64,000 nucleotides of DNA from Paenibacillus sp. sptzw28 (lineage in GTDB: Bacteria > Bacillota > Bacilli > Paenibacillales > Paenibacillaceae), in the NCBI RefSeq assembly GCF_019550795.1, contig NZ_CP080545.1, forward strand, positions 5,056,001-5,120,000, given 5' to 3'. Shown here in pieces: positions 1 to 64,000 of this stretch (its first letter is position 1; the number at the start of each line of letters is the position of its first letter). The position numbers and the translations under genes are program-made. The notes beneath the pieces are model-generated. The model worked only from the letters and a program-made list of their open reading frames with translations. It did not search any database and was not told where the DNA came from.

Positions 1-737
1 AGGCTTGGGTTGCCGTATTCCTGCGAGGCATCGGCCGCGCCCTTCATCATCGCTTCGATGTCGATGCCGGCTGCTGCGATCGGAAGCAAGCCGACAGCCG
101 TCAGTACGGAATAGCGTCCGCCTACGTCGTCGGGAATAACGAACGACTCATAGCCTTCTTCGGAAGCAAGCTTCTTCAATGCTCCTTTGGCGCGGTCTGT
201 CGTTGCATAGATACGCTTGCGAGCTTCGGCTTTGCCGTATTTGGACTCGAGCGCTTCGCGGAAGACGCGGAACGCGATCGCCGGTTCGGTAGTCGTACCC
301 GATTTGGAGATGACGTTGATCGACCAGTCACGGCCTTCGAGCAGTTGCAGCAAATGAGTTACATATGTAGAGCTGATATTGTTGCCCGCGAAAAGCACCT
401 GCGGCGTCTTGCGCTGCTCCTGCGGCAGCAGATTATAGAAAGAGTGCGACAGCATTTCAATCGCTGCACGAGCCCCGAGATAAGAGCCGCCGATGCCGAT
501 AACAATCAACACCTCGGAGTCGGATTTGATTTTTGCTGCGGCCTTCTGTATTCGCGAAAACTCTTCTTTGTCATAATTGTTCGGAAGATCGATCCAACCG
601 AGATAATCCGCTCCCGCGCCGGTTCCCTTATGCAGCTGTTCGTGGGCAGCCCGTACCTGCTCGGATAAATTGTCGATTTCGTGCTGACCGATAAAGGTCA
701 ACGCTTTGCTGTAGTCAAATTTTACGGCTTTACTCAT
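1..737 (-). CDS. pgi: Glucose-6-phosphate isomerase, partial (C-terminal part outside the window)
   Basis: Interconverts glucose-6-phosphate and fructose-6-phosphate in the cytoplasm. About 245 N-terminal codons are present and the gene runs off the left edge. The protein starts [13 protein letters not shown] and contains the family signatures [17 protein letters not shown] and [16 protein letters not shown]. The ATG at 735-737 follows a strong SD (AGGAGG at 748-754 on the minus strand). Its leader is the tandem array at 760-1120. With tkt and zwf elsewhere in the window it belongs to central sugar phosphate metabolism. Confidence 0.96.
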
Positions 738-759
738 GGAATATGAAACCTCCTAAAAG

Positions 760-1120
760 TTTTTTGCGATGCTTCCCGAGTATTCTACTCGGCCGAGCAA
801 AAAACCCGCTTCGGAAGCATACACTTAGTTTTTTGCGATGCTTCCCGAGTATTCTACTCGGCCGAGCAAAAAACTCGCTTCGGAAGCATACACTTAGTTT
901 TTTGCGATGCTTCCTGAGTATTCTACTCGTCGAGCAAAAAACTCGCTTCGGAAGCATACACTTAGTTTTTTGCGATGCTTCCCGAGTATTCTACTCGTCG
1001 AGCAAAAAACTCGCTTCGGAAGCTTACGCTTAGTTTTTTGCGATGCTTCCTGAGTATTCTACTCGTCGAGCAAAAAACTCGCTTCGGAAGCATACACTTA
1101 GTTTTTTGCGATGCTTCCCG
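760..1120 (-). repeat. Leader tandem array 1, five full copies plus a partial of a 68-69 bp unit
   Basis: The T-run that opens each unit begins at 760, 829, 898, 966, 1034 and 1102, giving periods of 69, 69, 68, 68 and 68 bp. In pgi sense each unit reads ATGCTTCC, then GAGTTTTTTGC, a CTCGGCCGAG palindrome, the hairpin CGAGTA-GAA-TACTCG, then GGAAGCAT and GCAAAAAACT. The first and fifth parts are perfect inverted repeats; so are the second and sixth. The order A-B-A'-B' is pseudoknot-like. The array ends where the pgi SD begins. It is related to the arrays at 8827-9270 and 51747-52037. It is not CRISPR, because there are no variable spacers. Confidence 0.95.
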
Positions 1121-1220
1121 ATATGCTCGTGCCTGTCCCTCTTGCGCTAGCATAAGAATAATGGATTTTATATGCAAACACAAGGTAATCAAGGGCCAGA
1201 TTCTTCTCCGTCCCGATTTG

Positions 1221-1229
1221 TGATAAAAT
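1221..1229 (+). promoter_or_regulatory. Possible extended -10 promoter (TGATAAAAT)
   Basis: TG-A-TAAAAT lies about 40 bases before the start of the dehydrogenase gene at 1268. No good -35 is visible at the expected distance, so an extended -10 promoter is the best reading. Confidence 0.35.
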
Positions 1230-1267
1230 GGGTAAATCATAAAATCGGCTACAGGGAGATGGTAGAA

Positions 1268-2242
1268 ATGCAGAAAATCGGGTTTATCGGATTGGGTGTA
1301 ATGGGTGCACCAATGGCGGCAAATTTGCTTCGCAAAGGGTACAATGTGACAGTTTACAACCGTACGCCGGGCAAAGCGGACAAGCTCCTGGAGCTAGGCG
1401 CGGCCGAAGCTCAGACCCCGGCGGCAGTCGCCCGCGCATCGGAGCTGGTCATCACGATGATCAGCAATGACGACGCGATTCAGGAAGTTTATTACGGACA
1501 AGACGGGCTGCTAAGCGGACTCATGCCTGACACGATCGTAGTAGACAGCAGCACCATTTCCCCTTCCTTGGCTCGGCAGCTGGCCGCGGATGCGGCGGCG
1601 AAGTCGGCCGATTTCCTCGATGCTCCGGTTACGGGCAGCAAGCCGGCGGCCGAAGGCGGCTCGCTTGTATTTATGGTCGGCGGCGAATCAGACATACTGG
1701 AACGGGCTTCGGACGTGCTGCTTGCCATGGGCCGCAAAGTAATACCTATGGGACCAAGCGGCAGCGGCGCTACGGCGAAGCTGGCGCACAATACGATCGT
1801 CGGCATAAACGCTGCCGCATTGGTTGAAGGAATGGCTATAGCCGCAAGCGGCGGTATCGACGCTTCCTCTTTTCTTGAGCTGGTTCAATCCGGCGGAGCC
1901 GCGAGCAAAATAGCTGAATTGAAAGGACCGAAGCTGCTGGACCGCGATTTCAGCGTTCAATTCTCACTCGCTCTCATGCTGAAGGATCTCCGTCTCTCCT
2001 CGGTGCTCTCGGATCAGTTGAAAACGCCGACTCCGGTTCTCGAGACGGTTAAGGGTCTGTTCCAGATCGGGGATTCCATGGGTCTCGGCGATTTGGATCT
2101 CTCTGTGCTTGTTAACTGCTACGAGCAGTGGATCAACAAGCCAATCACCGGTAATGGACCGGCCGATCAAACAGAGCGCGAACTTGCAGCCGCTTCCGAA
2201 GCCGATAGACAAGTTACCGATTCCGGTAATAACAGGCCATAA
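1268..2242 (+). CDS. NAD(P)-dependent beta-hydroxyacid dehydrogenase (3-hydroxyisobutyrate dehydrogenase / 2-hydroxy-3-oxopropionate reductase family)
   Basis: A 324-residue protein. The N-terminal Rossmann motif IGFIGLGVMGAPMA (residues 4-17) binds NAD(P). The substrate loop DAPVTGSKPAAEGG is near 118-131, and the catalytic lysine of the family is K171 in GSGATAKLAHN. The C-terminus is about 30 residues longer than usual and polar. An earlier in-frame ATG exists at 1259, but the GGGAG at 1254-1258 is well spaced only for 1268. The exact substrate (hydroxyisobutyrate, tartronate semialdehyde or succinic semialdehyde) cannot be told from sequence. It is divergent from pgi. Confidence 0.9.
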   Translation: MQKIGFIGLGVMGAPMAANLLRKGYNVTVYNRTPGKADKLLELGAAEAQTPAAVARASELVITMISNDDAIQEVYYGQDGLLSGLMPDTIVVDSSTISPSLARQLAADAAAKSADFLDAPVTGSKPAAEGGSLVFMVGGESDILERASDVLLAMGRKVIPMGPSGSGATAKLAHNTIVGINAAALVEGMAIAASGGIDASSFLELVQSGGAASKIAELKGPKLLDRDFSVQFSLALMLKDLRLSSVLSDQLKTPTPVLETVKGLFQIGDSMGLGDLDLSVLVNCYEQWINKPITGNGPADQTERELAAASEADRQVTDSGNNRP

Positions 2243-2290
2243 TCGGCTTGAATCCGCGCGTCGGAGCTCAGGGCATACGGCAATGTTCTA

Positions 2291-2342
2291 TAAAAAAAGC
2301 TGTTCCTCCCGTTCAACAAACGGAAAGGGTGCAGCTTTTTTT
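2291..2342. terminator. Probable bidirectional terminator
   Basis: AAAAAAAGCTG pairs with CAGCTTTTTTT around a purine-rich loop, with A- and T-runs on both sides. It lies between the convergent dehydrogenase and ppnP genes. Confidence 0.7.
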
Positions 2343-2438
2343 CAATATTACGCCATTACGCTTTGAAGTACTTAACCAAGCGAGAAAGGCACCTGCGCAA
2401 AATGGTTCGTGCGGAGCCTTAGGACGTTTCACACTTCG

Positions 2439-2756
2439 TTATTCTTTAATATAAGAGCAGCAATAATCGGCAGCCGATGCCACCTGCAGCTTGAATTTGG
2501 AATTCGCCGGAACGGTAAACTCGCCTTCGCCGGAAATCGAGATCCACTCCGCATCTCCGGGTAGAAGAACCTTCAGGTCCCCTCCAAGAATCTCCATGAT
2601 TTCTTTCTCTTCCGTACCAAATTCGTACTCGCCCGGCATCATGATACCTAATGTCTTCTTCGTGCCGTCCGGAAACAGCACGGTGCGGCTCGTTACTTTA
2701 CCATCGAAATAGATGTTTGCTTTTTTTACGATCGTGACATTCTCAAATTGGGACAT
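2439..2756 (-). CDS. ppnP: Pyrimidine/purine nucleoside phosphorylase PpnP (DUF1255, YaiE family)
   Basis: A 105-residue single-domain cupin-like protein. The text [19 protein letters not shown] and the tail [11 protein letters not shown] with DYCCSYI are typical of PpnP, which splits nucleosides with phosphate. Length matches the family (about 94-105). It is monocistronic between a terminator at 2291-2342 and the tkt terminator at 2785-2826. SD-like AAGGAGAA precedes the ATG. Confidence 0.92.
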
Positions 2757-2784
2757 AGGTTGCGCAGTTCTCCTTTAAGTATAA

Positions 2785-2826
2785 TAAAACGGGGCTTGAA
2801 CCGCTGTGCAAGCGTCCAGCCCCGCA
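2785..2826 (-). terminator. Rho-independent terminator of tkt
   Basis: CGGGGCT pairs with AGCCCCG around a 21-base loop, followed on the minus strand by TTTTATT. Confidence 0.8.
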
Positions 2827-2854
2827 ATGTAGATGTGCGGTAAACGCGCCAGGA

Positions 2855-4870
2855 CTACAGAAGCGCTTTTACTTTACTGACGACATTCGCAACCGTAAAG
2901 CCGTATTCTTCGATCACGCGGTTGCCCGGTGCCGATGCGCCGAATGTGTTAATCCCGAGAATTGCGCCTTTGTCGCCCACATAACGCTCCCAGCCGAACG
3001 GTGATGCCATTTCGACAGCCAGACGCGCTTTGACGTCCGGAAGCAATACGGAGTCTTTGTAAGCTTGCGGCTGCTGCTCGAACAGATTCCAGCTCGGCAT
3101 GCTGATAACGCGGACCTGAATACCTTCAGCGGCAAGCGCCTGCTGCGCGGCAACGGCTAGCTGAACTTCGGAGCCGGTGGCAATAATTTGCGCTTTCGGA
3201 TTTCCGTCAGCCGCATCGGATACGACATAAGCACCTTTCGCAATGCCTTCGCGGGCATTCGTATTCGTGCCTTCAAGGATAGGCAGGTTCTGGCGCGTCA
3301 ATACGAGCGCGACCGGACTGCTGTTGTTCTCCAGCGCATAAGCCCACGCCGCCGAAGTCTCATTCGCGTCTGCAGGACGGATAACAGTGAGATCGGGAAT
3401 GATGCGCAGCGAGGCAAGCTGCTCGATCGGCTCATGCGTCGGGCCGTCTTCACCAACCGCGATGCTGTCATGAGTCAATACGTACACCACAGGCAGCTTC
3501 ATGATCGCCGCCAGACGTACTGCCGGACGGAGGTAGTCGGTAAATACGAAGAAAGTTCCGCCATATATTTTCAACCCGCCATGGAGGGAAATCCCGTTCA
3601 TAGCGCCGGCCATTGCGAATTCACGAACGCCGTAGTAGATGTTGCGGCCGTCGTAGCTGCCCGGTTTAAATACAGGCAAGCCTTTGAGATGAGTCATGGT
3701 CGAGCTTTCAAGGTCAGCGGATCCGCCTGCGAGATTAGGTACGTTCTTTGCTAATCCGTTTAATGCGTTTCCGGAAGCGACACGAGTCGATACCGGCTTG
3801 TCCGCAGTGGAATAGACCGGCAAATCCTTATCCCAGCCTGAAGGCAGCTTACCGCTGGTCGCAGTTTCGAATTGCGCAGCCAGATCGGCATGGGCCTCCT
3901 TGTAGGAAGCGAACAGAGCATTCCACTCCGCGTTTGCTTTCTCGCCGTTTGCTTTTACTTCCGCAAAGTGCGAACGTACTTGATCCGGTACGAAGAACGG
4001 TTCATTCTCCCAGCCGTAGACTTCTTTCGTAAGCTTAGTTTCCTCCGCGCCGAGCGGGGAACCGTGCGGGCCGGCATGACCGCCTTTGCCGCCCTTGTTC
4101 GGACTGCCGAAGCCGATTACCGTCTTCACTTCGATCAGCGTCGGTCTGCCGCTTTCCGCTTGGGCGGACGCGACTGCTTTCGCCAGCGCATCCAGGTCGT
4201 TGCCGTCTTCGACGCGCAGCACCTGCCAGCCGTATGCTTCGAAGCGCCCTTGGACGTTTTCTGAGAACGACAGATTCAGTTCGCCGTCAAGGGAAATATC
4301 GTTCGAATCATAAAGAACGACCAATTTGCCAAGCTTCAGATGGGCTGCGAGCGAAGCCGCTTCGCTTGCTACGCCTTCCATCAGATCGCCATCGCCGCAA
4401 ATCGCATACGTGTAGTGATCGATTACGTTAAAGCCTTCTTTATTATATGTTGCACCGAGATGGGCTTCGGCCATCGCCATACCGACTGCCATTGCGACGC
4501 CTTGACCAAGCGGTCCGGTTGTCGCGTCAACACCCGCCGTGTGGCCGAATTCCGGATGACCCGGAGTTTTGGAGCCCCATTGGCGGAAGCTTTTAAGTTC
4601 TTCAAGCGGCAGGTCGTAGCCCGACAAATGTAACAGACTGTACAGCAGCATCGAGCCGTGGCCCGCCGATAGAACAAAGCGATCGCGGTTAATCCAGCTC
4701 GGATTGGACGGATTATGTTTCATGTTCTTTGCAAACAATTGGTAACCCATCGGAGCCGCACCCATTGGCATACCCGGGTGACCGGAATTCGCTTTCTCAA
4801 CGGCATCGATCGAGAGCGTGCGGATCGTGTCGATAGAAAGCTGGTCAATGGACTTTTGAGTGACTGTCAT
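2855..4870 (-). CDS. tkt: Transketolase
   Basis: A 671-residue thiamine-diphosphate enzyme of the non-oxidative pentose phosphate pathway. It begins [28 protein letters not shown], the TPP motif [17 protein letters not shown] and the pyrimidine-domain text [16 protein letters not shown] are all present, and length is normal. An upstream in-frame ATG at 4888 would place the perfect SD GGGAGGAATT inside the coding region, so the ATG at 4868-4870 is the start. It is a single gene with its own leader and terminator. Confidence 0.97.
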
Positions 4871-5154
4871 TGCGTAAATTCCTCCCATTTCCTATTTACC
4901 GATTTTAGAATTCTTTCTGTCTATTGCGCAGTTTAATGCGCACTGGCTTTGAAATATTGTACCATTACATTTCAGCCATTTCCATCCTTAATGAGGTAAA
5001 GCGGTCAAAAGTTATCGGCACCCCCGCCTGTCTTGTCCACACTTATATACCAAATCATCCAAAGCTATTTTTGAACAAAGAGTTCCGTTCTCATTGAATT
5101 CAGATGTGAAATGCTGTTCACCTCCCTGAATATGGATTGAATCGGTCCTTATAC

Positions 5155-5169
5155 TTATCGTTTCGATAA
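5155..5169. promoter_or_regulatory. Inverted repeat TTATCG-TTT-CGATAA in the tkt leader, possible operator
   Basis: A perfect 6-bp inverted repeat with 3-bp spacer, about 18 bases downstream of the predicted tkt -10. TTATCGTTT occurs again at 5196-5204 inside the promoter. The rest of the stretch 4889-5316 shows no gene that I can support. Confidence 0.4.
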
Positions 5170-5186
5170 TAAATTGTCACTTTAAC

Positions 5187-5213
5187 AGTATAACGTTATC
5201 GTTTTGTTGTCAA
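5187..5213 (-). promoter_or_regulatory. Possible SigA promoter of tkt
   Basis: On the minus strand TTGACA (5208-5213) is followed after 15 bp by TATACT (5187-5192). The spacer is 2 bp short of ideal. The palindrome ATAACGTTAT (5190-5199) overlaps the -10 and could bind a regulator. Confidence 0.5.
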
Positions 5214-5316
5214 TGTGATAATTTCATGTGATCAGTACCGAAAAAATAACAGAATGACATTGTCTCTGTGGAGCAACCGAGTTTTAAAACTCAATAACAT
5301 AAGAGTGGAGACGAGC

Positions 5317-5366
5317 AATAAAAATAACGTGCAGGCCGGCCGTTGAGCCATCTGCACGTTATTTTG
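5317..5366 (-). terminator. Rho-independent terminator of purU
   Basis: CTGCACGTTATTTT pairs with AAAATAACGTGCAG around an 18-base loop, followed on the minus strand by more T residues. Confidence 0.85.
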
Positions 5367-5381
5367 CGCTATTATTGGAGA

Positions 5382-6281
5382 TTAATTGAAAGCAACCGTC
5401 TTGTTCTGATGCACCAAAATCCGGTCCTCGATGTGCCACTTCACCGCTCTGGCAAGAACAACACGCTCAATGGTCCGGCCAATCCGCTTCAAGTTGTCGA
5501 CATCGTCACGATGGCTGACACGCTGGACATCCTGTTCGATTATAGGACCGCCGTCAAGCTCCTCTGTTACATAATGCGCGGTAGCGCCGATGATTTTGAC
5601 GCCGCGCTGATAAGCCTGGGTATACGGTTTTCCACCAACGAAAGCAGGAAGGAACGAATGATGAATGTTAATAATACGGTTCGGAAACTGCTCAATGAAC
5701 TTGGGCGAAATAATCTGCATGTACCTCGCCAGCACGATCAGGTCCGCTTTACCTTTTACAGCTTCCATCTGCCGTTTCTCCGCTTCCGCTTTCGTATCGG
5801 CAGTTACCGGAATGTAATGATACGGTATCCCAAATGATTCCACCAGCTGACCCATGTCAGGGTGATTGCTGATAACCATTGCGATATCGGCTTCAAGGTC
5901 CCCTGCCTGCCACTGCCAGAGCAGCTCCAATAAGCAGTGATCCTCTTTGGAGACAAACACGGCAAGGCGCTTCTTGCGGCTAGCACGGAACGTATGCCAC
6001 TTCATCTCGAAGCGGTCGGCCACTCGGGCAAAATCCTCCTGCAGTACAGGGAGCTCGCGCTCCATATCGTTCAAATCAAATTCAAAGCGGATAAAAAACA
6101 TGCCGCCGCCCGGATCCATTGAATACTGATCCGATTGTACGATGTTCGCTCCATGTTCATAAAGAAATTGCGATACGGCCGCGACAATGCCCGGACGGTC
6201 CGGACAGGATATCAGCATTCTTGCGCGATTCCGCTTATCAGGCAGCTGCGAAAGCTGCCGGGGTTGATACGTGTTAGGCAT
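5382..6281 (-). CDS. purU: Formyltetrahydrofolate deformylase PurU
   Basis: Hydrolyses 10-formyl-THF to formate and THF, balancing one-carbon pools. It has 299 residues: an N-terminal ACT domain (ISCPDRPGIVAAVSQFLYEH, about 24-43) and a C-terminal formyltransferase fold with INIHHSFLPAFVGG and GATAHYVTEELDGGPIIEQ. The active-site Asn-His-Asp set of the family is visible (N in INIHH, H in HHSFLPAF, D in ELDGGP). It lies 56 bp downstream of nfo on the same strand, so they may be co-transcribed; a terminator follows. Confidence 0.96.
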   Translation of the reverse strand: MPNTYQPRQLSQLPDKRNRARMLISCPDRPGIVAAVSQFLYEHGANIVQSDQYSMDPGGGMFFIRFEFDLNDMERELPVLQEDFARVADRFEMKWHTFRASRKKRLAVFVSKEDHCLLELLWQWQAGDLEADIAMVISNHPDMGQLVESFGIPYHYIPVTADTKAEAEKRQMEAVKGKADLIVLARYMQIISPKFIEQFPNRIINIHHSFLPAFVGGKPYTQAYQRGVKIIGATAHYVTEELDGGPIIEQDVQRVSHRDDVDNLKRIGRTIERVVLARAVKWHIEDRILVHQNKTVAFN

Positions 6282-6337
6282 AAGCTTACAAACTTCCTTC
6301 CATCAACGATTGGTCATGCTGTCGTTATTTCCTCAAG

Positions 6338-7465
6338 CTATGCGTTCACAAGCAGCGATTTCCCCGCAAACCAGCCGGTGATACGCTGATTGACCGCTTC
6401 TTCCGAAAGCTCCGATAGAATACGGTTTTCGGCGACAAGATCGTAAAGACGGTCCATCGGTTCGCGAGGGTCGGCTTTTTTCGCTTTGGCGTCGTTCTTG
6501 AGCACATCCCAGGTGGCCAGGACAAATGCGCGGTGGTCAATATCCTGCTTTGTGAAGAAATGATGCAGCCGTTCGACATCGTCCAGGAATTGGCTGCCGA
6601 ACCGGTTCGCCGCATCGCCGCGCAACAAAGCGATTTCCGCTTCATACATTGGGCGCTGCGTTTTATCTTCCTGCCCGATCCAAGGCGTTTCAAGTATAAA
6701 AGGACGGCCTTTGAGTCCTTCATGATGAACGATGCTGCGTATCGCCTCGTAACCAAGCCAGCCCGCTCCTACCGGCGCATGGCGGTCCTTACCCGCGCCG
6801 CGCGGGTTCTTGCTGTCATTGATATGGACCACTGCAACGCGGTCCAGTCCTACAATACGATCGAAATCGGCAAGCACGCCGTCAAGATCGTCGATCAGAT
6901 CATAGCCTGCATCATGCATATGGCAGGTGTCCATGCAAACAGTCAGCCTTTCATTGTCGCGGACCTTATCGATGATACGCGCGATTTCCTCAAAGCTGCG
7001 TCCGATTTCCGTCCCTTTGCCCGCCATTGTTTCCAGCGCAATATTGACGTTCGATTCTTTGGTGCCTTCCAGCACCTCATTCAGCCCTTCCGCGATACGC
7101 TCGATACCGTAGTCCGCATCCTTGTCCGTATATGCCCCTGGATGAAGCACGATATTCCCAACGCCGATTTGGCTGGTCCGGCGAATTTCCTCCTGAAGAA
7201 AACGTACCGCAAGCTCGAAGGTATCTTCTTTATAAGAACCCAGATTTATGATGTACGGCGCATGTACGACAATCTCATCGATACCCGCCTCTTTCATTAC
7301 CGCCTTGCCTTCTTCGATGTATAAATCCTCAATCGGCTTCCGCCGGGTGTTCTGCGGAGCACCGGTATAAATCATAAAAGAGCTCGAGCCGTAAGAAACG
7401 GCTTCATTGGCGGCATTCAAAAGCCCCTTATCGGAAAATGAAACATGGGATCCGATTTTAATCAT
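6338..7465 (-). CDS. nfo: Endonuclease IV (AP endonuclease) with C-terminal extension
   Basis: Cleaves abasic sites in base-excision repair. The TIM-barrel metal ligands are in [58 protein letters not shown] and ILETPW. The catalytic core ends near residue 280. The protein then continues for about 95 residues ([16 protein letters not shown] to GKSLLVNA), which the 280-300 residue family members lack. The ATG at 7465 begins [10 protein letters not shown]. The tail is helical in character and of unknown role. Confidence 0.93.
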
Positions 7466-7721
7466 AAAATAGTTTCGCTCCCTTCATTGATCAGCCTGTG
7501 AACATTTATTAAAAGGTATTTCCGGAAAAAGCTTGTCCTGTTTATTTTACAGGGAATGCGTAAATAAATCTAGATTCAAGAAAGGCCCGGGTCACGCTCG
7601 TTCTTGCGGGCCGCAGCCGGCTTAGATTATAATAAAAGCAATTTTGTTGCCGAAATGGTGAACATTCCTCTGCCATGGTCATGTGCATAAAGAATAGGTT
7701 ATAATTCGTAGTAAGAGGTGA

Positions 7722-8168
7722 ATGACGGATATGGGCGGCACTCCGAATTGGTTTATGTTCTTTATTGTATTCTGGGCGTTTGTCATGCTCGGATTTATGT
7801 CGATAGGCGGCTACTTCATGTTTCGTAAATTTCTTAAAGTGCTGCCGATGCGTGACGGGAAATCCAAGCTGGACTGGCAAAACTATTGGGTCGACCGAAG
7901 CCGCGGTATGTGGCCGGAAGACTCCAAAACGTTCCTCGATCAGCTCGTTTCGCCGGTGCCCGGGGCTTTTCGCGATATCGCCAAGCATTCCATTGCCGCA
8001 AAAATCGCACAGGTTGCCGTTGAAAGCGGCTCGACCGAAGTTTCGCGAAGCCACTGCATCGAAGGATATATTCGGGCAACACCCAAGCGGGATTACCGCA
8101 GCCTGGTTTCCTTTCTGGAGAAGCAGGGCATCGACTATACCCCTTATAAACATCTGCTTAATAAATAA
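7722..8168 (+). CDS. DUF2621 membrane protein (YneK-like)
   Basis: A 148-residue protein with one N-terminal transmembrane helix (WFMFFIVFWAFVMLGFMSI, about 9-27) and a soluble C-terminal domain with DWQNYWVDRSRGMWPEDSK and GYIRATPKRDYRSL. This matches DUF2621, seen in Bacillus YneK, whose function is unknown. The start at 7722 sits very close to AGAGG (7714-7718); the ATG at 7731 is an alternative. The stretch 7466-7721 upstream holds its promoter region and no other gene that I can see. Confidence 0.8.
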   Translation: MTDMGGTPNWFMFFIVFWAFVMLGFMSIGGYFMFRKFLKVLPMRDGKSKLDWQNYWVDRSRGMWPEDSKTFLDQLVSPVPGAFRDIAKHSIAAKIAQVAVESGSTEVSRSHCIEGYIRATPKRDYRSLVSFLEKQGIDYTPYKHLLNK

Positions 8169-8169
8169 T

Positions 8170-8191
8170 GAGCCGCCGGATAGGCGGCTCT
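8170..8191. terminator. GC-rich stem-loop after the DUF2621 gene
   Basis: GAGCCGCC-GGAT-AGGCGGCTC is an almost perfect hairpin right after the stop codon. No T-run follows, so its terminator role is uncertain. Confidence 0.5.
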
Positions 8192-8318
8192 CGCTATATT
8201 GTTGGTGGTCAACGCATCGACGACTTTCACTCGTTCAGGCGCTGCATTCCTCAGGCGATTGAATGGAAACCTGGCAGGGTATACATACGTTAGAAGATAG
8301 CAGGAGGTGTTCCTAACT

Positions 8319-8822
8319 ATGGACACGAAATCATACAGCAGGAAAAAAAGCAGGAGCATTCATTTGCTTATTGTCGCCCTGATCGCATTAACGGCGGTAA
8401 CTGCAGGCTGCAGTGGCAGCAGCGGCAGCACTAATAACCCCGGCACCGAGGAAGGCGGGGTGACCAATGATGGCGGGGGAAACGGCGGTCAATCGGGTCA
8501 TTCCGGGATGACAGAACCGGACACGGCCAAGCCGAAGCCGTCCCAGCCGGGCAATAACAGAAGCGATGAACAACCGCCGAAGGATACAGCAGTATCGAAA
8601 GCTGAAGGAACATACGTGGGACAAGCAGACACGCACTCGGTTGAAATCAAGACCGCAGACGGCACAAGCGTTTTCCAATTCGATGCCAGCCTGGCTGAGA
8701 AGGTAGACAAAATCAAGGATAATTCACCCGTCGCTATTGAATATTACAGCAAGGAATACAATATAGAAGGTAAGAATGTTAAACAGCTGTGGCTGACCAA
8801 AATAGAAGCTTTAGGGTCCTAA
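8319..8822 (+). CDS. Predicted lipoprotein, function unknown
   Basis: A 167-residue exported protein. A basic N-terminus and hydrophobic stretch lead to the lipobox LTAVTAGC, so it should be lipid-anchored at the outer face of the membrane. A low-complexity Gly/Ser/Pro/Asn linker follows (about 30-85). A small globular domain then begins around GTYVGQADTHSVEIKTADG and ends NVKQLWLTKIEAL. An SD AGGAGG at 8302-8307 supports the ATG at 8319; a GTG at 8307 falls inside the SD. No specific family is recognised. Its stop codon is 4 bases before leader array 2. Confidence 0.75.
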   Translation: MDTKSYSRKKSRSIHLLIVALIALTAVTAGCSGSSGSTNNPGTEEGGVTNDGGGNGGQSGHSGMTEPDTAKPKPSQPGNNRSDEQPPKDTAVSKAEGTYVGQADTHSVEIKTADGTSVFQFDASLAEKVDKIKDNSPVAIEYYSKEYNIEGKNVKQLWLTKIEALGS

Positions 8823-8826
8823 ACGG

Positions 8827-9270
8827 ATGCTTCCGATGTGAGTTACCTGCGATCCTGCGCCGGAGGCTTAGCTTGGAAGCATCGCAGCAAACTCTTAGCT
8901 TATGCTTCCGATGTGAGTCTCCTGCGATCCTGCGCCGGAGGCTTGGCATGGAAGCATCGCAGAAAACTCTTAGTTTATGCTTCCGATGTGAGTTTCCTGC
9001 GATCCTGCGCCGGAGCTTAGCATGGAAGATCGCAGAAAACTCTTAGTTTATGCTTCCGATGTGAGTTTCCTGCGATCCTGCGCCGGAGCTTAGCTTGGAA
9101 GCATCGCAGAAAACTCTTAGCTTATGCTTCCAATGTGAGTTTCCCGCGATCCTGCGCCGGAGGCTTGGCATGGAAGCATCGCAGAAAACTCTTAGCTTAT
9201 GCTTCCGATGTGAGTTTCCTTGCGATCCTGCGCCGGAGCTTAGCTTGGAAGCATCGCAGAAAACTCTTAG
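8827..9270 (+). repeat. Leader tandem array 2, six copies of a 73-75 bp unit
   Basis: The ATGCTTCC that opens each unit begins at 8827, 8902, 8977, 9050, 9124 (ATGCTTCC, then A for G) and 9199. Each unit carries ATGCTTCC paired with GGAAGCAT, and GAGTTTCCTGCGA paired with TCGCAGAAAACTC. Units end CTCTTAG. In the last one this TTAG is part of the SD TTAGGAGG of the epimerase gene at 9283. The plan is the same as in array 1 but the interior differs. Copy 4 has lost two bases of the GGAAGCAT arm. Confidence 0.95.
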
Positions 9271-9282
9271 GAGGCTCAGTCA

Positions 9283-10185
9283 ATGAAGGTGGCGGTTACC
9301 GGTGGAACCGGGTTTGTCGGCGGTAAGCTTGTCGATGCGCTTCTAAAGCGCGGCGACGAGGTTTGGATCATTTCTCGGACTCCCGGCAGGCTTTCAAACG
9401 AAAGTAAGAATTTGCGCCGGGTTACCTGGAATGAGCTTGAAGCTTCTCCCGGACTTCTGGGCAATCTGGATGCGATTGTCAATCTGGCCGGCGAGTCCAT
9501 TAATCAACGTTGGACTGAAGATGCCAAGGTCCGGATCTTACAGTCCAGACTGGATGCAACGGAGCACATAGAGAGAATCATTGCCAAGATGGAGAAGAAA
9601 CCGGATGTTGTCATCAATGCTTCAGGCATATCGATCTACGGAACGTCTCAGGAGGCCGTCTTCGATGAGAACAGCCCGCCTGATGTAACCGATTTTCTTT
9701 CGGGAGTCGTTGAGAAATGGGAGGAAGCTGCGGATCGAATCGATGTTCCGCGTCTCGTTAAGCTCAGAGTGGGCATCGTCCTCGGCAGGAAGGGCGGCGC
9801 TTTTCCCCTTATGGCAATGCCTTACCGATTCTTTGTCGGCGGTAAAGTCGGCAGCGGAAAGCAGTGGCTCTCGTGGATTCACATTGAGGACATGACCCGG
9901 CTTCTGTTATTTTGTCTTGACGATCCTAATATATCAGGACCGGTTAACGCAGCCGCCCCCGAACCTGTAACCAACGACGCATTCGGACGTGTTCTTGGGG
10001 CTGCACTTAGAAGGCCGCACTGGTTTCCGGTACCGGCGGTGATGCTGAACATTCTGTTCGGCGAGCTTTCCCTGCTGCTGTTGGAAGGACAGCGGGCGCT
10101 TCCGAGAAAAGCATTATCACACGGTTTCGAGTTTCGTTATCCGACTATTTCCAGTGCCATGAAAGATCTAGTGGGGCGAGGATAG
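9283..10185 (+). CDS. TIGR01777 family epimerase (atypical SDR, YfhF/SDR39U1-like)
   Basis: A 300-residue NAD(P)-binding protein. The Rossmann motif TGGTGFVGGKLV is at 6-17, with NLAGESIN, a SIYG active-site region and VVEKWEEAA. The C-terminal DUF1731-type segment runs HWFPVPAVMLNILFGELS to EFRYPTI. Such proteins are widely conserved but their substrate is unknown. The SD TTAGGAGG at 9267-9274 is formed by the end of leader array 2, so translation of this gene should feel any structure the array forms. A strong terminator follows at 10195-10223. Confidence 0.9.
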   Translation: MKVAVTGGTGFVGGKLVDALLKRGDEVWIISRTPGRLSNESKNLRRVTWNELEASPGLLGNLDAIVNLAGESINQRWTEDAKVRILQSRLDATEHIERIIAKMEKKPDVVINASGISIYGTSQEAVFDENSPPDVTDFLSGVVEKWEEAADRIDVPRLVKLRVGIVLGRKGGAFPLMAMPYRFFVGGKVGSGKQWLSWIHIEDMTRLLLFCLDDPNISGPVNAAAPEPVTNDAFGRVLGAALRRPHWFPVPAVMLNILFGELSLLLLEGQRALPRKALSHGFEFRYPTISSAMKDLVGRG

Positions 10186-10188
10186 TTC

Positions 10189-11919
10189 TTACCCGGCCCG
10201 AAATGTAAATTTCGGGCCTTTTTCGCCTGCAAGCTGCAGTATATCTCCGTTCGTTAAAGCATACGCTTTATACGGAATCATGGTCTGACCATTTAAAGTA
10301 CTTCCGTTTCTCGACCCGACATCCTTGGCCGTCCAGCATTCGGCGGCGCATGTCAGCTCCACGTGCGCCCTTGAAATTCCTGAAGCAGAATCTACATAAT
10401 GCGCTCCCTCCGCTGAACGTCCAACCACAAACCGGTCTGTCCGTAGGGAAAGCCGCTCCACTTTGCCCTCTGTTTCCCTTTCCAGCCATGGCAGGAGTTC
10501 CCCGCCATGACCCCGGTTATTAGAGTCATCTCCCAACAGGACTGTTGGAGCTTGCTGCGGATCGGAAGCGTGCATCCGCTCCTGCCTATTCATGGTTTCA
10601 CTTTGATGCCGTGCTGGTACAATGTGCGAAAGTCCGCTGCTTACATTTGGATTATCATATGTCTGGAAATGTGCTGCCTTCTGCTCGGTGAGCAATTGTT
10701 CTGCCCCGGTCTGCTTAAATGTCCGTGACTGCTTTTCAAAAACAGCGGCGGCTTTCCCCTGACTTAAAATCGTCGAGTCCGGCACGAATCCGTCCTCTTC
10801 TGCTGCCCATGCTTTACCACTACGCCAAACATCCTCTTGAACGTCCTCGTCCGAACTCTCTCTTCGCAAGTAGATCAAGAGCCCTGCGACGGCCAGCACG
10901 GTAAGGCCTAAACTGATTAAGAGGCTCGTTTGCGTCGGGGAGGACAAATAAAGATACCTCCATATTAAAGCAATCGCAAGAATTAGACCGGCGCCAAGCA
11001 GCCATCGTTTACGGGAATGACCGCCATCCGGTTTATCGCCTATAATCGGTACAATTGGCAGTTCATCTTCTAAGCGGTTCACAGGCTTCTGCTCAGCATC
11101 TTCCTTCGATGCAGGAGCAATGGTGTCCGCCTGACGTTTTCTGAAAGGAAGGACGATTGACGGCACAATCTGAACGCTCTTATCAAGTTGACCAGGTATC
11201 TGCTCCTTCCGTGCGGCTGAGCCCTGTCCCCCAAATTCACTATGCCAATGGTTACTCTGCCAATTGTTTACGGGCGCAGCAGAACTATTTGCACGGGACT
11301 CCCCGTTGAAGGCAGGCGTTGAAGGCGAAGCACCCTGCATATATGGGCTGTTCAGTAATGTCAACAATTTTTGCCGCAAATCATGCCAGGAAACGTGTTC
11401 TCCCCGCAAATGCCGGAATACCTGCTGTAATCCCGCCCCATCGGGTTGACTGATATATCCGATCCATCGCACTGCCATAGTCATTACCGCTTCTTCCGCC
11501 GACGATGCAGGTCCTTCGCGACGCAGCGGTACATACACCAGTCCGATATCATCCCAATCCTCGCCGACAAAAATGTACTGTTCCTGCAGCATAAAACCTG
11601 CTGCACGAAGCATATAGTGCTGACAGTCATCAAGAGCTTCCACTATGGCGAGCAGTAATGTGTAAAAATCGTTCATCGTCATCTGCTGTGATTGCAGCTT
11701 ATGCGAGAGCATCCTTCTGCCGGTTAAGGAGTAACGAAATGTTACGAACCCATCGATATCGATCCACTCGACATCGAGCAGCTTGGGAACACGTTGTCCC
11801 TGCAGCATGTGGATCTCCACTTCCTCCAACTGATCACGGGTGATGCCGGTTTCCCGGTCGATAATCATTTCATGACCGCGATTCAGTGAGAAATCAATCC
11901 GCAGCGTTTCCAAAAGCAT
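10189..11919 (-). CDS. FHA-domain membrane protein, last gene of the tad operon
   Basis: A 576-residue protein. About 180 N-terminal residues resemble the DUF6382-type region often found before FHA domains. A disordered linker follows, then a two-helix membrane hairpin (WLLGAGLILAIALIWRYLYL and LLISLGLTVLAVAGLLIYL). The C-terminal FHA domain has FVVGRSAEGAHYV, SRAHVEL and DVGSRNGSTLNG, a phosphothreonine-recognition fold. The ATG at 11919 has AGGAGG 8 bases upstream. Its place after the prepilin peptidase suggests it links Tad pilus assembly to Ser/Thr kinase signalling (inference). Confidence 0.85.
   Translation of the reverse strand: MLLETLRIDFSLNRGHEMIIDRETGITRDQLEEVEIHMLQGQRVPKLLDVEWIDIDGFVTFRYSLTGRRMLSHKLQSQQMTMNDFYTLLLAIVEALDDCQHYMLRAAGFMLQEQYIFVGEDWDDIGLVYVPLRREGPASSAEEAVMTMAVRWIGYISQPDGAGLQQVFRHLRGEHVSWHDLRQKLLTLLNSPYMQGASPSTPAFNGESRANSSAAPVNNWQSNHWHSEFGGQGSAARKEQIPGQLDKSVQIVPSIVLPFRKRQADTIAPASKEDAEQKPVNRLEDELPIVPIIGDKPDGGHSRKRWLLGAGLILAIALIWRYLYLSSPTQTSLLISLGLTVLAVAGLLIYLRRESSDEDVQEDVWRSGKAWAAEEDGFVPDSTILSQGKAAAVFEKQSRTFKQTGAEQLLTEQKAAHFQTYDNPNVSSGLSHIVPARHQSETMNRQERMHASDPQQAPTVLLGDDSNNRGHGGELLPWLERETEGKVERLSLRTDRFVVGRSAEGAHYVDSASGISRAHVELTCAAECWTAKDVGSRNGSTLNGQTMIPYKAYALTNGDILQLAGEKGPKFTFRAG
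10195..10223 (+). terminator. Rho-independent terminator of the epimerase gene
   Basis: GGCCCGAAA-TGTAAA-TTTCGGGCC is followed by TTTTT. It overlaps the 3' end of the convergent FHA gene. Confidence 0.88.
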
Positions 11920-11934
11920 TATCAATTCCTCCTG

Positions 11935-12489
11935 TCATTGGAGCCATATCCCTGGCAGGAACCACATCGTTACAGCTCCGGGGGCGACGGCCAGCATGAA
12001 CGGGAATCGCAGACCTTCCCTGGCGATTTCGCCCAAGACCTCCCGTTTGCGCCAGCCAATGGTTACGACTAACGAAAGCACCCACATTCTTAATCGATTC
12101 CCGAACGGCTTATGTAAAAACATTACGATAATCCCTATCGCTCCGGCATAACAAATAGCATAAATCAATACCTGAAGCACCGCCGCCGGGCCGACCCAGG
12201 CTCCGAGAGCTCCAAACAACTTGACGTCGCCCGCTCCCATCCCTTTCAGGAAGTACAGCGCCAAGAGCGGTATAAAGCCCGCCGACGCGCCAAGCAGAGA
12301 TTGATATACTCCGTTCAAGCCCCCGGAGGCCAGATGAAAACTCAAGCCCAGGACAAAGAACGTACCCGTCAAAACGTTAGGAATTCGCATCGCTTTAATA
12401 TCGCTAAGAAAGGCGATAAACAGCAGAACAGCAGCTGCAGCATTAATTACAATCAATTCCACCGTCATTGCCTCCCTTTGCCGATTCAT
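11935..12489 (-). CDS. Prepilin peptidase, A24 family (TadV/CpaA-like)
   Basis: Integral membrane aspartic peptidase that removes the leader of Flp-type prepilins. It has 184 residues and about six hydrophobic segments. The two catalytic aspartates are in FLSDIKAMRIPN and KGMGAGDVKLFGALG (GxGD motif). The start ATG at 12487-12489 overlaps the stop of the preceding TadE-like gene as ATGA and has GGAGG four bases upstream, so the two are translationally coupled. It lacks the N-terminal methylase domain of PilD-type enzymes, as is usual for TadV. Confidence 0.92.
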   Translation of the reverse strand: MNRQREAMTVELIVINAAAAVLLFIAFLSDIKAMRIPNVLTGTFFVLGLSFHLASGGLNGVYQSLLGASAGFIPLLALYFLKGMGAGDVKLFGALGAWVGPAAVLQVLIYAICYAGAIGIIVMFLHKPFGNRLRMWVLSLVVTIGWRKREVLGEIAREGLRFPFMLAVAPGAVTMWFLPGIWLQ

Positions 12490-13451
12490 GGCGCCTCCGG
12501 TTGTTTCTCCACCACAAAATGCCGCGCAACCTTCGTCCCATCGTCGGCGGTAACGATGAGCTCCCATACCCCGGGCGTCGTGTTACCCGATACCAGCCAC
12601 GTCCATTCCACCCTCCCGTTATTATCCGCTGCGGCTCTGCCCAGATGCTTCGCCCTGCTTCTGCCGCTTTTGTAATCGACAGCGAGATCAAGGTTTCGGC
12701 CGGGGTCGGTGAGTACGATTAATCGCGCTCTTCGCCCGGGCCTTAGCGGCTCCGGTTCGATGGAGACGATTTGTATATTGGCGTGCGCAAGGTCTGGATT
12801 ACCCTCTCCTCGCGCCGCCGGAACGGCATCGCTAATCCATACGCGCTCCTCGGCTTGTTCCCGCAGCACGATCGACCGTTTCGTAAATGGAAAGCCAAGT
12901 TTAAAGGTATATTCCGCTTCTATTCGAATGTAAGGTTCAGCATTGTCTTTCAATTTCGGCAGCGATAAATAACTGAGACGAAGCTGTGACGGATCCAGAA
13001 TCTCCTGGTCCGCCTCATGGCGAAGCATCGGTTCGACAACCGAGCGGCCTATCTCTGTTGCCGCCGCATCCTGCACCGGCTTCCAATCGCCGCGCAGTAC
13101 AGCAGCCATTAGAGGTCCTGAGGGGGCAGGAAGCCAATGCTCCAGCTTGTCTGCTACCGCATTAATTCCCGATAGCGGCGCAAGAGTCGGCAGCTCTCCC
13201 ATGGCTGCGAGATGCGGCGTCAATTGCTCATATGCCAGCTCAACCGGGCGAAAATTCGCTGCGGCCTGCCTCACAGTCTGCGATACCGAGCCATGAAGAG
13301 CCATTTGTACCGATGCCAAGCGAATCAGGCTGACCAAGAAAATAATGACCATGAGCACGATCGGCATAATAAGCGAAGCTTCAAGGGCAATGCTGCCCGT
13401 CTCGTTTCTATTTCTATTCGTACGACCAACCAATTGACTTAGTCGTTTCAT
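12486..13451 (-). CDS. TadE-like pilus assembly protein with long extracytoplasmic domain
   Basis: A 321-residue minor-pilin-like protein. Basic residues precede a processed-pilin-like motif GSIALEASLIMP, then a hydrophobic segment (IVLMVIIFLVSLIRLASV) and about 260 extracytoplasmic residues. The last 90 or so look like an Ig/filamin-like beta domain (LRPGRRARLIVLTDPGRNL, VWELIVTADDGT). A further ATG at 13475 is possible. Both overlap the end of the upstream TadG-like gene. Last of three TadE/G-type genes in this operon. Confidence 0.8.
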   Translation of the reverse strand: MKRLSQLVGRTNRNRNETGSIALEASLIMPIVLMVIIFLVSLIRLASVQMALHGSVSQTVRQAAANFRPVELAYEQLTPHLAAMGELPTLAPLSGINAVADKLEHWLPAPSGPLMAAVLRGDWKPVQDAAATEIGRSVVEPMLRHEADQEILDPSQLRLSYLSLPKLKDNAEPYIRIEAEYTFKLGFPFTKRSIVLREQAEERVWISDAVPAARGEGNPDLAHANIQIVSIEPEPLRPGRRARLIVLTDPGRNLDLAVDYKSGRSRAKHLGRAAADNNGRVEWTWLVSGNTTPGVWELIVTADDGTKVARHFVVEKQPEAP

Positions 13452-15621
13452 AACGCCCGCCCTTAACCTTTCCATTCAAAATCCCGAAATTCGTGAAGCT
13501 CTTTAGTAAACCCGGCAAAAACCATAAGTTTACAGAGGCGGTCAATTCACCGGACAAGCCTGTGGACGTGCGCGATAATTTCATCCCCGTATTCTGCTCG
13601 ATAACAGCAATAATCCGTGAGATCCGGTGTTCGTCGCTGCCGTGCAGCAGCAGAAAAACTCGCAAGTAATCGAGGTAAGTCAGATCGACCGAAACATATT
13701 TGGAGAGTGGCGTTGTTCCCTGCCGGACGAGCTGAAACATATCCTCCATCGACTTCTCCAGTCCATACAACACCGCAGCCGCCAGTACAAGCAGCGGATG
13801 TCCCAGCGCCCGGGACTCGATCAGCCCTTCCATCGTGCGAATGGCAAGCCGAACCGAGAACACCTCGCCATATGCAGCGGCGATATTCGCGGCCGGGTCA
13901 TTGAAGCCATATAAGATATACTCAACCTCTTGATTATTCAAGCTTAGGGCCTCTGAGAACTCCCTCTTGTTGGAATCCTGCATAACCGCCGAAAACTTCT
14001 TCGGATCGAAAGCGGCGAACCGATGAGCGATGTATTCGTTAATATACAGCGGGTCTCTAATGCCTTCCAGCATATCGGCCATTCCGGAGAATATCGTCCC
14101 CATTGAAGACATTGACGACTGAGCCGACTCGTTCGGATCAGCGGCCGGCTCGTCCATTGATTGTCCAGAAGCCGACAGGTCGTTGAATTGAAGGTTAGCA
14201 GCGGATCGCTCGCTCACCTGCTCAAACATTTGCCGATGGATCTCCAGCTGCGGAATGGAAGATATTCCTTGGATCCATTTACGAACCTCATTCCATTTCG
14301 ATTGAGCCGCTTTCTCCTTTTTCTTCCGCTCGGCATCTGCGGATTGGCGGCTTTCAAGTTCTGCTGTACGGGCACTAATAACCGTCGCAGGTTGAATATA
14401 CTTCTGTGAATACTCCCCGAAACCGCTCTGCAGCTGCACAGCCGCATTCACTAGCAAGGCCGATGAACCATGGTTTGATAGTGCCGTTGTTACGTTTGTT
14501 TGGAAATTGGCCGCTTTCGAATCTAATGATGCGATTTCAACAGCCTGCGCGTTCAATTCCTCCCGATAGGCGATGAACCACTCGGCTGGAAGTATAAGCT
14601 GCTGAACGGCTTCTCTTGCCTGCTGAAGCTGCGATAGGTCGTTCGATGTTGTCGATGCAGCTGCTTTCCCCGCCAATCGTTGTTTATTCATCCGGTCGTA
14701 GCCGCTGCCGGTTTGCTGCTGTTCCATACGCTCAGCAGCTTCACGAATGTCTGAGTTATACCTCTCCGCTTCTTCCAAGTCCTTAAGCGCCTTGGTTTCC
14801 GCCTGTCGATGGCGTGCCAGAACTTCCCTGCTTTTCGCTCGAAGCCCGCTTGAGATCGAGCGGGCGCTGTTCTCATAAGACGAGATTTCATTGGTATATT
14901 TCGGCTTCTCATCTTTGTCCAGGAAGGAATCATGCGCGATCCACCCCAGATATGCGCCGTAGCCAAGCATGATGTTTACTACCGAGCTCCCGCCCGCGGA
15001 AAGAAATGATCTGAGACCCTCATCCGCCACTCTGGCGGACTCATTCTGCAAATCAAGGACAGCTTGCAGCCTTGCTTCGCGTTGATCGTAAAGTTTCCGT
15101 ACTTGCTCCATAACCTGAATGGAAGCGGATGCCTCTTTCATGGCGGAAGCAACCGGCGCGAAGCGGGAAGCCACTTCCAGTGTAAAATCGATCGGGGCTT
15201 TATATTTCATTTCTTCAAGCACCTGACGTTTAAAAACCGAATGAGTTCCAAGGACCTCATAGCTGTTCACGTGGGACGAGCCATACTTCACCCGGAGCAA
15301 ATTGAACGAACTAATATTGTCCTCCCAATTATTCCGAGCGGCATGTGCGAAAAGCGAGTTCCTGTCGGAACCGCCCGCTCCGAACAGTCCATACCGTTCA
15401 TAGAGTTGACCATCATACGCGGAGAGAGCGGACCGTATTCCGGATTGCGCGGCGATTTCGAGCTGTTTCTGGAATGCCGCGACTCGAGCATAATCAATCA
15501 GCAAAGAGGTAAGGAGCAAGATCCCCGCAGTAGCGACTATAAGAAATACGGATACCGCTCCTCTATCGTCAACGCACAGCCTATGCAGGCCGGTATCGCG
15601 TTTTTTTCGAATATGACTCAA
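13414..15621 (-). CDS. Large TadG-like pilus-associated protein with coiled coil
   Basis: A 735-residue protein starting at TTG (GGAGG about 12 bases upstream). The motif RGAVSVFLIVATAGILLL with a membrane segment near residues 20-42 resembles Flp/TadG N-termini. RVAAFQKQLEIAAQSGIRSAL is typical of the TadG pseudopilin helix. A long charged, Ala/Glu/Gln-rich helical region (about 180-450) predicts coiled coil. The C-terminal third carries YILYGFNDPAANIAAAYGEVF. It is likely anchored by one helix with the bulk outside the membrane. Its exact job is not known. Confidence 0.75.
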   Translation of the reverse strand: MSHIRKKRDTGLHRLCVDDRGAVSVFLIVATAGILLLTSLLIDYARVAAFQKQLEIAAQSGIRSALSAYDGQLYERYGLFGAGGSDRNSLFAHAARNNWEDNISSFNLLRVKYGSSHVNSYEVLGTHSVFKRQVLEEMKYKAPIDFTLEVASRFAPVASAMKEASASIQVMEQVRKLYDQREARLQAVLDLQNESARVADEGLRSFLSAGGSSVVNIMLGYGAYLGWIAHDSFLDKDEKPKYTNEISSYENSARSISSGLRAKSREVLARHRQAETKALKDLEEAERYNSDIREAAERMEQQQTGSGYDRMNKQRLAGKAAASTTSNDLSQLQQAREAVQQLILPAEWFIAYREELNAQAVEIASLDSKAANFQTNVTTALSNHGSSALLVNAAVQLQSGFGEYSQKYIQPATVISARTAELESRQSADAERKKKEKAAQSKWNEVRKWIQGISSIPQLEIHRQMFEQVSERSAANLQFNDLSASGQSMDEPAADPNESAQSSMSSMGTIFSGMADMLEGIRDPLYINEYIAHRFAAFDPKKFSAVMQDSNKREFSEALSLNNQEVEYILYGFNDPAANIAAAYGEVFSVRLAIRTMEGLIESRALGHPLLVLAAAVLYGLEKSMEDMFQLVRQGTTPLSKYVSVDLTYLDYLRVFLLLHGSDEHRISRIIAVIEQNTGMKLSRTSTGLSGELTASVNLWFLPGLLKSFTNFGILNGKVKGGRYETTKSIGWSYE

Positions 15622-15719
15622 TAGTCGACGGCACCTCCCTTTACAAAACTAGTGTCAACCGGCGCCCTTTCTTCTCTAAAATTTCATCATTTTGCAATGG
15701 TTAATATAATCCGAGCTGC

Positions 15720-16433
15720 TTACTTTTCCAGCGACTGGCGGCCAATCAAAACTTGTGCCGCTTGCTGCCGTTTGGCGGCGCCGCCCGGATTCCGGTTAAT
15801 TTTAGCGGTATAATAACGCACGAGATCAACATTACGAATCAATTCGACTGGATCTACGATCGAAGCTCTGCTTATGCTTGAGGGCTCGGAGCGTCCAAGC
15901 GTCTTTTCAAGGATCGGAATCGAAATTGGCTGGCGCAGCTTAACCTCGATGCGTTTCTCCATTAGACCATACGAATAATTGATTTCTCCTTCAAACGGCT
16001 GCGGAATTCTTGCGCCAATCTTACTGATCTTCACGACAGGAAGCGAGGAGGATTCCTCGCTGTTTCTTCCGCTCCCCGTTCCGCCGACCGCAACTGATAA
16101 GCCGCCGCTGTCCCCTGCGGCATCGCCATAACCAAACAACGATTGAAGAGCGCCGTTGCCTGACATCCGCCAATACAAACCGTCATATTCGCCTGTAATT
16201 CCAATCCCGCTCATGGCATCACGCTTGCTGTTATTCCACTGAAAGGCGGACCGCTCCGCCGAAATGGAAGCCGCATAATATATCACAACCTTCTGATACA
16301 TATACATGCTGAACATCACCATCGCGATTAGAGCGACGAAGATTACGGGAAAGACCATTGACGCTTCAAGCGTAAAACTTCCTTCTTCACTTCGAAATCC
16401 GCAGCGCTTCGAGCTCTTAATTGAAGATTTCAT
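15720..16433 (-). CDS. TadE-family pilus assembly protein
   Basis: A 237-residue minor pilin-like protein. EEGSFTLEASMVFPVIF (about 16-32) is the TadE processing and membrane motif, followed by VALIAMVMFSMYMYQ. The extracytoplasmic part has a Gly/Ser-rich insert and NYSYGLMEKRIEVKLRQPI. Its ATG at 16433 lies 17 bases inside the end of the flp gene, implying coupled translation. A 98-base gap (15622-15719) separates it from the large TadG-like gene. Confidence 0.85.
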   Translation of the reverse strand: MKSSIKSSKRCGFRSEEGSFTLEASMVFPVIFVALIAMVMFSMYMYQKVVIYYAASISAERSAFQWNNSKRDAMSGIGITGEYDGLYWRMSGNGALQSLFGYGDAAGDSGGLSVAVGGTGSGRNSEESSSLPVVKISKIGARIPQPFEGEINYSYGLMEKRIEVKLRQPISIPILEKTLGRSEPSSISRASIVDPVELIRNVDLVRYYTAKINRNPGGAAKRQQAAQVLIGRQSLEK

Positions 16434-16602
16434 CGGCCTTTTTATCCGCCTTGCCCATCAGTTTATCCATTAGATCAATAATCCAGTTCTTAAAGAGCAG
16501 GGCCAGTATAATGACTACGGCGATAATTAACACAATTTCCAATGTCCCGAGACCTTCGTCCTCACGCCAAAACCGTTTAAAGCCGCTAATCCATTTTTTC
16601 AT
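16417..16602 (-). CDS. Flp-type pilin (Flp1-like)
   Basis: A 61-residue major pilin candidate. The motif DEGLGTLEIVLIIAVVIILALL has the G|xxxxE-type leader cleavage context and a single hydrophobic helix. The mature protein would be about 45 residues, ending GKADKKADEIFN. AAAGGAGA lies well placed before the ATG at 16602. It follows tadC and precedes tadE, the usual place in Gram-positive tad operons. Confidence 0.88.
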   Translation of the reverse strand: MKKWISGFKRFWREDEGLGTLEIVLIIAVVIILALLFKNWIIDLMDKLMGKADKKADEIFN

Positions 16603-16633
16603 TCAAGTAGTCTCCTTTATCCATGTATTTTTG

Positions 16634-17515
16634 TTAACCCCGCATAAGCAAAATCGCCGGTGACGCGACAAGTATCATAAGGATAAGAAATACTCCAACC
16701 AGCGGGAAAACCAGTTTCGAGGAAGCTTCTTCCCCTCTTGAACGGGCAACTGACTTACGTTTCTCCCACAACGAATATGATAGCTCCTTTAAAGATAAAA
16801 CGAGTCTTTCTCCTCCCCGGCGGTAATTCAGCAGCAAAGTTGTCGTAAATAGAGAAACCTCCTGAACCGCGCAGCGGCGGCTGAATGCCTCCATCGCCGA
16901 GGCAAACGACTCGCCATTACGAATTGCCTCATTCGCCCGGCGAAGCTCACCCAGGAGCGGGCCGGCCAGGGATGTATCCTTCCTGTCGGCACAACGGATC
17001 AGCGCGCGTTGAACGGTTTCCCCGGCTCCAAGCAGCAGCATCAGCTTGCTAAGAACATCCGGAAGACTTAGAAGAATATCCTGTTTGCGGCGTTCCACCT
17101 TACCTGCCGTATCCCGCCACCTCGCCGCCGGCAGAATTGCCCCCAGCAGCAAGCCAATGTAGAGAATTGCGCGTTCGCCGCTCACCACACTAAGCCATGC
17201 TCCGCTCATAACCGCAATGCAGCCGCTTCCGATCCAAAAAGAAACAAACAGCTTTGTCGATTCTATCGTCCAGCCAGTCCCATTGAGAATAATCAGCTTT
17301 GCATGCAATCCGGCAATAAAGGGCTGAAGCTTGTTCCAGATACCGCATCGATCCAGCAGTAACCGGAATGGTTTGATCAGCAATCTACGGTTAACCGGTT
17401 GATCCAAGGATACGCTGCCTGTCGGTAAGTCAGCATGCGGCATCGCTCTTCTATCACAAATAACAATTGCTGCGATCCACACAGCGGTGAAAATAATCCC
17501 TGCTGTAAGAGCCAT
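16634..17515 (-). CDS. tadC: TadC-like inner-membrane protein (T2SS F domain)
   Basis: A 293-residue polytopic protein with helices at both ends and the T2SSF cytoplasmic domain (LPDVLSKLMLLLGAGETVQRAL, FASAMEAFSRRC). TadC and TadB form the membrane platform on which the TadA ATPase works. Start ATG 17515 has AAGGAG upstream; an ATG at 17545 would put that SD inside the gene. It begins 37 bases after tadB. Confidence 0.88.
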   Translation of the reverse strand: MALTAGIIFTAVWIAAIVICDRRAMPHADLPTGSVSLDQPVNRRLLIKPFRLLLDRCGIWNKLQPFIAGLHAKLIILNGTGWTIESTKLFVSFWIGSGCIAVMSGAWLSVVSGERAILYIGLLLGAILPAARWRDTAGKVERRKQDILLSLPDVLSKLMLLLGAGETVQRALIRCADRKDTSLAGPLLGELRRANEAIRNGESFASAMEAFSRRCAVQEVSLFTTTLLLNYRRGGERLVLSLKELSYSLWEKRKSVARSRGEEASSKLVFPLVGVFLILMILVASPAILLMRG

Positions 17516-17552
17516 TTTTATCTCCTTAAAGGTTTGCCTCAGCAAAACCGCT

Positions 17553-18392
17553 TCACATCCGGATACTCATAACCTTCGCCATCGCCCAGTAACACACAGC
17601 GAGAAGCAGCAGTGAGACTGTCAGCAGCACATAACCCGTCCCGCTGTATAAAGGCGCCATATAATCGGGTGCCGCGAAACCGAGAAACGCAAGAAACACA
17701 AATGGAACTACCATCATAATTCGTGCCTCGTAACGCTTCTGCGCAACCATAACCGCGATTTCCTGTTGAATATCCAGCTTTTCTCCAATCGTCTGCGAGG
17801 TGCGGCGAATCACTTCGACCAAATTCCCGCCTGAGCGTTTGCATGTCGAGAAAACATCGACAAACTGTGCGATATCGTCAATTTTGGCACGATCGCTAAA
17901 ATCGTTAAGAGCCTGTTCAAGAGGTTCCCCGTATGCCATCCGGGCCCGGATTATTTCAAATTCGGTGAGCACCTCGGTTTGCGGGTCCGGATAGAGCAGC
18001 CTCAGGTCACCAAGCGCGGCTATGAAGGCATTCTCTACAGACCGGCCCGCAGCAAGCGAAGAAGTCAATGAATACAATGCTTCTTTAAATTGCAGCGTTA
18101 ATCTTTCCCGACGTCTTACAAGCAGCGATTTGCGGTGCAGTCGCGGATAGCACAAGCCTGCAGCCGACAATAAAAGCGCCGCGAAGAAAGAACGGTAAAA
18201 CAAATAAGCTGCTGCAAACGTTATAGCGCACCCGATGAACGCGGCAGCCGCAAATTGCTTCCGGCTCAGCCGGTAGACCGTGTAATCCGGCAAACTGGCG
18301 TTTTGGTCAAGCGTTTGTTGAGTGGTCATCGGCCAGCCAAGCCACTCCAACCAATCTTTTCGGCTTTTACCGTTATGTATTCTGCGTTTCAT
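17553..18392 (-). CDS. tadB: TadB-like inner-membrane protein (T2SS F domain)
   Basis: A 279-residue polytopic protein with two N-terminal helices (FAAAAFIGCAITFAAAYLF and next), a T2SSF domain (FKEALYSLTSSLAAGRSVENAF; VFSTCKRSGGNLVEVIRR) and two C-terminal helices. The start ATG at 18390-18392 overlaps the tadA stop as ATGA. Together with TadC it is the platform of the pilus machine. Confidence 0.9.
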   Translation of the reverse strand: MKRRIHNGKSRKDWLEWLGWPMTTQQTLDQNASLPDYTVYRLSRKQFAAAAFIGCAITFAAAYLFYRSFFAALLLSAAGLCYPRLHRKSLLVRRRERLTLQFKEALYSLTSSLAAGRSVENAFIAALGDLRLLYPDPQTEVLTEFEIIRARMAYGEPLEQALNDFSDRAKIDDIAQFVDVFSTCKRSGGNLVEVIRRTSQTIGEKLDIQQEIAVMVAQKRYEARIMMVVPFVFLAFLGFAAPDYMAPLYSGTGYVLLTVSLLLLAVCYWAMAKVMSIRM

Positions 18393-19624
18393 AGATGATC
18401 CTCTCCGACTCCGGACAGGCCGGCCATTTGCAGCTTCCACCTTCGCTGCAGCTTATGTTCTGTGCGCTTCAAACCCCCGATCACCTTACCTTCCCGCTCC
18501 GCTTGCTCTTCGAAGCCGTAAAGGGTTTGCAAAGCAACTTCACCGTTATGAACCCCTGTAATTTCACAAATTTCCGTCACCCGCCGCGAACGGTCGCGAA
18601 GCCTTGACAGATGGACAATGATGTCGATAGCTGAGCCGATCTGCTGGCGGATTACCGCAACCGGCAGCTCCGCTCCGCTAAGAACCATTGTCTCAAGACG
18701 GGCCATCATATCACGGGCGCTATTCGAATGTCCTGTAGACAAGGAACCGTCATGTCCCGTATTCATAGCCTGGAGCATATCAATCGCTTCGCCCCCGCGC
18801 ACTTCGCCAACGATTATCCGGTTAGGCCGCATACGAAGCGATGCCCGAATGAGTTCCCGCATCGTAATCTCCCCCTTTCCTTCCGTATTGGCATTCCTCG
18901 TCTCCAGTGAGACAAGGTTCGGTACAGTCCGAATTTGCAATTCGGCCGAATCCTCAATTGTGACAATCCTCTCATCTTCCGGAATATACTGGGACAATGC
19001 ATTAAGGAAAGTCGTTTTTCCGGAACCGGTGCCGCCGCTAATGAAAATATTGTATTTGGCGGCAACGAGCTGCCGCAGAAGTTCGGCCGCTTCTTCGGTG
19101 ATAGCCCCGATTGCGATCAGGTCGTTCATGTGCAAGGGCTTTTCGGGAAATTTACGGATAGTCATAGTCGGACCTTTCAAAGCAACAGGCGGCAGGACAA
19201 TATGAACTCGAGATCCGTCCTTAAGCCTCGCGTCGACTATAGGAGTCGATTCATTCACCACCCGATTCACCCCGGAGACAACGGCTTGAATTAAGTCCTC
19301 CAAACGACCCCTGCTCTCGAAAGCAAACGGAAGCCGGCTCAGACGTCCGGCGCGTTCCACGAATAACTCTTCGTGGCCATTGATCATAATCTCCGTAACC
19401 GTAGGATCCTCCATCAAAGGCTGGAGCAGATCAAGTCCGCGGAAGGAGTTAAACAGCCTGCGGACCAGCTGTACTTTCTCGCTTGCGGTTAACGGATGAT
19501 CACGGCACCAATGAAAGACCGTCCGCTCAATCTGCTCGGTAAATTCTTCATCCGACATTGCGCTGTCCAAATCGAGCTGCTCGCGTATTCTACTCTTGAG
19601 CCGAAGCACGGTCTCCTCTTGCAT
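18389..19624 (-). CDS. tadA: TadA/CpaF secretion ATPase
   Basis: A 411-residue hexameric ATPase of the VirB11/PilB-related family that powers Flp pilus assembly. It has the Walker A motif SGGTGSGKTTFLNAL, the Asp-box region VTIEDSAELQI, the Walker B/His-box text RIIVGEVRGGEAIDMLQAMNTGHDGS and the N-terminal LEDPTVTEI-like segment (LMEDPTVTEIMINGHEE). Start ATG 19624 has GGGGAGGAG upstream and overlaps the end of tadZ by 35 bases. Confidence 0.95.
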   Translation of the reverse strand: MQEETVLRLKSRIREQLDLDSAMSDEEFTEQIERTVFHWCRDHPLTASEKVQLVRRLFNSFRGLDLLQPLMEDPTVTEIMINGHEELFVERAGRLSRLPFAFESRGRLEDLIQAVVSGVNRVVNESTPIVDARLKDGSRVHIVLPPVALKGPTMTIRKFPEKPLHMNDLIAIGAITEEAAELLRQLVAAKYNIFISGGTGSGKTTFLNALSQYIPEDERIVTIEDSAELQIRTVPNLVSLETRNANTEGKGEITMRELIRASLRMRPNRIIVGEVRGGEAIDMLQAMNTGHDGSLSTGHSNSARDMMARLETMVLSGAELPVAVIRQQIGSAIDIIVHLSRLRDRSRRVTEICEITGVHNGEVALQTLYGFEEQAEREGKVIGGLKRTEHKLQRRWKLQMAGLSGVGEDHL

Positions 19625-20729
19625 CGTCTCCTCCCCTCTCATGCAAAGACAGTCCGGCAAGCAGAGCGTCAACAGCGCCGCGGTAAGCAGGAGGAATACT
19701 CCTATCCACCGATTGACGGCCGTTCGCCCATTCGGCTACAAAGGGTAAAGAGCCTGCGAGCTGAACCTCCAATACCTTATCCGTATCGAGCCTCGACGCG
19801 CGTGCGTCAACGAACAAGAATTTTCTTTTCTGCCGGCTAAAATCCGGCCCCCATTTACGTTCGCCGTATTGAAGCGCCAGTCCCGTTTTGCTTCGGGTAA
19901 CCGCGTCATCGGCCACAAGCCACAATATATGCTCCGAAGCTTCCATCACAGCATGCTGCAGCGGCTCCAGCCTGCTGTCGAGATCAACAACAACCAAATC
20001 GTACTGCCCCGAGCCTGCTATTATGCCAAGCAGCAGTTGAACCTGACCTGGGGATATGGTTAGCTGTTCGTCCGCGTTGCCGCCGGGGGCGAAGAAATCA
20101 ATTTTCAGCGTCGGATGCCGCTTGCGCAGCTCCGATAAACGTGCCGTAGCCTTGTCCGGCTGAGCCTGAAGCGTATACAGCATATGCGCGAAATCGTCCG
20201 GACCGTCGTCTCCAAACCAAAGCGCAGTGGCGTTCCATTGTTCCAGATTCAAATAAAATACTCGCGCACCCCTAACTCCCGCCTGCTGTGCCAGCTGAAT
20301 CGACAGCGTCGTCTTCCCGATGCCTCCGGCGGCTGAATATACCGCAATCACGGGTGCAGCTGTCCGTTCACCCGGTTTCTCCCCGCTATATTCACCGGAG
20401 GCGGCATAAACAGCCGAGAACGCCTGGAGCAGCTGCGGCAACGGCTGGAATTGATGCACCTCAGGGTGTTCCGTGTATTGTCCTGATCTCGTTACAAGCA
20501 CAGCCGTCGGAATGCCGCTGCCGGCATCGCCAATTTCGCCGAGGATAACTGGCTGCGCGGCAATTAGATCGGCCCCGTAACCTGCCCGTAAATAATGCCG
20601 AAGAGCCGCCGGGTTCGTAAAAGCCGTTAACTGCCAATCGTCCCCGAACGGTGAATGACGGATATATTCAGCCAGCCGGGCAATATATTCCGCTTCTTTG
20701 ACCGCAAGTATCAAATTCCGTTTATTCAT
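19590..20729 (-). CDS. tadZ: TadZ/CpaE-like ParA-type ATPase, first gene of the tad operon
   Basis: A 379-residue protein with an N-terminal receiver-like region (about 1-125) and a C-terminal MinD/ParA domain. The deviant Walker A motif is YSAAGGIGKTTLSIQLA, and VVVDLDSRLEPLQ is the Walker B region. TadZ proteins set the cellular site of the pilus machine. Its position at the 5' end of ten closely packed genes marks it as the operon head. The promoter should lie in 20730-20788. Confidence 0.85.
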   Translation of the reverse strand: MNKRNLILAVKEAEYIARLAEYIRHSPFGDDWQLTAFTNPAALRHYLRAGYGADLIAAQPVILGEIGDAGSGIPTAVLVTRSGQYTEHPEVHQFQPLPQLLQAFSAVYAASGEYSGEKPGERTAAPVIAVYSAAGGIGKTTLSIQLAQQAGVRGARVFYLNLEQWNATALWFGDDGPDDFAHMLYTLQAQPDKATARLSELRKRHPTLKIDFFAPGGNADEQLTISPGQVQLLLGIIAGSGQYDLVVVDLDSRLEPLQHAVMEASEHILWLVADDAVTRSKTGLALQYGERKWGPDFSRQKRKFLFVDARASRLDTDKVLEVQLAGSLPFVAEWANGRQSVDRSIPPAYRGAVDALLAGLSLHERGGDDARGDRASAQE

Positions 20730-20788
20730 AGCCGGTTACCGCTCCTTCGCCGCAGCAATTATGACTCCTGAATTTATGAATAGAACGC

Positions 20789-20838
20789 AAAAGAAGCACC
20801 GTAACAACGCAGATAAACTGCGCAATTACGGTGCTTCC
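20789..20838 (-). terminator. Rho-independent terminator of ndk
   Basis: AAGCACCGTAA pairs with TTACGGTGCTT, with inner GCGCAG/CTGCG pairing. On the minus strand CTTCTTTTG follows. It separates ndk from the tad operon. Confidence 0.8.
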
Positions 20839-20961
20839 GTATCGCTCAAATATGAATGACCACAATTTACCACATAAGACAGTGCGCAGTCAACCACTAT
20901 TTTCGCTCTCTGCAGCTTTTTCGATTCAGGAGCTGTGCAGAGTTTCTTCATTACTCCGGCT

Positions 20962-21426
20962 TCAATGCGCCATCTTGGCAGACTGCTCAAGTTGTTCCGT
21001 CCCGAAGGGAAGCGGAGCCGCAACCGCAGCTTCAAAGAAAAGCCGGATCTCGCGCTCTGCGCTTTCGGGCGAGTCCGAGCCATGTACAATATTCCCCGAG
21101 ATATCAAGCGCGAAATCTCCGCGAATCGTGCCGGGCGCCGATTCCACCGGATTCGTTCGGCCAATGAGCGCGCGGGCGTTGGCGACTGCGTTCTGTCCTT
21201 CCCAAACCATGGCGCAAACAGGTCCCGACGTCAAAAAATCGACCAATTCACCGAAAAATGGCTTCGCGCGGTGTTCATCGTAATGCCGCTCGGCGAGCGA
21301 GCGTTCAATCGTCATCAGCTTAATGGCGGAAAGAGTGAACCCTTTCTGCTCGAATCGGGTGACGACCGGCCCAATCAATGCTCGTCTTACGCCGTCCGGT
21401 TTGACCATGACAAATGTGCGTTCCAT
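20962..21426 (-). CDS. ndk: Nucleoside diphosphate kinase
   Basis: A 154-residue enzyme equilibrating NTP pools. [20 protein letters not shown] at the start and [20 protein letters not shown] with the phosphorylated histidine are diagnostic. AAGGGAG lies before the ATG at 21426. The C-terminal [14 protein letters not shown] is slightly longer than usual. It follows the sugar ABC operon but is separated from it by a stem-loop at 21463-21491. Confidence 0.97.
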
Positions 21427-21462
21427 ATGTATTCTGTCTCCCTTCTTAACATGCATATACGA

Positions 21463-21491
21463 CAAACGGCGCAGTTGCGAGTCTGCGCCGC
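21463..21491 (-). terminator. Probable terminator of the sugar ABC operon
   Basis: CGGCGCAG pairs with CTGCGCCG around an 8-base loop, followed on the minus strand by TTTGTCG. Confidence 0.55.
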
Positions 21492-21562
21492 CCATACATT
21501 TAGTTTTCCATTTTCACCCAAGTTTCATTCACCAGAATACAGCTTTCAATTACAGAAACGAT

Positions 21563-22654
21563 TTAGCCCTTGACGGAACCGCCGAGCAAACCGCGAACAA
21601 AATACTTCTGCAGGGCAAAGAATACAGCCAGCGGCATCAGCATCGAAATAAACGCCCCAGCCGTCAGCAAATGCCAATCATTGCCTTTGGAGCCGACTAG
21701 ATTGGCAATTTGCATCGACAGCACCTGCACGTTAGGCTGGCTGCCGAGGAAAATAAGCGATACCAGATAGTCGTTCCATACCCACAGAAATTGAAAAATA
21801 CTGATAGATGCAAGCGCTGGTACGGTCAGCGGCAGAATCAGCCGGCTGAATATCGTGAAGTTCGTCGCTCCATCCATAAACGCCGATTCGAACAAATCCT
21901 TCGGCAGCTGGCTGATTGAACTGTACATGAAATAAGTGATAAGCGGCAAGCCGAAAGCGGTATGCGCGATCCAAATGCCAAAGTAGGTTCCGTTAAGGCC
22001 GAGCGACGTGTAATCGCGCAAAATCGGAATAAGCGCGACCTGCAATGGCACAACCAGCAGCGCTATAATGATCACGAAGAATACCCGCCGCCCCGGAAAA
22101 CGAAGCCAGGCAAACGCATAGGCCGCGAAGGAAGCGATGAATATAGGAATAATCGTTGCAGGGACTGCAACGGCAACCGTATTCCAGAACGATCTGGACA
22201 TACCGCTGCCCTGCTCAGTCGTTACCGTACCATCGGGCATCTTGATCTCATATGTTTTGCCGCCGAGCACGGTAGCATAATTTTGCAGCGTAAACCGGTC
22301 GATCATACCCCAGCGTCTCTCCTGCACGTCGAGCACGCGGGCGCGCCGGTTTTCCCAAATCAGCTGCTTGCCGTCCACAACGACGCCCTTCCTAAGCTCT
22401 GCGTCCGTATAGGTCTTATCCCCAACCTTAATGGGCTGCCGAAGGTCTGTGTCTTTAGGTAAAGTCATCTGAGTGGCGGTCGTCCATTGCCGGTGAGGGA
22501 ATATGTTCCACCAGCCTGTAGTCAAAATGTCGGCGGCCGGTCGAAAAGACGAGACGAGCAGTCCGAGAGTCGGGATCAGCCAAATGCAGCAGATAACCGC
22601 CAGAACGGTATTGACGAGCCATTTCGATTTGCCGGGCCGTTTTATTCTTCGCAT
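21563..22654 (-). CDS. Carbohydrate ABC transporter permease (MalG/AglG-like)
   Basis: A 363-residue permease. The C-terminal EAA loop is FESAFMDGATNFTIFSRLILPLTVPAL. About 90 extracytoplasmic residues (roughly 57-150, including the segment ATQMTLPKDTDLRQPIKVGD and LQNYATVLG) sit between helix 1 and the remaining five helices. This insertion is seen in the AglG subgroup for alpha-glucosides. The ATG overlaps the upstream permease stop by one base (TAATG). Confidence 0.92.
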   Translation of the reverse strand: MRRIKRPGKSKWLVNTVLAVICCIWLIPTLGLLVSSFRPAADILTTGWWNIFPHRQWTTATQMTLPKDTDLRQPIKVGDKTYTDAELRKGVVVDGKQLIWENRRARVLDVQERRWGMIDRFTLQNYATVLGGKTYEIKMPDGTVTTEQGSGMSRSFWNTVAVAVPATIIPIFIASFAAYAFAWLRFPGRRVFFVIIIALLVVPLQVALIPILRDYTSLGLNGTYFGIWIAHTAFGLPLITYFMYSSISQLPKDLFESAFMDGATNFTIFSRLILPLTVPALASISIFQFLWVWNDYLVSLIFLGSQPNVQVLSMQIANLVGSKGNDWHLLTAGAFISMLMPLAVFFALQKYFVRGLLGGSVKG

Positions 22655-23736
22655 TAGTATCCCTCCTGTCTCCGGAACTGTCTCAAATTGATGACGATGA
22701 CCGGAATGACCGCGATGAGCAGAACAATGGCAAGCGTTGAACCGTATCCCGCGTTTTGGAACATGAACAGCTGCCGGTAAAATTGTGTGGCCACGACGTC
22801 CGTATTGTACTGGCCGCCCGTCATGATCATGACGACGTCGAAAATTTTCAGAGTAAACACGATAATGGTAGTCGTTACCGAAAGCAGCGTTCCGGCAATC
22901 GTGGGAATGATGATGCTGAAGAACACCCTTACTTCACCTGCGCCATCCATCCTCGCCGCTTCCAGCATATCCTCGGGAATGCCTTTGATTGCTGCCGAGA
23001 AAATCACCATCGCAAAGCCCGTCTGCATCCAAATTAGAATCGCGATCAGAAACAGGTTGTTCCAAGGCTGGACCATACTGACCCACGCCTGCGGCTGTCC
23101 GCCGAAAGCGACGACGAAAGCGTTCAGAAGTCCGACTTGCTGGTCTCCCGGCTGGTAGTAATAGATGAACTTCCAGATTACGCCGGCAGCGACGAACGAA
23201 ATGGCCATCGGCATGAAGATAATCGCCTTCGCGAGACGCTCAAAGCTGCTGCGGTCGGCAAGAATCGCTATGAGAAGGCCAAGCGCCACGCAGAAAAACG
23301 TTCCGACAAATACCCAAAGCAAATTGTTCCGCAGCGCCACCGCGAGCAGCCGGTCCGTAAAGACGGCCGCATAGTTGGACAGTCCGACGAAGCTGGTCGA
23401 ACTCGCGTCAAAAAAGCTTAAGTACAGCGTCCTGAGCGCCGGCAAAACGAGCAACCAGCCTAGCAGCAGAACAGCAGGACCTATAAACACAAAAGGCAAT
23501 ATTCTCCGCTTCCATCGATCCGGATACTGCTCCACAACCCAGTTAAACGTGAAATAGATGGAATAAATCCCGAGCGCACCCCAGATAATGGCCAGCACCG
23601 CATTTGCCACCGGCGGCAGCGTAGAATTACGGAAGAATAAAAATATGAGTCCGTGTAAACCTGCATTCAGTCCCGGAACCATCACGGATAGTACTAGTAA
23701 ACGCAGAGTATTGCCTTTTTTCGCCTGCACTTGCAT
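22654..23736 (-). CDS. Carbohydrate ABC transporter permease (MalF/AglF-like)
   Basis: A 360-residue permease with an N-terminal pair of extra helices and the EAA loop LEAARMDGAGEVRVFFSIIIPTIAGTL. It forms the membrane channel with the neighbouring MalG-like protein. No ATPase is encoded next to them, so a shared MsmX-type ATPase elsewhere is likely, as is common for Bacillota sugar importers (inference). Confidence 0.92.
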   Translation of the reverse strand: MQVQAKKGNTLRLLVLSVMVPGLNAGLHGLIFLFFRNSTLPPVANAVLAIIWGALGIYSIYFTFNWVVEQYPDRWKRRILPFVFIGPAVLLLGWLLVLPALRTLYLSFFDASSTSFVGLSNYAAVFTDRLLAVALRNNLLWVFVGTFFCVALGLLIAILADRSSFERLAKAIIFMPMAISFVAAGVIWKFIYYYQPGDQQVGLLNAFVVAFGGQPQAWVSMVQPWNNLFLIAILIWMQTGFAMVIFSAAIKGIPEDMLEAARMDGAGEVRVFFSIIIPTIAGTLLSVTTTIIVFTLKIFDVVMIMTGGQYNTDVVATQFYRQLFMFQNAGYGSTLAIVLLIAVIPVIVINLRQFRRQEGY

Positions 23737-23766
23737 CGTATTCCCCCTAACTCCAAGAGAGATGGC

Positions 23767-23798
23767 GGGCCCGAATCCCTAACGGACATGCCGGGCCC
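23767..23798. other. Intercistronic hairpin between binding-protein and permease genes
   Basis: GGGCCCG pairs with CGGGCCC around an 18-base loop, with no T-run. Such hairpins often protect the upstream message and keep binding-protein levels above permease levels (inference). Confidence 0.45.
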
Positions 23799-23823
23799 CT
23801 CCCGGAAGCAGCGCTTCCTTATA

Positions 23824-25221
23824 TTATTTTTGATTCCAGCCGGCCTGAATTTCCTGCATCGCCTGGTCCAGGTTGACCGTGCCGCTGACGTAATCGGTCA
23901 TCCCTTTCCAGAACGTTCCTGCTCCAACGGAACCCGGCATCATGTCGGAGCCGTCAAATCGGATCGTCGTTGCTGTTTTCAGGAAGTCAGCCATACGGCG
24001 CTCCTGGTCGTTTGCGTACCAGGAAGGATCGGCGCCGTTCATCGGCGGCGTAACGCCCCCAGATTGAATCCACGTTTTAAGCGAATCGGCAGTCGTGAAG
24101 AACTCCATGACAGCGCGCACTTCCGGGCGATCGTTGAACATGGCGTAAATATCGCCGGAGATCAATGCCGGATCACCGTACTTCGGATCGATTGGCGGCA
24201 GCGGGAACCAGTCGAAATCGGCTGTTGTCAGCCCTTCCGGGAAGAAGCTGGTAATAAAGCCTGCCTGACGGTGCAGCCACGCCTTTGGCGGATTGGTGAA
24301 CAGCGGTTTGACGGCATCGCCAAACGAAGTTGTCACAATCGATTTACGGCCCCCGTACACATAATCATCGTTGAACCATATGTCCGACATTTTCTTCACG
24401 GCGTTTTTAACAATCGGATCTGTGAACGGCAGCTCGCCGGCCACCCATTTGTCATAATTCTCGGGTGAGGTAGTGCGAAGCATGATGTCTTCCACCCAGT
24501 CGGTTGCGGGCCAGCCCGTTGCCGCGCCGCTTTCGATACCGATACTCCAGGCCGGGTCGCCGTCTTTGGCGATTTGCTCGGTCAGTTTCATCATGTCATC
24601 CCAGGTTTTCGGAATTTGATAACCCGCGGCGTCGAAAGCCTTCTTGTTATACCAGACCAAGCTCTTCACGCTGCTGCGGGCCCAGACACCGCCCATGATA
24701 TCGCCGCTCTTGCCCGGCATCTTGGCCATATCCAGCCAGCTTTGGTTGTACTGCTTATTCAGGTAATCGTCAGTAAGGAATGATTTGACGTCAACGACCT
24801 TCCCCTGCTTCGCAAAGCCCTTGAGCAAGCCCGGCTGCGGGAAATCCGCGATGTCCGGCGCATTACCGCCGTTCACACGGACGGATATCGTCGCTTCGAA
24901 TTCCTTGGAACCTTCATATGCGATATCGATGCCGGTTTTTTGCTCGAAGTCTTTGATTGCATTGTTGAATTTCACTTCGTCAGCATCCGTGAACGGACCG
25001 AACATCGTCACCTTTTTACCTTTAAATTGGCCATTCAAGGCCTGCTGCAGCGGATCGTCTGTCGTTTGGCCGCCTGCGCTGCCGCCGCCTTGATTCTGCT
25101 GACCGCCGGTCTGATTGCCCGGGCTGGTCGTATTATTGTCTTTGCTTGTCGAGCAAGCAGTAAGCGTCATCGAAGCAGCCAGCATAATTGCCAAAACCGT
25201 CATCGTATACTTTTTTCTCAT
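23824..25221 (-). CDS. Extracellular sugar-binding lipoprotein of the ABC importer (AglE-like)
   Basis: A 465-residue solute-binding protein. The signal peptide and lipobox MTLTACSTS are near residue 23, followed by a Gly/Gln/Asn linker. The mature domain has FEQKTGIDIAYEGSKEFE, DIADFPQPGLLKGFAKQGK, the region IGIESGAATGWPATDWVE and the C-terminal VSGTVNLDQAMQEIQ. Overall it resembles the alpha-glucoside binding group. First gene of a three-gene operon under a LacI repressor encoded just upstream. Exact sugar unknown. Confidence 0.9.
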   Translation of the reverse strand: MRKKYTMTVLAIMLAASMTLTACSTSKDNNTTSPGNQTGGQQNQGGGSAGGQTTDDPLQQALNGQFKGKKVTMFGPFTDADEVKFNNAIKDFEQKTGIDIAYEGSKEFEATISVRVNGGNAPDIADFPQPGLLKGFAKQGKVVDVKSFLTDDYLNKQYNQSWLDMAKMPGKSGDIMGGVWARSSVKSLVWYNKKAFDAAGYQIPKTWDDMMKLTEQIAKDGDPAWSIGIESGAATGWPATDWVEDIMLRTTSPENYDKWVAGELPFTDPIVKNAVKKMSDIWFNDDYVYGGRKSIVTTSFGDAVKPLFTNPPKAWLHRQAGFITSFFPEGLTTADFDWFPLPPIDPKYGDPALISGDIYAMFNDRPEVRAVMEFFTTADSLKTWIQSGGVTPPMNGADPSWYANDQERRMADFLKTATTIRFDGSDMMPGSVGAGTFWKGMTDYVSGTVNLDQAMQEIQAGWNQK

Positions 25222-25365
25222 AAAAGGAGACTCATCCCTTTCTTTTTTTCATACCGAGTCATTGCAATTGTTGAACAAACCCTTCTTAAGACGTTGGAAG
25301 CACCTTTTCTTCCCTCACCCCCTTAAAATGTGTCGATGAATTGTCATCGACCTCGCATTTCAAGA

Positions 25366-25381
25366 TTGAAAAGCTTTTCAA
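25366..25381. promoter_or_regulatory. LacI-type operator upstream of the sugar importer genes
   Basis: TTGAAAAGCTTTTCAA is a perfect 16-bp palindrome about 145 bp before the binding-protein start. It matches the TGAAAACCTTTTC boxes at the regulator's own promoter. A second hairpin-like inverted repeat, GTCGATGA-ATTG-TCATCGAC, follows at 25332-25351. Confidence 0.75.
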
Positions 25382-25395
25382 ACATTTCCAAAAAA

Positions 25396-26400
25396 CTACC
25401 GTTGTTTCGTGGATTCCCTAATCATTAAATGGTGGGGCAGCTTCTCCCGAAGCACATCGACAGTGCCGGCGGTTATCAGCTTATGAAGCTTGTGTACCGC
25501 TCTTACGCCGATCTCATACACCGGCTGGGCAACTGTAGTGAGCTTGGGCAGGAACATATCCGCCATACGGATATTATCGAATCCGATTACCGATACGTCC
25601 TCAGGTACGGTGCGGCCCTGGTCGCGCAAATATGAGATCGTCCCCATGGCAAATTCATCTGAAGCGGCGAATACCGCCGTTAATTGGGGATAAGCGGCAA
25701 ATAATCGGCCGGCTGCTTTGTGTGCGTCCGCAAACCGGTGTTTGGCATACTCAACGCAATCTACGCAATCGGTGAGTCCTTTATCCACCATTGCACGCTT
25801 AAAGCCGTCCTGCCTCGGTTTCCCGGAAATTGTGTCCCCCGGCGGAAAGCTGATCATACCGATGCATGTATGTCCCAATTCGGTCAAGTAGCGAGCGGCA
25901 TCGTAAGCCGCCTGCTCATCGTCGATATCGACCGATGGGATCTCATATTCCGGCGCATTCGTGGATGCGAGTACTATGGGGATCCGGTACCTCTTCATCT
26001 CTTCGTAATACTCGGGATGAAGAGCGTCGCTCGCGAAGATAATGCCGTCCACCTGTTTCTCGTAAAAGCTCTCGATATACGAAATAAGACGCGCCTTGTC
26101 CCGGTCCGTGTTGCAAATCATCAGGCTGTGGTTCAAATCCACCGCTGCGTCCTGCATGCCGCGTATCAAACCGGCGTAATACGGATTTTCAATATCGGGG
26201 ATCATGAGTCCTAGCGTTCCCGATTTTTTGTAAATCAGTCCCCTTGCGAAGGCATTGGGTTGGTATTTGAGCTTCTCGATCGCATCCAGCACACGCCGGC
26301 GCTTCTCTTCCACCACCGTCTCGGGAGCGTTCATGACCCGGGAGACCGTGCTGATGGATACATTGGCGCAGCGGGCTACGTCCCTGATTGTCGGCTTCAT
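25396..26400 (-). CDS. LacI-family repressor of the sugar importer
   Basis: A 334-residue regulator. The N-terminal helix-turn-helix is TIRDVARCANVSISTVSRVMN (about 3-23) with the hinge KLKYQPNAFARGL. The periplasmic-binding-like effector domain begins SGTLGLMIPDIENPYYAG and includes VIGFDNIRMADMFLPKLTTV. It is transcribed toward the importer genes. Operator-like boxes at 26451-26480 overlap its own transcription start and another lies before the importer, so autorepression plus importer control is likely. Confidence 0.93.
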   Translation of the reverse strand: MKPTIRDVARCANVSISTVSRVMNAPETVVEEKRRRVLDAIEKLKYQPNAFARGLIYKKSGTLGLMIPDIENPYYAGLIRGMQDAAVDLNHSLMICNTDRDKARLISYIESFYEKQVDGIIFASDALHPEYYEEMKRYRIPIVLASTNAPEYEIPSVDIDDEQAAYDAARYLTELGHTCIGMISFPPGDTISGKPRQDGFKRAMVDKGLTDCVDCVEYAKHRFADAHKAAGRLFAAYPQLTAVFAASDEFAMGTISYLRDQGRTVPEDVSVIGFDNIRMADMFLPKLTTVAQPVYEIGVRAVHKLHKLITAGTVDVLREKLPHHLMIRESTKQR

Positions 26401-26450
26401 CGTTTCTTCAACTGCCTTATTATTGAATTAAATTACGTCGAAAAGAACTC

Positions 26451-26480
26451 TTGAAAACCTTTTCTGAAAACCTTTTCAAG
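26451..26480. promoter_or_regulatory. Tandem LacI-type operators at the regulator promoter
   Basis: TTGAAAACCTTTTC (26451-26464) is followed directly by TGAAAACCTTTTCAAG (26465-26480). Both resemble the GAAAA-N2-TTTTC palindrome at 25366-25381. They begin about 4 bases downstream of the -10 box. Confidence 0.75.
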
Positions 26481-26483
26481 CAT

Positions 26484-26512
26484 ATTATAGCTACCTTTAT
26501 TTTGTTTTGCAA
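26484..26512 (-). promoter_or_regulatory. SigA promoter of the lacI-type gene, with overlapping cre-like box
   Basis: On the minus strand TTGCAA (26507-26512), a 17-bp spacer, then a perfect TATAAT (26484-26489). On the plus strand TGCAAGCGTTTAC at 26508-26520 resembles a CcpA cre site and covers the -35. Confidence 0.75.
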
Positions 26513-26533
26513 GCGTTTACTTATTGTCCACGC

Positions 26534-26570
26534 GAAAAAAAAGAGCCGGCCTGTTCATGCGGCCGACTCA
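26534..26570 (-). terminator. Rho-independent terminator of pepF
   Basis: GAGTCGGCC pairs with GGCCGGCTC (one G-T pair), followed on the minus strand by eight T residues. Confidence 0.85.
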
Positions 26571-26587
26571 GCATCTCAAACTCCTAT

Positions 26588-28396
26588 TTACTCCGTAAGC
26601 TCCAGAAACGTTTGGACATCCGCCGAATTTAATGCCACGGCTTGACGCCAAAACCCGGGCTCATCAAGACGTACTCCCAGATGCTTGAGAGCAAGCTCCT
26701 CCACCGTCATACGGCCTGTATCACGCAGCAGCGCCACATAACGTGCCGCGAATGCCGGACCCTCCTGCTTCGCCAAGGCGTAGATGCCGCTGCTAAACAA
26801 GAAACCGAACGTGTAAGGAAAATTATAGAACGGAGCATCCGTTAAGTAAAAATGCAGCTTGGATGCCCAAAAATGCGGATGAAGCTTGCCGACAGCTCCG
26901 CTGTATGCGTCGTGCTGCGCCTCTTCCATCAGTTTGGACAGCTCCTCGTGACTCACCATACCCTTCCGGCGCTTCTCATAGAATCGTGTCTCGAACAGGA
27001 ACCTGGCATGAATGTTCATGAAAAAGGCAGTCGCTCTCTGGAGCTTGTCATCGAGCAGCGCCAGCTTCTCACCCGGATCATTCGCGGCCTGCAGCGCGGA
27101 ATCGGCGACAATCATTTCGGCAAAGGTGGAAGCCGTTTCAGCCACGTTCATCGCATATTCCTGTGCAAACGGCGGCAAATCGTTCATCACATGCTGATGA
27201 TAAGCATGTCCAAGCTCGTGGGCAAGAGTGGAGATATTCGATGCCGTCCCCGAATACGTCATGAAAATGCGGGTTTCCCTGCTTATCGGAAATGATGTGC
27301 AGAAGCCTCCCGGACGTTTGCCCGGGCGGTCCTCAGCCTCGATCCAACCATCCTTGAACGCTGCCTCCGAGAAATCGGACAGCTCCGGACTGAACTCGCG
27401 GAACCGCTCCACAATGAATGCCGCAGCTTCGTCATAAGGCACGGTACGGCCGGCTGAACCGATCGGAGCCTCAACGTCATGCCAATCCAGCTTCGGTACA
27501 CCAAGAAGCTTTGCCTTGCGCTCAAGATAACGGACGAGCTCGGGTTTCCCTTCGTTCACGGCATCCCACATCGCGGATAGTGTCGCTTCGCTCATCCGGT
27601 TTACAGCCAGCGGCTCCTTGAGCACAGAGCCCCAGCCACGTTTATCGTACAGCTTAAGCCGAAATCCGGCTAATCTGTTCAATGCTTCCGAGCACAGCTC
27701 GGCTTGATCGCCCCACTCCCGTTCCCACTCTGCGAAGGACGCCTCACGAACGCTCCGGTCGGCGTTTGAGAGACGATTGTACATCTGACCGGCCGAGAGT
27801 ATTTTCGTCGAACCGTCAGGCTCTGCGGCTTCAAAACGGGCCCGTGAAACGATTGTATTATAAAGACCTCCCCAGCCGTGATAGCCGTCGACCGCGAGCT
27901 CACCTGCGAGCGCCTCCTGGCTCGGCGGGAGTTTTTCTCTTGCGGCGTTCCGCCGCTCGTTCAACGTAAACGCAAGCGGCGCGATATCGCTTTGCTGCAG
28001 CCAGCTTTGCCACTTCTCTTCGCCGGTCAACCGCAGCTGCTCGTCAAAGCCCGTAAGTGCCGCATTAAACTTTGCCGTCATTGTTTTGATCCGGTCGTTC
28101 AGGCCGATAGCCCGCATATCCTTGACATGCTGAGCGAGCAGACAGGCAACGAATGAGTCGGACTGGCGAAGCCGCAGCAGAATCGATTGAATTGCGTCTG
28201 TCCATCGCGTCAGCTGCTCCTGTGAAGCCAATTCGACGGAGGTAGGCGTAAAACTCCCTTCGAACTGTTTCAGCTCTCCTGTAAGAGCATTAATGTCCGC
28301 TTCCATTCCGCTTAGCTCCGCGGCAAATGCGGGTGACTGCGACCCGCCTGCATACAGCACATCCAAATCCCACTGCATCGGGTACGTTTGTTTCAT
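26588..28396 (-). CDS. pepF: M3-family oligoendopeptidase (PepF/YjbG group)
   Basis: A 602-residue cytoplasmic zinc metallopeptidase degrading short peptides. The zinc motif HELGHAYH is in STLAHELGHAYHQHVM, with the downstream glutamate in NVAETASTFAEMIV. The N-terminal PF08439-type domain and the C-terminal YTFGFLFSSGIYALAK are typical. Length is normal. The ATG at 28396 is preceded by AGAGGAGGAATT. Single-gene unit with its own terminator. Confidence 0.94.
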   Translation of the reverse strand: MKQTYPMQWDLDVLYAGGSQSPAFAAELSGMEADINALTGELKQFEGSFTPTSVELASQEQLTRWTDAIQSILLRLRQSDSFVACLLAQHVKDMRAIGLNDRIKTMTAKFNAALTGFDEQLRLTGEEKWQSWLQQSDIAPLAFTLNERRNAAREKLPPSQEALAGELAVDGYHGWGGLYNTIVSRARFEAAEPDGSTKILSAGQMYNRLSNADRSVREASFAEWEREWGDQAELCSEALNRLAGFRLKLYDKRGWGSVLKEPLAVNRMSEATLSAMWDAVNEGKPELVRYLERKAKLLGVPKLDWHDVEAPIGSAGRTVPYDEAAAFIVERFREFSPELSDFSEAAFKDGWIEAEDRPGKRPGGFCTSFPISRETRIFMTYSGTASNISTLAHELGHAYHQHVMNDLPPFAQEYAMNVAETASTFAEMIVADSALQAANDPGEKLALLDDKLQRATAFFMNIHARFLFETRFYEKRRKGMVSHEELSKLMEEAQHDAYSGAVGKLHPHFWASKLHFYLTDAPFYNFPYTFGFLFSSGIYALAKQEGPAFAARYVALLRDTGRMTVEELALKHLGVRLDEPGFWRQAVALNSADVQTFLELTE

Positions 28397-28585
28397 CCAA
28401 ATTCCTCCTCTTAATTGCTTTGTTCGGCCAGCTCTTCACAAAACTAAGGGACTCAGTGCGTTGCTTTTTTCCCCGTCAGCGGTGTATAACTGAATTATAC
28501 CGAAAGGCTTATCCCTATTTCCAATGTTTAGTGATCGCGTCCATTGCCCTACGACAGCCGCGACGCCATAAGGAGTTGATTTTGC

Positions 28586-28780
28586 ATGTCCAAGCCGCTG
28601 CAGCTTTCACCGGAGACAGCGCTGAAGCTGTCCAAAGAACTGAAGGTGCCCCTCGAGCATTTAATGCATATGCCCAAACATATTTTACTGCAGAAGCTGG
28701 CTGAACTCGCCAAAGAGAACACTGCCTCTTCCGATGCGGGGCACGAACACGACGGTAATGGCAAAGGAGCATCCGATTAG
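28586..28780 (+). CDS. Small conserved-looking protein, function unknown
   Basis: A 64-residue protein. It has an amphipathic helical core (SPETALKLSKELKVPLEHLMHM) and a polar His/Gly-rich tail GHEHDGNGKGASD. TAAGGAG lies about 11 bases before the ATG. The stop codon TAG shares its last base with the next gene's GTG, and AAAGGAG at 28763-28769 sits inside this gene, so the pair is an operon. No family recognised. Confidence 0.7.
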   Translation: MSKPLQLSPETALKLSKELKVPLEHLMHMPKHILLQKLAELAKENTASSDAGHEHDGNGKGASD

Positions 28781-29016
28781 TGATTCCGTTTGAGCGCGCA
28801 TTGCCCTACGATATCATGATGAAGGACGTTTATGTACCGTCCTGTCCATTCTGCGGAGAGGACAACGTGCTGCTTCCGATGCGGCCGGGAGATCTTACTC
28901 TAATTCGCGGCGGCAAAAAGCGGCTTCTCGTCTTTCCTTGCTGCCGCAACCGAGTAACCGTCCTTGATGCCGACCAGGACTATTTACTTACAGATACGAA
29001 TCTGCGTAAAGGATAA
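28780..29016 (+). CDS. Small zinc-ribbon-like protein, function unknown
   Basis: A 78-residue protein with GTG start and SD AAAGGAG ten bases upstream. YVPSCPFCGEDNVLLPMR gives a CxxC knuckle and LVFPCCRNRVTV a second CC pair, suggesting a structural metal site. No named family can be assigned. An internal ATG at 28816 is a less likely start. A terminator shared with the convergent DUF2225 gene follows. Confidence 0.7.
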   Translation: MIPFERALPYDIMMKDVYVPSCPFCGEDNVLLPMRPGDLTLIRGGKKRLLVFPCCRNRVTVLDADQDYLLTDTNLRKG

Positions 29017-29041
29017 TCCCGCCGGTGTAGCAAAGCTGAAT

Positions 29042-29070
29042 AAAGCCGCCCGGAACCACCGGGCGGCTTT
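29042..29070. terminator. Bidirectional terminator
   Basis: AAAGCCGCCCGG-AACCA-CCGGGCGGCTTT is a perfect 12-bp stem flanked by A/T runs, between convergent genes. Confidence 0.88.
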
Positions 29071-29089
29071 AAAACCTTCTCATACCGTT

Positions 29090-29794
29090 TTACGCATTCA
29101 TCCTTGCTTGTTCTTCCTGTACAACCGAGATACTTCCAGAATACTCCTCGCGGAGCAGCTGCCATTGCTCACGGCACGCACGAATCATCGAAGCATCCAC
29201 GATCTTCTTGTCGTTGACGACTCGCGAGAACCATCGCACAGCATCATTCGGCTCTCCAAGCCGCCGGTGCAGCTCCCCGATCAAATACATCAGCTTCGCA
29301 TTGTTCAAGTCGACGCCTTCCGTCTCATAAACCCTGATGTAAGCACCGTGCGCGAACCGCAGGAAGCGCAGCTCCTGTTCATGCTCGCCCACGTACCTGT
29401 ACAGCCATGCTATATGATGCAATATCCCGGCGACGACGCGTTCCTTCTCGCCGACGACTTGCGCGCACAGAAGAGCAAGCTTATAACATTCCAGCGCCTG
29501 CTCCTGCGTGCGGTTTCCGCCGTAGTCACGCATTACCCAATGGGTGCCGATCCGCTCGTAATAGAGCTGCCGCTGCCGGTCCGTTAATTTTTCCGTTCCA
29601 TTCTCCGTCGAAGCGAATCCGCATTTCGGGCATACGCGAACTACATAATAGTCGGGATTAATATCACTTTTGAAGTAGGAGCAAAAATCACTGTCCCGCG
29701 CCGAAGCCTTCTTAAAGCTGGGTCTGACACGCGGGGTTTTGTATGCCGTCTCACAGCAAATGCACATTATCGAGGTCAAATAGAGCGGCTCCAT
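29090..29794 (-). CDS. DUF2225 family protein
   Basis: A 234-residue cytoplasmic protein. CICCETAY and VCPKCGFAS form two CxxC pairs (about 11-60), a zinc-ribbon type arrangement. About 150 helical TPR-like residues follow (YKLALLCAQVVGEKERVVAGILHHIAWLY read in part). This is the DUF2225 family common in Paenibacillus, function unknown. It starts 4 bases after the globin gene and is likely co-transcribed with it. Confidence 0.85.
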   Translation of the reverse strand: MEPLYLTSIMCICCETAYKTPRVRPSFKKASARDSDFCSYFKSDINPDYYVVRVCPKCGFASTENGTEKLTDRQRQLYYERIGTHWVMRDYGGNRTQEQALECYKLALLCAQVVGEKERVVAGILHHIAWLYRYVGEHEQELRFLRFAHGAYIRVYETEGVDLNNAKLMYLIGELHRRLGEPNDAVRWFSRVVNDKKIVDASMIRACREQWQLLREEYSGSISVVQEEQARMNA

Positions 29795-29798
29795 GCAA

Positions 29799-30203
29799 TC
29801 ACGTCTCCTGTTCGTTCGATTCCTTCGTGTTTACAAAATGGTGGGCCGGCGCGGACAGCCGTTCAAGTACGATCCGCTGCAGCTCTTGCGGCAATTCGGT
29901 TTCGGCAAGCGCTTCGCGCATACAATCGAGCCACGCTTCAGCGCGTTCCACTGTAATCTGAAACGGCATATGCCGCCCTCGCATCATCGGGTGGCCATAC
30001 TGATCGGAATAGAGCGACGGCCCTCCGAAAAACTGGGAAAGAAACATGTACTGCTTTTCCATAACCGGCATAATGTCGTCCGGGAAAAGCGGCGCAAGCA
30101 GAGGATGCTTTTGCACTTTAGGGTAAAAGGCCTCCACGATACGTCTTATTCCATCTCCGCCGCCAACTGCCTCATAAATAGTTCTATAGTTATTCATCGT
30201 CAT
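29799..30203 (-). CDS. Truncated hemoglobin, group II (TrHbO/YjbI-like)
   Basis: A 134-residue heme protein for O2/NO handling. The text NNYRTIYEAVGGGDGIRRIVEAF (in part), FFGGPSLYSDQYGHPMMRGRH with the proximal-region histidine, and EAWLDCMREAL with the group-II tryptophan G8 support the call. The ATG at 30203 has GGAG six bases upstream. An ATG at 30215 overlaps that SD. Confidence 0.93.
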   Translation of the reverse strand: MTMNNYRTIYEAVGGGDGIRRIVEAFYPKVQKHPLLAPLFPDDIMPVMEKQYMFLSQFFGGPSLYSDQYGHPMMRGRHMPFQITVERAEAWLDCMREALAETELPQELQRIVLERLSAPAHHFVNTKESNEQET

Positions 30204-30283
30204 ATACATCTCCATTTTGTAGGTCTATTGTATTACTTTTAAATTATTTTTTGCGCCTCGAGACTTATACGGTCAAAACAAAA

Positions 30284-30308
30284 AAAATGCCCTTCTATGG
30301 AGGGCATT
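30284..30308 (-). terminator. Terminator of the small ORF at 30340-30432
   Basis: AATGCCCT-CCATAGA-AGGGCATT is followed on the minus strand by a run of seven or more T. Confidence 0.85.
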
Positions 30309-30339
30309 CGGTCATTAATAGTACGAATAAACAACGGGA

Positions 30340-30432
30340 TCAGCTCTCATAATCCTCTTCGCCGGGAGCCATCAATGACTCTCGGATAACGTATACGAAG
30401 GCGCAAACGAGGATGCCTGCAATAATACTCAT
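30340..30432 (-). CDS. Very small membrane protein (30 residues), unknown function
   Basis: ATG at 30430-30432, TGA at 30340-30342. The peptide starts MSIIAGILVCAFVYVIR, one hydrophobic helix, and ends in an acidic tail PGEEDYES. GAGGTGA lies about 7 bases upstream, an extended -10 promoter lies at 30465-30473, and a strong terminator follows 32 bases downstream. That complete, isolated expression unit is the main reason to believe it. Confidence 0.72.
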   Translation of the reverse strand: MSIIAGILVCAFVYVIRESLMAPGEEDYES

Positions 30433-30464
30433 AAGTCATCACCTCTAGCGTTCGATGTACTGCT

Positions 30465-30473
30465 ATTGTACCA
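30465..30473 (-). promoter_or_regulatory. Extended -10 promoter of the small membrane protein
   Basis: On the minus strand TGG-TACAAT, about 33 bases before the start codon. The -35 region is weak, which the TGn extension compensates. Confidence 0.55.
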
Positions 30474-30646
30474 TACCAATGTCGAAAATAACACTCCATT
30501 TTGCAAGCGTTTTCGAAAATAATTTTCCGATAAAGAGCGGTCCATTCACGATAAATTTTCAGTATTCGCTCTCCCTCTGTGATGTTTGTCCAAATCGGCA
30601 CATATACCGTTAATAGTCCACTATACATCAATTGGAGGAGTCGCTT

Positions 30647-31726
30647 GTGCACATAGTACGATATTTGATCCGTCCGTCCGTGATCCCGGCATGGACCGCC
30701 GTTCTTATTGCCCTGCTTCTTGCCCTGTATCCTTCAGCCGGACTTGAAGCGTCTGTCCGCGGGCTTTCAATCTGGTGGCAGGTGCTCTTTCCGGCGCTGT
30801 TCCCTTTCTTCGTCATTTCGGAGCTGCTGCTCGGCTTTGGGATCGTTCACTTCTTCGGCAAGCTGCTCGATCCCCTTATGCGGCCGCTCTTTCGGCTTCC
30901 GGGCATCGGCGGCTTTGTATTTACTATGGGATATGCTTCGGGATATCCCGTCGGAGCGCGTTTGACCGCCCAACTCTGGGAGCAGCGGCTCATTTCGCGC
31001 GCTGAGGGAGAGCGGCTCGTCGCCTTCACCACGACATCCGATCCGATCTTTCTGATCGGCGCCGTGTCGGTAGGTTTCTTTCATAATGCCGCCCTCGCTC
31101 CGCTTCTTGCAGCCGCCCATTACGGGGGCGGGCTTATCGTCGGGCTCATCATGCGCTTCCATGACCGGAAGGCTCCCGCCTCCTACCAAACCACTTCAGG
31201 CTCCAAAGCGGAAAAGCGTAAATCCCGGATCGCGGAGGCTATTCGGGCAATGCATCAGGCACGGCTGCTCGATGGCCGGACGATCGGCGCACTGCTGCAG
31301 GATGCGATTCAAGCCGCCTTGAAGCTCATGATTGTCGTCGGTGGACTTGTGGTCGTTTTCTCCGTAATCATGGAGCTGCTGACGAAAGCGGGCGCGATTC
31401 ATATACTCTCCGAAGCGATAAGCGGCATGCTGGGAGCAGCCGGTCTTCCCCCCGTCTTATCGTATGCCGTCGTGAACGGCCTCTTCGAAGTAACGCTGGG
31501 AGCGAAAGCCGCAGGAGCTGCAGGGGGAGCCGGCCTTATCCATCAAGCTGCAATCGCCGCCTTCATCCTTTCGTGGGGAGGTCTGTCGGTGCATGCGCAA
31601 ATCGCCAGCCTGCTTAGCCGTACCGACATCAGATACGGGTCTTTTCTGATAGCAAGGCTTCTGCACGGCTGCATAGCGCTTGTACTTGTTTACTTGCTCT
31701 GGAGCCGTCTTGGTCCTTTAGTCTGA
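30647..31726 (+). CDS. ylbJ: Sporulation integral membrane protein YlbJ
   Basis: A 359-residue polytopic protein (about eight helices) of the nucleoside-recognition/Gate-like family needed for spore cortex in Bacillus. Diagnostic text includes LFPALFPFFVISELLLGFG, TMGYASGYPVGARL, TTTSDPIFLIGAVSVGFF and SWGGLSVHAQIAS. The SD TTGGAGGAG ends 8 bases before the GTG at 30647; a TTG at 30632 lies within the SD itself. NAD kinase follows on the same strand. Confidence 0.92.
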   Translation: MHIVRYLIRPSVIPAWTAVLIALLLALYPSAGLEASVRGLSIWWQVLFPALFPFFVISELLLGFGIVHFFGKLLDPLMRPLFRLPGIGGFVFTMGYASGYPVGARLTAQLWEQRLISRAEGERLVAFTTTSDPIFLIGAVSVGFFHNAALAPLLAAAHYGGGLIVGLIMRFHDRKAPASYQTTSGSKAEKRKSRIAEAIRAMHQARLLDGRTIGALLQDAIQAALKLMIVVGGLVVVFSVIMELLTKAGAIHILSEAISGMLGAAGLPPVLSYAVVNGLFEVTLGAKAAGAAGGAGLIHQAAIAAFILSWGGLSVHAQIASLLSRTDIRYGSFLIARLLHGCIALVLVYLLWSRLGPLV

Positions 31727-31791
31727 GATTGTGTTCGTGAACAATTTCCGATATGATCGAACTATCTACTGTTCGGAAGGAGCTTGTATCT

Positions 31792-32589
31792 TTGAACTAT
31801 GTCGTGGTGGACAGAGGCGATCAGCTGTCGCAAGAGCTTGCACAGCGGTTTCATACATTAGCGGCCGAAAACGGTCTGAAAAGGGATGAGGAAACGCCGG
31901 AGATGGTCATTTCAATCGGCGGGGACGGTACCCTTCTTCAAGCGTTTCACACGCATGTGGAACGGGTCTCCGAAGTGGCATTTATTGGCGTTCATACAGG
32001 GCATCTGGGCTTCTTCGCCGATTGGCAAGCCGACGAACTGGACGAACTGGTCAAGATGATGGCGAACAATGAGCCCAGAATCGTCCGTTATCCGATTGCG
32101 CAAATCGAATTGGATACGGACACAGGACTTACGACTCACTTTGCACTCAATGAATTTACACTCAAAGGCGTTGACAATACGCTCGTGGCCCAGATCGACA
32201 TTAACGACGAGCTGTTCGAAATGTTCCGGGGCGACGGAATCGTCGTGTCCACTCCCTCGGGCAGCACGGCATATAACAAAAGCGTCGGGGGCGCCGTCAT
32301 TCACCCTTCGATTGAGTCGCTTCAGATTGCCGAGATCGCATCCATTAACAATCGGGTATATCGTACGCTCGGCTCATCCGTTGTACTGCCGCAGCATCAT
32401 CATTGCGACATCATTTCGCGCAAGGAGCAGCGGTTGCAGCTTTCGTTCGATCACTTAAACATTACAAGAAACGATATCCGGTCGATCCGTTGCAGCGTCG
32501 CCGGCCACAAGATCTGCTTTGCCCGGTACCGTCCGTTCACTTTCTGGAACCGGGTACGGGAAGCGTTTCTAGGATATGAAGTGAAATAA
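31792..32589 (+). CDS. nadK: NAD kinase
   Basis: A 265-residue enzyme phosphorylating NAD to NADP. GGDGTLL (in VISIGGDGTLLQAFH), HTGHLGFFADW, ALNEFTLKG, STPSGSTAYNKSVGG and the C-terminal FARYRPFTFW are family hallmarks. The start is the TTG at 31792: AAGGAG (31777-31782) is well spaced, and the resulting length matches the 266-residue Bacillus enzyme. An ATG at 31753 would add 13 residues and bury the SD. Confidence 0.95.
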   Translation: MNYVVVDRGDQLSQELAQRFHTLAAENGLKRDEETPEMVISIGGDGTLLQAFHTHVERVSEVAFIGVHTGHLGFFADWQADELDELVKMMANNEPRIVRYPIAQIELDTDTGLTTHFALNEFTLKGVDNTLVAQIDINDELFEMFRGDGIVVSTPSGSTAYNKSVGGAVIHPSIESLQIAEIASINNRVYRTLGSSVVLPQHHHCDIISRKEQRLQLSFDHLNITRNDIRSIRCSVAGHKICFARYRPFTFWNRVREAFLGYEVK

Positions 32590-32591
32590 TA

Positions 32592-34331
32592 ATGAAACTG
32601 TTTCGCGCTTACCTGCAGTTCGTGAAGCCGTACAAGTGGATTATCGCGGTGACGATCCTCATCGGGGTGATCAAGTTCTCCATCCCTCTGACGCTGCCGC
32701 TCTTTATTAAATACGTCGTTGATCAGGTCCTTCTTGCGGATTTGTCCAACGCGGAGAAAATGAACAAACTGCTTCGCGCGGTCGGTCTTGCCTTCGTGCT
32801 CTTTGTTATCGTCCGCTATCCGGTAGAATATTTCAGGCAGTATTTCGCCCAATTGACGACGAGCAGAGTATTATTCGACCTCCGCAACAAGCTGTACAGC
32901 CACCTGCAGCAGCTCTCCGTGCGGTTTTACCAGAACCGCAAGTCCGGTGAAATCATTTCCCGGATGATGAACGATGCCGAACAGACCAAGTCGCTTGTCG
33001 AGACAGGACTGATGAACGTTTGGCTCGATATGTTCACACTGCTCATTGCGCTTGCCATCATGTTCAATATGAACGTGATGCTGACGTTTGTAGCCATTGC
33101 GATTCTTCCGTTCTACGGATATGCGGTGAAAAAGCTGTACAAGAGATTGCGCGCCTACTCCCGCTCCCGTTCACAGTCCCTTGCCGAGATGCAGGGCTAT
33201 CTGAACGAGCATGTTAACGGAATTCCCGTGGTCAAAAGCTTCACGCTCGAAGCTTACGAGCAGCAGCAGTTCAGCACCCGCAACAGAAAGTTCCTTGACC
33301 GCGCCTTCGCGCTGACAAGGTGGAACGCCCTGACGCAATCGATTACGAATACCCTGACCGAAATCGCTCCACTGCTTGTTCTTGCCTGCGGCGGGTATCT
33401 CGTTATTAACAAAGGATTGACATTAGGCGAATTCGTTGCATTTTATGGCTATTTGGACCGGCTTTACGCGCCGCTCCGCAGGCTCGTCAACTCCTCGACA
33501 GAGCTGACGCAAGCGGCCGCATCACTCGAGCGTGTCATGGAGCTGCTGAATGAAAAACCGGAAATCCGTGATGAGCCCGGGGCAGTCGCCATGGAGTCCG
33601 TACGCGGGGATATCGAATTCCGGAATGTTTCTTTTCGTTATCTGGATGAAGGAGAATGGGTCCTTGACGGGATTGATTTAAAGATCCCTCAAGGGCATAC
33701 GGTGGCGCTGGTCGGGATGAGCGGCGGCGGCAAATCGTCTCTGGTCAGCCTCCTGGCGCGGTTCTATGATATCCAGGAGGGGCGGATAACCATAGACGGC
33801 CGCGATATCCGCAGCGTGACACAACAAAGCTTGCGGTCTCACATCGGGATGGTGCTGCAGGATAACATATTGTTCAGCGGCTCGGTGCGGGAGAATATTT
33901 TGCTCGGCAATCCTGAAGCGTCTGAAGCGGAAGTAATCGAAGCCGCTAAACGGGCCAATGCGCATCAATTTATTCTGGCGCTCCCCCACGGCTACGACAC
34001 AGAAATCGGTGAACGAGGGGTTAAGCTGTCCGGCGGACAGAAGCAGCGCATCGCCATTGCCCGGGTATTCCTGAAAAATCCGGCTATTCTTGTCCTTGAC
34101 GAGGCTACGTCGGCTCTGGATCTCGAATCGGAGCATGCGATACAAGAATCGCTTGCGGAACTCGCGCAGAACCGCACAACGCTCGTAGTCGCGCACCGGC
34201 TCTCAACGATAACCCATGCCGACGCCATCGTGGTTGTAGTAAACGGCTCAATCGTGGAGCAGGGCACACACAGCGAGTTGATCGCCAGAGAAGGCCCGTA
34301 CTCCAGACTTTATAATGTTCAGCATTTATAA
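32592..34331 (+). CDS. ABC exporter, half-transporter with fused membrane and ATPase domains
   Basis: A 579-residue protein: six-helix type-1 exporter domain (residues 1-310), then an ATPase with Walker A GMSGGGKSS, Q-loop VLQDNILFSG, signature LSGGQKQRIA, Walker B ILVLDEATSALD and H-loop VAHRLST. It would work as a homodimer exporting lipids or drugs, as in the MsbA/BmrA/YfiB group. It starts 2 bases after the nadK stop (TAATAATG), so it is translationally linked. Substrate unknown. Confidence 0.93.
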   Translation: MKLFRAYLQFVKPYKWIIAVTILIGVIKFSIPLTLPLFIKYVVDQVLLADLSNAEKMNKLLRAVGLAFVLFVIVRYPVEYFRQYFAQLTTSRVLFDLRNKLYSHLQQLSVRFYQNRKSGEIISRMMNDAEQTKSLVETGLMNVWLDMFTLLIALAIMFNMNVMLTFVAIAILPFYGYAVKKLYKRLRAYSRSRSQSLAEMQGYLNEHVNGIPVVKSFTLEAYEQQQFSTRNRKFLDRAFALTRWNALTQSITNTLTEIAPLLVLACGGYLVINKGLTLGEFVAFYGYLDRLYAPLRRLVNSSTELTQAAASLERVMELLNEKPEIRDEPGAVAMESVRGDIEFRNVSFRYLDEGEWVLDGIDLKIPQGHTVALVGMSGGGKSSLVSLLARFYDIQEGRITIDGRDIRSVTQQSLRSHIGMVLQDNILFSGSVRENILLGNPEASEAEVIEAAKRANAHQFILALPHGYDTEIGERGVKLSGGQKQRIAIARVFLKNPAILVLDEATSALDLESEHAIQESLAELAQNRTTLVVAHRLSTITHADAIVVVVNGSIVEQGTHSELIAREGPYSRLYNVQHL

Positions 34332-34347
34332 ATAGTAGCTTAATTTT

Positions 34348-34396
34348 TTGAACAAAGAGTGCGATGTTCTCCTTAGAGATCATCGCACTCTTTGTT
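34348..34396. terminator. Long stem-loop between convergent genes
   Basis: GAACAAAGAGTGCGATG pairs perfectly with CATCGCACTCTTTGTTC (17 bp). There is no clean T-run, but the stem itself holds T- and A-rich ends. Confidence 0.65.
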
Positions 34397-34404
34397 CGTT
34401 ATAT

Positions 34405-35136
34405 TCATTTTCGGTTCGGCTGCTGCGTTTGCTTAGATTTTCCCGTCGTTTCTGCAGCCGCTGCGACCGGCGCTTTCGGCGCGGTGAAATGCGGCTTTCT
34501 CTGTCGGTTGCTTCGGCTCCGGTCTTGACCGTTTTGCGTCCGATCCTGCTGGTTGTCTGTACCCATTTGCTGCTGCCGGCCCGCTTCTTTATCGCGGTCC
34601 CGGTCTTTACCGAGTGACTTGCGGGAATCTTTTATTTGTTCTTTATCCGCATCCTTACGTGAATGACGGTGATATTCGCGCTTCTGGTGCTCCCGCACAA
34701 TACGGGGTGTGGTGCGGACCTCCTGGCCGTCTTCTTGGCCTTGGGCATCCGCTGCCCCTACCGCTCGGGCTGGCATGTCGAATGGGTCATCTATCCCTTC
34801 AAACAATTCGGATGAATCGAAATCATCGAAATCGGAATCCTCGCCGTCTCCCGAACCTTTGACGCCAGGCTGACGTTGGAGAACAAAATAAGCGCAGCCA
34901 AAATTGCAGTATTCGTTAATATAATCAAGCATTCCGGAAAAAGCGCTGTCGCGCGAGACTTTCGGGTGATTGTCGCGGAAGAACCCTTTAAGTCTCAGCT
35001 GATTGTAGCCCCAATCTCCGATGACGTAATCGTAGCGTTCCAGCACATCGCTGTACCGTTCGCGGAACGCGTCGGGATTCCATCCGTCTTTATGCTCGTG
35101 AATTAGTTCATAGGTTCTGCCGCTGATATGAATCAA
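34405..35136 (-). CDS. yutD: YutD family protein (DUF1027) with long charged tail
   Basis: A 243-residue protein. Residues 1-90 are the YutD domain (GRTYELIHEHKDGWNPDAF, GDWGYNQLRLKGFF). The rest is a low-complexity tail: an acidic block EDSDFDDFDSSELFEG, then a Lys/Arg/Asp/Gln-rich segment ending in an Ala/Pro/Thr/Gln stretch. Bacillus YutD stops soon after the domain. The start is TTG at 35136 with GGGGAG five bases upstream, giving MIHISGRTYE as in relatives. It follows lipA by 19 bases, as in Bacillus. Confidence 0.87.
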   Translation of the reverse strand: MIHISGRTYELIHEHKDGWNPDAFRERYSDVLERYDYVIGDWGYNQLRLKGFFRDNHPKVSRDSAFSGMLDYINEYCNFGCAYFVLQRQPGVKGSGDGEDSDFDDFDSSELFEGIDDPFDMPARAVGAADAQGQEDGQEVRTTPRIVREHQKREYHRHSRKDADKEQIKDSRKSLGKDRDRDKEAGRQQQMGTDNQQDRTQNGQDRSRSNRQRKPHFTAPKAPVAAAAETTGKSKQTQQPNRK

Positions 35137-35155
35137 GGGTGCTCCCCACTCCTTC

Positions 35156-36052
35156 TCACAAAGTTGCCGTTTTTGCCCCGGTTGCAGACTGTACCTGCTC
35201 GTGTGCATGATAAGAGCTGCGAACAAGCGGACCGGATTCAACGTGGCTGAACCCTCGTTTCAGTCCTTCTTCTTTCAGCTTTGCAAATTCATCCGGGTGT
35301 ACATAGCGTTCAATCGGAAGATGGTTCGGCGTGGGCTGCAAGTATTGGCCAAGAGTCAATATATTGCAATCAACCGCACGCAAATCGTCCATCGCCTGCA
35401 AAATTTCGTCCCATTCCTCCCCGACACCAAGCATGATGCTCGATTTGGTCGGGATATTCGGCTTCATCGCCTTGGCTTGCTTCAACAGCTCCAGCGATCT
35501 TGCATACTTCGCTCTGGCGCGGACGCGGTCGGAAAGACGCTCGACTGTCTCGATATTATGATTGAGAATATCAGGACCTGCATCCATAACCGTTTGGAGT
35601 GCTTCCCGGCTGCCTTGAAAATCCGGTATCAGTACTTCTACGCTGCAAAGCGGAAGTTTCTTGCGTATCGCCTTTACAGTCTCGGCAAAAATCATCGCGC
35701 CGCCATCGGCCAAATCGTCGCGGGCTACAGAGGTTACAACGCAGTGGCGCAGACCCATCTGCTCAGCGGCTTCCGCAACGCGCTCCGGCTCCTGCAGATC
35801 AAGCTCAGTCGGCAGTCCCGTCTTAACAGCGCAAAAACGGCATGCACGCGTGCAAATGTCGCCGAGAATCATAAAAGTGGCAGTCCTGTTTGCCCAACAT
35901 TCATAAATATTGGGGCAGCGCGCTTCTTCGCATACCGTATGCAGCGTCTTGGAACGCATCATATCTTTAAGTTCGGCATAATTGCCGCCTGTAGTTAATT
36001 TTATCCGAAGCCAGTCCGGCTTACGCGCCGGCTCCTGCTGCTTTGTCTTCAT
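35156..36052 (-). CDS. lipA: Lipoyl synthase
   Basis: A 298-residue radical-SAM enzyme inserting two sulfurs into octanoyl groups. The auxiliary cluster motif is [12 protein letters not shown] and the radical-SAM motif [28 protein letters not shown] and the C-terminal RSSYHA with its serine ligand are present. The ATG at 36052 begins [15 protein letters not shown]; an upstream TTG or ATG would add about 25 unconserved residues. It is followed closely by yutD. Confidence 0.96.
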
Positions 36053-36180
36053 GAGGCATATACCTGCTTTCTGTATTCTCCTGCGTCTTATTATAGCACG
36101 TTTCGGATAAAAACCAATGATAAGCAAATGATAACATGTATCTGCGTAAGGAAATTACGTATCAAAAAGGAGGGGAAGCG

Positions 36181-37212
36181 ATGAGCCGTGTTTTGTTAAA
36201 TCGCGTCATGCTTCTCATTTGTGCAGCCGGATTGCTGCTGCCATTCGGCTGTTTAGCGGAAGCGTCGGCCAAACCGCCCGAAACAGAAAATCCTAAAGCA
36301 AACTTATTTGAAAAGCGGCAAGCGCTGTACAATCAAATGAGTGCGGCGACCGGGATCCCATGGTACCGGCTTGCCGCTGTCGATCAATATGAAAGAACCA
36401 TCACGAAAGCACGTCCGAAGACGAGAAAGCAGCTCGGAGAGTCGATAGGCGTTTTTGTAACCGAAACCGCTTGGGCAGGTGAGCTGAATCCGGATGTCCA
36501 AGATGAGATTCCCGCTTCAATCCGTTGGTTTAGCGGTCTTGGAATTGACGGGGACGGCGACGGACTCGCCCAACGCACGAATGATGCCGACCTTCTCTTT
36601 GCTGTAGCGAATCATCTCATGCATTTCGGCCCAGCGGAGGATGATTTCGCTATCGGCGTATGGCAGTATTATCATAATACAAGGGCTGTCCAACGAATCC
36701 GGCAGTTTTCCCGCTTATATGCCGCGTTCGGCCGGCTCGAGCTGTTCGATCATGCTTTCCCTGTTCCGGTGAAGAGTAATTATTCGTACCGCAGCACATG
36801 GGGGAGCCGCAGAAGCTGGGGCGGTTACCGCATTCACGAAGGAACCGATATTTTTGCCGGTTACGGCGTGCCCGTGCGAAGCACCTGCTATGGAGTCGTG
36901 GAGATCAAAGGCTGGAATCCTTTTGGCGGCTGGAGGATCGGTATCCGCGATCTGAATAACATTTATCATTATTACGCCCATTTGTCTGGTTATGATAAAA
37001 CGATACAGGCCGGGTCCATCGTAACGCCGGGGCAAACGATCGGATGGGTAGGCAGCTCGGGCTACGGTAAACCCGGCACTCAAGGTAAATTTCCGCCGCA
37101 TTTGCATTATGGCGTTTACCGTGACATCGGTCTCCTTGAATGGTCGTTCGACCCCTATCCCCTGCTTCGTCAATGGGAGATTCAAGACCGCAGGAAGCTA
37201 AATAAACGGTAA
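36181..37212 (+). CDS. M23 metallopeptidase, secreted (LytH/YunA-like)
   Basis: A 343-residue protein with an N-terminal signal peptide (LLICAAGLLLPFGCLAEASA). A helical lysozyme-like region follows (IPWYRLAAVDQYERTI; GDGDGLAQRTNDADLLFAVANH) and a C-terminal LytM domain with HEGTDIF and HLHYGV zinc ligands. The position beside lipA and yunB equals Bacillus yunA (lytH), an endopeptidase acting on spore cortex peptides. SD AAGGAGGGG precedes the ATG at 36181. Confidence 0.85.
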   Translation: MSRVLLNRVMLLICAAGLLLPFGCLAEASAKPPETENPKANLFEKRQALYNQMSAATGIPWYRLAAVDQYERTITKARPKTRKQLGESIGVFVTETAWAGELNPDVQDEIPASIRWFSGLGIDGDGDGLAQRTNDADLLFAVANHLMHFGPAEDDFAIGVWQYYHNTRAVQRIRQFSRLYAAFGRLELFDHAFPVPVKSNYSYRSTWGSRRSWGGYRIHEGTDIFAGYGVPVRSTCYGVVEIKGWNPFGGWRIGIRDLNNIYHYYAHLSGYDKTIQAGSIVTPGQTIGWVGSSGYGKPGTQGKFPPHLHYGVYRDIGLLEWSFDPYPLLRQWEIQDRRKLNKR

Positions 37213-37216
37213 AAAT

Positions 37217-37248
37217 AAGGCGTCTGTCATCGCGGCAGAACGCCTTTT
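37217..37248 (+). terminator. Terminator of the M23 peptidase gene
   Basis: AAGGCGT pairs with ACGCCTT with an inner CTG/CAG pairing, then TTTT. Confidence 0.7.
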
Positions 37249-37275
37249 CCCACCGCTGATCGGTTACAGCTTGGA

Positions 37276-38118
37276 TTATTTGGCCGTATTTGTCCCCGTC
37301 CCATTGGAATCCTGATCACTTGCATGCTGGGAACCATCGACACCGCCGATATTCGTTCTTGTATTAGGAGTTGATATTCCGCTCTGGCCGTTCTGCATCG
37401 GGAGCGAGAGAGTGGGAGCTCCGGCAGCGGAATCCCCGACGGGATTCCCTTTATTATCGTAATAGTACATCGGGACGTCGCCGACCACGAGCAAGTATGA
37501 GATCGGAATTTCAGTCTCTACAAGCTCAGGCTGCGTATCAAACGGAATGATTATCGACACCTCGGCGACAATATGCATATATACTTCAACCAGAATCATA
37601 TTGATGCCCGCGTCCTGCTGCTTGGTCTCCAAATCGACTTTAACGGCCCCCGCCGGTTCGAACTTGAATGGTATCCGGGGGCCGAACGAGGCGATTATTG
37701 AACTGCCGAGCGCCTGACCGAGCGGAATTTTCTGCGGAAGATCACCTGTTTCATTAAGAATCGACTGTACTTTTTCAGCGGTTTCGGAAGTTATTTTCAT
37801 ATGCTCCGCATAATTCAACATAAACCCCGAAATTTTACCGCCCGCATTCGTTTTCCAATCAATGAGCTTCTGGGCGTCGGTTTGAACCGCCGCTTGTTCC
37901 GAAATCGCCTCATTGATCGCTTGCGTAGCCACCTGCTTCACGCGTATTTTGGCTAACGCCATAAGTGGTCCTTGCAAATTCCGCTCAACAAAAACAAATG
38001 ATTGAAAGAAGAATAAAAAAACGATCAGCAGCGCGAACAACCACAGTTTCCCGCGGCTGGCTTTCCCCGTTCGGCGTAAACGGCTGCTCCGCCAGCCTCT
38101 TCTTCCCCACTTTGGCAT
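37276..38118 (-). CDS. yunB: Sporulation protein YunB
   Basis: A 280-residue protein with one N-terminal helix (LWLFALLIVFLFFFQSFVFV). The YunB domain follows: KIRVKQVATQAINEAI, IPLGQALGSSIIASFGPRI, IPFKFEPAGAVKVDL and VSIIIPFDTQPELVETEIPI. A Ser/Gly/Asn-rich tail is extra. YunB is made in the mother cell in Bacillus and affects spore maturation. The ATG at 38118 has GGAAGGAGG upstream. It is convergent with the LytH-like gene. Confidence 0.93.
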   Translation of the reverse strand: MPKWGRRGWRSSRLRRTGKASRGKLWLFALLIVFLFFFQSFVFVERNLQGPLMALAKIRVKQVATQAINEAISEQAAVQTDAQKLIDWKTNAGGKISGFMLNYAEHMKITSETAEKVQSILNETGDLPQKIPLGQALGSSIIASFGPRIPFKFEPAGAVKVDLETKQQDAGINMILVEVYMHIVAEVSIIIPFDTQPELVETEIPISYLLVVGDVPMYYYDNKGNPVGDSAAGAPTLSLPMQNGQSGISTPNTRTNIGGVDGSQHASDQDSNGTGTNTAK

Positions 38119-38183
38119 GCGACCGCCTCCTTCCCGCACTTCGTCCGCATTCCCCTTCCAAGCTTATGCGCGGGCCGTCCAAA

Positions 38184-38213
38184 AAAGAAGAAACACCCCT
38201 CAAAGCGAGGTGT
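38184..38213 (-). terminator. Terminator of ribA
   Basis: On the minus strand ACACCTC pairs with GAGGGGTGT around GCTTT, then TTCTTCTTTTTT. Confidence 0.7.
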
Positions 38214-38270
38214 CTGAGGACGGTGAATGTCAGCACTGCGAGCAGGCCATGCTGCTTTTTACCTCAAGTT

Positions 38271-39041
38271 TTATGCAGACTCATTAGGCCGGTCCTTGCT
38301 TTGCCCCAAATGGCCGGAACGGATAATTTTAGTGCGAAGGTATTTCTCGTTAAAGGGTGACACATCTCCCCACAGCGGAATCCGGCCGGCGATATTCATC
38401 CCTGAAGCTTTCAAGGCCTCGAGCTTCTTGGGGTTATTCGTGATCACAGTCACGGGACGCCGGCGCAGGCTCTTCAGAATACCGATCGCATCATCGTAAT
38501 TGCGGACGTCATCCGAAAATCCGAGCTCCAAATTCGCCTCTACGGTATCATATCCTTTTTCCTGAAGAAGATAGGCCATTGCTTTGCTGAACAACCCGAT
38601 CCCTCTTCCCTCATGGTTCGCCAAATAGAATAACGCGCCCGATCCCTTTGCAGCGATCATTTTCATTGATTGCTCAAGCTGGAATCCGCAGTCGCAGCGT
38701 TTACTTCCGAATATGTCCCCTGTATGACAAATGCTGTGCATCCGAATGAGCGCTTCATCGGAATTGGCAAAGTCACCGTATACAAGGACGCTTGATTGCT
38801 GCTTTTCCGCCAAATCCAGGGAGGAAAGCTGCTCGACCAGGGAAGCTGTATCCGGCTTTTCTTTGTGGACGATAGCGGCCGCATCTGCAACCGGCATCCA
38901 GCAATACCATTGAAAGATGACCGTTTCACCGCCCAAACTGACTGGAAGCTTAATGGGTCCTGCCAGAATATTAGTACGGCCAAGATGAGTGACGGTTTGA
39001 ATTTTATCCTCTAAAATCGACAATATGTCCTGTTGAATCAT
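38271..39041 (-). CDS. ribA: GTP cyclohydrolase II, stand-alone
   Basis: A 256-residue first enzyme of riboflavin synthesis from GTP. The zinc cysteines are in CHTGDIFGSKRCDCGFQLE, with ANHEGRGIGLFSKAMAYLLQ (in part) and VITNNPKKLEAL. It is not fused to the RibB domain that Bacillus RibA carries. The first 60 residues (to VFQWYCWMPVADAA-like text) are unusual in sequence. It is divergent from an HxlR-type regulator with which it shares a 250-bp control region. No other rib gene is nearby. Confidence 0.9.
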   Translation of the reverse strand: MIQQDILSILEDKIQTVTHLGRTNILAGPIKLPVSLGGETVIFQWYCWMPVADAAAIVHKEKPDTASLVEQLSSLDLAEKQQSSVLVYGDFANSDEALIRMHSICHTGDIFGSKRCDCGFQLEQSMKMIAAKGSGALFYLANHEGRGIGLFSKAMAYLLQEKGYDTVEANLELGFSDDVRNYDDAIGILKSLRRRPVTVITNNPKKLEALKASGMNIAGRIPLWGDVSPFNEKYLRTKIIRSGHLGQSKDRPNESA

Positions 39042-39168
39042 TGCTGTTCCTCCTGGCTTAATTAAGTATGAATGTTCAGTTCGCTTTGTTTTCCGGGCTC
39101 CGTAAGGAGAAGGTCTTATGTGCTCATGACCAAGATTGCCTTCGTGGTATCACTAATATTATCTACGG

Positions 39169-39185
39169 TTACTTTATGTAAGTAA
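39169..39185. promoter_or_regulatory. Inverted repeat TTACTT-TATGT-AAGTAA, candidate HxlR operator
   Basis: A perfect 6-bp inverted repeat midway between the divergent ribA and hxlR-type genes. GTAAGTAAGTTTAC overlaps it. HxlR regulators usually control the divergent neighbour. Confidence 0.5.
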
Positions 39186-39291
39186 GTTTACAGCTTTTAA
39201 ATTACATATGTCAAGTTATTTACTATTCATTAAGAACTATATTATTTTAAGTGGGGATAAGGTATAGTATAATTATGGGGAGGTGATTCAA

Positions 39292-39606
39292 TTGGAACAG
39301 GCTGCATTGTGCCCGCGATTCGAGAAAGGCATGGAATTGCTGAGTAAACGTTGGGTAGGCTTGGTTGTGTTTCAGCTTCTTTCCGGTCCACAGCGGTTCT
39401 GCGCCATGGAATCGGCGCTTTCGGGTATTAGCGGAAGAATATTATCCGAACGGCTGAAAGAACTGGAGCAGGCTGGCATTGTGAACCGTGAGGTTTATCC
39501 TGAGACTCCCGTACGGATTGAATATTCGCTGACAGAGAAGGGGCGCGCTTTGCAGCCCATCTTTAATGAAATCGGGAATTGGTCCGATAAATGGGTTGAG
39601 CTGTAA
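39292..39606 (+). CDS. HxlR-family winged-helix regulator
   Basis: A 104-residue dimeric regulator. LLSKRWVGLVVFQLLSGPQRF, SGRILSERLKELEQAGIVNREVY (in part) and YSLTEKGRAL are the family core. CPRF near the N-terminus holds the conserved cysteine used for redox or electrophile sensing in some members. The start is TTG at 39292 with GGGGAGGTGA upstream; a GTG at 39283 lies within that SD. TATAAT at 39268-39273 is a likely -10. It may sense flavin or aldehyde stress and act on ribA (inference). Confidence 0.88.
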   Translation: MEQAALCPRFEKGMELLSKRWVGLVVFQLLSGPQRFCAMESALSGISGRILSERLKELEQAGIVNREVYPETPVRIEYSLTEKGRALQPIFNEIGNWSDKWVEL

Positions 39607-39630
39607 TCACTGCATTGCGCAGAACATACG

Positions 39631-39673
39631 ACAGCCGGACAAAGGGAGGAGGCTCCCTTGTCCGGCTGTTTTG
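39631..39673 (+). terminator. Terminator between the HxlR-type and SMP-30 genes
   Basis: ACAGCCGGACAAAGGGA pairs with TCCCTTGTCCGGCTGT (one bulge), then TTTTG. It probably serves both convergent genes. Confidence 0.85.
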
Positions 39674-39696
39674 TCGCTTCCCATATTATTCGCGGG

Positions 39697-40572
39697 TTAC
39701 CCGCCAAAAGCATAAGTAGGCATTCCCCTTACGCCGGTTTTTAAAACAAACACTCCTCCGGCGTTCGGTTCATTAGCCAGCACATCTTCTTCCAATCCGA
39801 TACGCGCAGAAGTAATGTAAAGCTCAGTCAACCGGTCTCCGCCAAAAACGCATGAAGTCGTGCGCTTTGCCGGAACATTCACCGTTTCAAGAAGCCGGCC
39901 CGTTCCCGGATCCAAGCGCTTGACGGCATAACCGTTCCAGACAGCCACCCAAAGCATTCCCTCTTCATCCGACGTCATACCGTCCGGGAATGCTTCGCCC
40001 TGGCCGACCTCCGCTGCGACTCGTGGATTGCTTAGCTCTGCGGTCGCCAGATTGAAATCATAAGACATTACTTTTAATGTAGGCGAATCAATATAATACA
40101 TAACCGAATTGTCGGGACTCCAGGTGATACCATTGGAAATGGTAACATTGGCAATTACTTTCTTTATCGTACAGTCGGTATCCAGATAATAAAGCGAGCC
40201 TGCCCCCGGCGCATAATCGTGTGCCATCGTCCCTGCCCAGAATCGTCCGGCCGCATCGCACTTTCCATCATTGAACCTGTTGTTCGGCTTATCCAATTCC
40301 ACAGCGCCCAGCAGAGTCATTTGCCACGTTTCGAAATCAAAAGCATAAAACCCGTGCTGCAGTGCCATTACCACCCCTCCTGAGCGTCTGGGTACGACTG
40401 CACCGATGTACTGCCCTACGTTAAAGGTCATATCTTGCTTCGTCAACGGATTGTAAACATGCAATTTAAACCTCGTAATATCGACCCAGTACAGCAGCTT
40501 CCGGCGTGCATCCCAGCTGGGCCCTTCTCCAAGTTCAGCCTTGGCTCCCATAACTAATCGCAGGGGGTGCAT
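39697..40572 (-). CDS. SMP-30/gluconolactonase/regucalcin-like hydrolase
   Basis: A 291-residue six-bladed beta-propeller lactonase. ELGEGPSWD (metal-binding Glu), NRFNDGKCDAAGRFWAGTM, ISNGITWSPDNSVMYYIDS and FPDGMTSDEEGMLWVAVWNG carry the conserved Asn/Asp ligands. It should hydrolyse a sugar lactone. The ATG at 40572 has AAAGGGAGG upstream. A longer reading frame exists upstream but is not conserved in character. Divergent from the triplicated-module gene. Confidence 0.92.
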   Translation of the reverse strand: MHPLRLVMGAKAELGEGPSWDARRKLLYWVDITRFKLHVYNPLTKQDMTFNVGQYIGAVVPRRSGGVVMALQHGFYAFDFETWQMTLLGAVELDKPNNRFNDGKCDAAGRFWAGTMAHDYAPGAGSLYYLDTDCTIKKVIANVTISNGITWSPDNSVMYYIDSPTLKVMSYDFNLATAELSNPRVAAEVGQGEAFPDGMTSDEEGMLWVAVWNGYAVKRLDPGTGRLLETVNVPAKRTTSCVFGGDRLTELYITSARIGLEEDVLANEPNAGGVFVLKTGVRGMPTYAFGG

Positions 40573-40738
40573 GGTCTCCCTCCCTTTAGCGCATTTTTGC
40601 TCAAAGAGATAAGTATGCGGAGCAGATGAAATAAATTCCTGTTCCCTCCGCCCGGGGTTAACCCGCAGCAGCAGTCTATATTTCGTCCCTTTCGGGAAGG
40701 CTAACAAAGGCTGACATTCATTACTGGGAGGCGTAGCT

Positions 40739-41701
40739 ATGCACGCGATTGAGCTCAAACCGAATTTAAAAACAGCAGGCGGTGAAGCCTGTGATATTAT
40801 GCTGGGAGGCCGTTATGCCGGATCGATGATGCTGGTTTACCGTGAAGGGGACCGGTTAGCGGGATCCATACAGCTCGAGAGGAAATCGCTCAAAGCGGAG
40901 GATAAAGACCGTATCATTGCGATGCTCGAGGAACACATTCTCTCCTTCGCCCATGCCGTCGCAGCGGAGAGCTACGATATACTAATTACAAACGCCGACT
41001 TTGATGAAATTATGACTGATACCGGCGATGAAGCGGATGCAAAAGCGAATGCAGAAGCAAATGAAGAAGAGGCCGGCGAAGCTGCGTTGGACTTTCAGCT
41101 CGTTGTTGCGGACAAGAAGCGCAATCGTCTTCGCTTTCATCTGTTTAATGAGGCGGGAGAGCTGGCTGCCGAAGCATTCCTCAGGACTTCAGATTCAGAT
41201 GTAATCGGACATATCAGCTGGGAATTCGAGCCGGCGGACGAGGAAATTGAACGGGTTACGGAAATGATCGTTTCCAAGTATAATGACGACCTGGTCGATA
41301 CGTTCGTCCTTGATCATCGATTCGAAGGTGAATTGCTGGAGACAGTGGAGTTGACACATGAAGACCTGCTGGACACTCCTGTCGAGAACATAGGTGCCAG
41401 TGGCGAGGACCGTTTTAGTGTCATTCTCGTCCGTGATGATGTGGATGCTCTGACCTATGAGATTTATGAAGAATCCGAAAGTTTGCCGATTGGTACAGCT
41501 ACAGTGGATATCCAGAGCCGTCGGCTTACAGGTTTTATCGATTTCCGGGATCGCTCGTTCGTGGACGACGCAGGTGTCATCTCATCCCTGCTCATGAGAG
41601 AGCTCGACAAGGAGAAAGATTACAACGGCTTGAATCTGTCACTCATGCACCGAAATGAGCTGGTCGACGAGTTAGTATTCGAGAACGATCCCGTTCACTG
41701 A
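40739..41701 (+). CDS. Protein with three divergent copies of one module, function unknown
   Basis: A 320-residue acidic cytoplasmic protein with no signal or helix for the membrane. Three similar modules of about 75-85 residues run near 25-95, 120-205 and 225-315. Each has a beta-rich start ending in a glycine turn (AGSMMLVYREGDRLAGSIQL; RFHLFNEAGELAAEAFL; LTYEIYEESESLPIGTATV), then a helix ending in a short Leu-rich strand. An Asp/Glu/Ala linker joins the first two. SD GGGAGG at 7 bases. I recognise no family. Confidence 0.8.
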   Translation: MHAIELKPNLKTAGGEACDIMLGGRYAGSMMLVYREGDRLAGSIQLERKSLKAEDKDRIIAMLEEHILSFAHAVAAESYDILITNADFDEIMTDTGDEADAKANAEANEEEAGEAALDFQLVVADKKRNRLRFHLFNEAGELAAEAFLRTSDSDVIGHISWEFEPADEEIERVTEMIVSKYNDDLVDTFVLDHRFEGELLETVELTHEDLLDTPVENIGASGEDRFSVILVRDDVDALTYEIYEESESLPIGTATVDIQSRRLTGFIDFRDRSFVDDAGVISSLLMRELDKEKDYNGLNLSLMHRNELVDELVFENDPVH

Positions 41702-41713
41702 AGGGATCGGACA

Positions 41714-41769
41714 AAAAAGCCCCGTTAAATGCTGCGATCCCGGCACCACAGCATTAACGGGCTTTTTTG
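41714..41769. terminator. Bidirectional terminator
   Basis: AAAAAAGCCCCGTTAAATGCTG pairs with CAGCATTAACGGGCTTTTTT with small bulges; A- and T-runs on both sides. Confidence 0.85.
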
Positions 41770-41789
41770 CTTGCCGATCAACCATACGC

Positions 41790-42125
41790 TCACGATACGG
41801 GATGGCTATCCCGATATTCCGTTTCGAACCGCTCTTTGACAGAATCGTTGCTGCCTTGAATGGAATGGCGGATCTCGTCTATTTCACGCATTAGATTACG
41901 AATCGCATCCAAATCGCCGTCATCGGCGCATCTGCTGACCTGATCCAAAAGTGAAAGCAGCAGAGCTTGATAGGCGGAGATAAAGCTGATATCTACATCG
42001 GATGTTTGACGATAATATCCATAGTAGCGCTTAAACCGCTCGATAAGCGTCTCTCCGGCAGCCGGATATGCAGCGCCTGATTGCCGGGTCATAGTGGGTC
42101 TCAAGCCTTCTTCCCAGTTCTCCAT
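41790..42125 (-). CDS. Hypothetical helical protein
   Basis: A 111-residue soluble protein, mostly alpha-helical in composition (LIERFKRYYGYYRQTSDV; SAYQALLLSLLDQVSRCADD; LDAIRNLMREIDEIRHSIQ). The ATG at 42125 has AGAAGG seven bases upstream; an ATG at 42158 is possible. It follows trmH by about 130 bases on the same strand. Family not recognised. Confidence 0.65.
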   Translation of the reverse strand: MENWEEGLRPTMTRQSGAAYPAAGETLIERFKRYYGYYRQTSDVDISFISAYQALLLSLLDQVSRCADDGDLDAIRNLMREIDEIRHSIQGSNDSVKERFETEYRDSHPVS

Positions 42126-42257
42126 ACCGAAACCTTCTCTCGTAATCAGATAACGCATACTCTCCGATTAAGATGTACGGTTGGAAGGAGAATTATTCCG
42201 GCAGCCCGGGCTAACATTGCAGGTAGGTCTGCTCGGGCCAACAGGACACGGGGGCCA

Positions 42258-43067
42258 TCAGGAATTATTGGCGTATTTGCGCTGCCGCAAAGCCTCATAA
42301 AGAAGAACTGTAGCCGCCATCGCCACATTGAGCGATTCCGACCTCCCATGTATCGGAATAATCACGTTCGCGTCAACCATCTCAAAAGACGAAGCGGATA
42401 ATCCCTCTGACTCGTTGCCAAGCAGCAGCCACGTCGGACCCCGCCAATCATAGCTGAAACAAGTTTCTGTTGCCTTCAGACTCGTTCCGGCAATTGTCAT
42501 CCCTTTGCTCTTTGCTTCCGGAAGCAGTTCGGCCAAATCTCCTTCAATAATCGGCAAATGAAACAGCGATCCCATCGTCGAACGGACCGTTTTCGGATTG
42601 TACAAGTCGGCGCATCCGCGGCCGAGAACAACCGCCGTCGCACCTGCCGCGTCGGCGCTGCGTATGATGGTACCGATATTGCCCGGGTCGCGCACTCCGT
42701 CCAGTACGACGGCGAGCGTATCCTGCCTGTACAAATCGCTCAAATCGCAGACGGGCTTAGCCACAACTCCAAATACAGGCGGCGGCGTATCGGTGCCGCT
42801 GCACTTGGCCATTACCGCAGTTGACGCCTCGATCAGCTTCAAGTCCGCTTCATGCAGCTGCCGTCGCAGTTCACCCGGAATACCCCGCTCCGCGTCATAA
42901 ACAACCTTCTCTACGGCTGCACCGGCAAGCAGCGCTTCCTGTACAAGATGGACGCCTTCTATAATAAACTTGCCGCTGCGATCGCGGTGCTTTTTCTCTT
43001 GCAGCGCCGCCATCGCTTTAACCGCCTCATTTTGTAATGAAGTAATGCTCGTTATCGGTTTACTCAC
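42258..43067 (-). CDS. TrmH/SpoU-family RNA 2'-O-methyltransferase (YsgA-like)
   Basis: A 269-residue SPOUT methyltransferase with an N-terminal substrate-binding domain (KFIIEGVHLVQEAL). The three SPOUT motifs are DPGNIGTIIRSADAAG, LLGNESEGLS and IPIHGRSESLNVAMAATVLLYE. GTG start. It lies next to divergent sspI, as ysgA does in Bacillus, and 8 bases downstream of ktrC. The target is probably rRNA. Confidence 0.9.
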   Translation of the reverse strand: MSKPITSITSLQNEAVKAMAALQEKKHRDRSGKFIIEGVHLVQEALLAGAAVEKVVYDAERGIPGELRRQLHEADLKLIEASTAVMAKCSGTDTPPPVFGVVAKPVCDLSDLYRQDTLAVVLDGVRDPGNIGTIIRSADAAGATAVVLGRGCADLYNPKTVRSTMGSLFHLPIIEGDLAELLPEAKSKGMTIAGTSLKATETCFSYDWRGPTWLLLGNESEGLSASSFEMVDANVIIPIHGRSESLNVAMAATVLLYEALRQRKYANNS

Positions 43068-43075
43068 TGTATTAT

Positions 43076-43741
43076 TCAGCCTTCCGCGTATACGATTTCG
43101 AAATTTTTCAAATCTTCGTTTTTGCCTACTATAACCAGAATGTCATTATCCTTGATGATATCTTCTGCATATGGAGAAATGTTCATATGATTGTCCGTTT
43201 TAATCGCCAGAACGTTACATTTATATTTAGCCCTAATGTCCAGCTGCTTTAAATTTTTTCCGATGGTTTGGAGGGGCGCTCTCATCTCGATGATACTATA
43301 ATCATCCGAGAGTTCAATGAAATCCAGAATATTGGGCGAAATTAGATGATGAGCAACCCGCAGCCCCATGTCCCTCTCCGGAAATATAACTTTGTCGGCG
43401 CCGATTTTGCTGAGCACCTTACCGTGGAGTTCGTTTTGCGCTTTAACGATGAGTCTCGGGACACCTAGATCCTTCAAAATCAATGTCGTCAAAATACTCG
43501 ACTGGATATCGGCCCCGATCGCTACGACAACTACATCAAAATTTCTTATGCCAAGTGCGCGCAAGGTATCCTCATCCGTCGTATCCGCCGAAACGGCGTG
43601 GGTTACGGAAGCGGAAATCTCTTGAATTTTTTGCTCGTTTGTATCGATAGCCAGCACTTCAAAACCGAGATTCGATAGTGCATTCGCTATACTCGATCCG
43701 AATCGTCCCATACCGATCACTGCAAATTGCTTCTTAGCCAA
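43076..43741 (-). CDS. ktrC: K+ uptake regulatory subunit KtrA/KtrC (RCK domain)
   Basis: A 221-residue cytoplasmic gating ring subunit. The RCK_N Rossmann motif is FAVIGMGRFGSSIANAL and D at the end of strand 2 (LAIDTNEQKI) binds nucleotide. The RCK_C domain follows (APLQTIGKNLKQLDIRAKY). The TTG at 43741 with AAGGGGTG upstream gives exactly the 221-residue KtrC length. The membrane subunit (KtrB/D) is not adjacent, as for orphan Bacillus ktrC. Confidence 0.9.
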   Translation of the reverse strand: MAKKQFAVIGMGRFGSSIANALSNLGFEVLAIDTNEQKIQEISASVTHAVSADTTDEDTLRALGIRNFDVVVVAIGADIQSSILTTLILKDLGVPRLIVKAQNELHGKVLSKIGADKVIFPERDMGLRVAHHLISPNILDFIELSDDYSIIEMRAPLQTIGKNLKQLDIRAKYKCNVLAIKTDNHMNISPYAEDIIKDNDILVIVGKNEDLKNFEIVYAEG

Positions 43742-43882
43742 CAACCGCACACCCCTTATTTTCAAGTGGACATACTTTGCTTATTATAACACAGCCTCCG
43801 AACATAACCGAACACAGTCGCCAGGATGAAAACAACTTTCCCGGGATATATTAAATACGAGAATGACTTTGGAGGGATCCGG

Positions 43883-44119
43883 TTGAACAATCTTGATTTG
43901 CGGCAGGCTATCGTTCAGCGAGTGCATGACAAAACCGGCGAAGAATTGACTGACGTTATCGAAAGCTCCATTGGCAACGACGAGAGGGCGCTTCCGGGGC
44001 TTGGCGTTTTATTCGAAATGATCTGGATGAACAGCCTTTCCGCCGATCAGAATCGGATGGTTGAGACATTATACAACCACCTGCATCGCACGGATGACGT
44101 ATCAACAACCCCTAACTAA
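43883..44119 (+). CDS. sspI: Small acid-soluble spore protein SspI
   Basis: A 78-residue minor SASP found in the spore core. LRQAIVQRV, IESSIGNDERALPGLGVLFE and MIWMNSL follow the SspI pattern. Start is TTG at 43883 with TTTGGAGGG well spaced; an ATG at 43826 would bury this SD. It is transcribed alone, and sits divergently beside the ktrC-trmH operon; in Bacillus sspI is also beside the trmH-type gene. SigG control is expected but I did not identify a clear promoter. Confidence 0.9.
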   Translation: MNNLDLRQAIVQRVHDKTGEELTDVIESSIGNDERALPGLGVLFEMIWMNSLSADQNRMVETLYNHLHRTDDVSTTPN

Positions 44120-44175
44120 CGCATATCGCCTGCAGCCAGCAAATATTAGAGACACTATACTATATTTGGGCCGGA

Positions 44176-44215
44176 AATAAAAACAGCTCGCCGCAGCGGC
44201 AAGCTGTTTTTATTA
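44176..44215. terminator. Bidirectional terminator
   Basis: ATAAAAACAGCTCGCCGC pairs with GCGGCAAGCTGTTTTTAT (one mismatch), with A- and T-runs, between convergent genes. Confidence 0.88.
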
Positions 44216-44226
44216 ATTAAAGGCGC

Positions 44227-45321
44227 CTATTTCGATTGCGGTTCAAGCGCCGGCATCGGATCCGGACGCTCGCAAGTACTCTGCATCCTATAATGCTTTC
44301 CCTCGCGGGAGGCATCGTGGAATCCATGCATCGCTTCAAGCACGTGGTACGCCATCGCGCCGCTCGCGCGATGAGGCCCTCCGTCGTTAATGGCGCGGGC
44401 CATATCGGCCACGCCGATTCCCCGATTGTTATCCGTATAGCCGTGTGTCAAAGGGACCTCTTCCCAGTCGCCGCCTGCACGACGCAGCTTCACGACACCG
44501 CCGAAATTGTTCGGATCCGGTACAAGAAGAGTGCCGCCGCTCCCTTGAATTTCAATATTCGGCAGCGAAGTGCCTGCCTTCGCATCGAAGCTTGTAATCA
44601 GGGTTCCCACCGCGCCGCTTTCAAAATCGATTACGCCTGCAATATGTGTAGGCGTTTCGACTTTAATCGTTTTGCCGCGCTTTTTCTCGCTTGTAATGGT
44701 CCGCTCCGGGTAAGAAATGACCGCAGAACCTGTAACACGGCTAATCGGTCCGAGCAGCGTAACGAATGCAGTCAAATAATAAGGCCCCATATCGAACATT
44801 GGTCCGCCGCCGATTTCATAATAAAACTCAGGGTCGGGATGCCAGCTTTCGTGTCCGCCCCCAATTACAAACCCCGACACTGCTATCGGCGTACCGATTG
44901 CGCCGTCATCTATCAGCTTGCGGCACGTCTGGATGCCTCCGCCCAGGAAGGTTTCGGGGGCGCTGGCGACACGCAGTCCCTTATCCGCGGCAAGTTTAAG
45001 TATCTGCAGTCCCTCTTCGCGGGTGACGGCAAGCGGTTTCTCGACATAGACATGCTTGCCCGCTTCAAGCGCCTGCAAACAAATCGAAGCGTGTGCCTTC
45101 GGGATCGTCAGGTTAACGACGACATCAATTTCCACATCAGCAAGAAGCTGATCGACCGTATATGCTTTGGCTAAACCGAACTCCTCAGCCCTTTGCTGTG
45201 CGCGCACCAGGTCAAGATCGGCAGCCGCTACAAGGTCAATCTCCGGATATTTCTGCAAATTGGTAAAGTATATGCCGCTGATGTTGCCGCAGCCGACAAT
45301 ACCGACTTTAACTCGTTTCAT
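44227..45321 (-). CDS. Gfo/Idh/MocA-family oxidoreductase
   Basis: A 364-residue NAD(P)-dependent sugar or inositol dehydrogenase. The Rossmann motif VGIVGCGNISGIYF is at 6-19, EKPLAVT carries the conserved lysine, and GPMFDMGPYYLTAFVTLLG holds the C-terminal active-site Asp/Tyr region. Last gene of a LacI-controlled set with a ThuA-like protein and a second Gfo/Idh enzyme. The TTGGGAGGAA SD is well placed. Confidence 0.92.
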   Translation of the reverse strand: MKRVKVGIVGCGNISGIYFTNLQKYPEIDLVAAADLDLVRAQQRAEEFGLAKAYTVDQLLADVEIDVVVNLTIPKAHASICLQALEAGKHVYVEKPLAVTREEGLQILKLAADKGLRVASAPETFLGGGIQTCRKLIDDGAIGTPIAVSGFVIGGGHESWHPDPEFYYEIGGGPMFDMGPYYLTAFVTLLGPISRVTGSAVISYPERTITSEKKRGKTIKVETPTHIAGVIDFESGAVGTLITSFDAKAGTSLPNIEIQGSGGTLLVPDPNNFGGVVKLRRAGGDWEEVPLTHGYTDNNRGIGVADMARAINDGGPHRASGAMAYHVLEAMHGFHDASREGKHYRMQSTCERPDPMPALEPQSK

Positions 45322-45423
45322 TCAGTAATTCCTCCCAAGGCACCCCATCGGAATACGCCGCATCATAAGGATAAACATAAACTAAGTAATGAAAGAAAAA
45401 GAAAAGCGGTATCTAAGGGCGGA

Positions 45424-46071
45424 CTATTTTCCAACCGGTGTGCCCTGTCCGCGGGCGGCCCACAGGAAACCCCGGCGCATAAGCTCCATCGTTTGCGGCA
45501 TAGCCACAATATTTGCCTGATGCCCCAGCGTGTTATAGTAAACACGGCCTTCTCCCCATGTTTTGGTCCACACAACCGGCATTTTCACATCTCCGAACGA
45601 GGTGGTCGCATGCACCCTTACAGCCGGATCAACATGCATATAATACTGTTCAGAGCATACCACGAAATCACCGATCCCTGCAGTGAGCGGGTCTTCGGAA
45701 TCGGTCATATTCACATCGTACACCACTCCATCATTGCCCGGGTGGGCAACCCATTGACCGCCGACCATATACTGATACTCCACCTCATTGCGGAAAGAGT
45801 CGGCCATTCCGCCGTGACAGCCGGCGATCCCGCAGCCAGCCTGGACAGTATCAAGCAGTGGTCGGAGCTGCGCTTGTTCAATTGTGCCCATCGTCCATAC
45901 CGGAACTATAAGGTCCAGCCCCGCCATAAGCTCAGCGTCCTTATATGCGTCAAGCGTACCCGAAACGGTTACTTCAAATTCTTCCTTGCGCAGCATATCG
46001 GCAAAAATGGCGGACACTTCCTTGGGCTCATGGCCGTCCCAGCCGCCCCATACGATCAGTGCTTTTCTCAT
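45424..46071 (-). CDS. ThuA-like protein (glutamine-amidotransferase-like fold)
   Basis: A 215-residue protein with KALIVWGGWDGHEP at the start, GLDLIVPVWTMGTI, AGCGIAGCHGGMADSF (equivalent of the nucleophile elbow), and WGEGRVYYNTLGH near the end. ThuA-like proteins accompany sugar-oxidation genes such as 3-keto-glycoside catabolism. AGAAGGGAGAG precedes the ATG at 46071. The tail WAARGQGTPVGK ends it. Sits between two oxidoreductase genes. Confidence 0.88.
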   Translation of the reverse strand: MRKALIVWGGWDGHEPKEVSAIFADMLRKEEFEVTVSGTLDAYKDAELMAGLDLIVPVWTMGTIEQAQLRPLLDTVQAGCGIAGCHGGMADSFRNEVEYQYMVGGQWVAHPGNDGVVYDVNMTDSEDPLTAGIGDFVVCSEQYYMHVDPAVRVHATTSFGDVKMPVVWTKTWGEGRVYYNTLGHQANIVAMPQTMELMRRGFLWAARGQGTPVGK

Positions 46072-46096
46072 AGTTCTCTCCCTTCTCTTAATAAAT

Positions 46097-47260
46097 TTAC
46101 CGAAGCTCGGAAAGTGAGACCCAGCGTCGTTCTTCAATTGATTTATCCACGGCTTCCAGTACAGCCTGACATTCGACGCCGTCAAAGAAATTCGGCACCG
46201 GCTGCCGGTCTTCTGCAAGCGCCAGCATAAATTCATGCAGCTCATGGGTAAACGTGTGCTCGTAACCTATGGTATGGCCTGCCGGCCACCAAGCATCGCT
46301 GTATGCATGCGCCGGGTCTGTCGCAAGCACTCGCCGGAACCCTTGCACATCCGCTGCGTCGTCGCTGAAGTAAACCTCCAGCTCGTTGACCCGCTCGAAA
46401 TCGAACTTGATGCTCCCTTTACTGCCGTTAATTTCAAAAGCATTCGTGCATCGGTGACCGGGCGCAAATCGAGTCGCTTCAATGCTGCCCAGCGCGCCTT
46501 CGGCAAATCTGGCCAGAAACAGTGTTGCATCGTCGACAGTTACCGGTCCGCGCGGGGCATCTTTATCGCCTTTGGCGCTAAGTCCGGTCATGGCCGTCGG
46601 AACCGGCCGCTCTTTCACGAATGTTTCGCTCATGCCGATAACTTCCTGGAATTCCCCCACGAGGAACCTAGCCAAGTCGATGACATGAGCTCCAAGGTCT
46701 CCATGTGAACCTGAGCCGGCGATTTCCTTCTGCAGACGCCAAACCAGCGGGAAATCCGGATCGACGATCCAGTCCTGAAGGAACCATCCGCGAAAGTGAT
46801 AGATTTTCCCTATGCGCCCCTCTGAGATCAGCTTCTTTGCAAGCTGTACGGCGGGAGCAAAACGATAATTGAAGCCCACCATATGCTTGACACCGGCTTG
46901 CTCGGCGGCGTTCAACATTTCGATGGAATCGGCCAAATTCAGCGCCAGCGGCTTCTCACAAAAAATATTTTTGCCTGCAGCGGCGGCGGCTAGAGCAATC
47001 TCCTTGTGCGCATCGCTTGGGGCATTAATATCAATCAAATCAATATCATTGCGGGCGATCAATTTGCGCCAGTCGGTCTCCGCGCTCTCCCAACCGAACT
47101 GCGCTCGCGCTTGCTCCACCCCTTCCGGGTCGCGCCCGCAAATCGCCTTCATCTCCGGTTTTAACACTTTCGGGAAAAACATCGGCAGCGCCCGGTAAGC
47201 GTTGCTATGTGCCTTTCCCATGAATTTGTAGCCAATCATACCGACACGTACATTGCTCAT
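46097..47260 (-). CDS. Gfo/Idh/MocA-family oxidoreductase
   Basis: A 387-residue NAD(P)-dependent dehydrogenase. VGMIGYKFMGKAHSNAYRAL (Rossmann), CEKPLALN with the catalytic lysine, GDLGAHVIDLARFLVGE with the Asp/His pair, and ANFFDGVECQAVLEAVDKS-like text near the end (NFFDGVECQAVLEAV) are typical of the YcjS/YteT-like group. Together with ThuA it suggests oxidation of a glycoside or sugar acid. Confidence 0.92.
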   Translation of the reverse strand: MSNVRVGMIGYKFMGKAHSNAYRALPMFFPKVLKPEMKAICGRDPEGVEQARAQFGWESAETDWRKLIARNDIDLIDINAPSDAHKEIALAAAAAGKNIFCEKPLALNLADSIEMLNAAEQAGVKHMVGFNYRFAPAVQLAKKLISEGRIGKIYHFRGWFLQDWIVDPDFPLVWRLQKEIAGSGSHGDLGAHVIDLARFLVGEFQEVIGMSETFVKERPVPTAMTGLSAKGDKDAPRGPVTVDDATLFLARFAEGALGSIEATRFAPGHRCTNAFEINGSKGSIKFDFERVNELEVYFSDDAADVQGFRRVLATDPAHAYSDAWWPAGHTIGYEHTFTHELHEFMLALAEDRQPVPNFFDGVECQAVLEAVDKSIEERRWVSLSELR

Positions 47261-47297
47261 CGATAAGTTCCGCCTCTCGAAGAAAATGTTGTTCCTT

Positions 47298-48359
47298 TTA
47301 CCCTAATCCTTGCAAGGCCAATGGCCCAGAAGATACGCGAACGGCCAGCTGTACCGGCAGTTTTACGGAAAATCCGTTTTTCTGTTCAGGCGTCCCCATA
47401 ATGATGTCGAGCAGTCTCGATGCCGCCTCACATCCGATTTTGTAGAAAGGGACGGAAATCGACGAAAGCGGTGGATCGGTCAACCGCGCACCGTCCGAAT
47501 CATCGCAGCCGAACAGAGCGAGATCTTTGCCAACGTATACGCCGCATTCCTTCAATCCTTGGAGCAAACCGATCGCCATCCGGTCATTTGCGGCAATAAC
47601 TGCATTCTTCCGTCCATTTCCCAGCAGTCGTGCAACCGCTTCCGCATGTTCATATCCGCTCTTCTGGCTGTAATTGCCTACAAGCACCATGGATGGGTCA
47701 TACTCAAGCCCAGCCTCCGAAAGTGCCTGGCGATACCCTTCAAGCCGGTCCAAACTGTTGGAATAGACGGATGGTCCATTAAGAAAAATAATGCGTTCAT
47801 ACCCTTGGCCGATCAGATGTTTCGCAGCGGCATAGCTGCCCATTCGCTGATCAGCGTCGACAGTGTTGTAGGGTTGGCCATCGAATCGCTGATTCACTAG
47901 GCAAAATGGATATTGCCCCTCCTGAAGCTCGGAAAGCGCTGCCCGTTCATCCGGAACATCCTGGGCGCCAAGAATAATGCATCCGTCAATTTTTTGCATC
48001 CGGAACAAATCCGCATATTCTCTTGGCTCCTCCGGCTTTCGAAACAACAGCAGTAAATCGTAGCCGCGTTCTTTGGCGGTTATGCCAATGCCGCTCAGTA
48101 TTTCGGAAAAGTAATACGTTGAGAACAGGTTCACTTTGGGCAGCAGCGGCAGGATAACACCGAGATTTCCGCTCTTGCTGCGGGCAAACCGCTGCGCAAG
48201 CGCGCTTGGGACATAATTCAACTGCCGCGCGGCCGCCATGACCCGCTCTCGAGTGTCCTCCTTAACCGGTCCCACGCCGTTCAGTACGCGCGAAACCGTG
48301 GCTTCCGACACACCGGCAAGCTTAGCGACCTCTTTTCTACGAATAAGTCCTTCCTCCAA
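47298..48359 (-). CDS. LacI-family regulator of the oxidoreductase/ThuA cluster
   Basis: A 353-residue repressor. The helix-turn-helix is RKEVAKLAGVSEATVSRVLN, the hinge LNYVPSALAQRFA, and the effector domain SGNLGVILPLLPKVN to FGCDDSDGARLTDPPLSSI. TTG at 48359 is taken as start. GGAGGAAGG just inside the frame would better serve a rare ATT at 48344 (giving MRRKEVAKLAG), so the true start is uncertain. First gene of a four-gene unit; an operator lies on its promoter. Confidence 0.9.
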   Translation of the reverse strand: MEEGLIRRKEVAKLAGVSEATVSRVLNGVGPVKEDTRERVMAAARQLNYVPSALAQRFARSKSGNLGVILPLLPKVNLFSTYYFSEILSGIGITAKERGYDLLLLFRKPEEPREYADLFRMQKIDGCIILGAQDVPDERAALSELQEGQYPFCLVNQRFDGQPYNTVDADQRMGSYAAAKHLIGQGYERIIFLNGPSVYSNSLDRLEGYRQALSEAGLEYDPSMVLVGNYSQKSGYEHAEAVARLLGNGRKNAVIAANDRMAIGLLQGLKECGVYVGKDLALFGCDDSDGARLTDPPLSSISVPFYKIGCEAASRLLDIIMGTPEQKNGFSVKLPVQLAVRVSSGPLALQGLG

Positions 48360-48379
48360 TCCTTAAGTGCATCAGCACT

Positions 48380-48422
48380 ATGTACACGCGTACATTTTCT
48401 CATGATCATATACGGCTGTCAA
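48380..48422 (-). promoter_or_regulatory. Promoter with overlapping LacI-type operator
   Basis: On the minus strand TTGACA (48417-48422), a 17-bp spacer and GAAAAT (48394-48399). ATGTAC-ACGC-GTACAT at 48380-48395 overlaps the -10 edge and the expected transcription start, so the repressor encoded just downstream likely regulates itself and its operon. Confidence 0.75.
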
Positions 48423-48574
48423 TAAGAAAACTTGCTCTACCGGACAAAAAAGATATCCATCTCTTCCCACATTTCAACCTAAGCTACAATTTTTTTCTTG
48501 TTGATTGTAAACAGTTCCTTTATACTAAGAAAGTCTATTTTCGAACATTTTATGACAAAGGGGATTTAAGACAA

Positions 48575-48919
48575 ATGAACTACAATATCGCTCAAAAGAG
48601 TCAGCTTGACGCTCGCGAATTGCTCCTGTTGGAATCGGAAGTGAAGAATCAGGGGAAAAACATGGTGGTAGCCTATATTCTCTGGTATTTTCTTGGCATA
48701 TTCGGGGCGCACCGTTTCTACATGAAGAAGACAGGCACGGCGGTAACTCAGCTAGTTTTATCCATTACTGTTGTAGGTCTGATTGCAACGTCTATATGGT
48801 GGGTGATCGACGCATTTCTCCTGCACACATGGGTAAAAGATCATAATCGTAATGTAGAAGGTAAAATCATGGATGACATCTTTGCCCAAAAGCACTTCAA
48901 TAATGCAATGAACCGATAG
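48575..48919 (+). CDS. TM2-domain membrane protein
   Basis: A 114-residue protein. After a polar N-terminus the TM2 hairpin reads VAYILWYFLGIFGAHRFYM, K-rich turn with KKTGTAV, then LVLSITVVGLIATSIWWVIDAFLL. The GAHRFY and WxxDxFL signatures are intact. C-terminal part is charged. AAAGGGG precedes the ATG. The second TM2 gene follows 12 bases later; they share layout and probably arose by duplication. Function unknown. Confidence 0.88.
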   Translation: MNYNIAQKSQLDARELLLLESEVKNQGKNMVVAYILWYFLGIFGAHRFYMKKTGTAVTQLVLSITVVGLIATSIWWVIDAFLLHTWVKDHNRNVEGKIMDDIFAQKHFNNAMNR

Positions 48920-48931
48920 GAGCCTACGCAG

Positions 48932-49369
48932 ATGCTCTCCAAACAAGATTTGTCTCTAAACGAACTTATGGTCTTTACCTCTGAGCTGCGTGCGGCCGAG
49001 AAGTCAACGGCAACAGCCTACCTGATGCTTATAGGGGGGCATCTTGGCCTTCACCGCTTTTACTTAAAGCGGAAAGGAACCGCAGTCGCCCAATTAATAC
49101 TATTTGCAGCCGCTGCGATTTTTTATTTCGTAATGGCAGTCGCAAGCGAGATAGGCTCGGACATAGCTGCAATCGTCTCGATTATTTTGTTCGTCCTTCC
49201 CGCGCTAGCATTATTCATTTGGATTATGGTAGATTTGTTCCTGCTCCCTCGCATGATTCGTGAGTTTAACGAAGTTATTGAGCGGGAGATTCTTGATCAA
49301 ATCGAACACTTTCGCCGGATGGAGCAGCTCGCCGGCAGAGGGCGTCCGGATGAGGCGCAGCAAATGTAA
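48932..49369 (+). CDS. TM2-domain membrane protein, second copy
   Basis: A 145-residue protein with a TM2 hairpin: TAYLMLIGGHLGLHRFYL, KRKGTAVAQLILF, a longer hydrophobic region with an extra helix (DIAAIVSIILFVLPALALFI) and WIMVDLFLLPRM. The C-terminus is charged (EILDQIEHFRRMEQLAG). TAGGAG lies before the ATG. Operon partner of the preceding TM2 gene; a terminator follows. Confidence 0.87.
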   Translation: MLSKQDLSLNELMVFTSELRAAEKSTATAYLMLIGGHLGLHRFYLKRKGTAVAQLILFAAAAIFYFVMAVASEIGSDIAAIVSIILFVLPALALFIWIMVDLFLLPRMIREFNEVIEREILDQIEHFRRMEQLAGRGRPDEAQQM

Positions 49370-49380
49370 CACACATGCAA

Positions 49381-49422
49381 AAGACCTCGAATCGCCAATT
49401 TGGCGCCTCGGGGTCTTTCTTT
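49381..49422. terminator. Terminator after the TM2 pair
   Basis: AAAGACCTCGA pairs with CTCGGGGTCTTT with an inner GCC-AATTT-GGC stem, then TCTTTAT. Confidence 0.75.
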
Positions 49423-49492
49423 ATAGAGAATATTCGATATTCGCTAACACCGTCGTTATGGAAGGAGTTAATCGTTTCTTTTGTGTGCTGTT

Positions 49493-51079
49493 TTAGGGAG
49501 CCATCTCGAGAAACTTCGAGGTCGGGTTCTTATCCATCGCCGTGCGCATCGCGTACTCGTTCTCAAACAATGCCACGTAGTTGCCTTTCTTATCCTTCAC
49601 CAGCGAAGAGTTAATCCGGAACTTCGAAGGATCGACCTTCTCATCGACAATCCAACGGGCAAACTGGAACTGCATCCGATGCAGTTGTATTTCAACGCCG
49701 TATTCAGCGCGCATCCGATGTTCAAACACCTCGAACTGCAGTTGTCCTACTACACCAAGTATCGTTTCATCAAAATTACCGGTCGAGTGGAAAACCTGGA
49801 TTGTCCCCTCTTCCGTCAGCTGATCGATACCCTTCTGATACTGCTTGTGCTTGAGTGCGTTCTTAACGGTAACTTTAGCAAAGAGCTCGGGCGAGAATGT
49901 CGGCAGCTCATCGAACACGATGTCGCTTCCCTGTGACAGAGAATCCCCGATGCGGAATATCCCGGGGTCGAATAATCCTATGATGTCGCCTGGAAAAGCA
50001 GATTCGACAATATCGCGGTCCTGGGCGAGGAATTGCTGCGGCTGCGAAAGCTTGATTTCTTTACCTGCGCGCACATGCCTGACGCTCATTCCCCGTTCGA
50101 AACGGCCGGAGCAAATTCGGAGAAACGCGATTCGGTCGCGGTGCGCCGGGTTCATATTCGCCTGGATTTTAAAAATGTACCCCGAAAACTTCTCGCTGGT
50201 CGGCTCCACTGAACCGTTTGTCGTGTTGCGTGAAGTCGGTGAAGGCGCGAGCTGCAAGAAGTTTTCCAGGAACGTCTGGACACCGAAGTTATTAACCGCG
50301 CTTCCGAAGAACAGAGGCGTCAGCTCGCCCGCCCGAACTTTGTCGAAATCAAACTGGTCCCCGGCGACATCAAGCAGCTCCAAGTCTTGAACCAGCTGGT
50401 CATGAAGGTAGTCGCCAGCCATCTCCCGAATAACCTGATCATTATAATCCGACACAGGCCGTACGGAAATCGTCGAATGGTCATCGCCTTGAAACAGTTC
50501 AACCTGATTTTTCATGCGGTCATATACGCCGCATAGCTCTCTTCCCATGCCGATGGGCCAATTCATCGGTACGGCCCGGATACCAAGCACGCGCTCGATC
50601 TCTTCCATTAAATCAAACGGGCTTTGTCCCTCACGGTCCAATTTATTAATGAAAGTGAAAATCGGAATGCCACGCTTGCGGCACACCTGGAACAGCTTGA
50701 TTGTCTGCGCCTCTACACCTTTGGCGACATCGATCAACATGACCGCGCTGTCTGCCGCAGTGAGCGTCCGATAGGTATCCTCACTGAAATCCTGGTGACC
50801 TGGTGTATCCAGTATATTGACGCGGTGGCCGTTATAGTCAAACTGCATCACGGAAGAAGTGACCGAAATACCACGCTGCTTCTCAATTTCCATCCAGTCG
50901 CTCGTCGCATGCCGGCTCGCTTTGCGCGCTTTCACCGTTCCGGCTAGTCGGATAGCTCCCCCGAAGAGCAGGAGTTTCTCGGTCAGCGTCGTTTTGCCCG
51001 CATCCGGATGAGAGATGATCGCGAATGTCCGCCGTTTTCCGACTTCTTGTTTTAATTCATCTGTCAACGTTTTGCTCAT
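49493..51079 (-). CDS. prfC: Peptide chain release factor 3
   Basis: A 528-residue translational GTPase that removes RF1/RF2 after termination. G1 SHPDAGKTTLTEKLL, G2 region RGISVTSSVMQF, G3 DTPGHQDFSEDTYR, G4 FINKLDRE, and the RF3-specific C-terminal text VGQLQFEVFEHRMRAEYGVE are present. Normal length. It begins 19 bases after the cyclase gene, so zwf-array-cyclase-prfC may be one transcript. Confidence 0.96.
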   Translation of the reverse strand: MSKTLTDELKQEVGKRRTFAIISHPDAGKTTLTEKLLLFGGAIRLAGTVKARKASRHATSDWMEIEKQRGISVTSSVMQFDYNGHRVNILDTPGHQDFSEDTYRTLTAADSAVMLIDVAKGVEAQTIKLFQVCRKRGIPIFTFINKLDREGQSPFDLMEEIERVLGIRAVPMNWPIGMGRELCGVYDRMKNQVELFQGDDHSTISVRPVSDYNDQVIREMAGDYLHDQLVQDLELLDVAGDQFDFDKVRAGELTPLFFGSAVNNFGVQTFLENFLQLAPSPTSRNTTNGSVEPTSEKFSGYIFKIQANMNPAHRDRIAFLRICSGRFERGMSVRHVRAGKEIKLSQPQQFLAQDRDIVESAFPGDIIGLFDPGIFRIGDSLSQGSDIVFDELPTFSPELFAKVTVKNALKHKQYQKGIDQLTEEGTIQVFHSTGNFDETILGVVGQLQFEVFEHRMRAEYGVEIQLHRMQFQFARWIVDEKVDPSKFRINSSLVKDKKGNYVALFENEYAMRTAMDKNPTSKFLEMAP

Positions 51080-51098
51080 TACCCTATTCCCTTCATAT

Positions 51099-51728
51099 TT
51101 ACATGCCGCCGATCAGAAATGCACGCGCCGGAGCAGCTTCGATACCTGTCAGCTTAAGCGGAGCCACAGCCATAAAGTAAGTGCCGGCAGGCACATTCTT
51201 AAGCCGCAGTCCTTCAACGATAATGATACTGTTTCGGAATAGCGAGCGGTGAGTGGGATATTCCGCTTGAGCGCGTTCAATGCCCAGCCCATCCGTCCCG
51301 AGGCCCCTGATACCCAGTTCGACCAGATAACGGGCGCCGTCCTCCCGAAGGAAAACAAAGTTGAAGTCGAATTCTTCGCTGAAGGAATTGCGCGTTTTAA
51401 ATATAACCCAATCGTTCTTCTGCAGTCCAAGCGGTTCCAAGTCGGCACGAGTAATATACTCTTCGCAATGTGTCAGATCAACAACACGAGCATGGCCAAT
51501 CAACTGTTCAAGGCCGATCGTCTCGATCGTCTCGCCGTTTTCCAGCATATGCAGCGGAGCGTCTACATGCGTTCCGGAATGAACATTCATGTCGATGCGG
51601 GATTCATACACGGCCTGGCCGTTCTCATGGTTTGTAATATTCGTTATTTTCGGTTTTTTCTCTTCTTTATTGTTGAAGACCTGCATGCTCTCCTGAATTG
51701 TCATGGAGATATCATATATTTTGAGCAT
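51099..51728 (-). CDS. Cyclase family protein (kynurenine formamidase/KynB-like)
   Basis: A 209-residue metal hydrolase. The family motif HSGTHVDAPLHM supplies His/Asp metal ligands, and RGLGTDGLGIER and a trailing LKLTGIEAAPARAFL are typical of the cyclase/formamidase fold. The ATG at 51728 has AGGAGGT at 51737-51743. The reading frame stays open upstream through array 3, but the SD and the motif position argue for this start. No other kynurenine genes are visible, so the substrate is unknown. Confidence 0.88.
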   Translation of the reverse strand: MLKIYDISMTIQESMQVFNNKEEKKPKITNITNHENGQAVYESRIDMNVHSGTHVDAPLHMLENGETIETIGLEQLIGHARVVDLTHCEEYITRADLEPLGLQKNDWVIFKTRNSFSEEFDFNFVFLREDGARYLVELGIRGLGTDGLGIERAQAEYPTHRSLFRNSIIIVEGLRLKNVPAGTYFMAVAPLKLTGIEAAPARAFLIGGM

Positions 51729-51746
51729 GGAATGGTACCTCCTCAG

Positions 51747-52037
51747 GCGTTTTGCGGGAGCAAAACGCAGCTTCGTAAGCATTTGCTTGGCGTTTTGCGG
51801 AGCAAAACGCAGCTTCGTAAGCATTGCTTGGCGTTTTGCGGGAGCAAAACGCAGCTTCGTAAGCATTTGCTTGGCGTTTTGCGGGAGCAAAACGCAGCTT
51901 CGTAAGCATTTGCTTGGCGTTTTGCGGGAGCAAAACGCAGCTTCGTAAGCATTTGCTTGGCGTTTTGCGGGAGCAAAACGCAGCTTCGTAAGCATTTGCT
52001 TGGCGTTTTGCGGAGCAAAACGCAGCTTCGCAAGCTT
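51747..52037 (-). repeat. Leader tandem array 3, seven copies of a 41-43 bp unit
   Basis: GCGTTTTGC begins at 51747, 51790, 51831, 51874, 51917, 51960 and 52003. In cyclase sense each unit reads ATGCTTACGAAGC, then GCGTTTTGC-TCCC-GCAAAACGC (one C lost in some copies), then CAAGC. It fills nearly all of the gap between the zwf stop (52047) and the cyclase SD. It shares the ATGCTTnCGAAGC and GTTTT.../...AAAAC arms with arrays 1 and 2, with a shorter interior and without the GGAAGCAT arm. Confidence 0.95.
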
Positions 52038-52046
52038 CCTACTGCC

Positions 52047-53603
52047 CTATTTCGGACCACCCGAGATCCAAATGACATTATCTTCGTCCTGACCGTTCAC
52101 CGGCCACCAGTGGAATCCGTCCTCGGCCAACAGCTGGTCGGTCCGCTCCGGACCCCATGATCCCGCAGGGTAAAACTGCAGGCTTGAACTACCATCGCGC
52201 CAAGCTTCGGCGATTCTGTCGACAAATGACCACGCCTGCGACACTTCATCCCAGCGGGTAAAATAGGTCGACTCGCCGCGAGCGGCATCATATATAAGGA
52301 GCTCATACGCCTCCGGGGTATTCAGGCCGATCTGACAGCTTTGGCAAAATTCCATCGACACGGGCTGTATGACATTATCGACTCCCGGCTTCTTTGCATT
52401 AAACTTGATGTAGATGCCTTCCATCGGGTTGACCCGTATGACAAGCAGGTTCGGTGCCAATTCGTTACGTCGGGCAAACAGAACGTTATTCGGGACATTT
52501 TTGAACTCAATTACGACCTCGGTTGTTTTTACCGGAAGCCGCTTGCCCGTACGGATATAGAAAGGCACACCAGCCCATCGGAAATTGTCTACAAATACCC
52601 GGGCAGCAAAGTAAGTCTCCGTCGCAGAGTTGGGGTTTACCGAGTCCTCCTGGCGATATCCCGTAAGAGGCTTGCCTTTGGCTGTCCCCTCCACATATTG
52701 GCCGCGAATGACGTGCTTGTCGATTTCTTCGGCAGCCGAATACGGCCGGAGCGAACGAAGCACTTTTACCTTCTCGTCACGGATATCTTCCGGATGCAGC
52801 CTGCTCGGGGGCTCCATAGCGATCATCGCCAGCATTTGCAGCATATGATTCTGCACCATATCACGCAGTGCACCCGACTTATCATAATAACCGCCGCGCT
52901 CCTCGACACCGACTGTCTCAGACAAAGTAATTTGTACGTTAGCGATATGACTGTTATTCCAGAGCGGTTCAAAAAACGCGTTCGCGAAACGAAGAACCTC
53001 TATATTTTGCACCATTTCTTTGCCTAGGTAGTGATCGATACGGAAAATCTCTTCTTCTTTAAAGACATGACTGAGCTGCTCATTGAGATTACGCGCCGAT
53101 TGCAAATCGTAGCCGAACGGCTTCTCGATGACAAGCCGGTTCCAGCCTTTCGATTCCAATAAGCCTCCGTCGCGAAGGTTCAATGAAACCGGTCCGAACA
53201 ATTCAGGCGCAAGCGCTAAATAAAATAGTCGGTTGCCTGGAATATCAAACTTGGCATCCAGTTCTTCCGTAAGGTTGTTCAACTCCTGAAAGCCGTCCAA
53301 ATTGTTGATATCAAGCGACATATAAACAAAATGCTCAGCGAATTTAGTCCACGTTTCGTCATCGCCCTGTTTGTATCTGCAAAACTCGTTGATGGACTCC
53401 TTAACGTCAGCGCGGAACTGATCATTGGTCCGAGGTCTGCGGGCAAGTCCTACCACAGCGAAATCTTCGGCCAATTTTCCTTCTTTATATAAGCTGAAGA
53501 GCGCAGGGAAAAGCTTCCGCCGCGCCAAATCGCCTGTCGCGCCAAATAAATAGTAAACCGCACCCGCTGCGGCAATTGATTCGTGTTTGCTCACGTCGGT
53601 CAT
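52047..53603 (-). CDS. zwf: Glucose-6-phosphate 1-dehydrogenase
   Basis: A 518-residue first enzyme of the oxidative pentose phosphate pathway. YYLFGATGDLARRKLFPAL binds NADP, RIDHYLGKEMVQN is the active-site signature with the catalytic His, and RTGKRLPVKTTEVVIEF and the tail follow the family. The N-terminal MTDVSKHESIAAAG is slightly extended. It precedes leader array 3 and shares a pathway with pgi and tkt in this window. Confidence 0.97.
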   Translation of the reverse strand: MTDVSKHESIAAAGAVYYLFGATGDLARRKLFPALFSLYKEGKLAEDFAVVGLARRPRTNDQFRADVKESINEFCRYKQGDDETWTKFAEHFVYMSLDINNLDGFQELNNLTEELDAKFDIPGNRLFYLALAPELFGPVSLNLRDGGLLESKGWNRLVIEKPFGYDLQSARNLNEQLSHVFKEEEIFRIDHYLGKEMVQNIEVLRFANAFFEPLWNNSHIANVQITLSETVGVEERGGYYDKSGALRDMVQNHMLQMLAMIAMEPPSRLHPEDIRDEKVKVLRSLRPYSAAEEIDKHVIRGQYVEGTAKGKPLTGYRQEDSVNPNSATETYFAARVFVDNFRWAGVPFYIRTGKRLPVKTTEVVIEFKNVPNNVLFARRNELAPNLLVIRVNPMEGIYIKFNAKKPGVDNVIQPVSMEFCQSCQIGLNTPEAYELLIYDAARGESTYFTRWDEVSQAWSFVDRIAEAWRDGSSSLQFYPAGSWGPERTDQLLAEDGFHWWPVNGQDEDNVIWISGGPK

Positions 53604-53702
53604 TACCTCATTCTCTCTTATGTATTTTTGTATAGTACAACCGTATTGATCATGTTATGTAGTTTAGCATAACAAGGCGAGAGATGCCATTCATGCGCCC
53701 AT

Positions 53703-53749
53703 AAAAAAAACTGATCGAGGCCTGAAGAAAACGTTAATCCGGATCAGTA
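53703..53749 (-). terminator. Terminator of the ywmB-like gene
   Basis: ACTGATC pairs with GATCAGT around a long loop that includes the stop codon; on the minus strand eight T follow. Confidence 0.6.
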
Positions 53750-54555
53750 TAATCTCCCGTAATCAATGGAACGCCGATTACAATTTGCCGCCTGCCGCCA
53801 CCCGTCGCGCGTATCTCAGCCATTTGCAGATTAACGCTGTTGCTGCCGCTTTTGACCGCCGTTTTCAATTCGGGGGTAAAGTACGTTACGCTGTCGGTTT
53901 GGCCATCGTTATACACTTCCTGGCGCTTCGCGTGGGCCATATCGGCTATCCGGCTCGCAGCTGCCGCTTTGGCAGGCTCTCCCCTGACGGCGAAGCTGCC
54001 GGCAAAGGTGAAATCTGCAGCGGAAACCGCTTGCTGAACATGCGAAGCAGCGGCGGTGATTTCAGTCAGATCGGTTCCATCCTGCGGCTTCATGAGAATT
54101 ACCGCTTGGACGGGCGTTCCATTGCCTCGCGAGGGCTCTGTACTTTCCTTTGCAGGCTGCTGCTTGGATCCGGCCTGAACATGGATCCACAAGGATATTT
54201 TAACCCGGCCGTTTTCCATATCAGCCTCGCCTTGTAACGTCTCATTGTCGGTCTGCTTTAATGCAATGCCGAGCTTATTCGCCAATACCCCGGTATTCAC
54301 CTGCATACCTTGTCCATCCCACCGGAAGGACCATCGCGATTGCCGCGAACCCCCGACAAGCTCATCCTCACACCAATGCCAAACGGTCGACAGGTCGCTA
54401 AGAAGCATGCTCTGAGAAAGCTCTTTGACCGAATTCTCCCGCTTATTCCCCATAGTCCACCAGGCGGCAGTTACTATAATCAGGAGGGCTATCAAAATTC
54501 CGCTTCTTCCTGTTCGTTTGGATAACGGTTTTTGCGAAATAGTTTTTGGCGGCAA
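53734..54555 (-). CDS. YwmB-like membrane-anchored protein (DUF1779)
   Basis: A 273-residue protein with one N-terminal helix (GILIALLIIVTAAWWTMG) and an extracytoplasmic domain of alternating strands. DETLQGEADMENGRVKISLW-like text (NETLQGEADMENGRVKISL) and GRRQIVIGVPLITGDY at the end resemble YwmB. In Bacillus ywmB sits near spoIID and murAB; neither is here. Start is TTG at 54555 with AGGGAG eight bases upstream. Confidence 0.75.
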   Translation of the reverse strand: MPPKTISQKPLSKRTGRSGILIALLIIVTAAWWTMGNKRENSVKELSQSMLLSDLSTVWHWCEDELVGGSRQSRWSFRWDGQGMQVNTGVLANKLGIALKQTDNETLQGEADMENGRVKISLWIHVQAGSKQQPAKESTEPSRGNGTPVQAVILMKPQDGTDLTEITAAASHVQQAVSAADFTFAGSFAVRGEPAKAAAASRIADMAHAKRQEVYNDGQTDSVTYFTPELKTAVKSGSNSVNLQMAEIRATGGGRRQIVIGVPLITGDYTDPD

Positions 54556-54674
54556 GATGCTCACTCCCTTAGCCCAAAGCTTCAAATCGAAATAAGAATG
54601 GGTAAATATCCATACGCAACCGCCCCTAGGTGAATACACTGTTGCAAGGAATTCAGGGGAGGTGTTAACAACGG

Positions 54675-55055
54675 ATGGAACCTATCTTTCCGCTCCACGA
54701 GGAACACATTGAAAAGTTCTGCGGTATGCCGGTTTGTATCGTAACCAAGGAAGGCCAACGCCACGTCGGAATTCTCAGCAGCTGCCGGGGAGGCCGGCTA
54801 ATGCTCAATGAGAATCAGGGTTATTCAAGCGCCGCATCTGTAGGAACAGCGGGCGGGATAACCCACGTTCAGAGCAAAAGCAAGAAAAAAGGCCGGAAAA
54901 CCGGGAAAACGGTGCAAACGCTGCAGACGGATAAGGCGGAGACGCAATCGTATGACCCGTATTATCCGTACAATGGGTTTGCGCCTTATAGTCCTTATGC
55001 CGAGGCGTTCGCAATCGACTTGGCGCTTATCGCCTTTTTATTTTTGCTTCTATAG
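54675..55055 (+). CDS. Hypothetical protein with small beta domain and C-terminal hydrophobic segment
   Basis: A 126-residue protein. Residues 1-45 look like a small Sm-like beta barrel (FCGMPVCIVTKEGQRHVGIL, SSCRGGRLMLN). A Lys/Gly/Ser/Thr-rich linker and a Tyr/Pro-rich stretch (YDPYYPYNGFAPYSPY) follow, ending in FAIDLALIAFLFLLL. SD GGGGAGG about 10 bases before ATG. No named family; the layout resembles spore-associated small proteins of Bacilli (inference). Confidence 0.7.
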   Translation: MEPIFPLHEEHIEKFCGMPVCIVTKEGQRHVGILSSCRGGRLMLNENQGYSSAASVGTAGGITHVQSKSKKKGRKTGKTVQTLQTDKAETQSYDPYYPYNGFAPYSPYAEAFAIDLALIAFLFLLL

Positions 55056-55098
55056 ACGCTGGTTTATACGGCAGCCGCCGCCGCTGTGAATAAAAGGA

Positions 55099-55151
55099 GA
55101 AGCCCGGGGACCTATCCAAGTCACGATATTGAGGTAGGACTTCGGGCTTTT
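55099..55151 (+). terminator. Terminator
   Basis: AAGCCCG pairs with CGGGCTT, with an inner CCTATC/GGTAGG-type pairing, then TTTGC. Confidence 0.7.
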
Positions 55152-55256
55152 GCTTTCACCGGCTCGTCCCTTCCTACATAAAGGCAAGAAAGTCGACTTT
55201 TCGGTAAATTAATACTAAAATTGAGCTGTCAAAGGTTTAAGTGGAGGTGAGTAGTG

Positions 55257-55988
55257 ATGGCGATGCCAAATCAAATTGACCGGGTTTCCCGTAAAACGCT
55301 TTATCCTGTTCAGCGTCTTATTGCCTATGCAAAATATCCGTTCATGGACGAGCGCCGACCTTCCTATTACCGGGGAGGTTCGCTCCCCAAGGCTATAACC
55401 TCCAAACTGCCGGACACCGTCGAAAAAGTAATACAATCGGCGGCAGAAAGCGTGTCCGCGTGGCTTATGCAAAGCACCCATCTCCATGAGGCGGCGAACT
55501 CCATAGCAGCAGAAAACGCGGCAGCTTCCGAAACGGGCAATATGCCAGGTGCCGCTGAAGAAGGCAAATCGATTGCCAAGCAGCTGCATTCGCTGATTAA
55601 ACAGGCGAATCAACTAAATCAAACTTTCTTATCCTCTTCCGCCTACTTGAGCCCCGAGTTAAAACATATCATCGATGACGCACTGAAGGCCCCTGCAGCT
55701 CAGCGGATCGGGATTACGCGATCGGGAGCCGGTGAATGGAAGCTGGATGGGGACCTTCTCAATGCTGCGTTAGCGGAACAGCCCGACCAAGTGCGCAGCA
55801 CTTTACGCGGGCCCAGCGGCCTAGCATCTCAAATAGCGCAATTGCTTTCCCGTTTTGAACATCTGCCTACCGCTGCAATTATGAGCCCCTCGGCAAGCGG
55901 GTTCCAGTCGTTGCGGACATACGAACCGTCCGGGCAGTCTTATTTGCAGCTCAGAACCAACGGCCTATTCGTTAACTACCGGGTATAA
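55257..55988 (+). CDS. Hypothetical protein with a FliD-like C-terminal stretch
   Basis: A 243-residue protein. The start MAMPNQIDRVSRKTLYP is followed by a helical middle (KAITSKLPDTVEKVIQSAAE; IAKQLHSLIKQANQLNQTFL). The segment TRSGAGEWKLDGDLLNAALAEQ with GPSGLASQIAQLLSRFE resembles the last helical part of flagellar cap proteins (the KLDEAKLxAAL...GLAxxL pattern). No flagellar genes are near, and length is far below FliD. GTGGAGGTGA precedes the ATG. Confidence 0.65.
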   Translation: MAMPNQIDRVSRKTLYPVQRLIAYAKYPFMDERRPSYYRGGSLPKAITSKLPDTVEKVIQSAAESVSAWLMQSTHLHEAANSIAAENAAASETGNMPGAAEEGKSIAKQLHSLIKQANQLNQTFLSSSAYLSPELKHIIDDALKAPAAQRIGITRSGAGEWKLDGDLLNAALAEQPDQVRSTLRGPSGLASQIAQLLSRFEHLPTAAIMSPSASGFQSLRTYEPSGQSYLQLRTNGLFVNYRV

Positions 55989-56006
55989 GAAGCTGCATGA
56001 AATAAA

Positions 56007-56045
56007 GCAAACCCGCTTTATGCGCTGGCATGAAGGCGGGTTGTT
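56007..56045. terminator. Stem-loop between convergent genes
   Basis: AACCCGC pairs with GCGGGTT around a 19-base loop, followed by GTTC. Weak T-run. Confidence 0.5.
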
Positions 56046-56075
56046 CATCGTTGAAATTACAATTTATTAATCGGA

Positions 56076-57362
56076 TCATAATTGAATGACATGAACCAGC
56101 GATCCTCTTGCCGCTCCTTCCGGTCCCGCCGGAATACGAAGCAGGCCGTCAGCCTCGGGAATCGAGGCCATCATGCTCGATTTGTTAAATGCAAGCGGAT
56201 CGGCGTACAAGACACCTTCCCGCACATACAGGCGCGTCCGCACAAACCGTTCATGCGGGCTCCCTTTATCGAAATCAGCCGCAAGTTTGGCTGTCACTTC
56301 TCTTGGGAGCGATTGCTCCATCGTTACACCCTGCAGCATTAGTATAGCAGGCCTAACGAAAAGCTCAAACCCGACAAAGCAAGCGCCGGGGTTACCGGAT
56401 AAGGCAAACAACAGTTTGCCGTTCATTACAGCTGCTGACGTCGGGCTGCCCGGACGCATCGCTACTTTATTGAACAAAAGTCTGTCCGGACCGCCGGTTA
56501 GGCCATCGGACCGAATTCCGCGTATAATGTCAGCCATAACATCGAAGTCGCCTACTGATACACCGCCGGTTGTTACGACCATATCCGCTTGCTCCAGCGC
56601 TGCGGCCAGCGCGCCTACGACGGCATTGGGATCGTCCGGGAGCCGCCCGACGAGCACCGGCGTCCCGCCGCTCTGCTCAACCATCGACGCCACCATGGCA
56701 CTGTTGCTGTCGCGGATGCGGCCCGGCTCAAGCGGCGACGCAACCGGCAGCAGCTCAGCACCCGTCGCCAGCACCGCGACGCGCGGTCGCGCGAAGACCG
56801 GCACTTCAGCGTAGCCGAACGTGCCCAGCAGTGCAATGTGGCCCGGCCGGATAAGAGTGCCCGGCTCCGCCAATACGCCGCCGCGGCGAAACTCCTCACC
56901 GGGCCGCGCAATGTTTTGCCCGGTCGCGGCGGCGCGTTTCACCCGCACCACCGACCTCCCGATTTCATCCGCGTCCGCCGTCTGCTCCAGCATGACGACA
57001 GCGTCCGCGCCCTCGGGCACCGCCCCGCCGGTCATAATGCGCACGGCGGTGCCCGGCTCCACGATCGCCGGCGTTACACCGCCGGCGGCAACCGTACCAA
57101 CCACGCGCAGCGACGAAGGGGAATCCGGCGTCGCTTGCGTCGTATCTGCGCTGCGGACGGCATAACCGTCCAGTCCCGAGCGCGCAAAGGGCGGCCAGTC
57201 GCTCGTCGCCGTCAGCGGCTCCGACAGCCGCCGGCCGGCGGCCTGCCACAGCGGCACAGATTCGCATAGTCCTGGCAAGGCCGCTTCGAGCACAAGGCGC
57301 ATCGCATCCCCCACCTTAACTGCGCGCCTGTTAAAACGTGAAGCTCCCTGCAGCTGCTGCAC
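56076..57362 (-). CDS. moeA: Molybdopterin molybdenumtransferase MoeA
   Basis: A 428-residue enzyme inserting molybdate into MPT-AMP. PPFARSGLDGYAVRSADT, MTGGAVPEGADAVVMLE, GEEFRRGG, ATGAELL, TTGGVSVGDFDVM and ALSGNPGACFVGFELFVRP are all family motifs, covering the four MoeA domains. The start is GTG with AGGAGGAG upstream. Local GC is clearly higher than in its neighbours. Divergent from mobB. Confidence 0.96.
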   Translation of the reverse strand: MQQLQGASRFNRRAVKVGDAMRLVLEAALPGLCESVPLWQAAGRRLSEPLTATSDWPPFARSGLDGYAVRSADTTQATPDSPSSLRVVGTVAAGGVTPAIVEPGTAVRIMTGGAVPEGADAVVMLEQTADADEIGRSVVRVKRAAATGQNIARPGEEFRRGGVLAEPGTLIRPGHIALLGTFGYAEVPVFARPRVAVLATGAELLPVASPLEPGRIRDSNSAMVASMVEQSGGTPVLVGRLPDDPNAVVGALAAALEQADMVVTTGGVSVGDFDVMADIIRGIRSDGLTGGPDRLLFNKVAMRPGSPTSAAVMNGKLLFALSGNPGACFVGFELFVRPAILMLQGVTMEQSLPREVTAKLAADFDKGSPHERFVRTRLYVREGVLYADPLAFNKSSMMASIPEADGLLRIPAGPEGAARGSLVHVIQL

Positions 57363-57554
57363 AATCGGTCTCCTCCTGGTTGTCGTCCAAGGTGAAACCG
57401 GCAGCCTTGTGCAATATCCGGTTTCTTCCTTCGGTCATCTCTTCTCTATATTGTACCAAAAGTTCACGATCCGCTCCACTTAAAGAGTTAATCCCATGAA
57501 AATATGGTACATTTAAATAAAACAGGGAATCCTCATCCCGCAAGGAGCTGATTA

Positions 57555-58175
57555 ATGTTGACTGAACAAAATTATAACCGCGATTTTCCGCGCCACCAGT
57601 TCGTCCTTCAGGTCGTCGGCTATAAAAACAGCGGTAAAACAACGCTCATTACGAGTCTGATTCAGCGTTTCAAGCGCGCGGGTTATACCGTCGGAACGGT
57701 AAAGCACGATGCTCACGATTTTACCATGGATACGCCGGGCACCGATACATGGAAGCATCAAGCGGCAGGTGCCGACATCACTGCGATTAGTTCATCCAAT
57801 CGAAGCGCCATACTGCGAAGCCGTCCGGAATCGCTGCATTCTTTACTTGAGCAGATGGGGAACGCAGATATCGTTCTTGTGGAAGGGTTCAAGCAAGAGG
57901 CATATCCTAAGCTGATTCTCATCCGGGAGCCGGCAGACATCAAGCTTCTACGTGAGCTAACGAGTCCCAATGGGTCTGCCGCTATTTTATGGCCGGAAGC
58001 CAATACAGCCCTTAATGCAACATCGATAAATCCAACTATCAAAGGTGAAGATTCACTTTTAGCGGCCGACCCGTTTCCATCCACCCTCGATATTCCCCAT
58101 TTCGACATCAGCGAGTTGGACTCTATATATGCGTTTATCCATTCTCGGATAGTCTCCGCGGCGAATAACAAATAA
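57555..58175 (+). CDS. mobB: Molybdopterin-guanine dinucleotide biosynthesis protein MobB
   Basis: A 206-residue GTP-binding adaptor in molybdenum cofactor maturation. The P-loop is VVGYKNSGKTTLITSLI, with GTVKHDAHDFTMDTPGTDTW and IVLVEGFKQEAYPKLIL as further MobB signatures. AAGGAG lies before the ATG at 57555. It is divergent from moeA; no mobA, moaA or molybdoenzyme gene is in the window. Confidence 0.95.
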   Translation: MLTEQNYNRDFPRHQFVLQVVGYKNSGKTTLITSLIQRFKRAGYTVGTVKHDAHDFTMDTPGTDTWKHQAAGADITAISSSNRSAILRSRPESLHSLLEQMGNADIVLVEGFKQEAYPKLILIREPADIKLLRELTSPNGSAAILWPEANTALNATSINPTIKGEDSLLAADPFPSTLDIPHFDISELDSIYAFIHSRIVSAANNK

Positions 58176-58235
58176 ATGGTTTGGCGCATGTGCCGGCCGG
58201 TTTCCAGCCGCTCGACTTGCTTGCCTACTTAGATA

Positions 58236-58267
58236 CAAAAAGCCGCCCCGGTCATTCCGGAACGGCT
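58236..58267 (-). terminator. Terminator of the liaRS-like operon
   Basis: AAGCCG pairs with CGGCTT around an inner CCGG-AATGA-CCGG stem; on the minus strand TTTTTG follows. Confidence 0.75.
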
Positions 58268-58293
58268 TGCTCTGCATTACGTACCCTATCTAT

Positions 58294-58971
58294 TTACTCG
58301 GCCAAGCCATGTTTATGTGCATAAATAGCAGCCTGCGTCCGGTCATCCACACCAAGCTTGGCAAAAATGTTCGTCACGTGAAATTTGACCGTTTTAATCC
58401 CGATAAATAAAGTATCGGCGATTTCCTGGTTCGATTGACCCTTAGCCACGCATTTCAAAACGTCCATCTCCCGTTCCGTGAGCTGTTCGTGAGGCGGACG
58501 AACAGAATCTGCCTTGGGCTGCCGGAAACGGTTCATCATCTTCATCGCAACCTGCGATTCAAGAACCGATTGCCCTCGAGCTGCCGCCCGGATCGCATCG
58601 GCGACTTCCGTTGCTCGCGATGTTTTGAGCAGATAACTGAATGCTCCCGCCTCAATAACCGGGTACATCTTGCTGTCGTCCAGATAGCTTGTGAGCACAA
58701 TCACTTTACAGTCGGGGTACAGCTCTAGAAGCTTCCGTGTCGTTTCAACGCCGTCCATGCCTTCCATAACCAGATCCATAAGGACAACCTCCGGCCTGTA
58801 TGCCTGAGCGAGTCGAATACCTTCCATTCCATTGCTCGCCTCGCCGACCACTTCAATTCCCTCCTCGGTGTTGAGAACAGCGGCCAGACCAATTCGAACC
58901 ATCTCATGGTCGTCAACGAGAAGCACTTTAATCGGTTGATTCAATGCGTTCCTATTTTCCAGAGCCTCCAT
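58294..58971 (-). CDS. liaR: NarL/LuxR-type response regulator (LiaR-like)
   Basis: A 225-residue two-component regulator. The receiver domain has VLLVDDHEMVR, phosphoacceptor D in VVLMDLVMEGMDG, T in VIVLTSY and K in FSYLLKT. The LuxR DNA-binding domain is LTEREMDVLKCVAKGQSNQEIAD with IKTVKFHVTNIFAKL. It starts 20 bases after the sensor kinase, with GGAGGGGAG upstream. Context with pspA/pspC genes points to cell-envelope stress control. Confidence 0.9.
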   Translation of the reverse strand: MEALENRNALNQPIKVLLVDDHEMVRIGLAAVLNTEEGIEVVGEASNGMEGIRLAQAYRPEVVLMDLVMEGMDGVETTRKLLELYPDCKVIVLTSYLDDSKMYPVIEAGAFSYLLKTSRATEVADAIRAAARGQSVLESQVAMKMMNRFRQPKADSVRPPHEQLTEREMDVLKCVAKGQSNQEIADTLFIGIKTVKFHVTNIFAKLGVDDRTQAAIYAHKHGLAE

Positions 58972-58991
58972 CCGGTGGATCTCCCCTCCTT

Positions 58992-60068
58992 TTATAAAAC
59001 CATGGCTGTAACAGGTATGCGTATGTCAATGATGACGCCCTGACCGGGTGCGGTAACCAGCTGCATCGAGCCCCCCAGGACATTTATCCGTTCTTCCATT
59101 GTAAGCAGTCCGTATGACGTTTGCTTCTTCTCTTCCAAATCAAACCCAACTCCGTTATCCTGGAAAATCAATTGTGCATTCTTGCCTATGCTGTGTAGAC
59201 GAATACTCATCTGGTCCGCTTTGGAATGTCGAAGCGTATTGGAAAGCGCCTCCTGTGCAATTCGAAAGAGATGGTCCTCCGCTTCAGCGGCAAGCTTGAT
59301 TGAATCGTCCACATCAAGCGTTATGGCGATCGGTACCTTCTGCTTTAATTCCTCAACCAAAATCTGAAGCGCTTGACCCAAATTTTTGCCATCCAAATGC
59401 ACCGGCCGTAAATGCAGAAGTAATGCCCGCATCTCGGATTGAGCGACGGAGGCCATTTCTTCAATAAGCTGCACCTGGCGTTTGGCTCTCTCCCAATCCG
59501 TCTCAAGCGTTCTGCTGACTGCTGTCGCGGTCATTGATATGGCAAACAACTGCTGGCTTACAGCGTCATGAAGCTCTCGCGCGAGCCTTTCCCGTTCTTC
59601 AATGACGGCAGAGAAACGAACCTGTTCCGTCCATACCTCATCCTCTTCCGAGAAATCCTCGGATGTTTCAGTTGTGTCTTCAGCGGAAGGAAGCGTTACC
59701 CTCTGTTTCTTCCGACGCTGTTGGTCGGTTAACCGCTTGACCGCCGCCCTCAGCTTTACTCCCTGAAAATAACTGTATCCAGCCGCGGCAATAAGCGCGA
59801 GCCCTATAATGGTCAAACCGATCGCTGCGGCTTTTGTTTGCAAGGCGAATACCTTGATGTAGCCCATACCTTGCATAACGAGAACAATCAAGCCAATGAT
59901 GACAAGCAGCCATATCACCGTCTCTGCAGCGTTTCCCCTGGGTTGATTAAGCGGCGGGCCTCCTCGCGCATTCCGATAAGGATGCATCGCTTGACGCTGT
60001 CTCCCCGAGTCCCCTTGTTCACTACGCATATTGACGCTTGCTTCATCCGAAGGCGATTGGTCAGCCAT
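58992..60068 (-). CDS. liaS: Sensor histidine kinase (LiaS/NarX-like)
   Basis: A 358-residue HisKA_3 kinase. A 50-residue polar N-terminus leads to two helices (VIWLLVIIGLIVLVMQGM; AAIGLTIIGLALIAAAGYSYF) with almost no external loop, the intramembrane-sensing layout of LiaS-like kinases. The phospho-His is in ERERLARELHDAVSQQLF, and the ATPase motifs are EALSNTLRHSKA, DNGVGFD and GYGLL-like TSYGLLTMEERI. ATG at 60068 with GAGAGGGG upstream. Confidence 0.88.
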   Translation of the reverse strand: MADQSPSDEASVNMRSEQGDSGRQRQAMHPYRNARGGPPLNQPRGNAAETVIWLLVIIGLIVLVMQGMGYIKVFALQTKAAAIGLTIIGLALIAAAGYSYFQGVKLRAAVKRLTDQQRRKKQRVTLPSAEDTTETSEDFSEEDEVWTEQVRFSAVIEERERLARELHDAVSQQLFAISMTATAVSRTLETDWERAKRQVQLIEEMASVAQSEMRALLLHLRPVHLDGKNLGQALQILVEELKQKVPIAITLDVDDSIKLAAEAEDHLFRIAQEALSNTLRHSKADQMSIRLHSIGKNAQLIFQDNGVGFDLEEKKQTSYGLLTMEERINVLGGSMQLVTAPGQGVIIDIRIPVTAMVL

Positions 60069-60234
60069 GGGTATATGCCCCTCTCTATGTAACCATGGAA
60101 ACAAGCCAGAGACAGAGGCTTCATTCGCGAAGCGCATACTGTCTTGGCTTATCCATTTGCAAACCCTTCGATTTCTATTCCGGCTGAAAACAACTCGGAA
60201 GGTCAATCGTCGTACCTAGTCTTCCCAGTCAACC

Positions 60235-60921
60235 CTACTCGGCTGACGGAGGGTTTAATTTGTTTTTCAGTGCTTGAAGCTGCTCTTCGACCTTCAACTG
60301 CTTCGAAGGATCTACTGTGCCAACGGCAGATGGACCATTATAAGACGTATATGGGACACGTATCACTTCAGCTTCCGCTTCCAGCTGCATAATCTTTTCT
60401 TCCATACGGGTAAAGCCCCGTGAAGCGCTGCCGCTTTCGATCGAGTGAACCGTCGTTACTTGCGCCATTTGCTTCTTCGCTTTTGCCATCTGTGCACGCG
60501 CTGCCAGCTCATTGCGTTTATTCCGAAGCTGGTAGAACTCATCCTTCATACCATGGAGCTGCAGCATAAGCTCTTCGGCCTGCGTTTTGGCTGCGGCATG
60601 CATATCCGTATATTCGGCCGTTTTGTGATCGAAGAATATTTTCTCTTCCAAAAGCTTCCGTGCAAGCTCCTCCTGGCCGGAGCGAATCGCAGTTTCAGCT
60701 TTCGTCTCACGGTCTGCGGCACTGCGGAACGCTTCGTCAAGACGCTGTTTCATACGGCGCTCGTTTGCCATTTGCTTGGCAACCGTCAATTCGGCCTGAT
60801 GAATTTCCGCCTCCATATCACGCAGATATTGGTTTAACATTACAACAGGATCTTCCATTTTGTCGAGCAGCTCGTTAAGAGAAGCTTTCGTCATATCTTT
60901 CATTCGCTTAAAAATACTCAT
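60235..60921 (-). CDS. pspA: PspA/IM30 family protein (second copy)
   Basis: A 228-residue coiled-coil membrane-stress protein. It begins [20 protein letters not shown] and has the PspA region [18 protein letters not shown]. Long helices run to about residue 160, then [21 protein letters not shown]-terminal segment [18 protein letters not shown] is extra. It follows pspC by 2 bases. It is related to, but clearly different from, the copy at 61409-62098. Confidence 0.9.
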
Positions 60922-60923
60922 AG

Positions 60924-61412
60924 TTAAAACTCTCCCTTCTCGTGCTTGGCTAATTTTGCTTTCAGTTCTTCTATCTCACGACGGAGCGCTTTTTTCTCCA
61001 GATCTTCCATCATGGCATCCAAATTTGATGCCGATTGTCCTTGCTGCCAACTGGCAGGTCCAGCCGACGGACCACTGGATGGAGGTGTATTTGTATAAGG
61101 TCCGCCAAAGCCTTGACCATTGTTTTGCGAGCCAAAGCCCGGGCCGTTATTCCAACCACCATTATATCCGCCGCCGGAGCCGTAACCGCCGGGTCCAAAG
61201 CTGCCGGGACCGAATCCGCTGTATATGTTCGGTTCCTTAGGTACAACGAGGCCGGCAAGAATATATACCAATATTAATGCACCGCTTGTAAATACGGTCA
61301 GGACAATCAGAAGAATCCGCAGCAGTGTCGCGTCCACATTCAGCATCTCGGCGATACCGCCGCACAAACCGAACAGCTTCTTATCGCGGCGCGACCGATA
61401 CAGTTTCCTCAT
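60924..61412 (-). CDS. PspC-domain membrane protein
   Basis: A 162-residue protein. The PspC domain fills the first 60 residues ([52 protein letters not shown]). A long Gly/Asn/Pro/Ser-rich linker ([16 protein letters not shown]) and a C-terminal coiled coil ([18 protein letters not shown]) follow. The ATG at 61412 overlaps the upstream pspA stop as ATGA. It may anchor PspA at the membrane. Confidence 0.9.
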
Positions 61413-62098
61413 GACGATTTCCATCCTTCCTGCTGCAATTTTCGTTTCAATTGTTCCATTTCGCGCTCGATGACGGACTGCAGAGTCGAACCCGCCTCGA
61501 CGATAAATTCCTGTCCAGCCCGGCGTAAATCGCGAAGGCTTTTTGCTTCAAGCTCCATATCGCTGATCCGATCCTCCAGCCTGCGGAACATGCCTGCAGG
61601 CTGCTGCCCAGGCTGCTGCCCGAGGCCGTTATACCGTGCGTTCATCCGCTGTTGAAGGCGCAGGGATTCCATCCGAGCTGCATAGTATTCACGTTTATCG
61701 TAAACAGCCTGATACTCCGCCCGCAACTCTCGAAGCTGATCCTCCAGCTCCCGGACGTTCTGCTGTGTTTGTTCGTATAATTCACGGTACTGAGCAGCAC
61801 GTTCCTCGCTGGTCGCTTTATCTGTAAGTGCAATTCGTGCTACATGCTCCTCCCCTGCTTTAAGGGCAGTCATTGCTTGTTGTTCACGCTTGTCTCTCAG
61901 CTGCTCCGCTTGCAGCCATTGAGACTTCAAGTAGTTCCCGTGTCCCACATACTGCTGATATAATCGCTCAGCTTGAATAATATCTTCCCTTGTCGACCAC
62001 AAGAATTGGTCAATTAACTTAACAGGATCTTCCGCTTTCTCCAGCCGCTCATTTAGTGTCGCCACTGTAATGTCACGGACCCTACGGATAATACTCAT
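61409..62098 (-). CDS. pspA: PspA/IM30 family protein (first copy)
   Basis: A 229-residue coiled-coil protein. SIIRRVRDITVATLNERLEK and EDPVKLIDQFLWSTREDIIQA are the N-terminal PspA helices. RRLEDRISDMELEAKSLRDL corresponds to the distal helix, and the tail is IEREMEQLKRKLQQEG. Second gene of the SigW-type operon. PspA forms scaffolds that protect damaged membrane. Confidence 0.9.
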   Translation of the reverse strand: MSIIRRVRDITVATLNERLEKAEDPVKLIDQFLWSTREDIIQAERLYQQYVGHGNYLKSQWLQAEQLRDKREQQAMTALKAGEEHVARIALTDKATSEERAAQYRELYEQTQQNVRELEDQLRELRAEYQAVYDKREYYAARMESLRLQQRMNARYNGLGQQPGQQPAGMFRRLEDRISDMELEAKSLRDLRRAGQEFIVEAGSTLQSVIEREMEQLKRKLQQEGWKSS

Positions 62099-62146
62099 GC
62101 ATAAACCTCCTTAATCCGGAATCTATTACGATTACTAAGTATTTAA

Positions 62147-62437
62147 TTAAACGTGTTTACGACGTTTGAACATTGAAACTCCCCATAAGATAATTCCGAT
62201 CGCAAGCAGCAACGCGATAATTCCGGCAAGCTTGCCAATCAGCATAAATGCTCCGACTACGATGAGAATGCCACCGATGAGCTTCTTGTCATTTTTGACT
62301 CCCACGACTCCAAGACCGATCAAGATGAAAGGCATCAACAAACTGAAAATCCAGCTGAGATTAATCCCGATAAACTTCATCACCATCAAACTTCCTGCAA
62401 TAACAAGTAACGCACCTAACACCGATTTACCATTCAT
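62147..62437 (-). CDS. Small polytopic membrane protein (LiaI/LiaF N-terminal-like)
   Basis: A 96-residue protein of about three or four helices (VLGALLVIAGSLMVMKFIGI; FSLLMPFILIGLGVVGV; LIGGILIVVGAFMLIGKLAG; IIALLLAIGIILWGVSMF) and a basic tail KRRKHV. It resembles the membrane module found in LiaI/LiaF and other DUF5668-type proteins. GTG at 62449 or ATG at 62437 could start it; the latter has GGTGA-type pairing at better distance. First gene after the SigW-type promoter. Confidence 0.8.
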   Translation of the reverse strand: MNGKSVLGALLVIAGSLMVMKFIGINLSWIFSLLMPFILIGLGVVGVKNDKKLIGGILIVVGAFMLIGKLAGIIALLLAIGIILWGVSMFKRRKHV

Positions 62438-62480
62438 TCTTACTGTCACCGCCTTCCCTCAGAACTTTTATACTTTTCAT

Positions 62481-62507
62481 TACGTCGCTGCGCTTGAAGT
62501 TGTTTCA
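62481..62507 (-). promoter_or_regulatory. SigW-type (ECF sigma) promoter of the psp/lia-like operon
   Basis: On the minus strand TGAAAC (62502-62507), a 17-bp spacer, then CGTA (62481-62484). Both boxes match the Bacillus SigW consensus exactly. It sits about 45 bases before the first gene of the pspA-pspC-pspA set. Upstream a palindrome CCGTTT-CA-AAACGG lies at 62544-62557. The stretch 62508-62740 shows no gene that I can support. Confidence 0.8.
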
Positions 62508-62740
62508 TCGCTTGCTTATGTATTTATTGTAGGTGTTTTCCAGCCGTTTCAAAACGGACTCGCGACGGTTTTCTCCCTAGACTTGGGTCGGGGAGTGGAC
62601 CCACCCCATGGACCGAAAGGGCTACGCACAGTTATTAATCCAAGTGAAAGGGTCTTTAATATCACCTTCTCATACACACTGATTCCGCGTACGGTCCTGA
62701 ATTACCCAAGTGGAGCACGCATAGATTCATGCTCGTTGTT

Positions 62741-62778
62741 AAAAATAAAAAAAACCTGATGCAATTCCATCAGGTTAC
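62741..62778 (-). terminator. Rho-independent terminator of the tRNA operon
   Basis: ACCTGATG pairs with CATCAGGT, followed on the minus strand by TTTTTTTATTTTT. Confidence 0.92.
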
Positions 62779-62790
62779 AACTTCTATGTA

Positions 62791-62872
62791 TGGTGCCGGT
62801 GAGAGGACTCGAACCTCCACGGTTTCCCTCACGATTTTGAGTCGCGCGCGTCTGCCATTCCGCCACACCGGC
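62791..62872 (-). tRNA. tRNA-Leu (CAA)
   Basis: Class II tRNA with encoded CCA. Acceptor GCCGGTG/CACCGGC, anticodon loop CTCAAAA, variable arm GTGAGGGAAACC, T-arm GGTTCGAGTCC. Last of thirteen tRNAs. Confidence 0.96.
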
Positions 62873-62879
62873 AAATTAA

Positions 62880-62956
62880 TGGCGTGCCCTAAGAGATTCG
62901 AACTCCTGACCTTTTGATTCGTAGTCAAACGCTCTATCCAGCTGAGCTAAGGGCAC
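62880..62956 (-). tRNA. tRNA-Arg (ACG)
   Basis: Acceptor GTGCCCT, anticodon loop CTACGAA, T-arm AGTTCGAATCT, CCA encoded. A34 would be edited to inosine. Confidence 0.96.
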
Positions 62957-62973
62957 ACGATTGTTGAAGATTG

Positions 62974-63047
62974 TGGAGGCGCCACCCAGATTCGAACTGG
63001 GGGTAAAGCTTTTGCAGAGCTCTGCCTTACCACTTGGCTATGGCGCC
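62974..63047 (-). tRNA. tRNA-Cys (GCA)
   Basis: Acceptor GGCGCCA, anticodon loop CTGCAAA, T-arm AGTTCGAATCT, CCA encoded. Confidence 0.96.
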
Positions 63048-63062
63048 AGAAATAAAAAAAAA

Positions 63063-63137
63063 TGGAGCGGAAGACGGGAATCGAACCCGCGACCCTCGCC
63101 TTGGCAAGGCGATGCTCTACCGCTGAGCCACTTCCGC
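63063..63137 (-). tRNA. tRNA-Gly (GCC)
   Basis: Acceptor GCGGAAG, anticodon loop TTGCCAA, T-arm GGTTCGATTCC, CCA encoded. Confidence 0.96.
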
Positions 63138-63144
63138 ATATAAA

Positions 63145-63219
63145 TGGCTGGGGATCTAGGATTCGAACCTAGGAATGACGGAGTCAAAGTCCGTTGCCTT
63201 ACCGCTTGGCTAATCCCCA
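63145..63219 (-). tRNA. tRNA-Gln (TTG)
   Basis: Acceptor TGGGGAT, anticodon loop CTTTGAC, T-arm GGTTCGAATCC, CCA encoded. Confidence 0.96.
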
Positions 63220-63248
63220 ATCTTTTATTTATCTTATAATTTGTATGA

Positions 63249-63325
63249 TGGGGCGATCGAGGGGAATTGAACCCCCGAATGTCGGATCCACAAACCGATG
63301 CGTTAACCACTTCGCCACGATCGCC
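63249..63325 (-). tRNA. tRNA-His (GTG)
   Basis: Acceptor GGCGATCG with the extra G-1, anticodon loop TTGTGGA, T-arm GGTTCAATTCC, CCA encoded. Confidence 0.96.
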
Positions 63326-63337
63326 ATATGAACCTTT

Positions 63338-63411
63338 TGGCAGGGGCAGCAGGAATTGAACCCACACTAACGGTTTTGGAGACCGCTGTTCTACCTTTAA
63401 ACTATGCCCCT
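63338..63411 (-). tRNA. tRNA-Trp (CCA)
   Basis: Acceptor AGGGGCA, anticodon loop CTCCAAA, T-arm GGTTCAATTCC, 3' CCA encoded. Confidence 0.96.
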
Positions 63412-63420
63412 AAGGTAAAC

Positions 63421-63507
63421 TGGTGGAGGATGATGGATTCGAACCACCGAACTCGTCAGAGAACAGATTTACAGTCTGCTGCGTTTGGCCACTTCGCTAA
63501 TCCTCCA
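63421..63507 (-). tRNA. tRNA-Tyr (GTA)
   Basis: Class II tRNA. Acceptor TGGAGGA, anticodon loop CTGTAAA, long variable arm, T-arm GGTTCGAATCC, CCA encoded. Confidence 0.96.
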
Positions 63508-63511
63508 TGAG

Positions 63512-63588
<77 letters not shown>

Positions 63589-63603
63589 TATTCAATTCTT
63601 AAA

Positions 63604-63679
<76 letters not shown>

Positions 63680-63691
63680 ATTTGGTGAAAA

Positions 63692-63768
63692 TGGCGGAGC
63701 TGACGGGATTCGAACCCGCGGTCTCCTGCGTGACAGGCAGGCATGTTAGGCCTCTACACCACAGCTCC
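63692..63768 (-). tRNA. tRNA-Asp (GTC)
   Basis: Acceptor GGAGCTG, anticodon loop CTGTCAC, T-arm GGTTCGAATCC, CCA encoded. Confidence 0.96.
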
Positions 63769-63803
63769 ACATTATGGTTCTCGGATGACTCCGAAGGTAA
63801 AGT

Positions 63804-63880
<77 letters not shown>

Positions 63881-63909
63881 TCGTTATGAATACTGCTTAT
63901 GCAGTTTAA

Positions 63910-63985
63910 TGGTGGAGGCTGACGGGATCGAACCGCCGACCCTCTGCTTGTAAGGCAGATGCTCTCCCAGCTGAGCTAAGCCTCC
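63910..63985 (-). tRNA. tRNA-Val (TAC)
   Basis: Acceptor GGAGGCT, anticodon loop CTTACAA, T-arm GGTTCGATCCC, CCA encoded. First tRNA of the set inside this window; more may precede it beyond the edge. Confidence 0.95.
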
Positions 63986-64000
63986 GTAATGAGCGACAAG

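Follow-up and report, generated by a model that had tools for sequence, protein, structure and literature searches.

A dispersed family of predicted hairpin repeats abutting Shine-Dalgarno sequences in Paenibacillus: a candidate translation-initiation cassette

RESULTS

Three arrays that end at ribosome-binding sites

Three tandem-repeat arrays in a 64,000-nt stretch of the Paenibacillus sp. sptzw28 chromosome (positions 5,056,001–5,120,000 of 6.10 Mb; this whole stretch is called the window below) belong to one family of short elements with a predicted hairpin, which lies in a single orientation directly upstream of the Shine-Dalgarno sequence and start codon at almost all of at least 55 loci in this genome and is spread over the order. 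We give about an even chance to the reading that the element is a translation-initiation cassette, composed of a hairpin and a ribosome-binding site, spread by copying between genes and enlarged in tandem. The features of the window to which the text refers are as follows.

3..737, minus strand: pgi (glucose-6-phosphate isomerase), N-terminal part, running off the window (NCBIfam PRK14097 over 241 residues)
749..824, minus strand: terminal unit of array 1, including hairpin arms and Shine-Dalgarno sequence
749..1121, minus strand: array 1, five full 68–69 bp units and a partial first unit, ending AAAACTTTTAGGAGG before pgi
1150..1192, minus strand: promoter-like block 5′ of array 1, common to the pgi leaders of array-less congeners (by-eye comparison)
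8827..9275, plus strand: array 2, six 73–75 bp units, ending TTAGGAGG
9283..10182, plus strand: TIGR01777 family (yfcH-like) gene behind array 2 (above the curated cut-off)
51102..51728, minus strand: cyclase/arylformamidase-like gene behind array 3 (TIGR03035 at 113.6 bits, below the cut-off of 223)
51738..52037, minus strand: array 3, seven 42–43 bp units, compact form
52047–53603: zwf, upstream of array 3 (TIGR00871, above cut-off)

The initial annotation described three arrays, each ending at the Shine-Dalgarno sequence of a different gene, and both points held. Tandem Repeats Finder placed array 1 at 758–1121 (68 bp, 5.3 copies), array 2 at 8827–9270 (75 bp, 6.0 copies) and array 3 at 51746–52035 (43 bp, 6.8 copies), in agreement with the positions first given, and the copies inside each array are 93–97% alike. 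Read in the sense of the gene, the arrays end in TTTTAGGAGG, CTTAGGAGG or CTGAGGAGG, and the start codon of pgi, of the TIGR01777 gene or of the cyclase-like gene follows 8–11 nt further on. Array 2 begins 4 nt past the TAA of an upstream reading frame (8307–8822), and array 3 occupies the whole spacer between zwf and the cyclase-like gene. The partial pgi protein scored 383 bits to PRK14097, for which the cut-off of 443 refers to the whole protein.

In the sense of the gene, a unit consists of the 12-mer ATGCTTnCGAnG, from which there are a few one-letter departures, followed by two arms, the first T-rich and the second A-rich, with a loop between them. The last unit ends TTAGGAGG or TGAGGAGG, 8–11 nt 5′ of the start codon; its A-rich 3′ arm stops ∼3–5 nt before the Shine-Dalgarno sequence, and the spacer to the start codon is of normal length. 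Inner units, unlike the last one, end TTAGCTT, TAAGTGT, CAAGCA or close variants. The motif ATGCTTnCG had been attributed to all units and is present in most of them, but its beginning is AAGCTT in one of the five full units of array 1 and in the unit that opens array 3, and array 2 has one unit with ATGCTTCCA. Similarly, a T-rich arm of the form GnGTTTnnTGC had been assigned to all three arrays, but array 3, whose 5′ arm is GCGTTTTGC, departs from it; what is common to the three arrays is the complementarity of the two arms and not this exact string. The conserved ATG of ATGCTT could in principle start a translated leader peptide. A Shine-Dalgarno-like string was found upstream of none of 199 motif ATGs, and the lengths and frames of such peptides vary, so that we rejected this candidate and regard it as having next to no probability.

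The same element across the genome

The pattern proposed in the initial annotation, which has no ribosome-site letters, gave 40 matches genome-wide and its reversed control gave 0, thus the pattern is not a product of chance. The matches form 17 clusters. Every one of them leads, in the same orientation, into GGAGG or a one-letter variant of it followed by a start codon, which refutes a random placement relative to genes. To count the family we used a covariance model, R1, which was built from 14 terminal units with their Shine-Dalgarno sequences and gave 154 matches in the window's genome; the matches listed were grouped by hand into 54 clusters, and array 3, which is absent from these, makes 55. 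A start codon (of a frame of at least 40 codons) lies within 13 nt of the matched end in 53 of the 55 clusters, R1 itself including the Shine-Dalgarno sequence; the two exceptions are L061, with the start codon at 28 nt, and L074, with none. The element is directed towards the following gene in 54 of 55.

A second pattern without ribosome-site letters, ATGCTTNCGANG, gave 218 matches compared with 18 for the reversed control. Among its sites listed up to 3.0 Mb, which are those that we inspected, 22 lie outside the 55 clusters: 13 are further elements with a Shine-Dalgarno sequence and start codon (the hairpin being degenerate in L081 and L088), two (L091 and L097) have the hairpin and no gene, and seven look like chance, six of these seven being within long reading frames. 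Moreover, in other genomes a start codon with a reading frame was found 4–11 nt past GGAGG in 115 of 121 matches.

The genes behind the element include gyrA, parE, mutS, atpD, guaA, hslV, a cheY-like gene and pgi, of which gyrA, parE and pgi were identified from partial proteins and cheY by a score below cut-off; judged by eye, no common functional theme was seen among them. Copy number varies widely. The strict motif occurs once in 19 of the 55 clusters, not at all in five whose motif deviates, up to seven times elsewhere and 20 times in the mutS cluster, which with 1.6 kb, a spacing of 49 bp and ∼33 units has the largest copy number. The suggestion of a selected 5′-leader element made up of many copies therefore needs to be split: a single family in one orientation and one place, with a covarying predicted RNA hairpin and, by comparison, a location inside the transcript, was borne out, and the multi-copy arrangement as an essential feature was not, since 19 of 55 clusters hold a single strict motif.

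A hairpin conserved through changing arms

Comparison of units gives good support for a hairpin, its 5′ arm rich in U and its 3′ arm rich in A, because the arms vary between genes and species and yet remain complementary. In alignment A2, which consists of 14 terminal units, the predicted arm helix is paired in 95% of cells, one arm pair is found as CG, GC and UA, and there are 7 double changes. For 89 terminal units of the window's genome and its congeners, with a few chance chains included, the computed energy of the arm duplex was −11.4 kcal/mol, compared with −7.5 kcal/mol (sd of means 0.22) when arms were swapped between arrays. The parE leaders of congeners carry very different arms, such as GAGTTAATTGC/GCAATTAACTT and GAGTTTTTAAGC/GCTTAAAAACTT. 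A wider sample came from an exact-pattern scan of a genome collection with one genome for each of 84,980 species, which yielded at least 120 stretches: the complementary 5′ arm AGTTTT, which lies outside the search pattern, was found in 113 of the 120 distinct sequences, where shuffling gives 0.4 on average. Of 107 cases, the first further base pair is Watson-Crick in 96 and the second in 83, where permutation gave averages of 64 and 45 and never more than 74 and 61. The third pair beyond the core (31 of 107) is within the permutation range (mean 23, maximum 37).

Because units follow one another, the 3′ arm of one unit might instead pair with the 5′ arm of the next. Over all 40 informative neighbours the same unit gave the better partner in 18, the previous unit in 9, and the rest were near-ties; the question was decided by four arrays with clearly different arms (L128, L137, L144 and L169, which were chosen after the table of registers had been seen), where the same-unit partner was better in 9 of 9. 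The previous-unit register was thus rejected, and the arms are predicted to pair within the unit. Folding energies of seven terminal leaders were less telling against shuffles, with only array 1 clearly lower (z −3.6) and the others between −0.1 and −1.9.

A second complementarity, between ATGCTTCC and GGAAGTAT, is paired in 81% of cells of alignment A2 with zero double changes. We rejected it as an established helix, since double changes are lacking and contingency among units is only suggestive. It bears on the reading that the element is a regulatory switch, in which a protein or small RNA would bind ATGCTTnCGAnG or the hairpin and control many genes together, with arrays serving as multivalent platforms. 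In its favour, the 12-mer ATGCTTnCGAnG is conserved far better than the loop and arm tops, and the ATGCTTCC/GGAAGTAT pairing overlaps the hairpin in the order a-b-a′-b′, which would allow two folds or a pseudoknot. Against this, the pairing has no double change and its 3′ half is absent from compact units, the downstream genes look unrelated and the binding partner is only hypothetical. We consider a switch unlikely.

Place of the arrays in the transcript

A promoter-like block upstream of the gyrA array is common to many of 22 same-genus genomes, and another, upstream of array 1 at pgi, is shared with congeners (both by eye); the two blocks are present also in species that have no array. At pgi, a consensus scan gave TTGATT-16-TAAAAT at 1192–1165 as the single pair on the gene's strand 5′ of array 1, out of 2 pairs over both strands where 0.5 were expected. 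Across the genome, the array start lies within 50 nt of a same-strand stop codon (of an open frame of at least 80 codons) in 20 of 55 clusters, at least two of which (L065 and L076) also have a −10-like box close upstream. Such upstream promoter-like blocks and positions right after stop codons place the arrays inside mRNA, so that, by comparison only, we regard them as probable 5′-leader or intercistronic RNA elements.

These positions also bear on whether the element acts mainly as a 5′ stabiliser of mRNA rather than on translation. The aprE leader stem-loop and STAB-SD are 5′ mRNA stabilisers in single-gene leaders, and the present element is like them in combining, near the 5′ end, a stem-loop with a strong Shine-Dalgarno sequence, which makes such a mechanism possible; exact TATAAT boxes 16–20 nt upstream of the arrays at L048, L065 and L080 agree with this. 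It differs from them in being a dispersed family that is also found between cistrons, and the 20 arrays that closely follow an upstream stop, apart from any that, like L065 and L076, have their own −10-like box, would be far from the primary 5′ end if co-transcribed. Stabilisation would suit the loci near promoters but not those between cistrons, and as the main function we hold it to be improbable.

Distribution among relatives and retention at orthologous genes

R1 (E of 1e-4 or better) matches 156 of 198 genomes of the order, with about 24 candidates scored per genome, so that per-genome counts are lower bounds. In a sample of the phylum only 4 of 299 genomes matched, the window's genome being one of these four and the other three belonging to its family; among the matches listed from the collection of 84,980 species, 80 of 80 titles were Paenibacillus or Paenibacillaceae. 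The element is spread over the order.

We surveyed orthologous genes in 22 same-genus genomes, with one locus each. The element lies before parE in 9 of 22, before pgi in 7 of 22 and before gyrA in 3 of 22, with a fourth gyrA case (G010) weak at E 0.012; by eye it lies before the TIGR01777 gene in 2 of 22 and before the cyclase-like gene in 1 of 11 good matches. Over the five genes, and with the window's own genome set aside, the element stands in 17 of 94 congener leaders, or in 9 of 73 without parE, which was picked after nearby hits had been noticed. The 21 congeners hold at least 788 matching units, ∼38 per genome, and a genome has about 6,000 genes; the chance expectation of an element-bearing leader is below 1 in 100 genes on these figures. 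Retention at orthologues thus appears to be above chance (17/94 compared with under 1 in 100). Presence is patchy, hence no tested gene needs the element.

Copying between genes and growth in place

Identity between units of unlinked loci reaches 92%, even with the loop counted. For the 14 closest unit pairs the 3′ flanks have identities of only 0.12–0.38, near random, and the 5′ flanks 0.20–0.60, with the higher values where the flank is a preceding unit. Among 406 pairs of long units the median identity is 0.70, and 26 reach 0.80 or more. Dispersed near-identical copies in unrelated flanks are a feature of MITEs, and it is found here. Empty sites were recognized by eye: at the TIGR01777 gene, G010, G011 and G013 have only 6–13 nt from the stop codon to GGAGG, and nine congeners in which the upstream gene ends alike have a short zwf–cyclase spacer with no array. 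Moreover, before the TIGR01777 gene G021 carries a compact form with a deviating motif and the window's genome the long form. The likeness of units at unlinked genes, together with the empty sites of congeners, shows that units are copied between genes, and the likeness within arrays that these grow and are homogenized in place. The Shine-Dalgarno sequence may either travel with the copied unit or belong to the site, GGAGG being frequent before genes in any case.

These observations raise the alternative of a selfish dispersed repeat (BOX-, REP- or MITE-like), which would sit before ribosome-binding sites through a Shine-Dalgarno-like target preference or the survival of harmless insertions, any effect on expression being incidental. 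Near-identical units with near-random 3′ flanks, empty sites, patchy presence and themeless gene functions are what such a repeat predicts. However, compensating arm changes between genes and species speak against a fixed recognition sequence, and the element is kept at 17 of 94 orthologous leaders and directed towards the following gene in 54 of 55 clusters. Inspection by eye of single-copy loci, and of empty beside filled sites, showed no terminal inverted repeats or target-site duplications. Collection searches found no match among phages, one among plasmids and one among viral sequences, the plasmid one at 75% identity on a 2.7 Mb Paenibacillus replicon. A selfish repeat fits the patchiness and the copying, and not the compensating arm changes or the retention at orthologues; we rate it as somewhat unlikely. 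In a bolder version, a mobile ∼40–80 nt hairpin cassette would target the Shine-Dalgarno region, insert in sense between the stop codon or promoter and GGAGG, then multiply in tandem, and would so have repeatedly rewritten the initiation regions of housekeeping genes during the history of the Paenibacillaceae. We offer this scenario tentatively, as rather doubtful. Hypothetical machinery for mobilizing such a cassette would be a single-strand transposase, reverse transcription or gene conversion.

DISCUSSION

A candidate translation-initiation module

For a role in initiation, the spacing of hairpin, Shine-Dalgarno sequence and start codon is nearly constant, the element is found both at promoters and between cistrons, and it is kept at some basic genes; patchy presence stands against it. 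Predicted folding gave a mixed answer for 52 chains, which include four pieces of the mutS array. The start-codon region was slightly more open than in shuffles (0.485 compared with 0.445; higher in 37 of 52; p = 5e-4), and the accessibility of the Shine-Dalgarno sequence was equal to shuffles (0.324 compared with 0.331; higher in 26 of 52). The latter also counts against an initiation role, and an insulation of the Shine-Dalgarno sequence by folding received no support, its accessibility being no better than in shuffles.

In the preferred model the hairpin would border the initiating 30S subunit on its upstream side and would act as a translation-initiation module, keeping initiation independent of the upstream sequence or cistron. 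Bound ribosomes and the 5′ structure may also protect the message, and extra copies could add spacing or roadblocks and so tune output. Insertions before useful genes would be retained because such an element would work before almost any gene.

Relation to known systems

Rfam at gathering scores gave 13 tRNAs only for the window and no match to the element; when four loci of the element were searched at a looser threshold (E up to 1), the single match was a T-box in L013 that lies outside the element. The cis-regulatory families of Rfam are likewise structured RNAs in leaders, unlike which the element has no Rfam match in the loci tested. The shared gene function of a pathway-specific riboswitch or leader was not found in the gene list, as judged by eye.

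The nearest analogue is the TAACTGA direct repeats before start codons in Beggiatoaceae, Cyanobacteria and Bacteroidetes, for which a post-transcriptional role was proposed and is unproven (MacGregor 2015, PMC4679880). Like the present arrays they are short, tandem, many per genome and placed just 5′ of the start codons of unrelated genes, essential ones included, but their unit has only 7 nt, and the spacers that contain the repeats are reported to have canonical ribosome-binding sites only rarely (PMC4679880). The element, in contrast, has a unit of ∼40–80 nt with a covarying predicted hairpin and abuts a strong Shine-Dalgarno sequence. TAACTGA heptamers were not present in the arrays read; the unit differs and the position at start codons is alike. 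BOX elements of Streptococcus pneumoniae, arranged boxA-boxB(n)-boxC and similar to IS terminal repeats, are also small dispersed hairpin repeats; their inner module is repeated in tandem a variable number of times, and they affect downstream genes (PMC3049150). The present element differs from BOX in that units alone form the arrays read, with no flanking modules seen, and in its single orientation and fixed join to the Shine-Dalgarno sequence.

A literature search, mostly of open-access articles with few subscription journals covered, brought no description that we recognized as the element, and literature occurrences of the 12-mer were all unrelated by title among the matches listed. The main text of a start-site study of Paenibacillus riograndensis has 0 occurrences of ‘repeat’ (PMC5670726), and by term search Paenibacillus is absent from the main text of two structured-RNA surveys (PMC11109978, PMC6429828).

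Significance

Dispersed repeats and leader hairpins are already known as parts; what is new is that a predicted hairpin and a ribosome site form a cassette which, over a whole order, precedes housekeeping genes in tandem arrays. It is an abundant order-wide leader element before basic genes, in none of the RNA libraries tested. The Paenibacillus group is used as crop inoculants and enzyme producers. If the element sets translation or mRNA life, it would be a layer of gene control missed by annotation and a ready-made expression part, and if it is a mobile element that targets the ribosome-binding site, selfish DNA would have here a novel means of persisting without harm. The natural variants of copy number and arms at the same gene in different species allow direct tests of these roles.

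Variant units and copies in other contexts

Unit types alternate, as ABAB or ABA, in two arrays from same-genus genomes (L128, in the parE leader of G016, and L137, in G002), and this alternation suggests that units were exchanged between arrays or arose by higher-order duplication. At nine loci from other genomes (L189, L197, L204, L222, L223, L231, L247, L285 and L295), AACTC or a similar string lies immediately 5′ of the AAAACT arm of the hairpin, and in this variant the 5′ arm has two possible partners.

At two loci of the window's own genome, G000 (L074, ∼4724417, and L097, ∼2526717), the unit is embedded in a different intergenic repeat, CCCCCTAAATCCCCCTGAGCATATGCTTCCGATG..., and no gene is found directly behind these copies; possibly, another mobile repeat captured the element. 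The element matches exactly once among the viral contigs of IMG/VR (L346), on a contig of 17 kb, and this copy could be the host flank of a provirus.

Other RNAs were found by Rfam matching as follows:
Window 62794-63985 (-): 13 closely packed tRNA genes
L013:1182-1458 (-): T-box leader (RF00230)

At L013, the T-box leader and the element lie on opposite strands, separated by ∼550 bases.

The mutS array

The longest array seen is located upstream of mutS (L065, G000:C1:3005336-3006935), where ∼33 units of 49 bp extend over 1.6 kb, and mismatch repair could shift if the copy number of this array varies.
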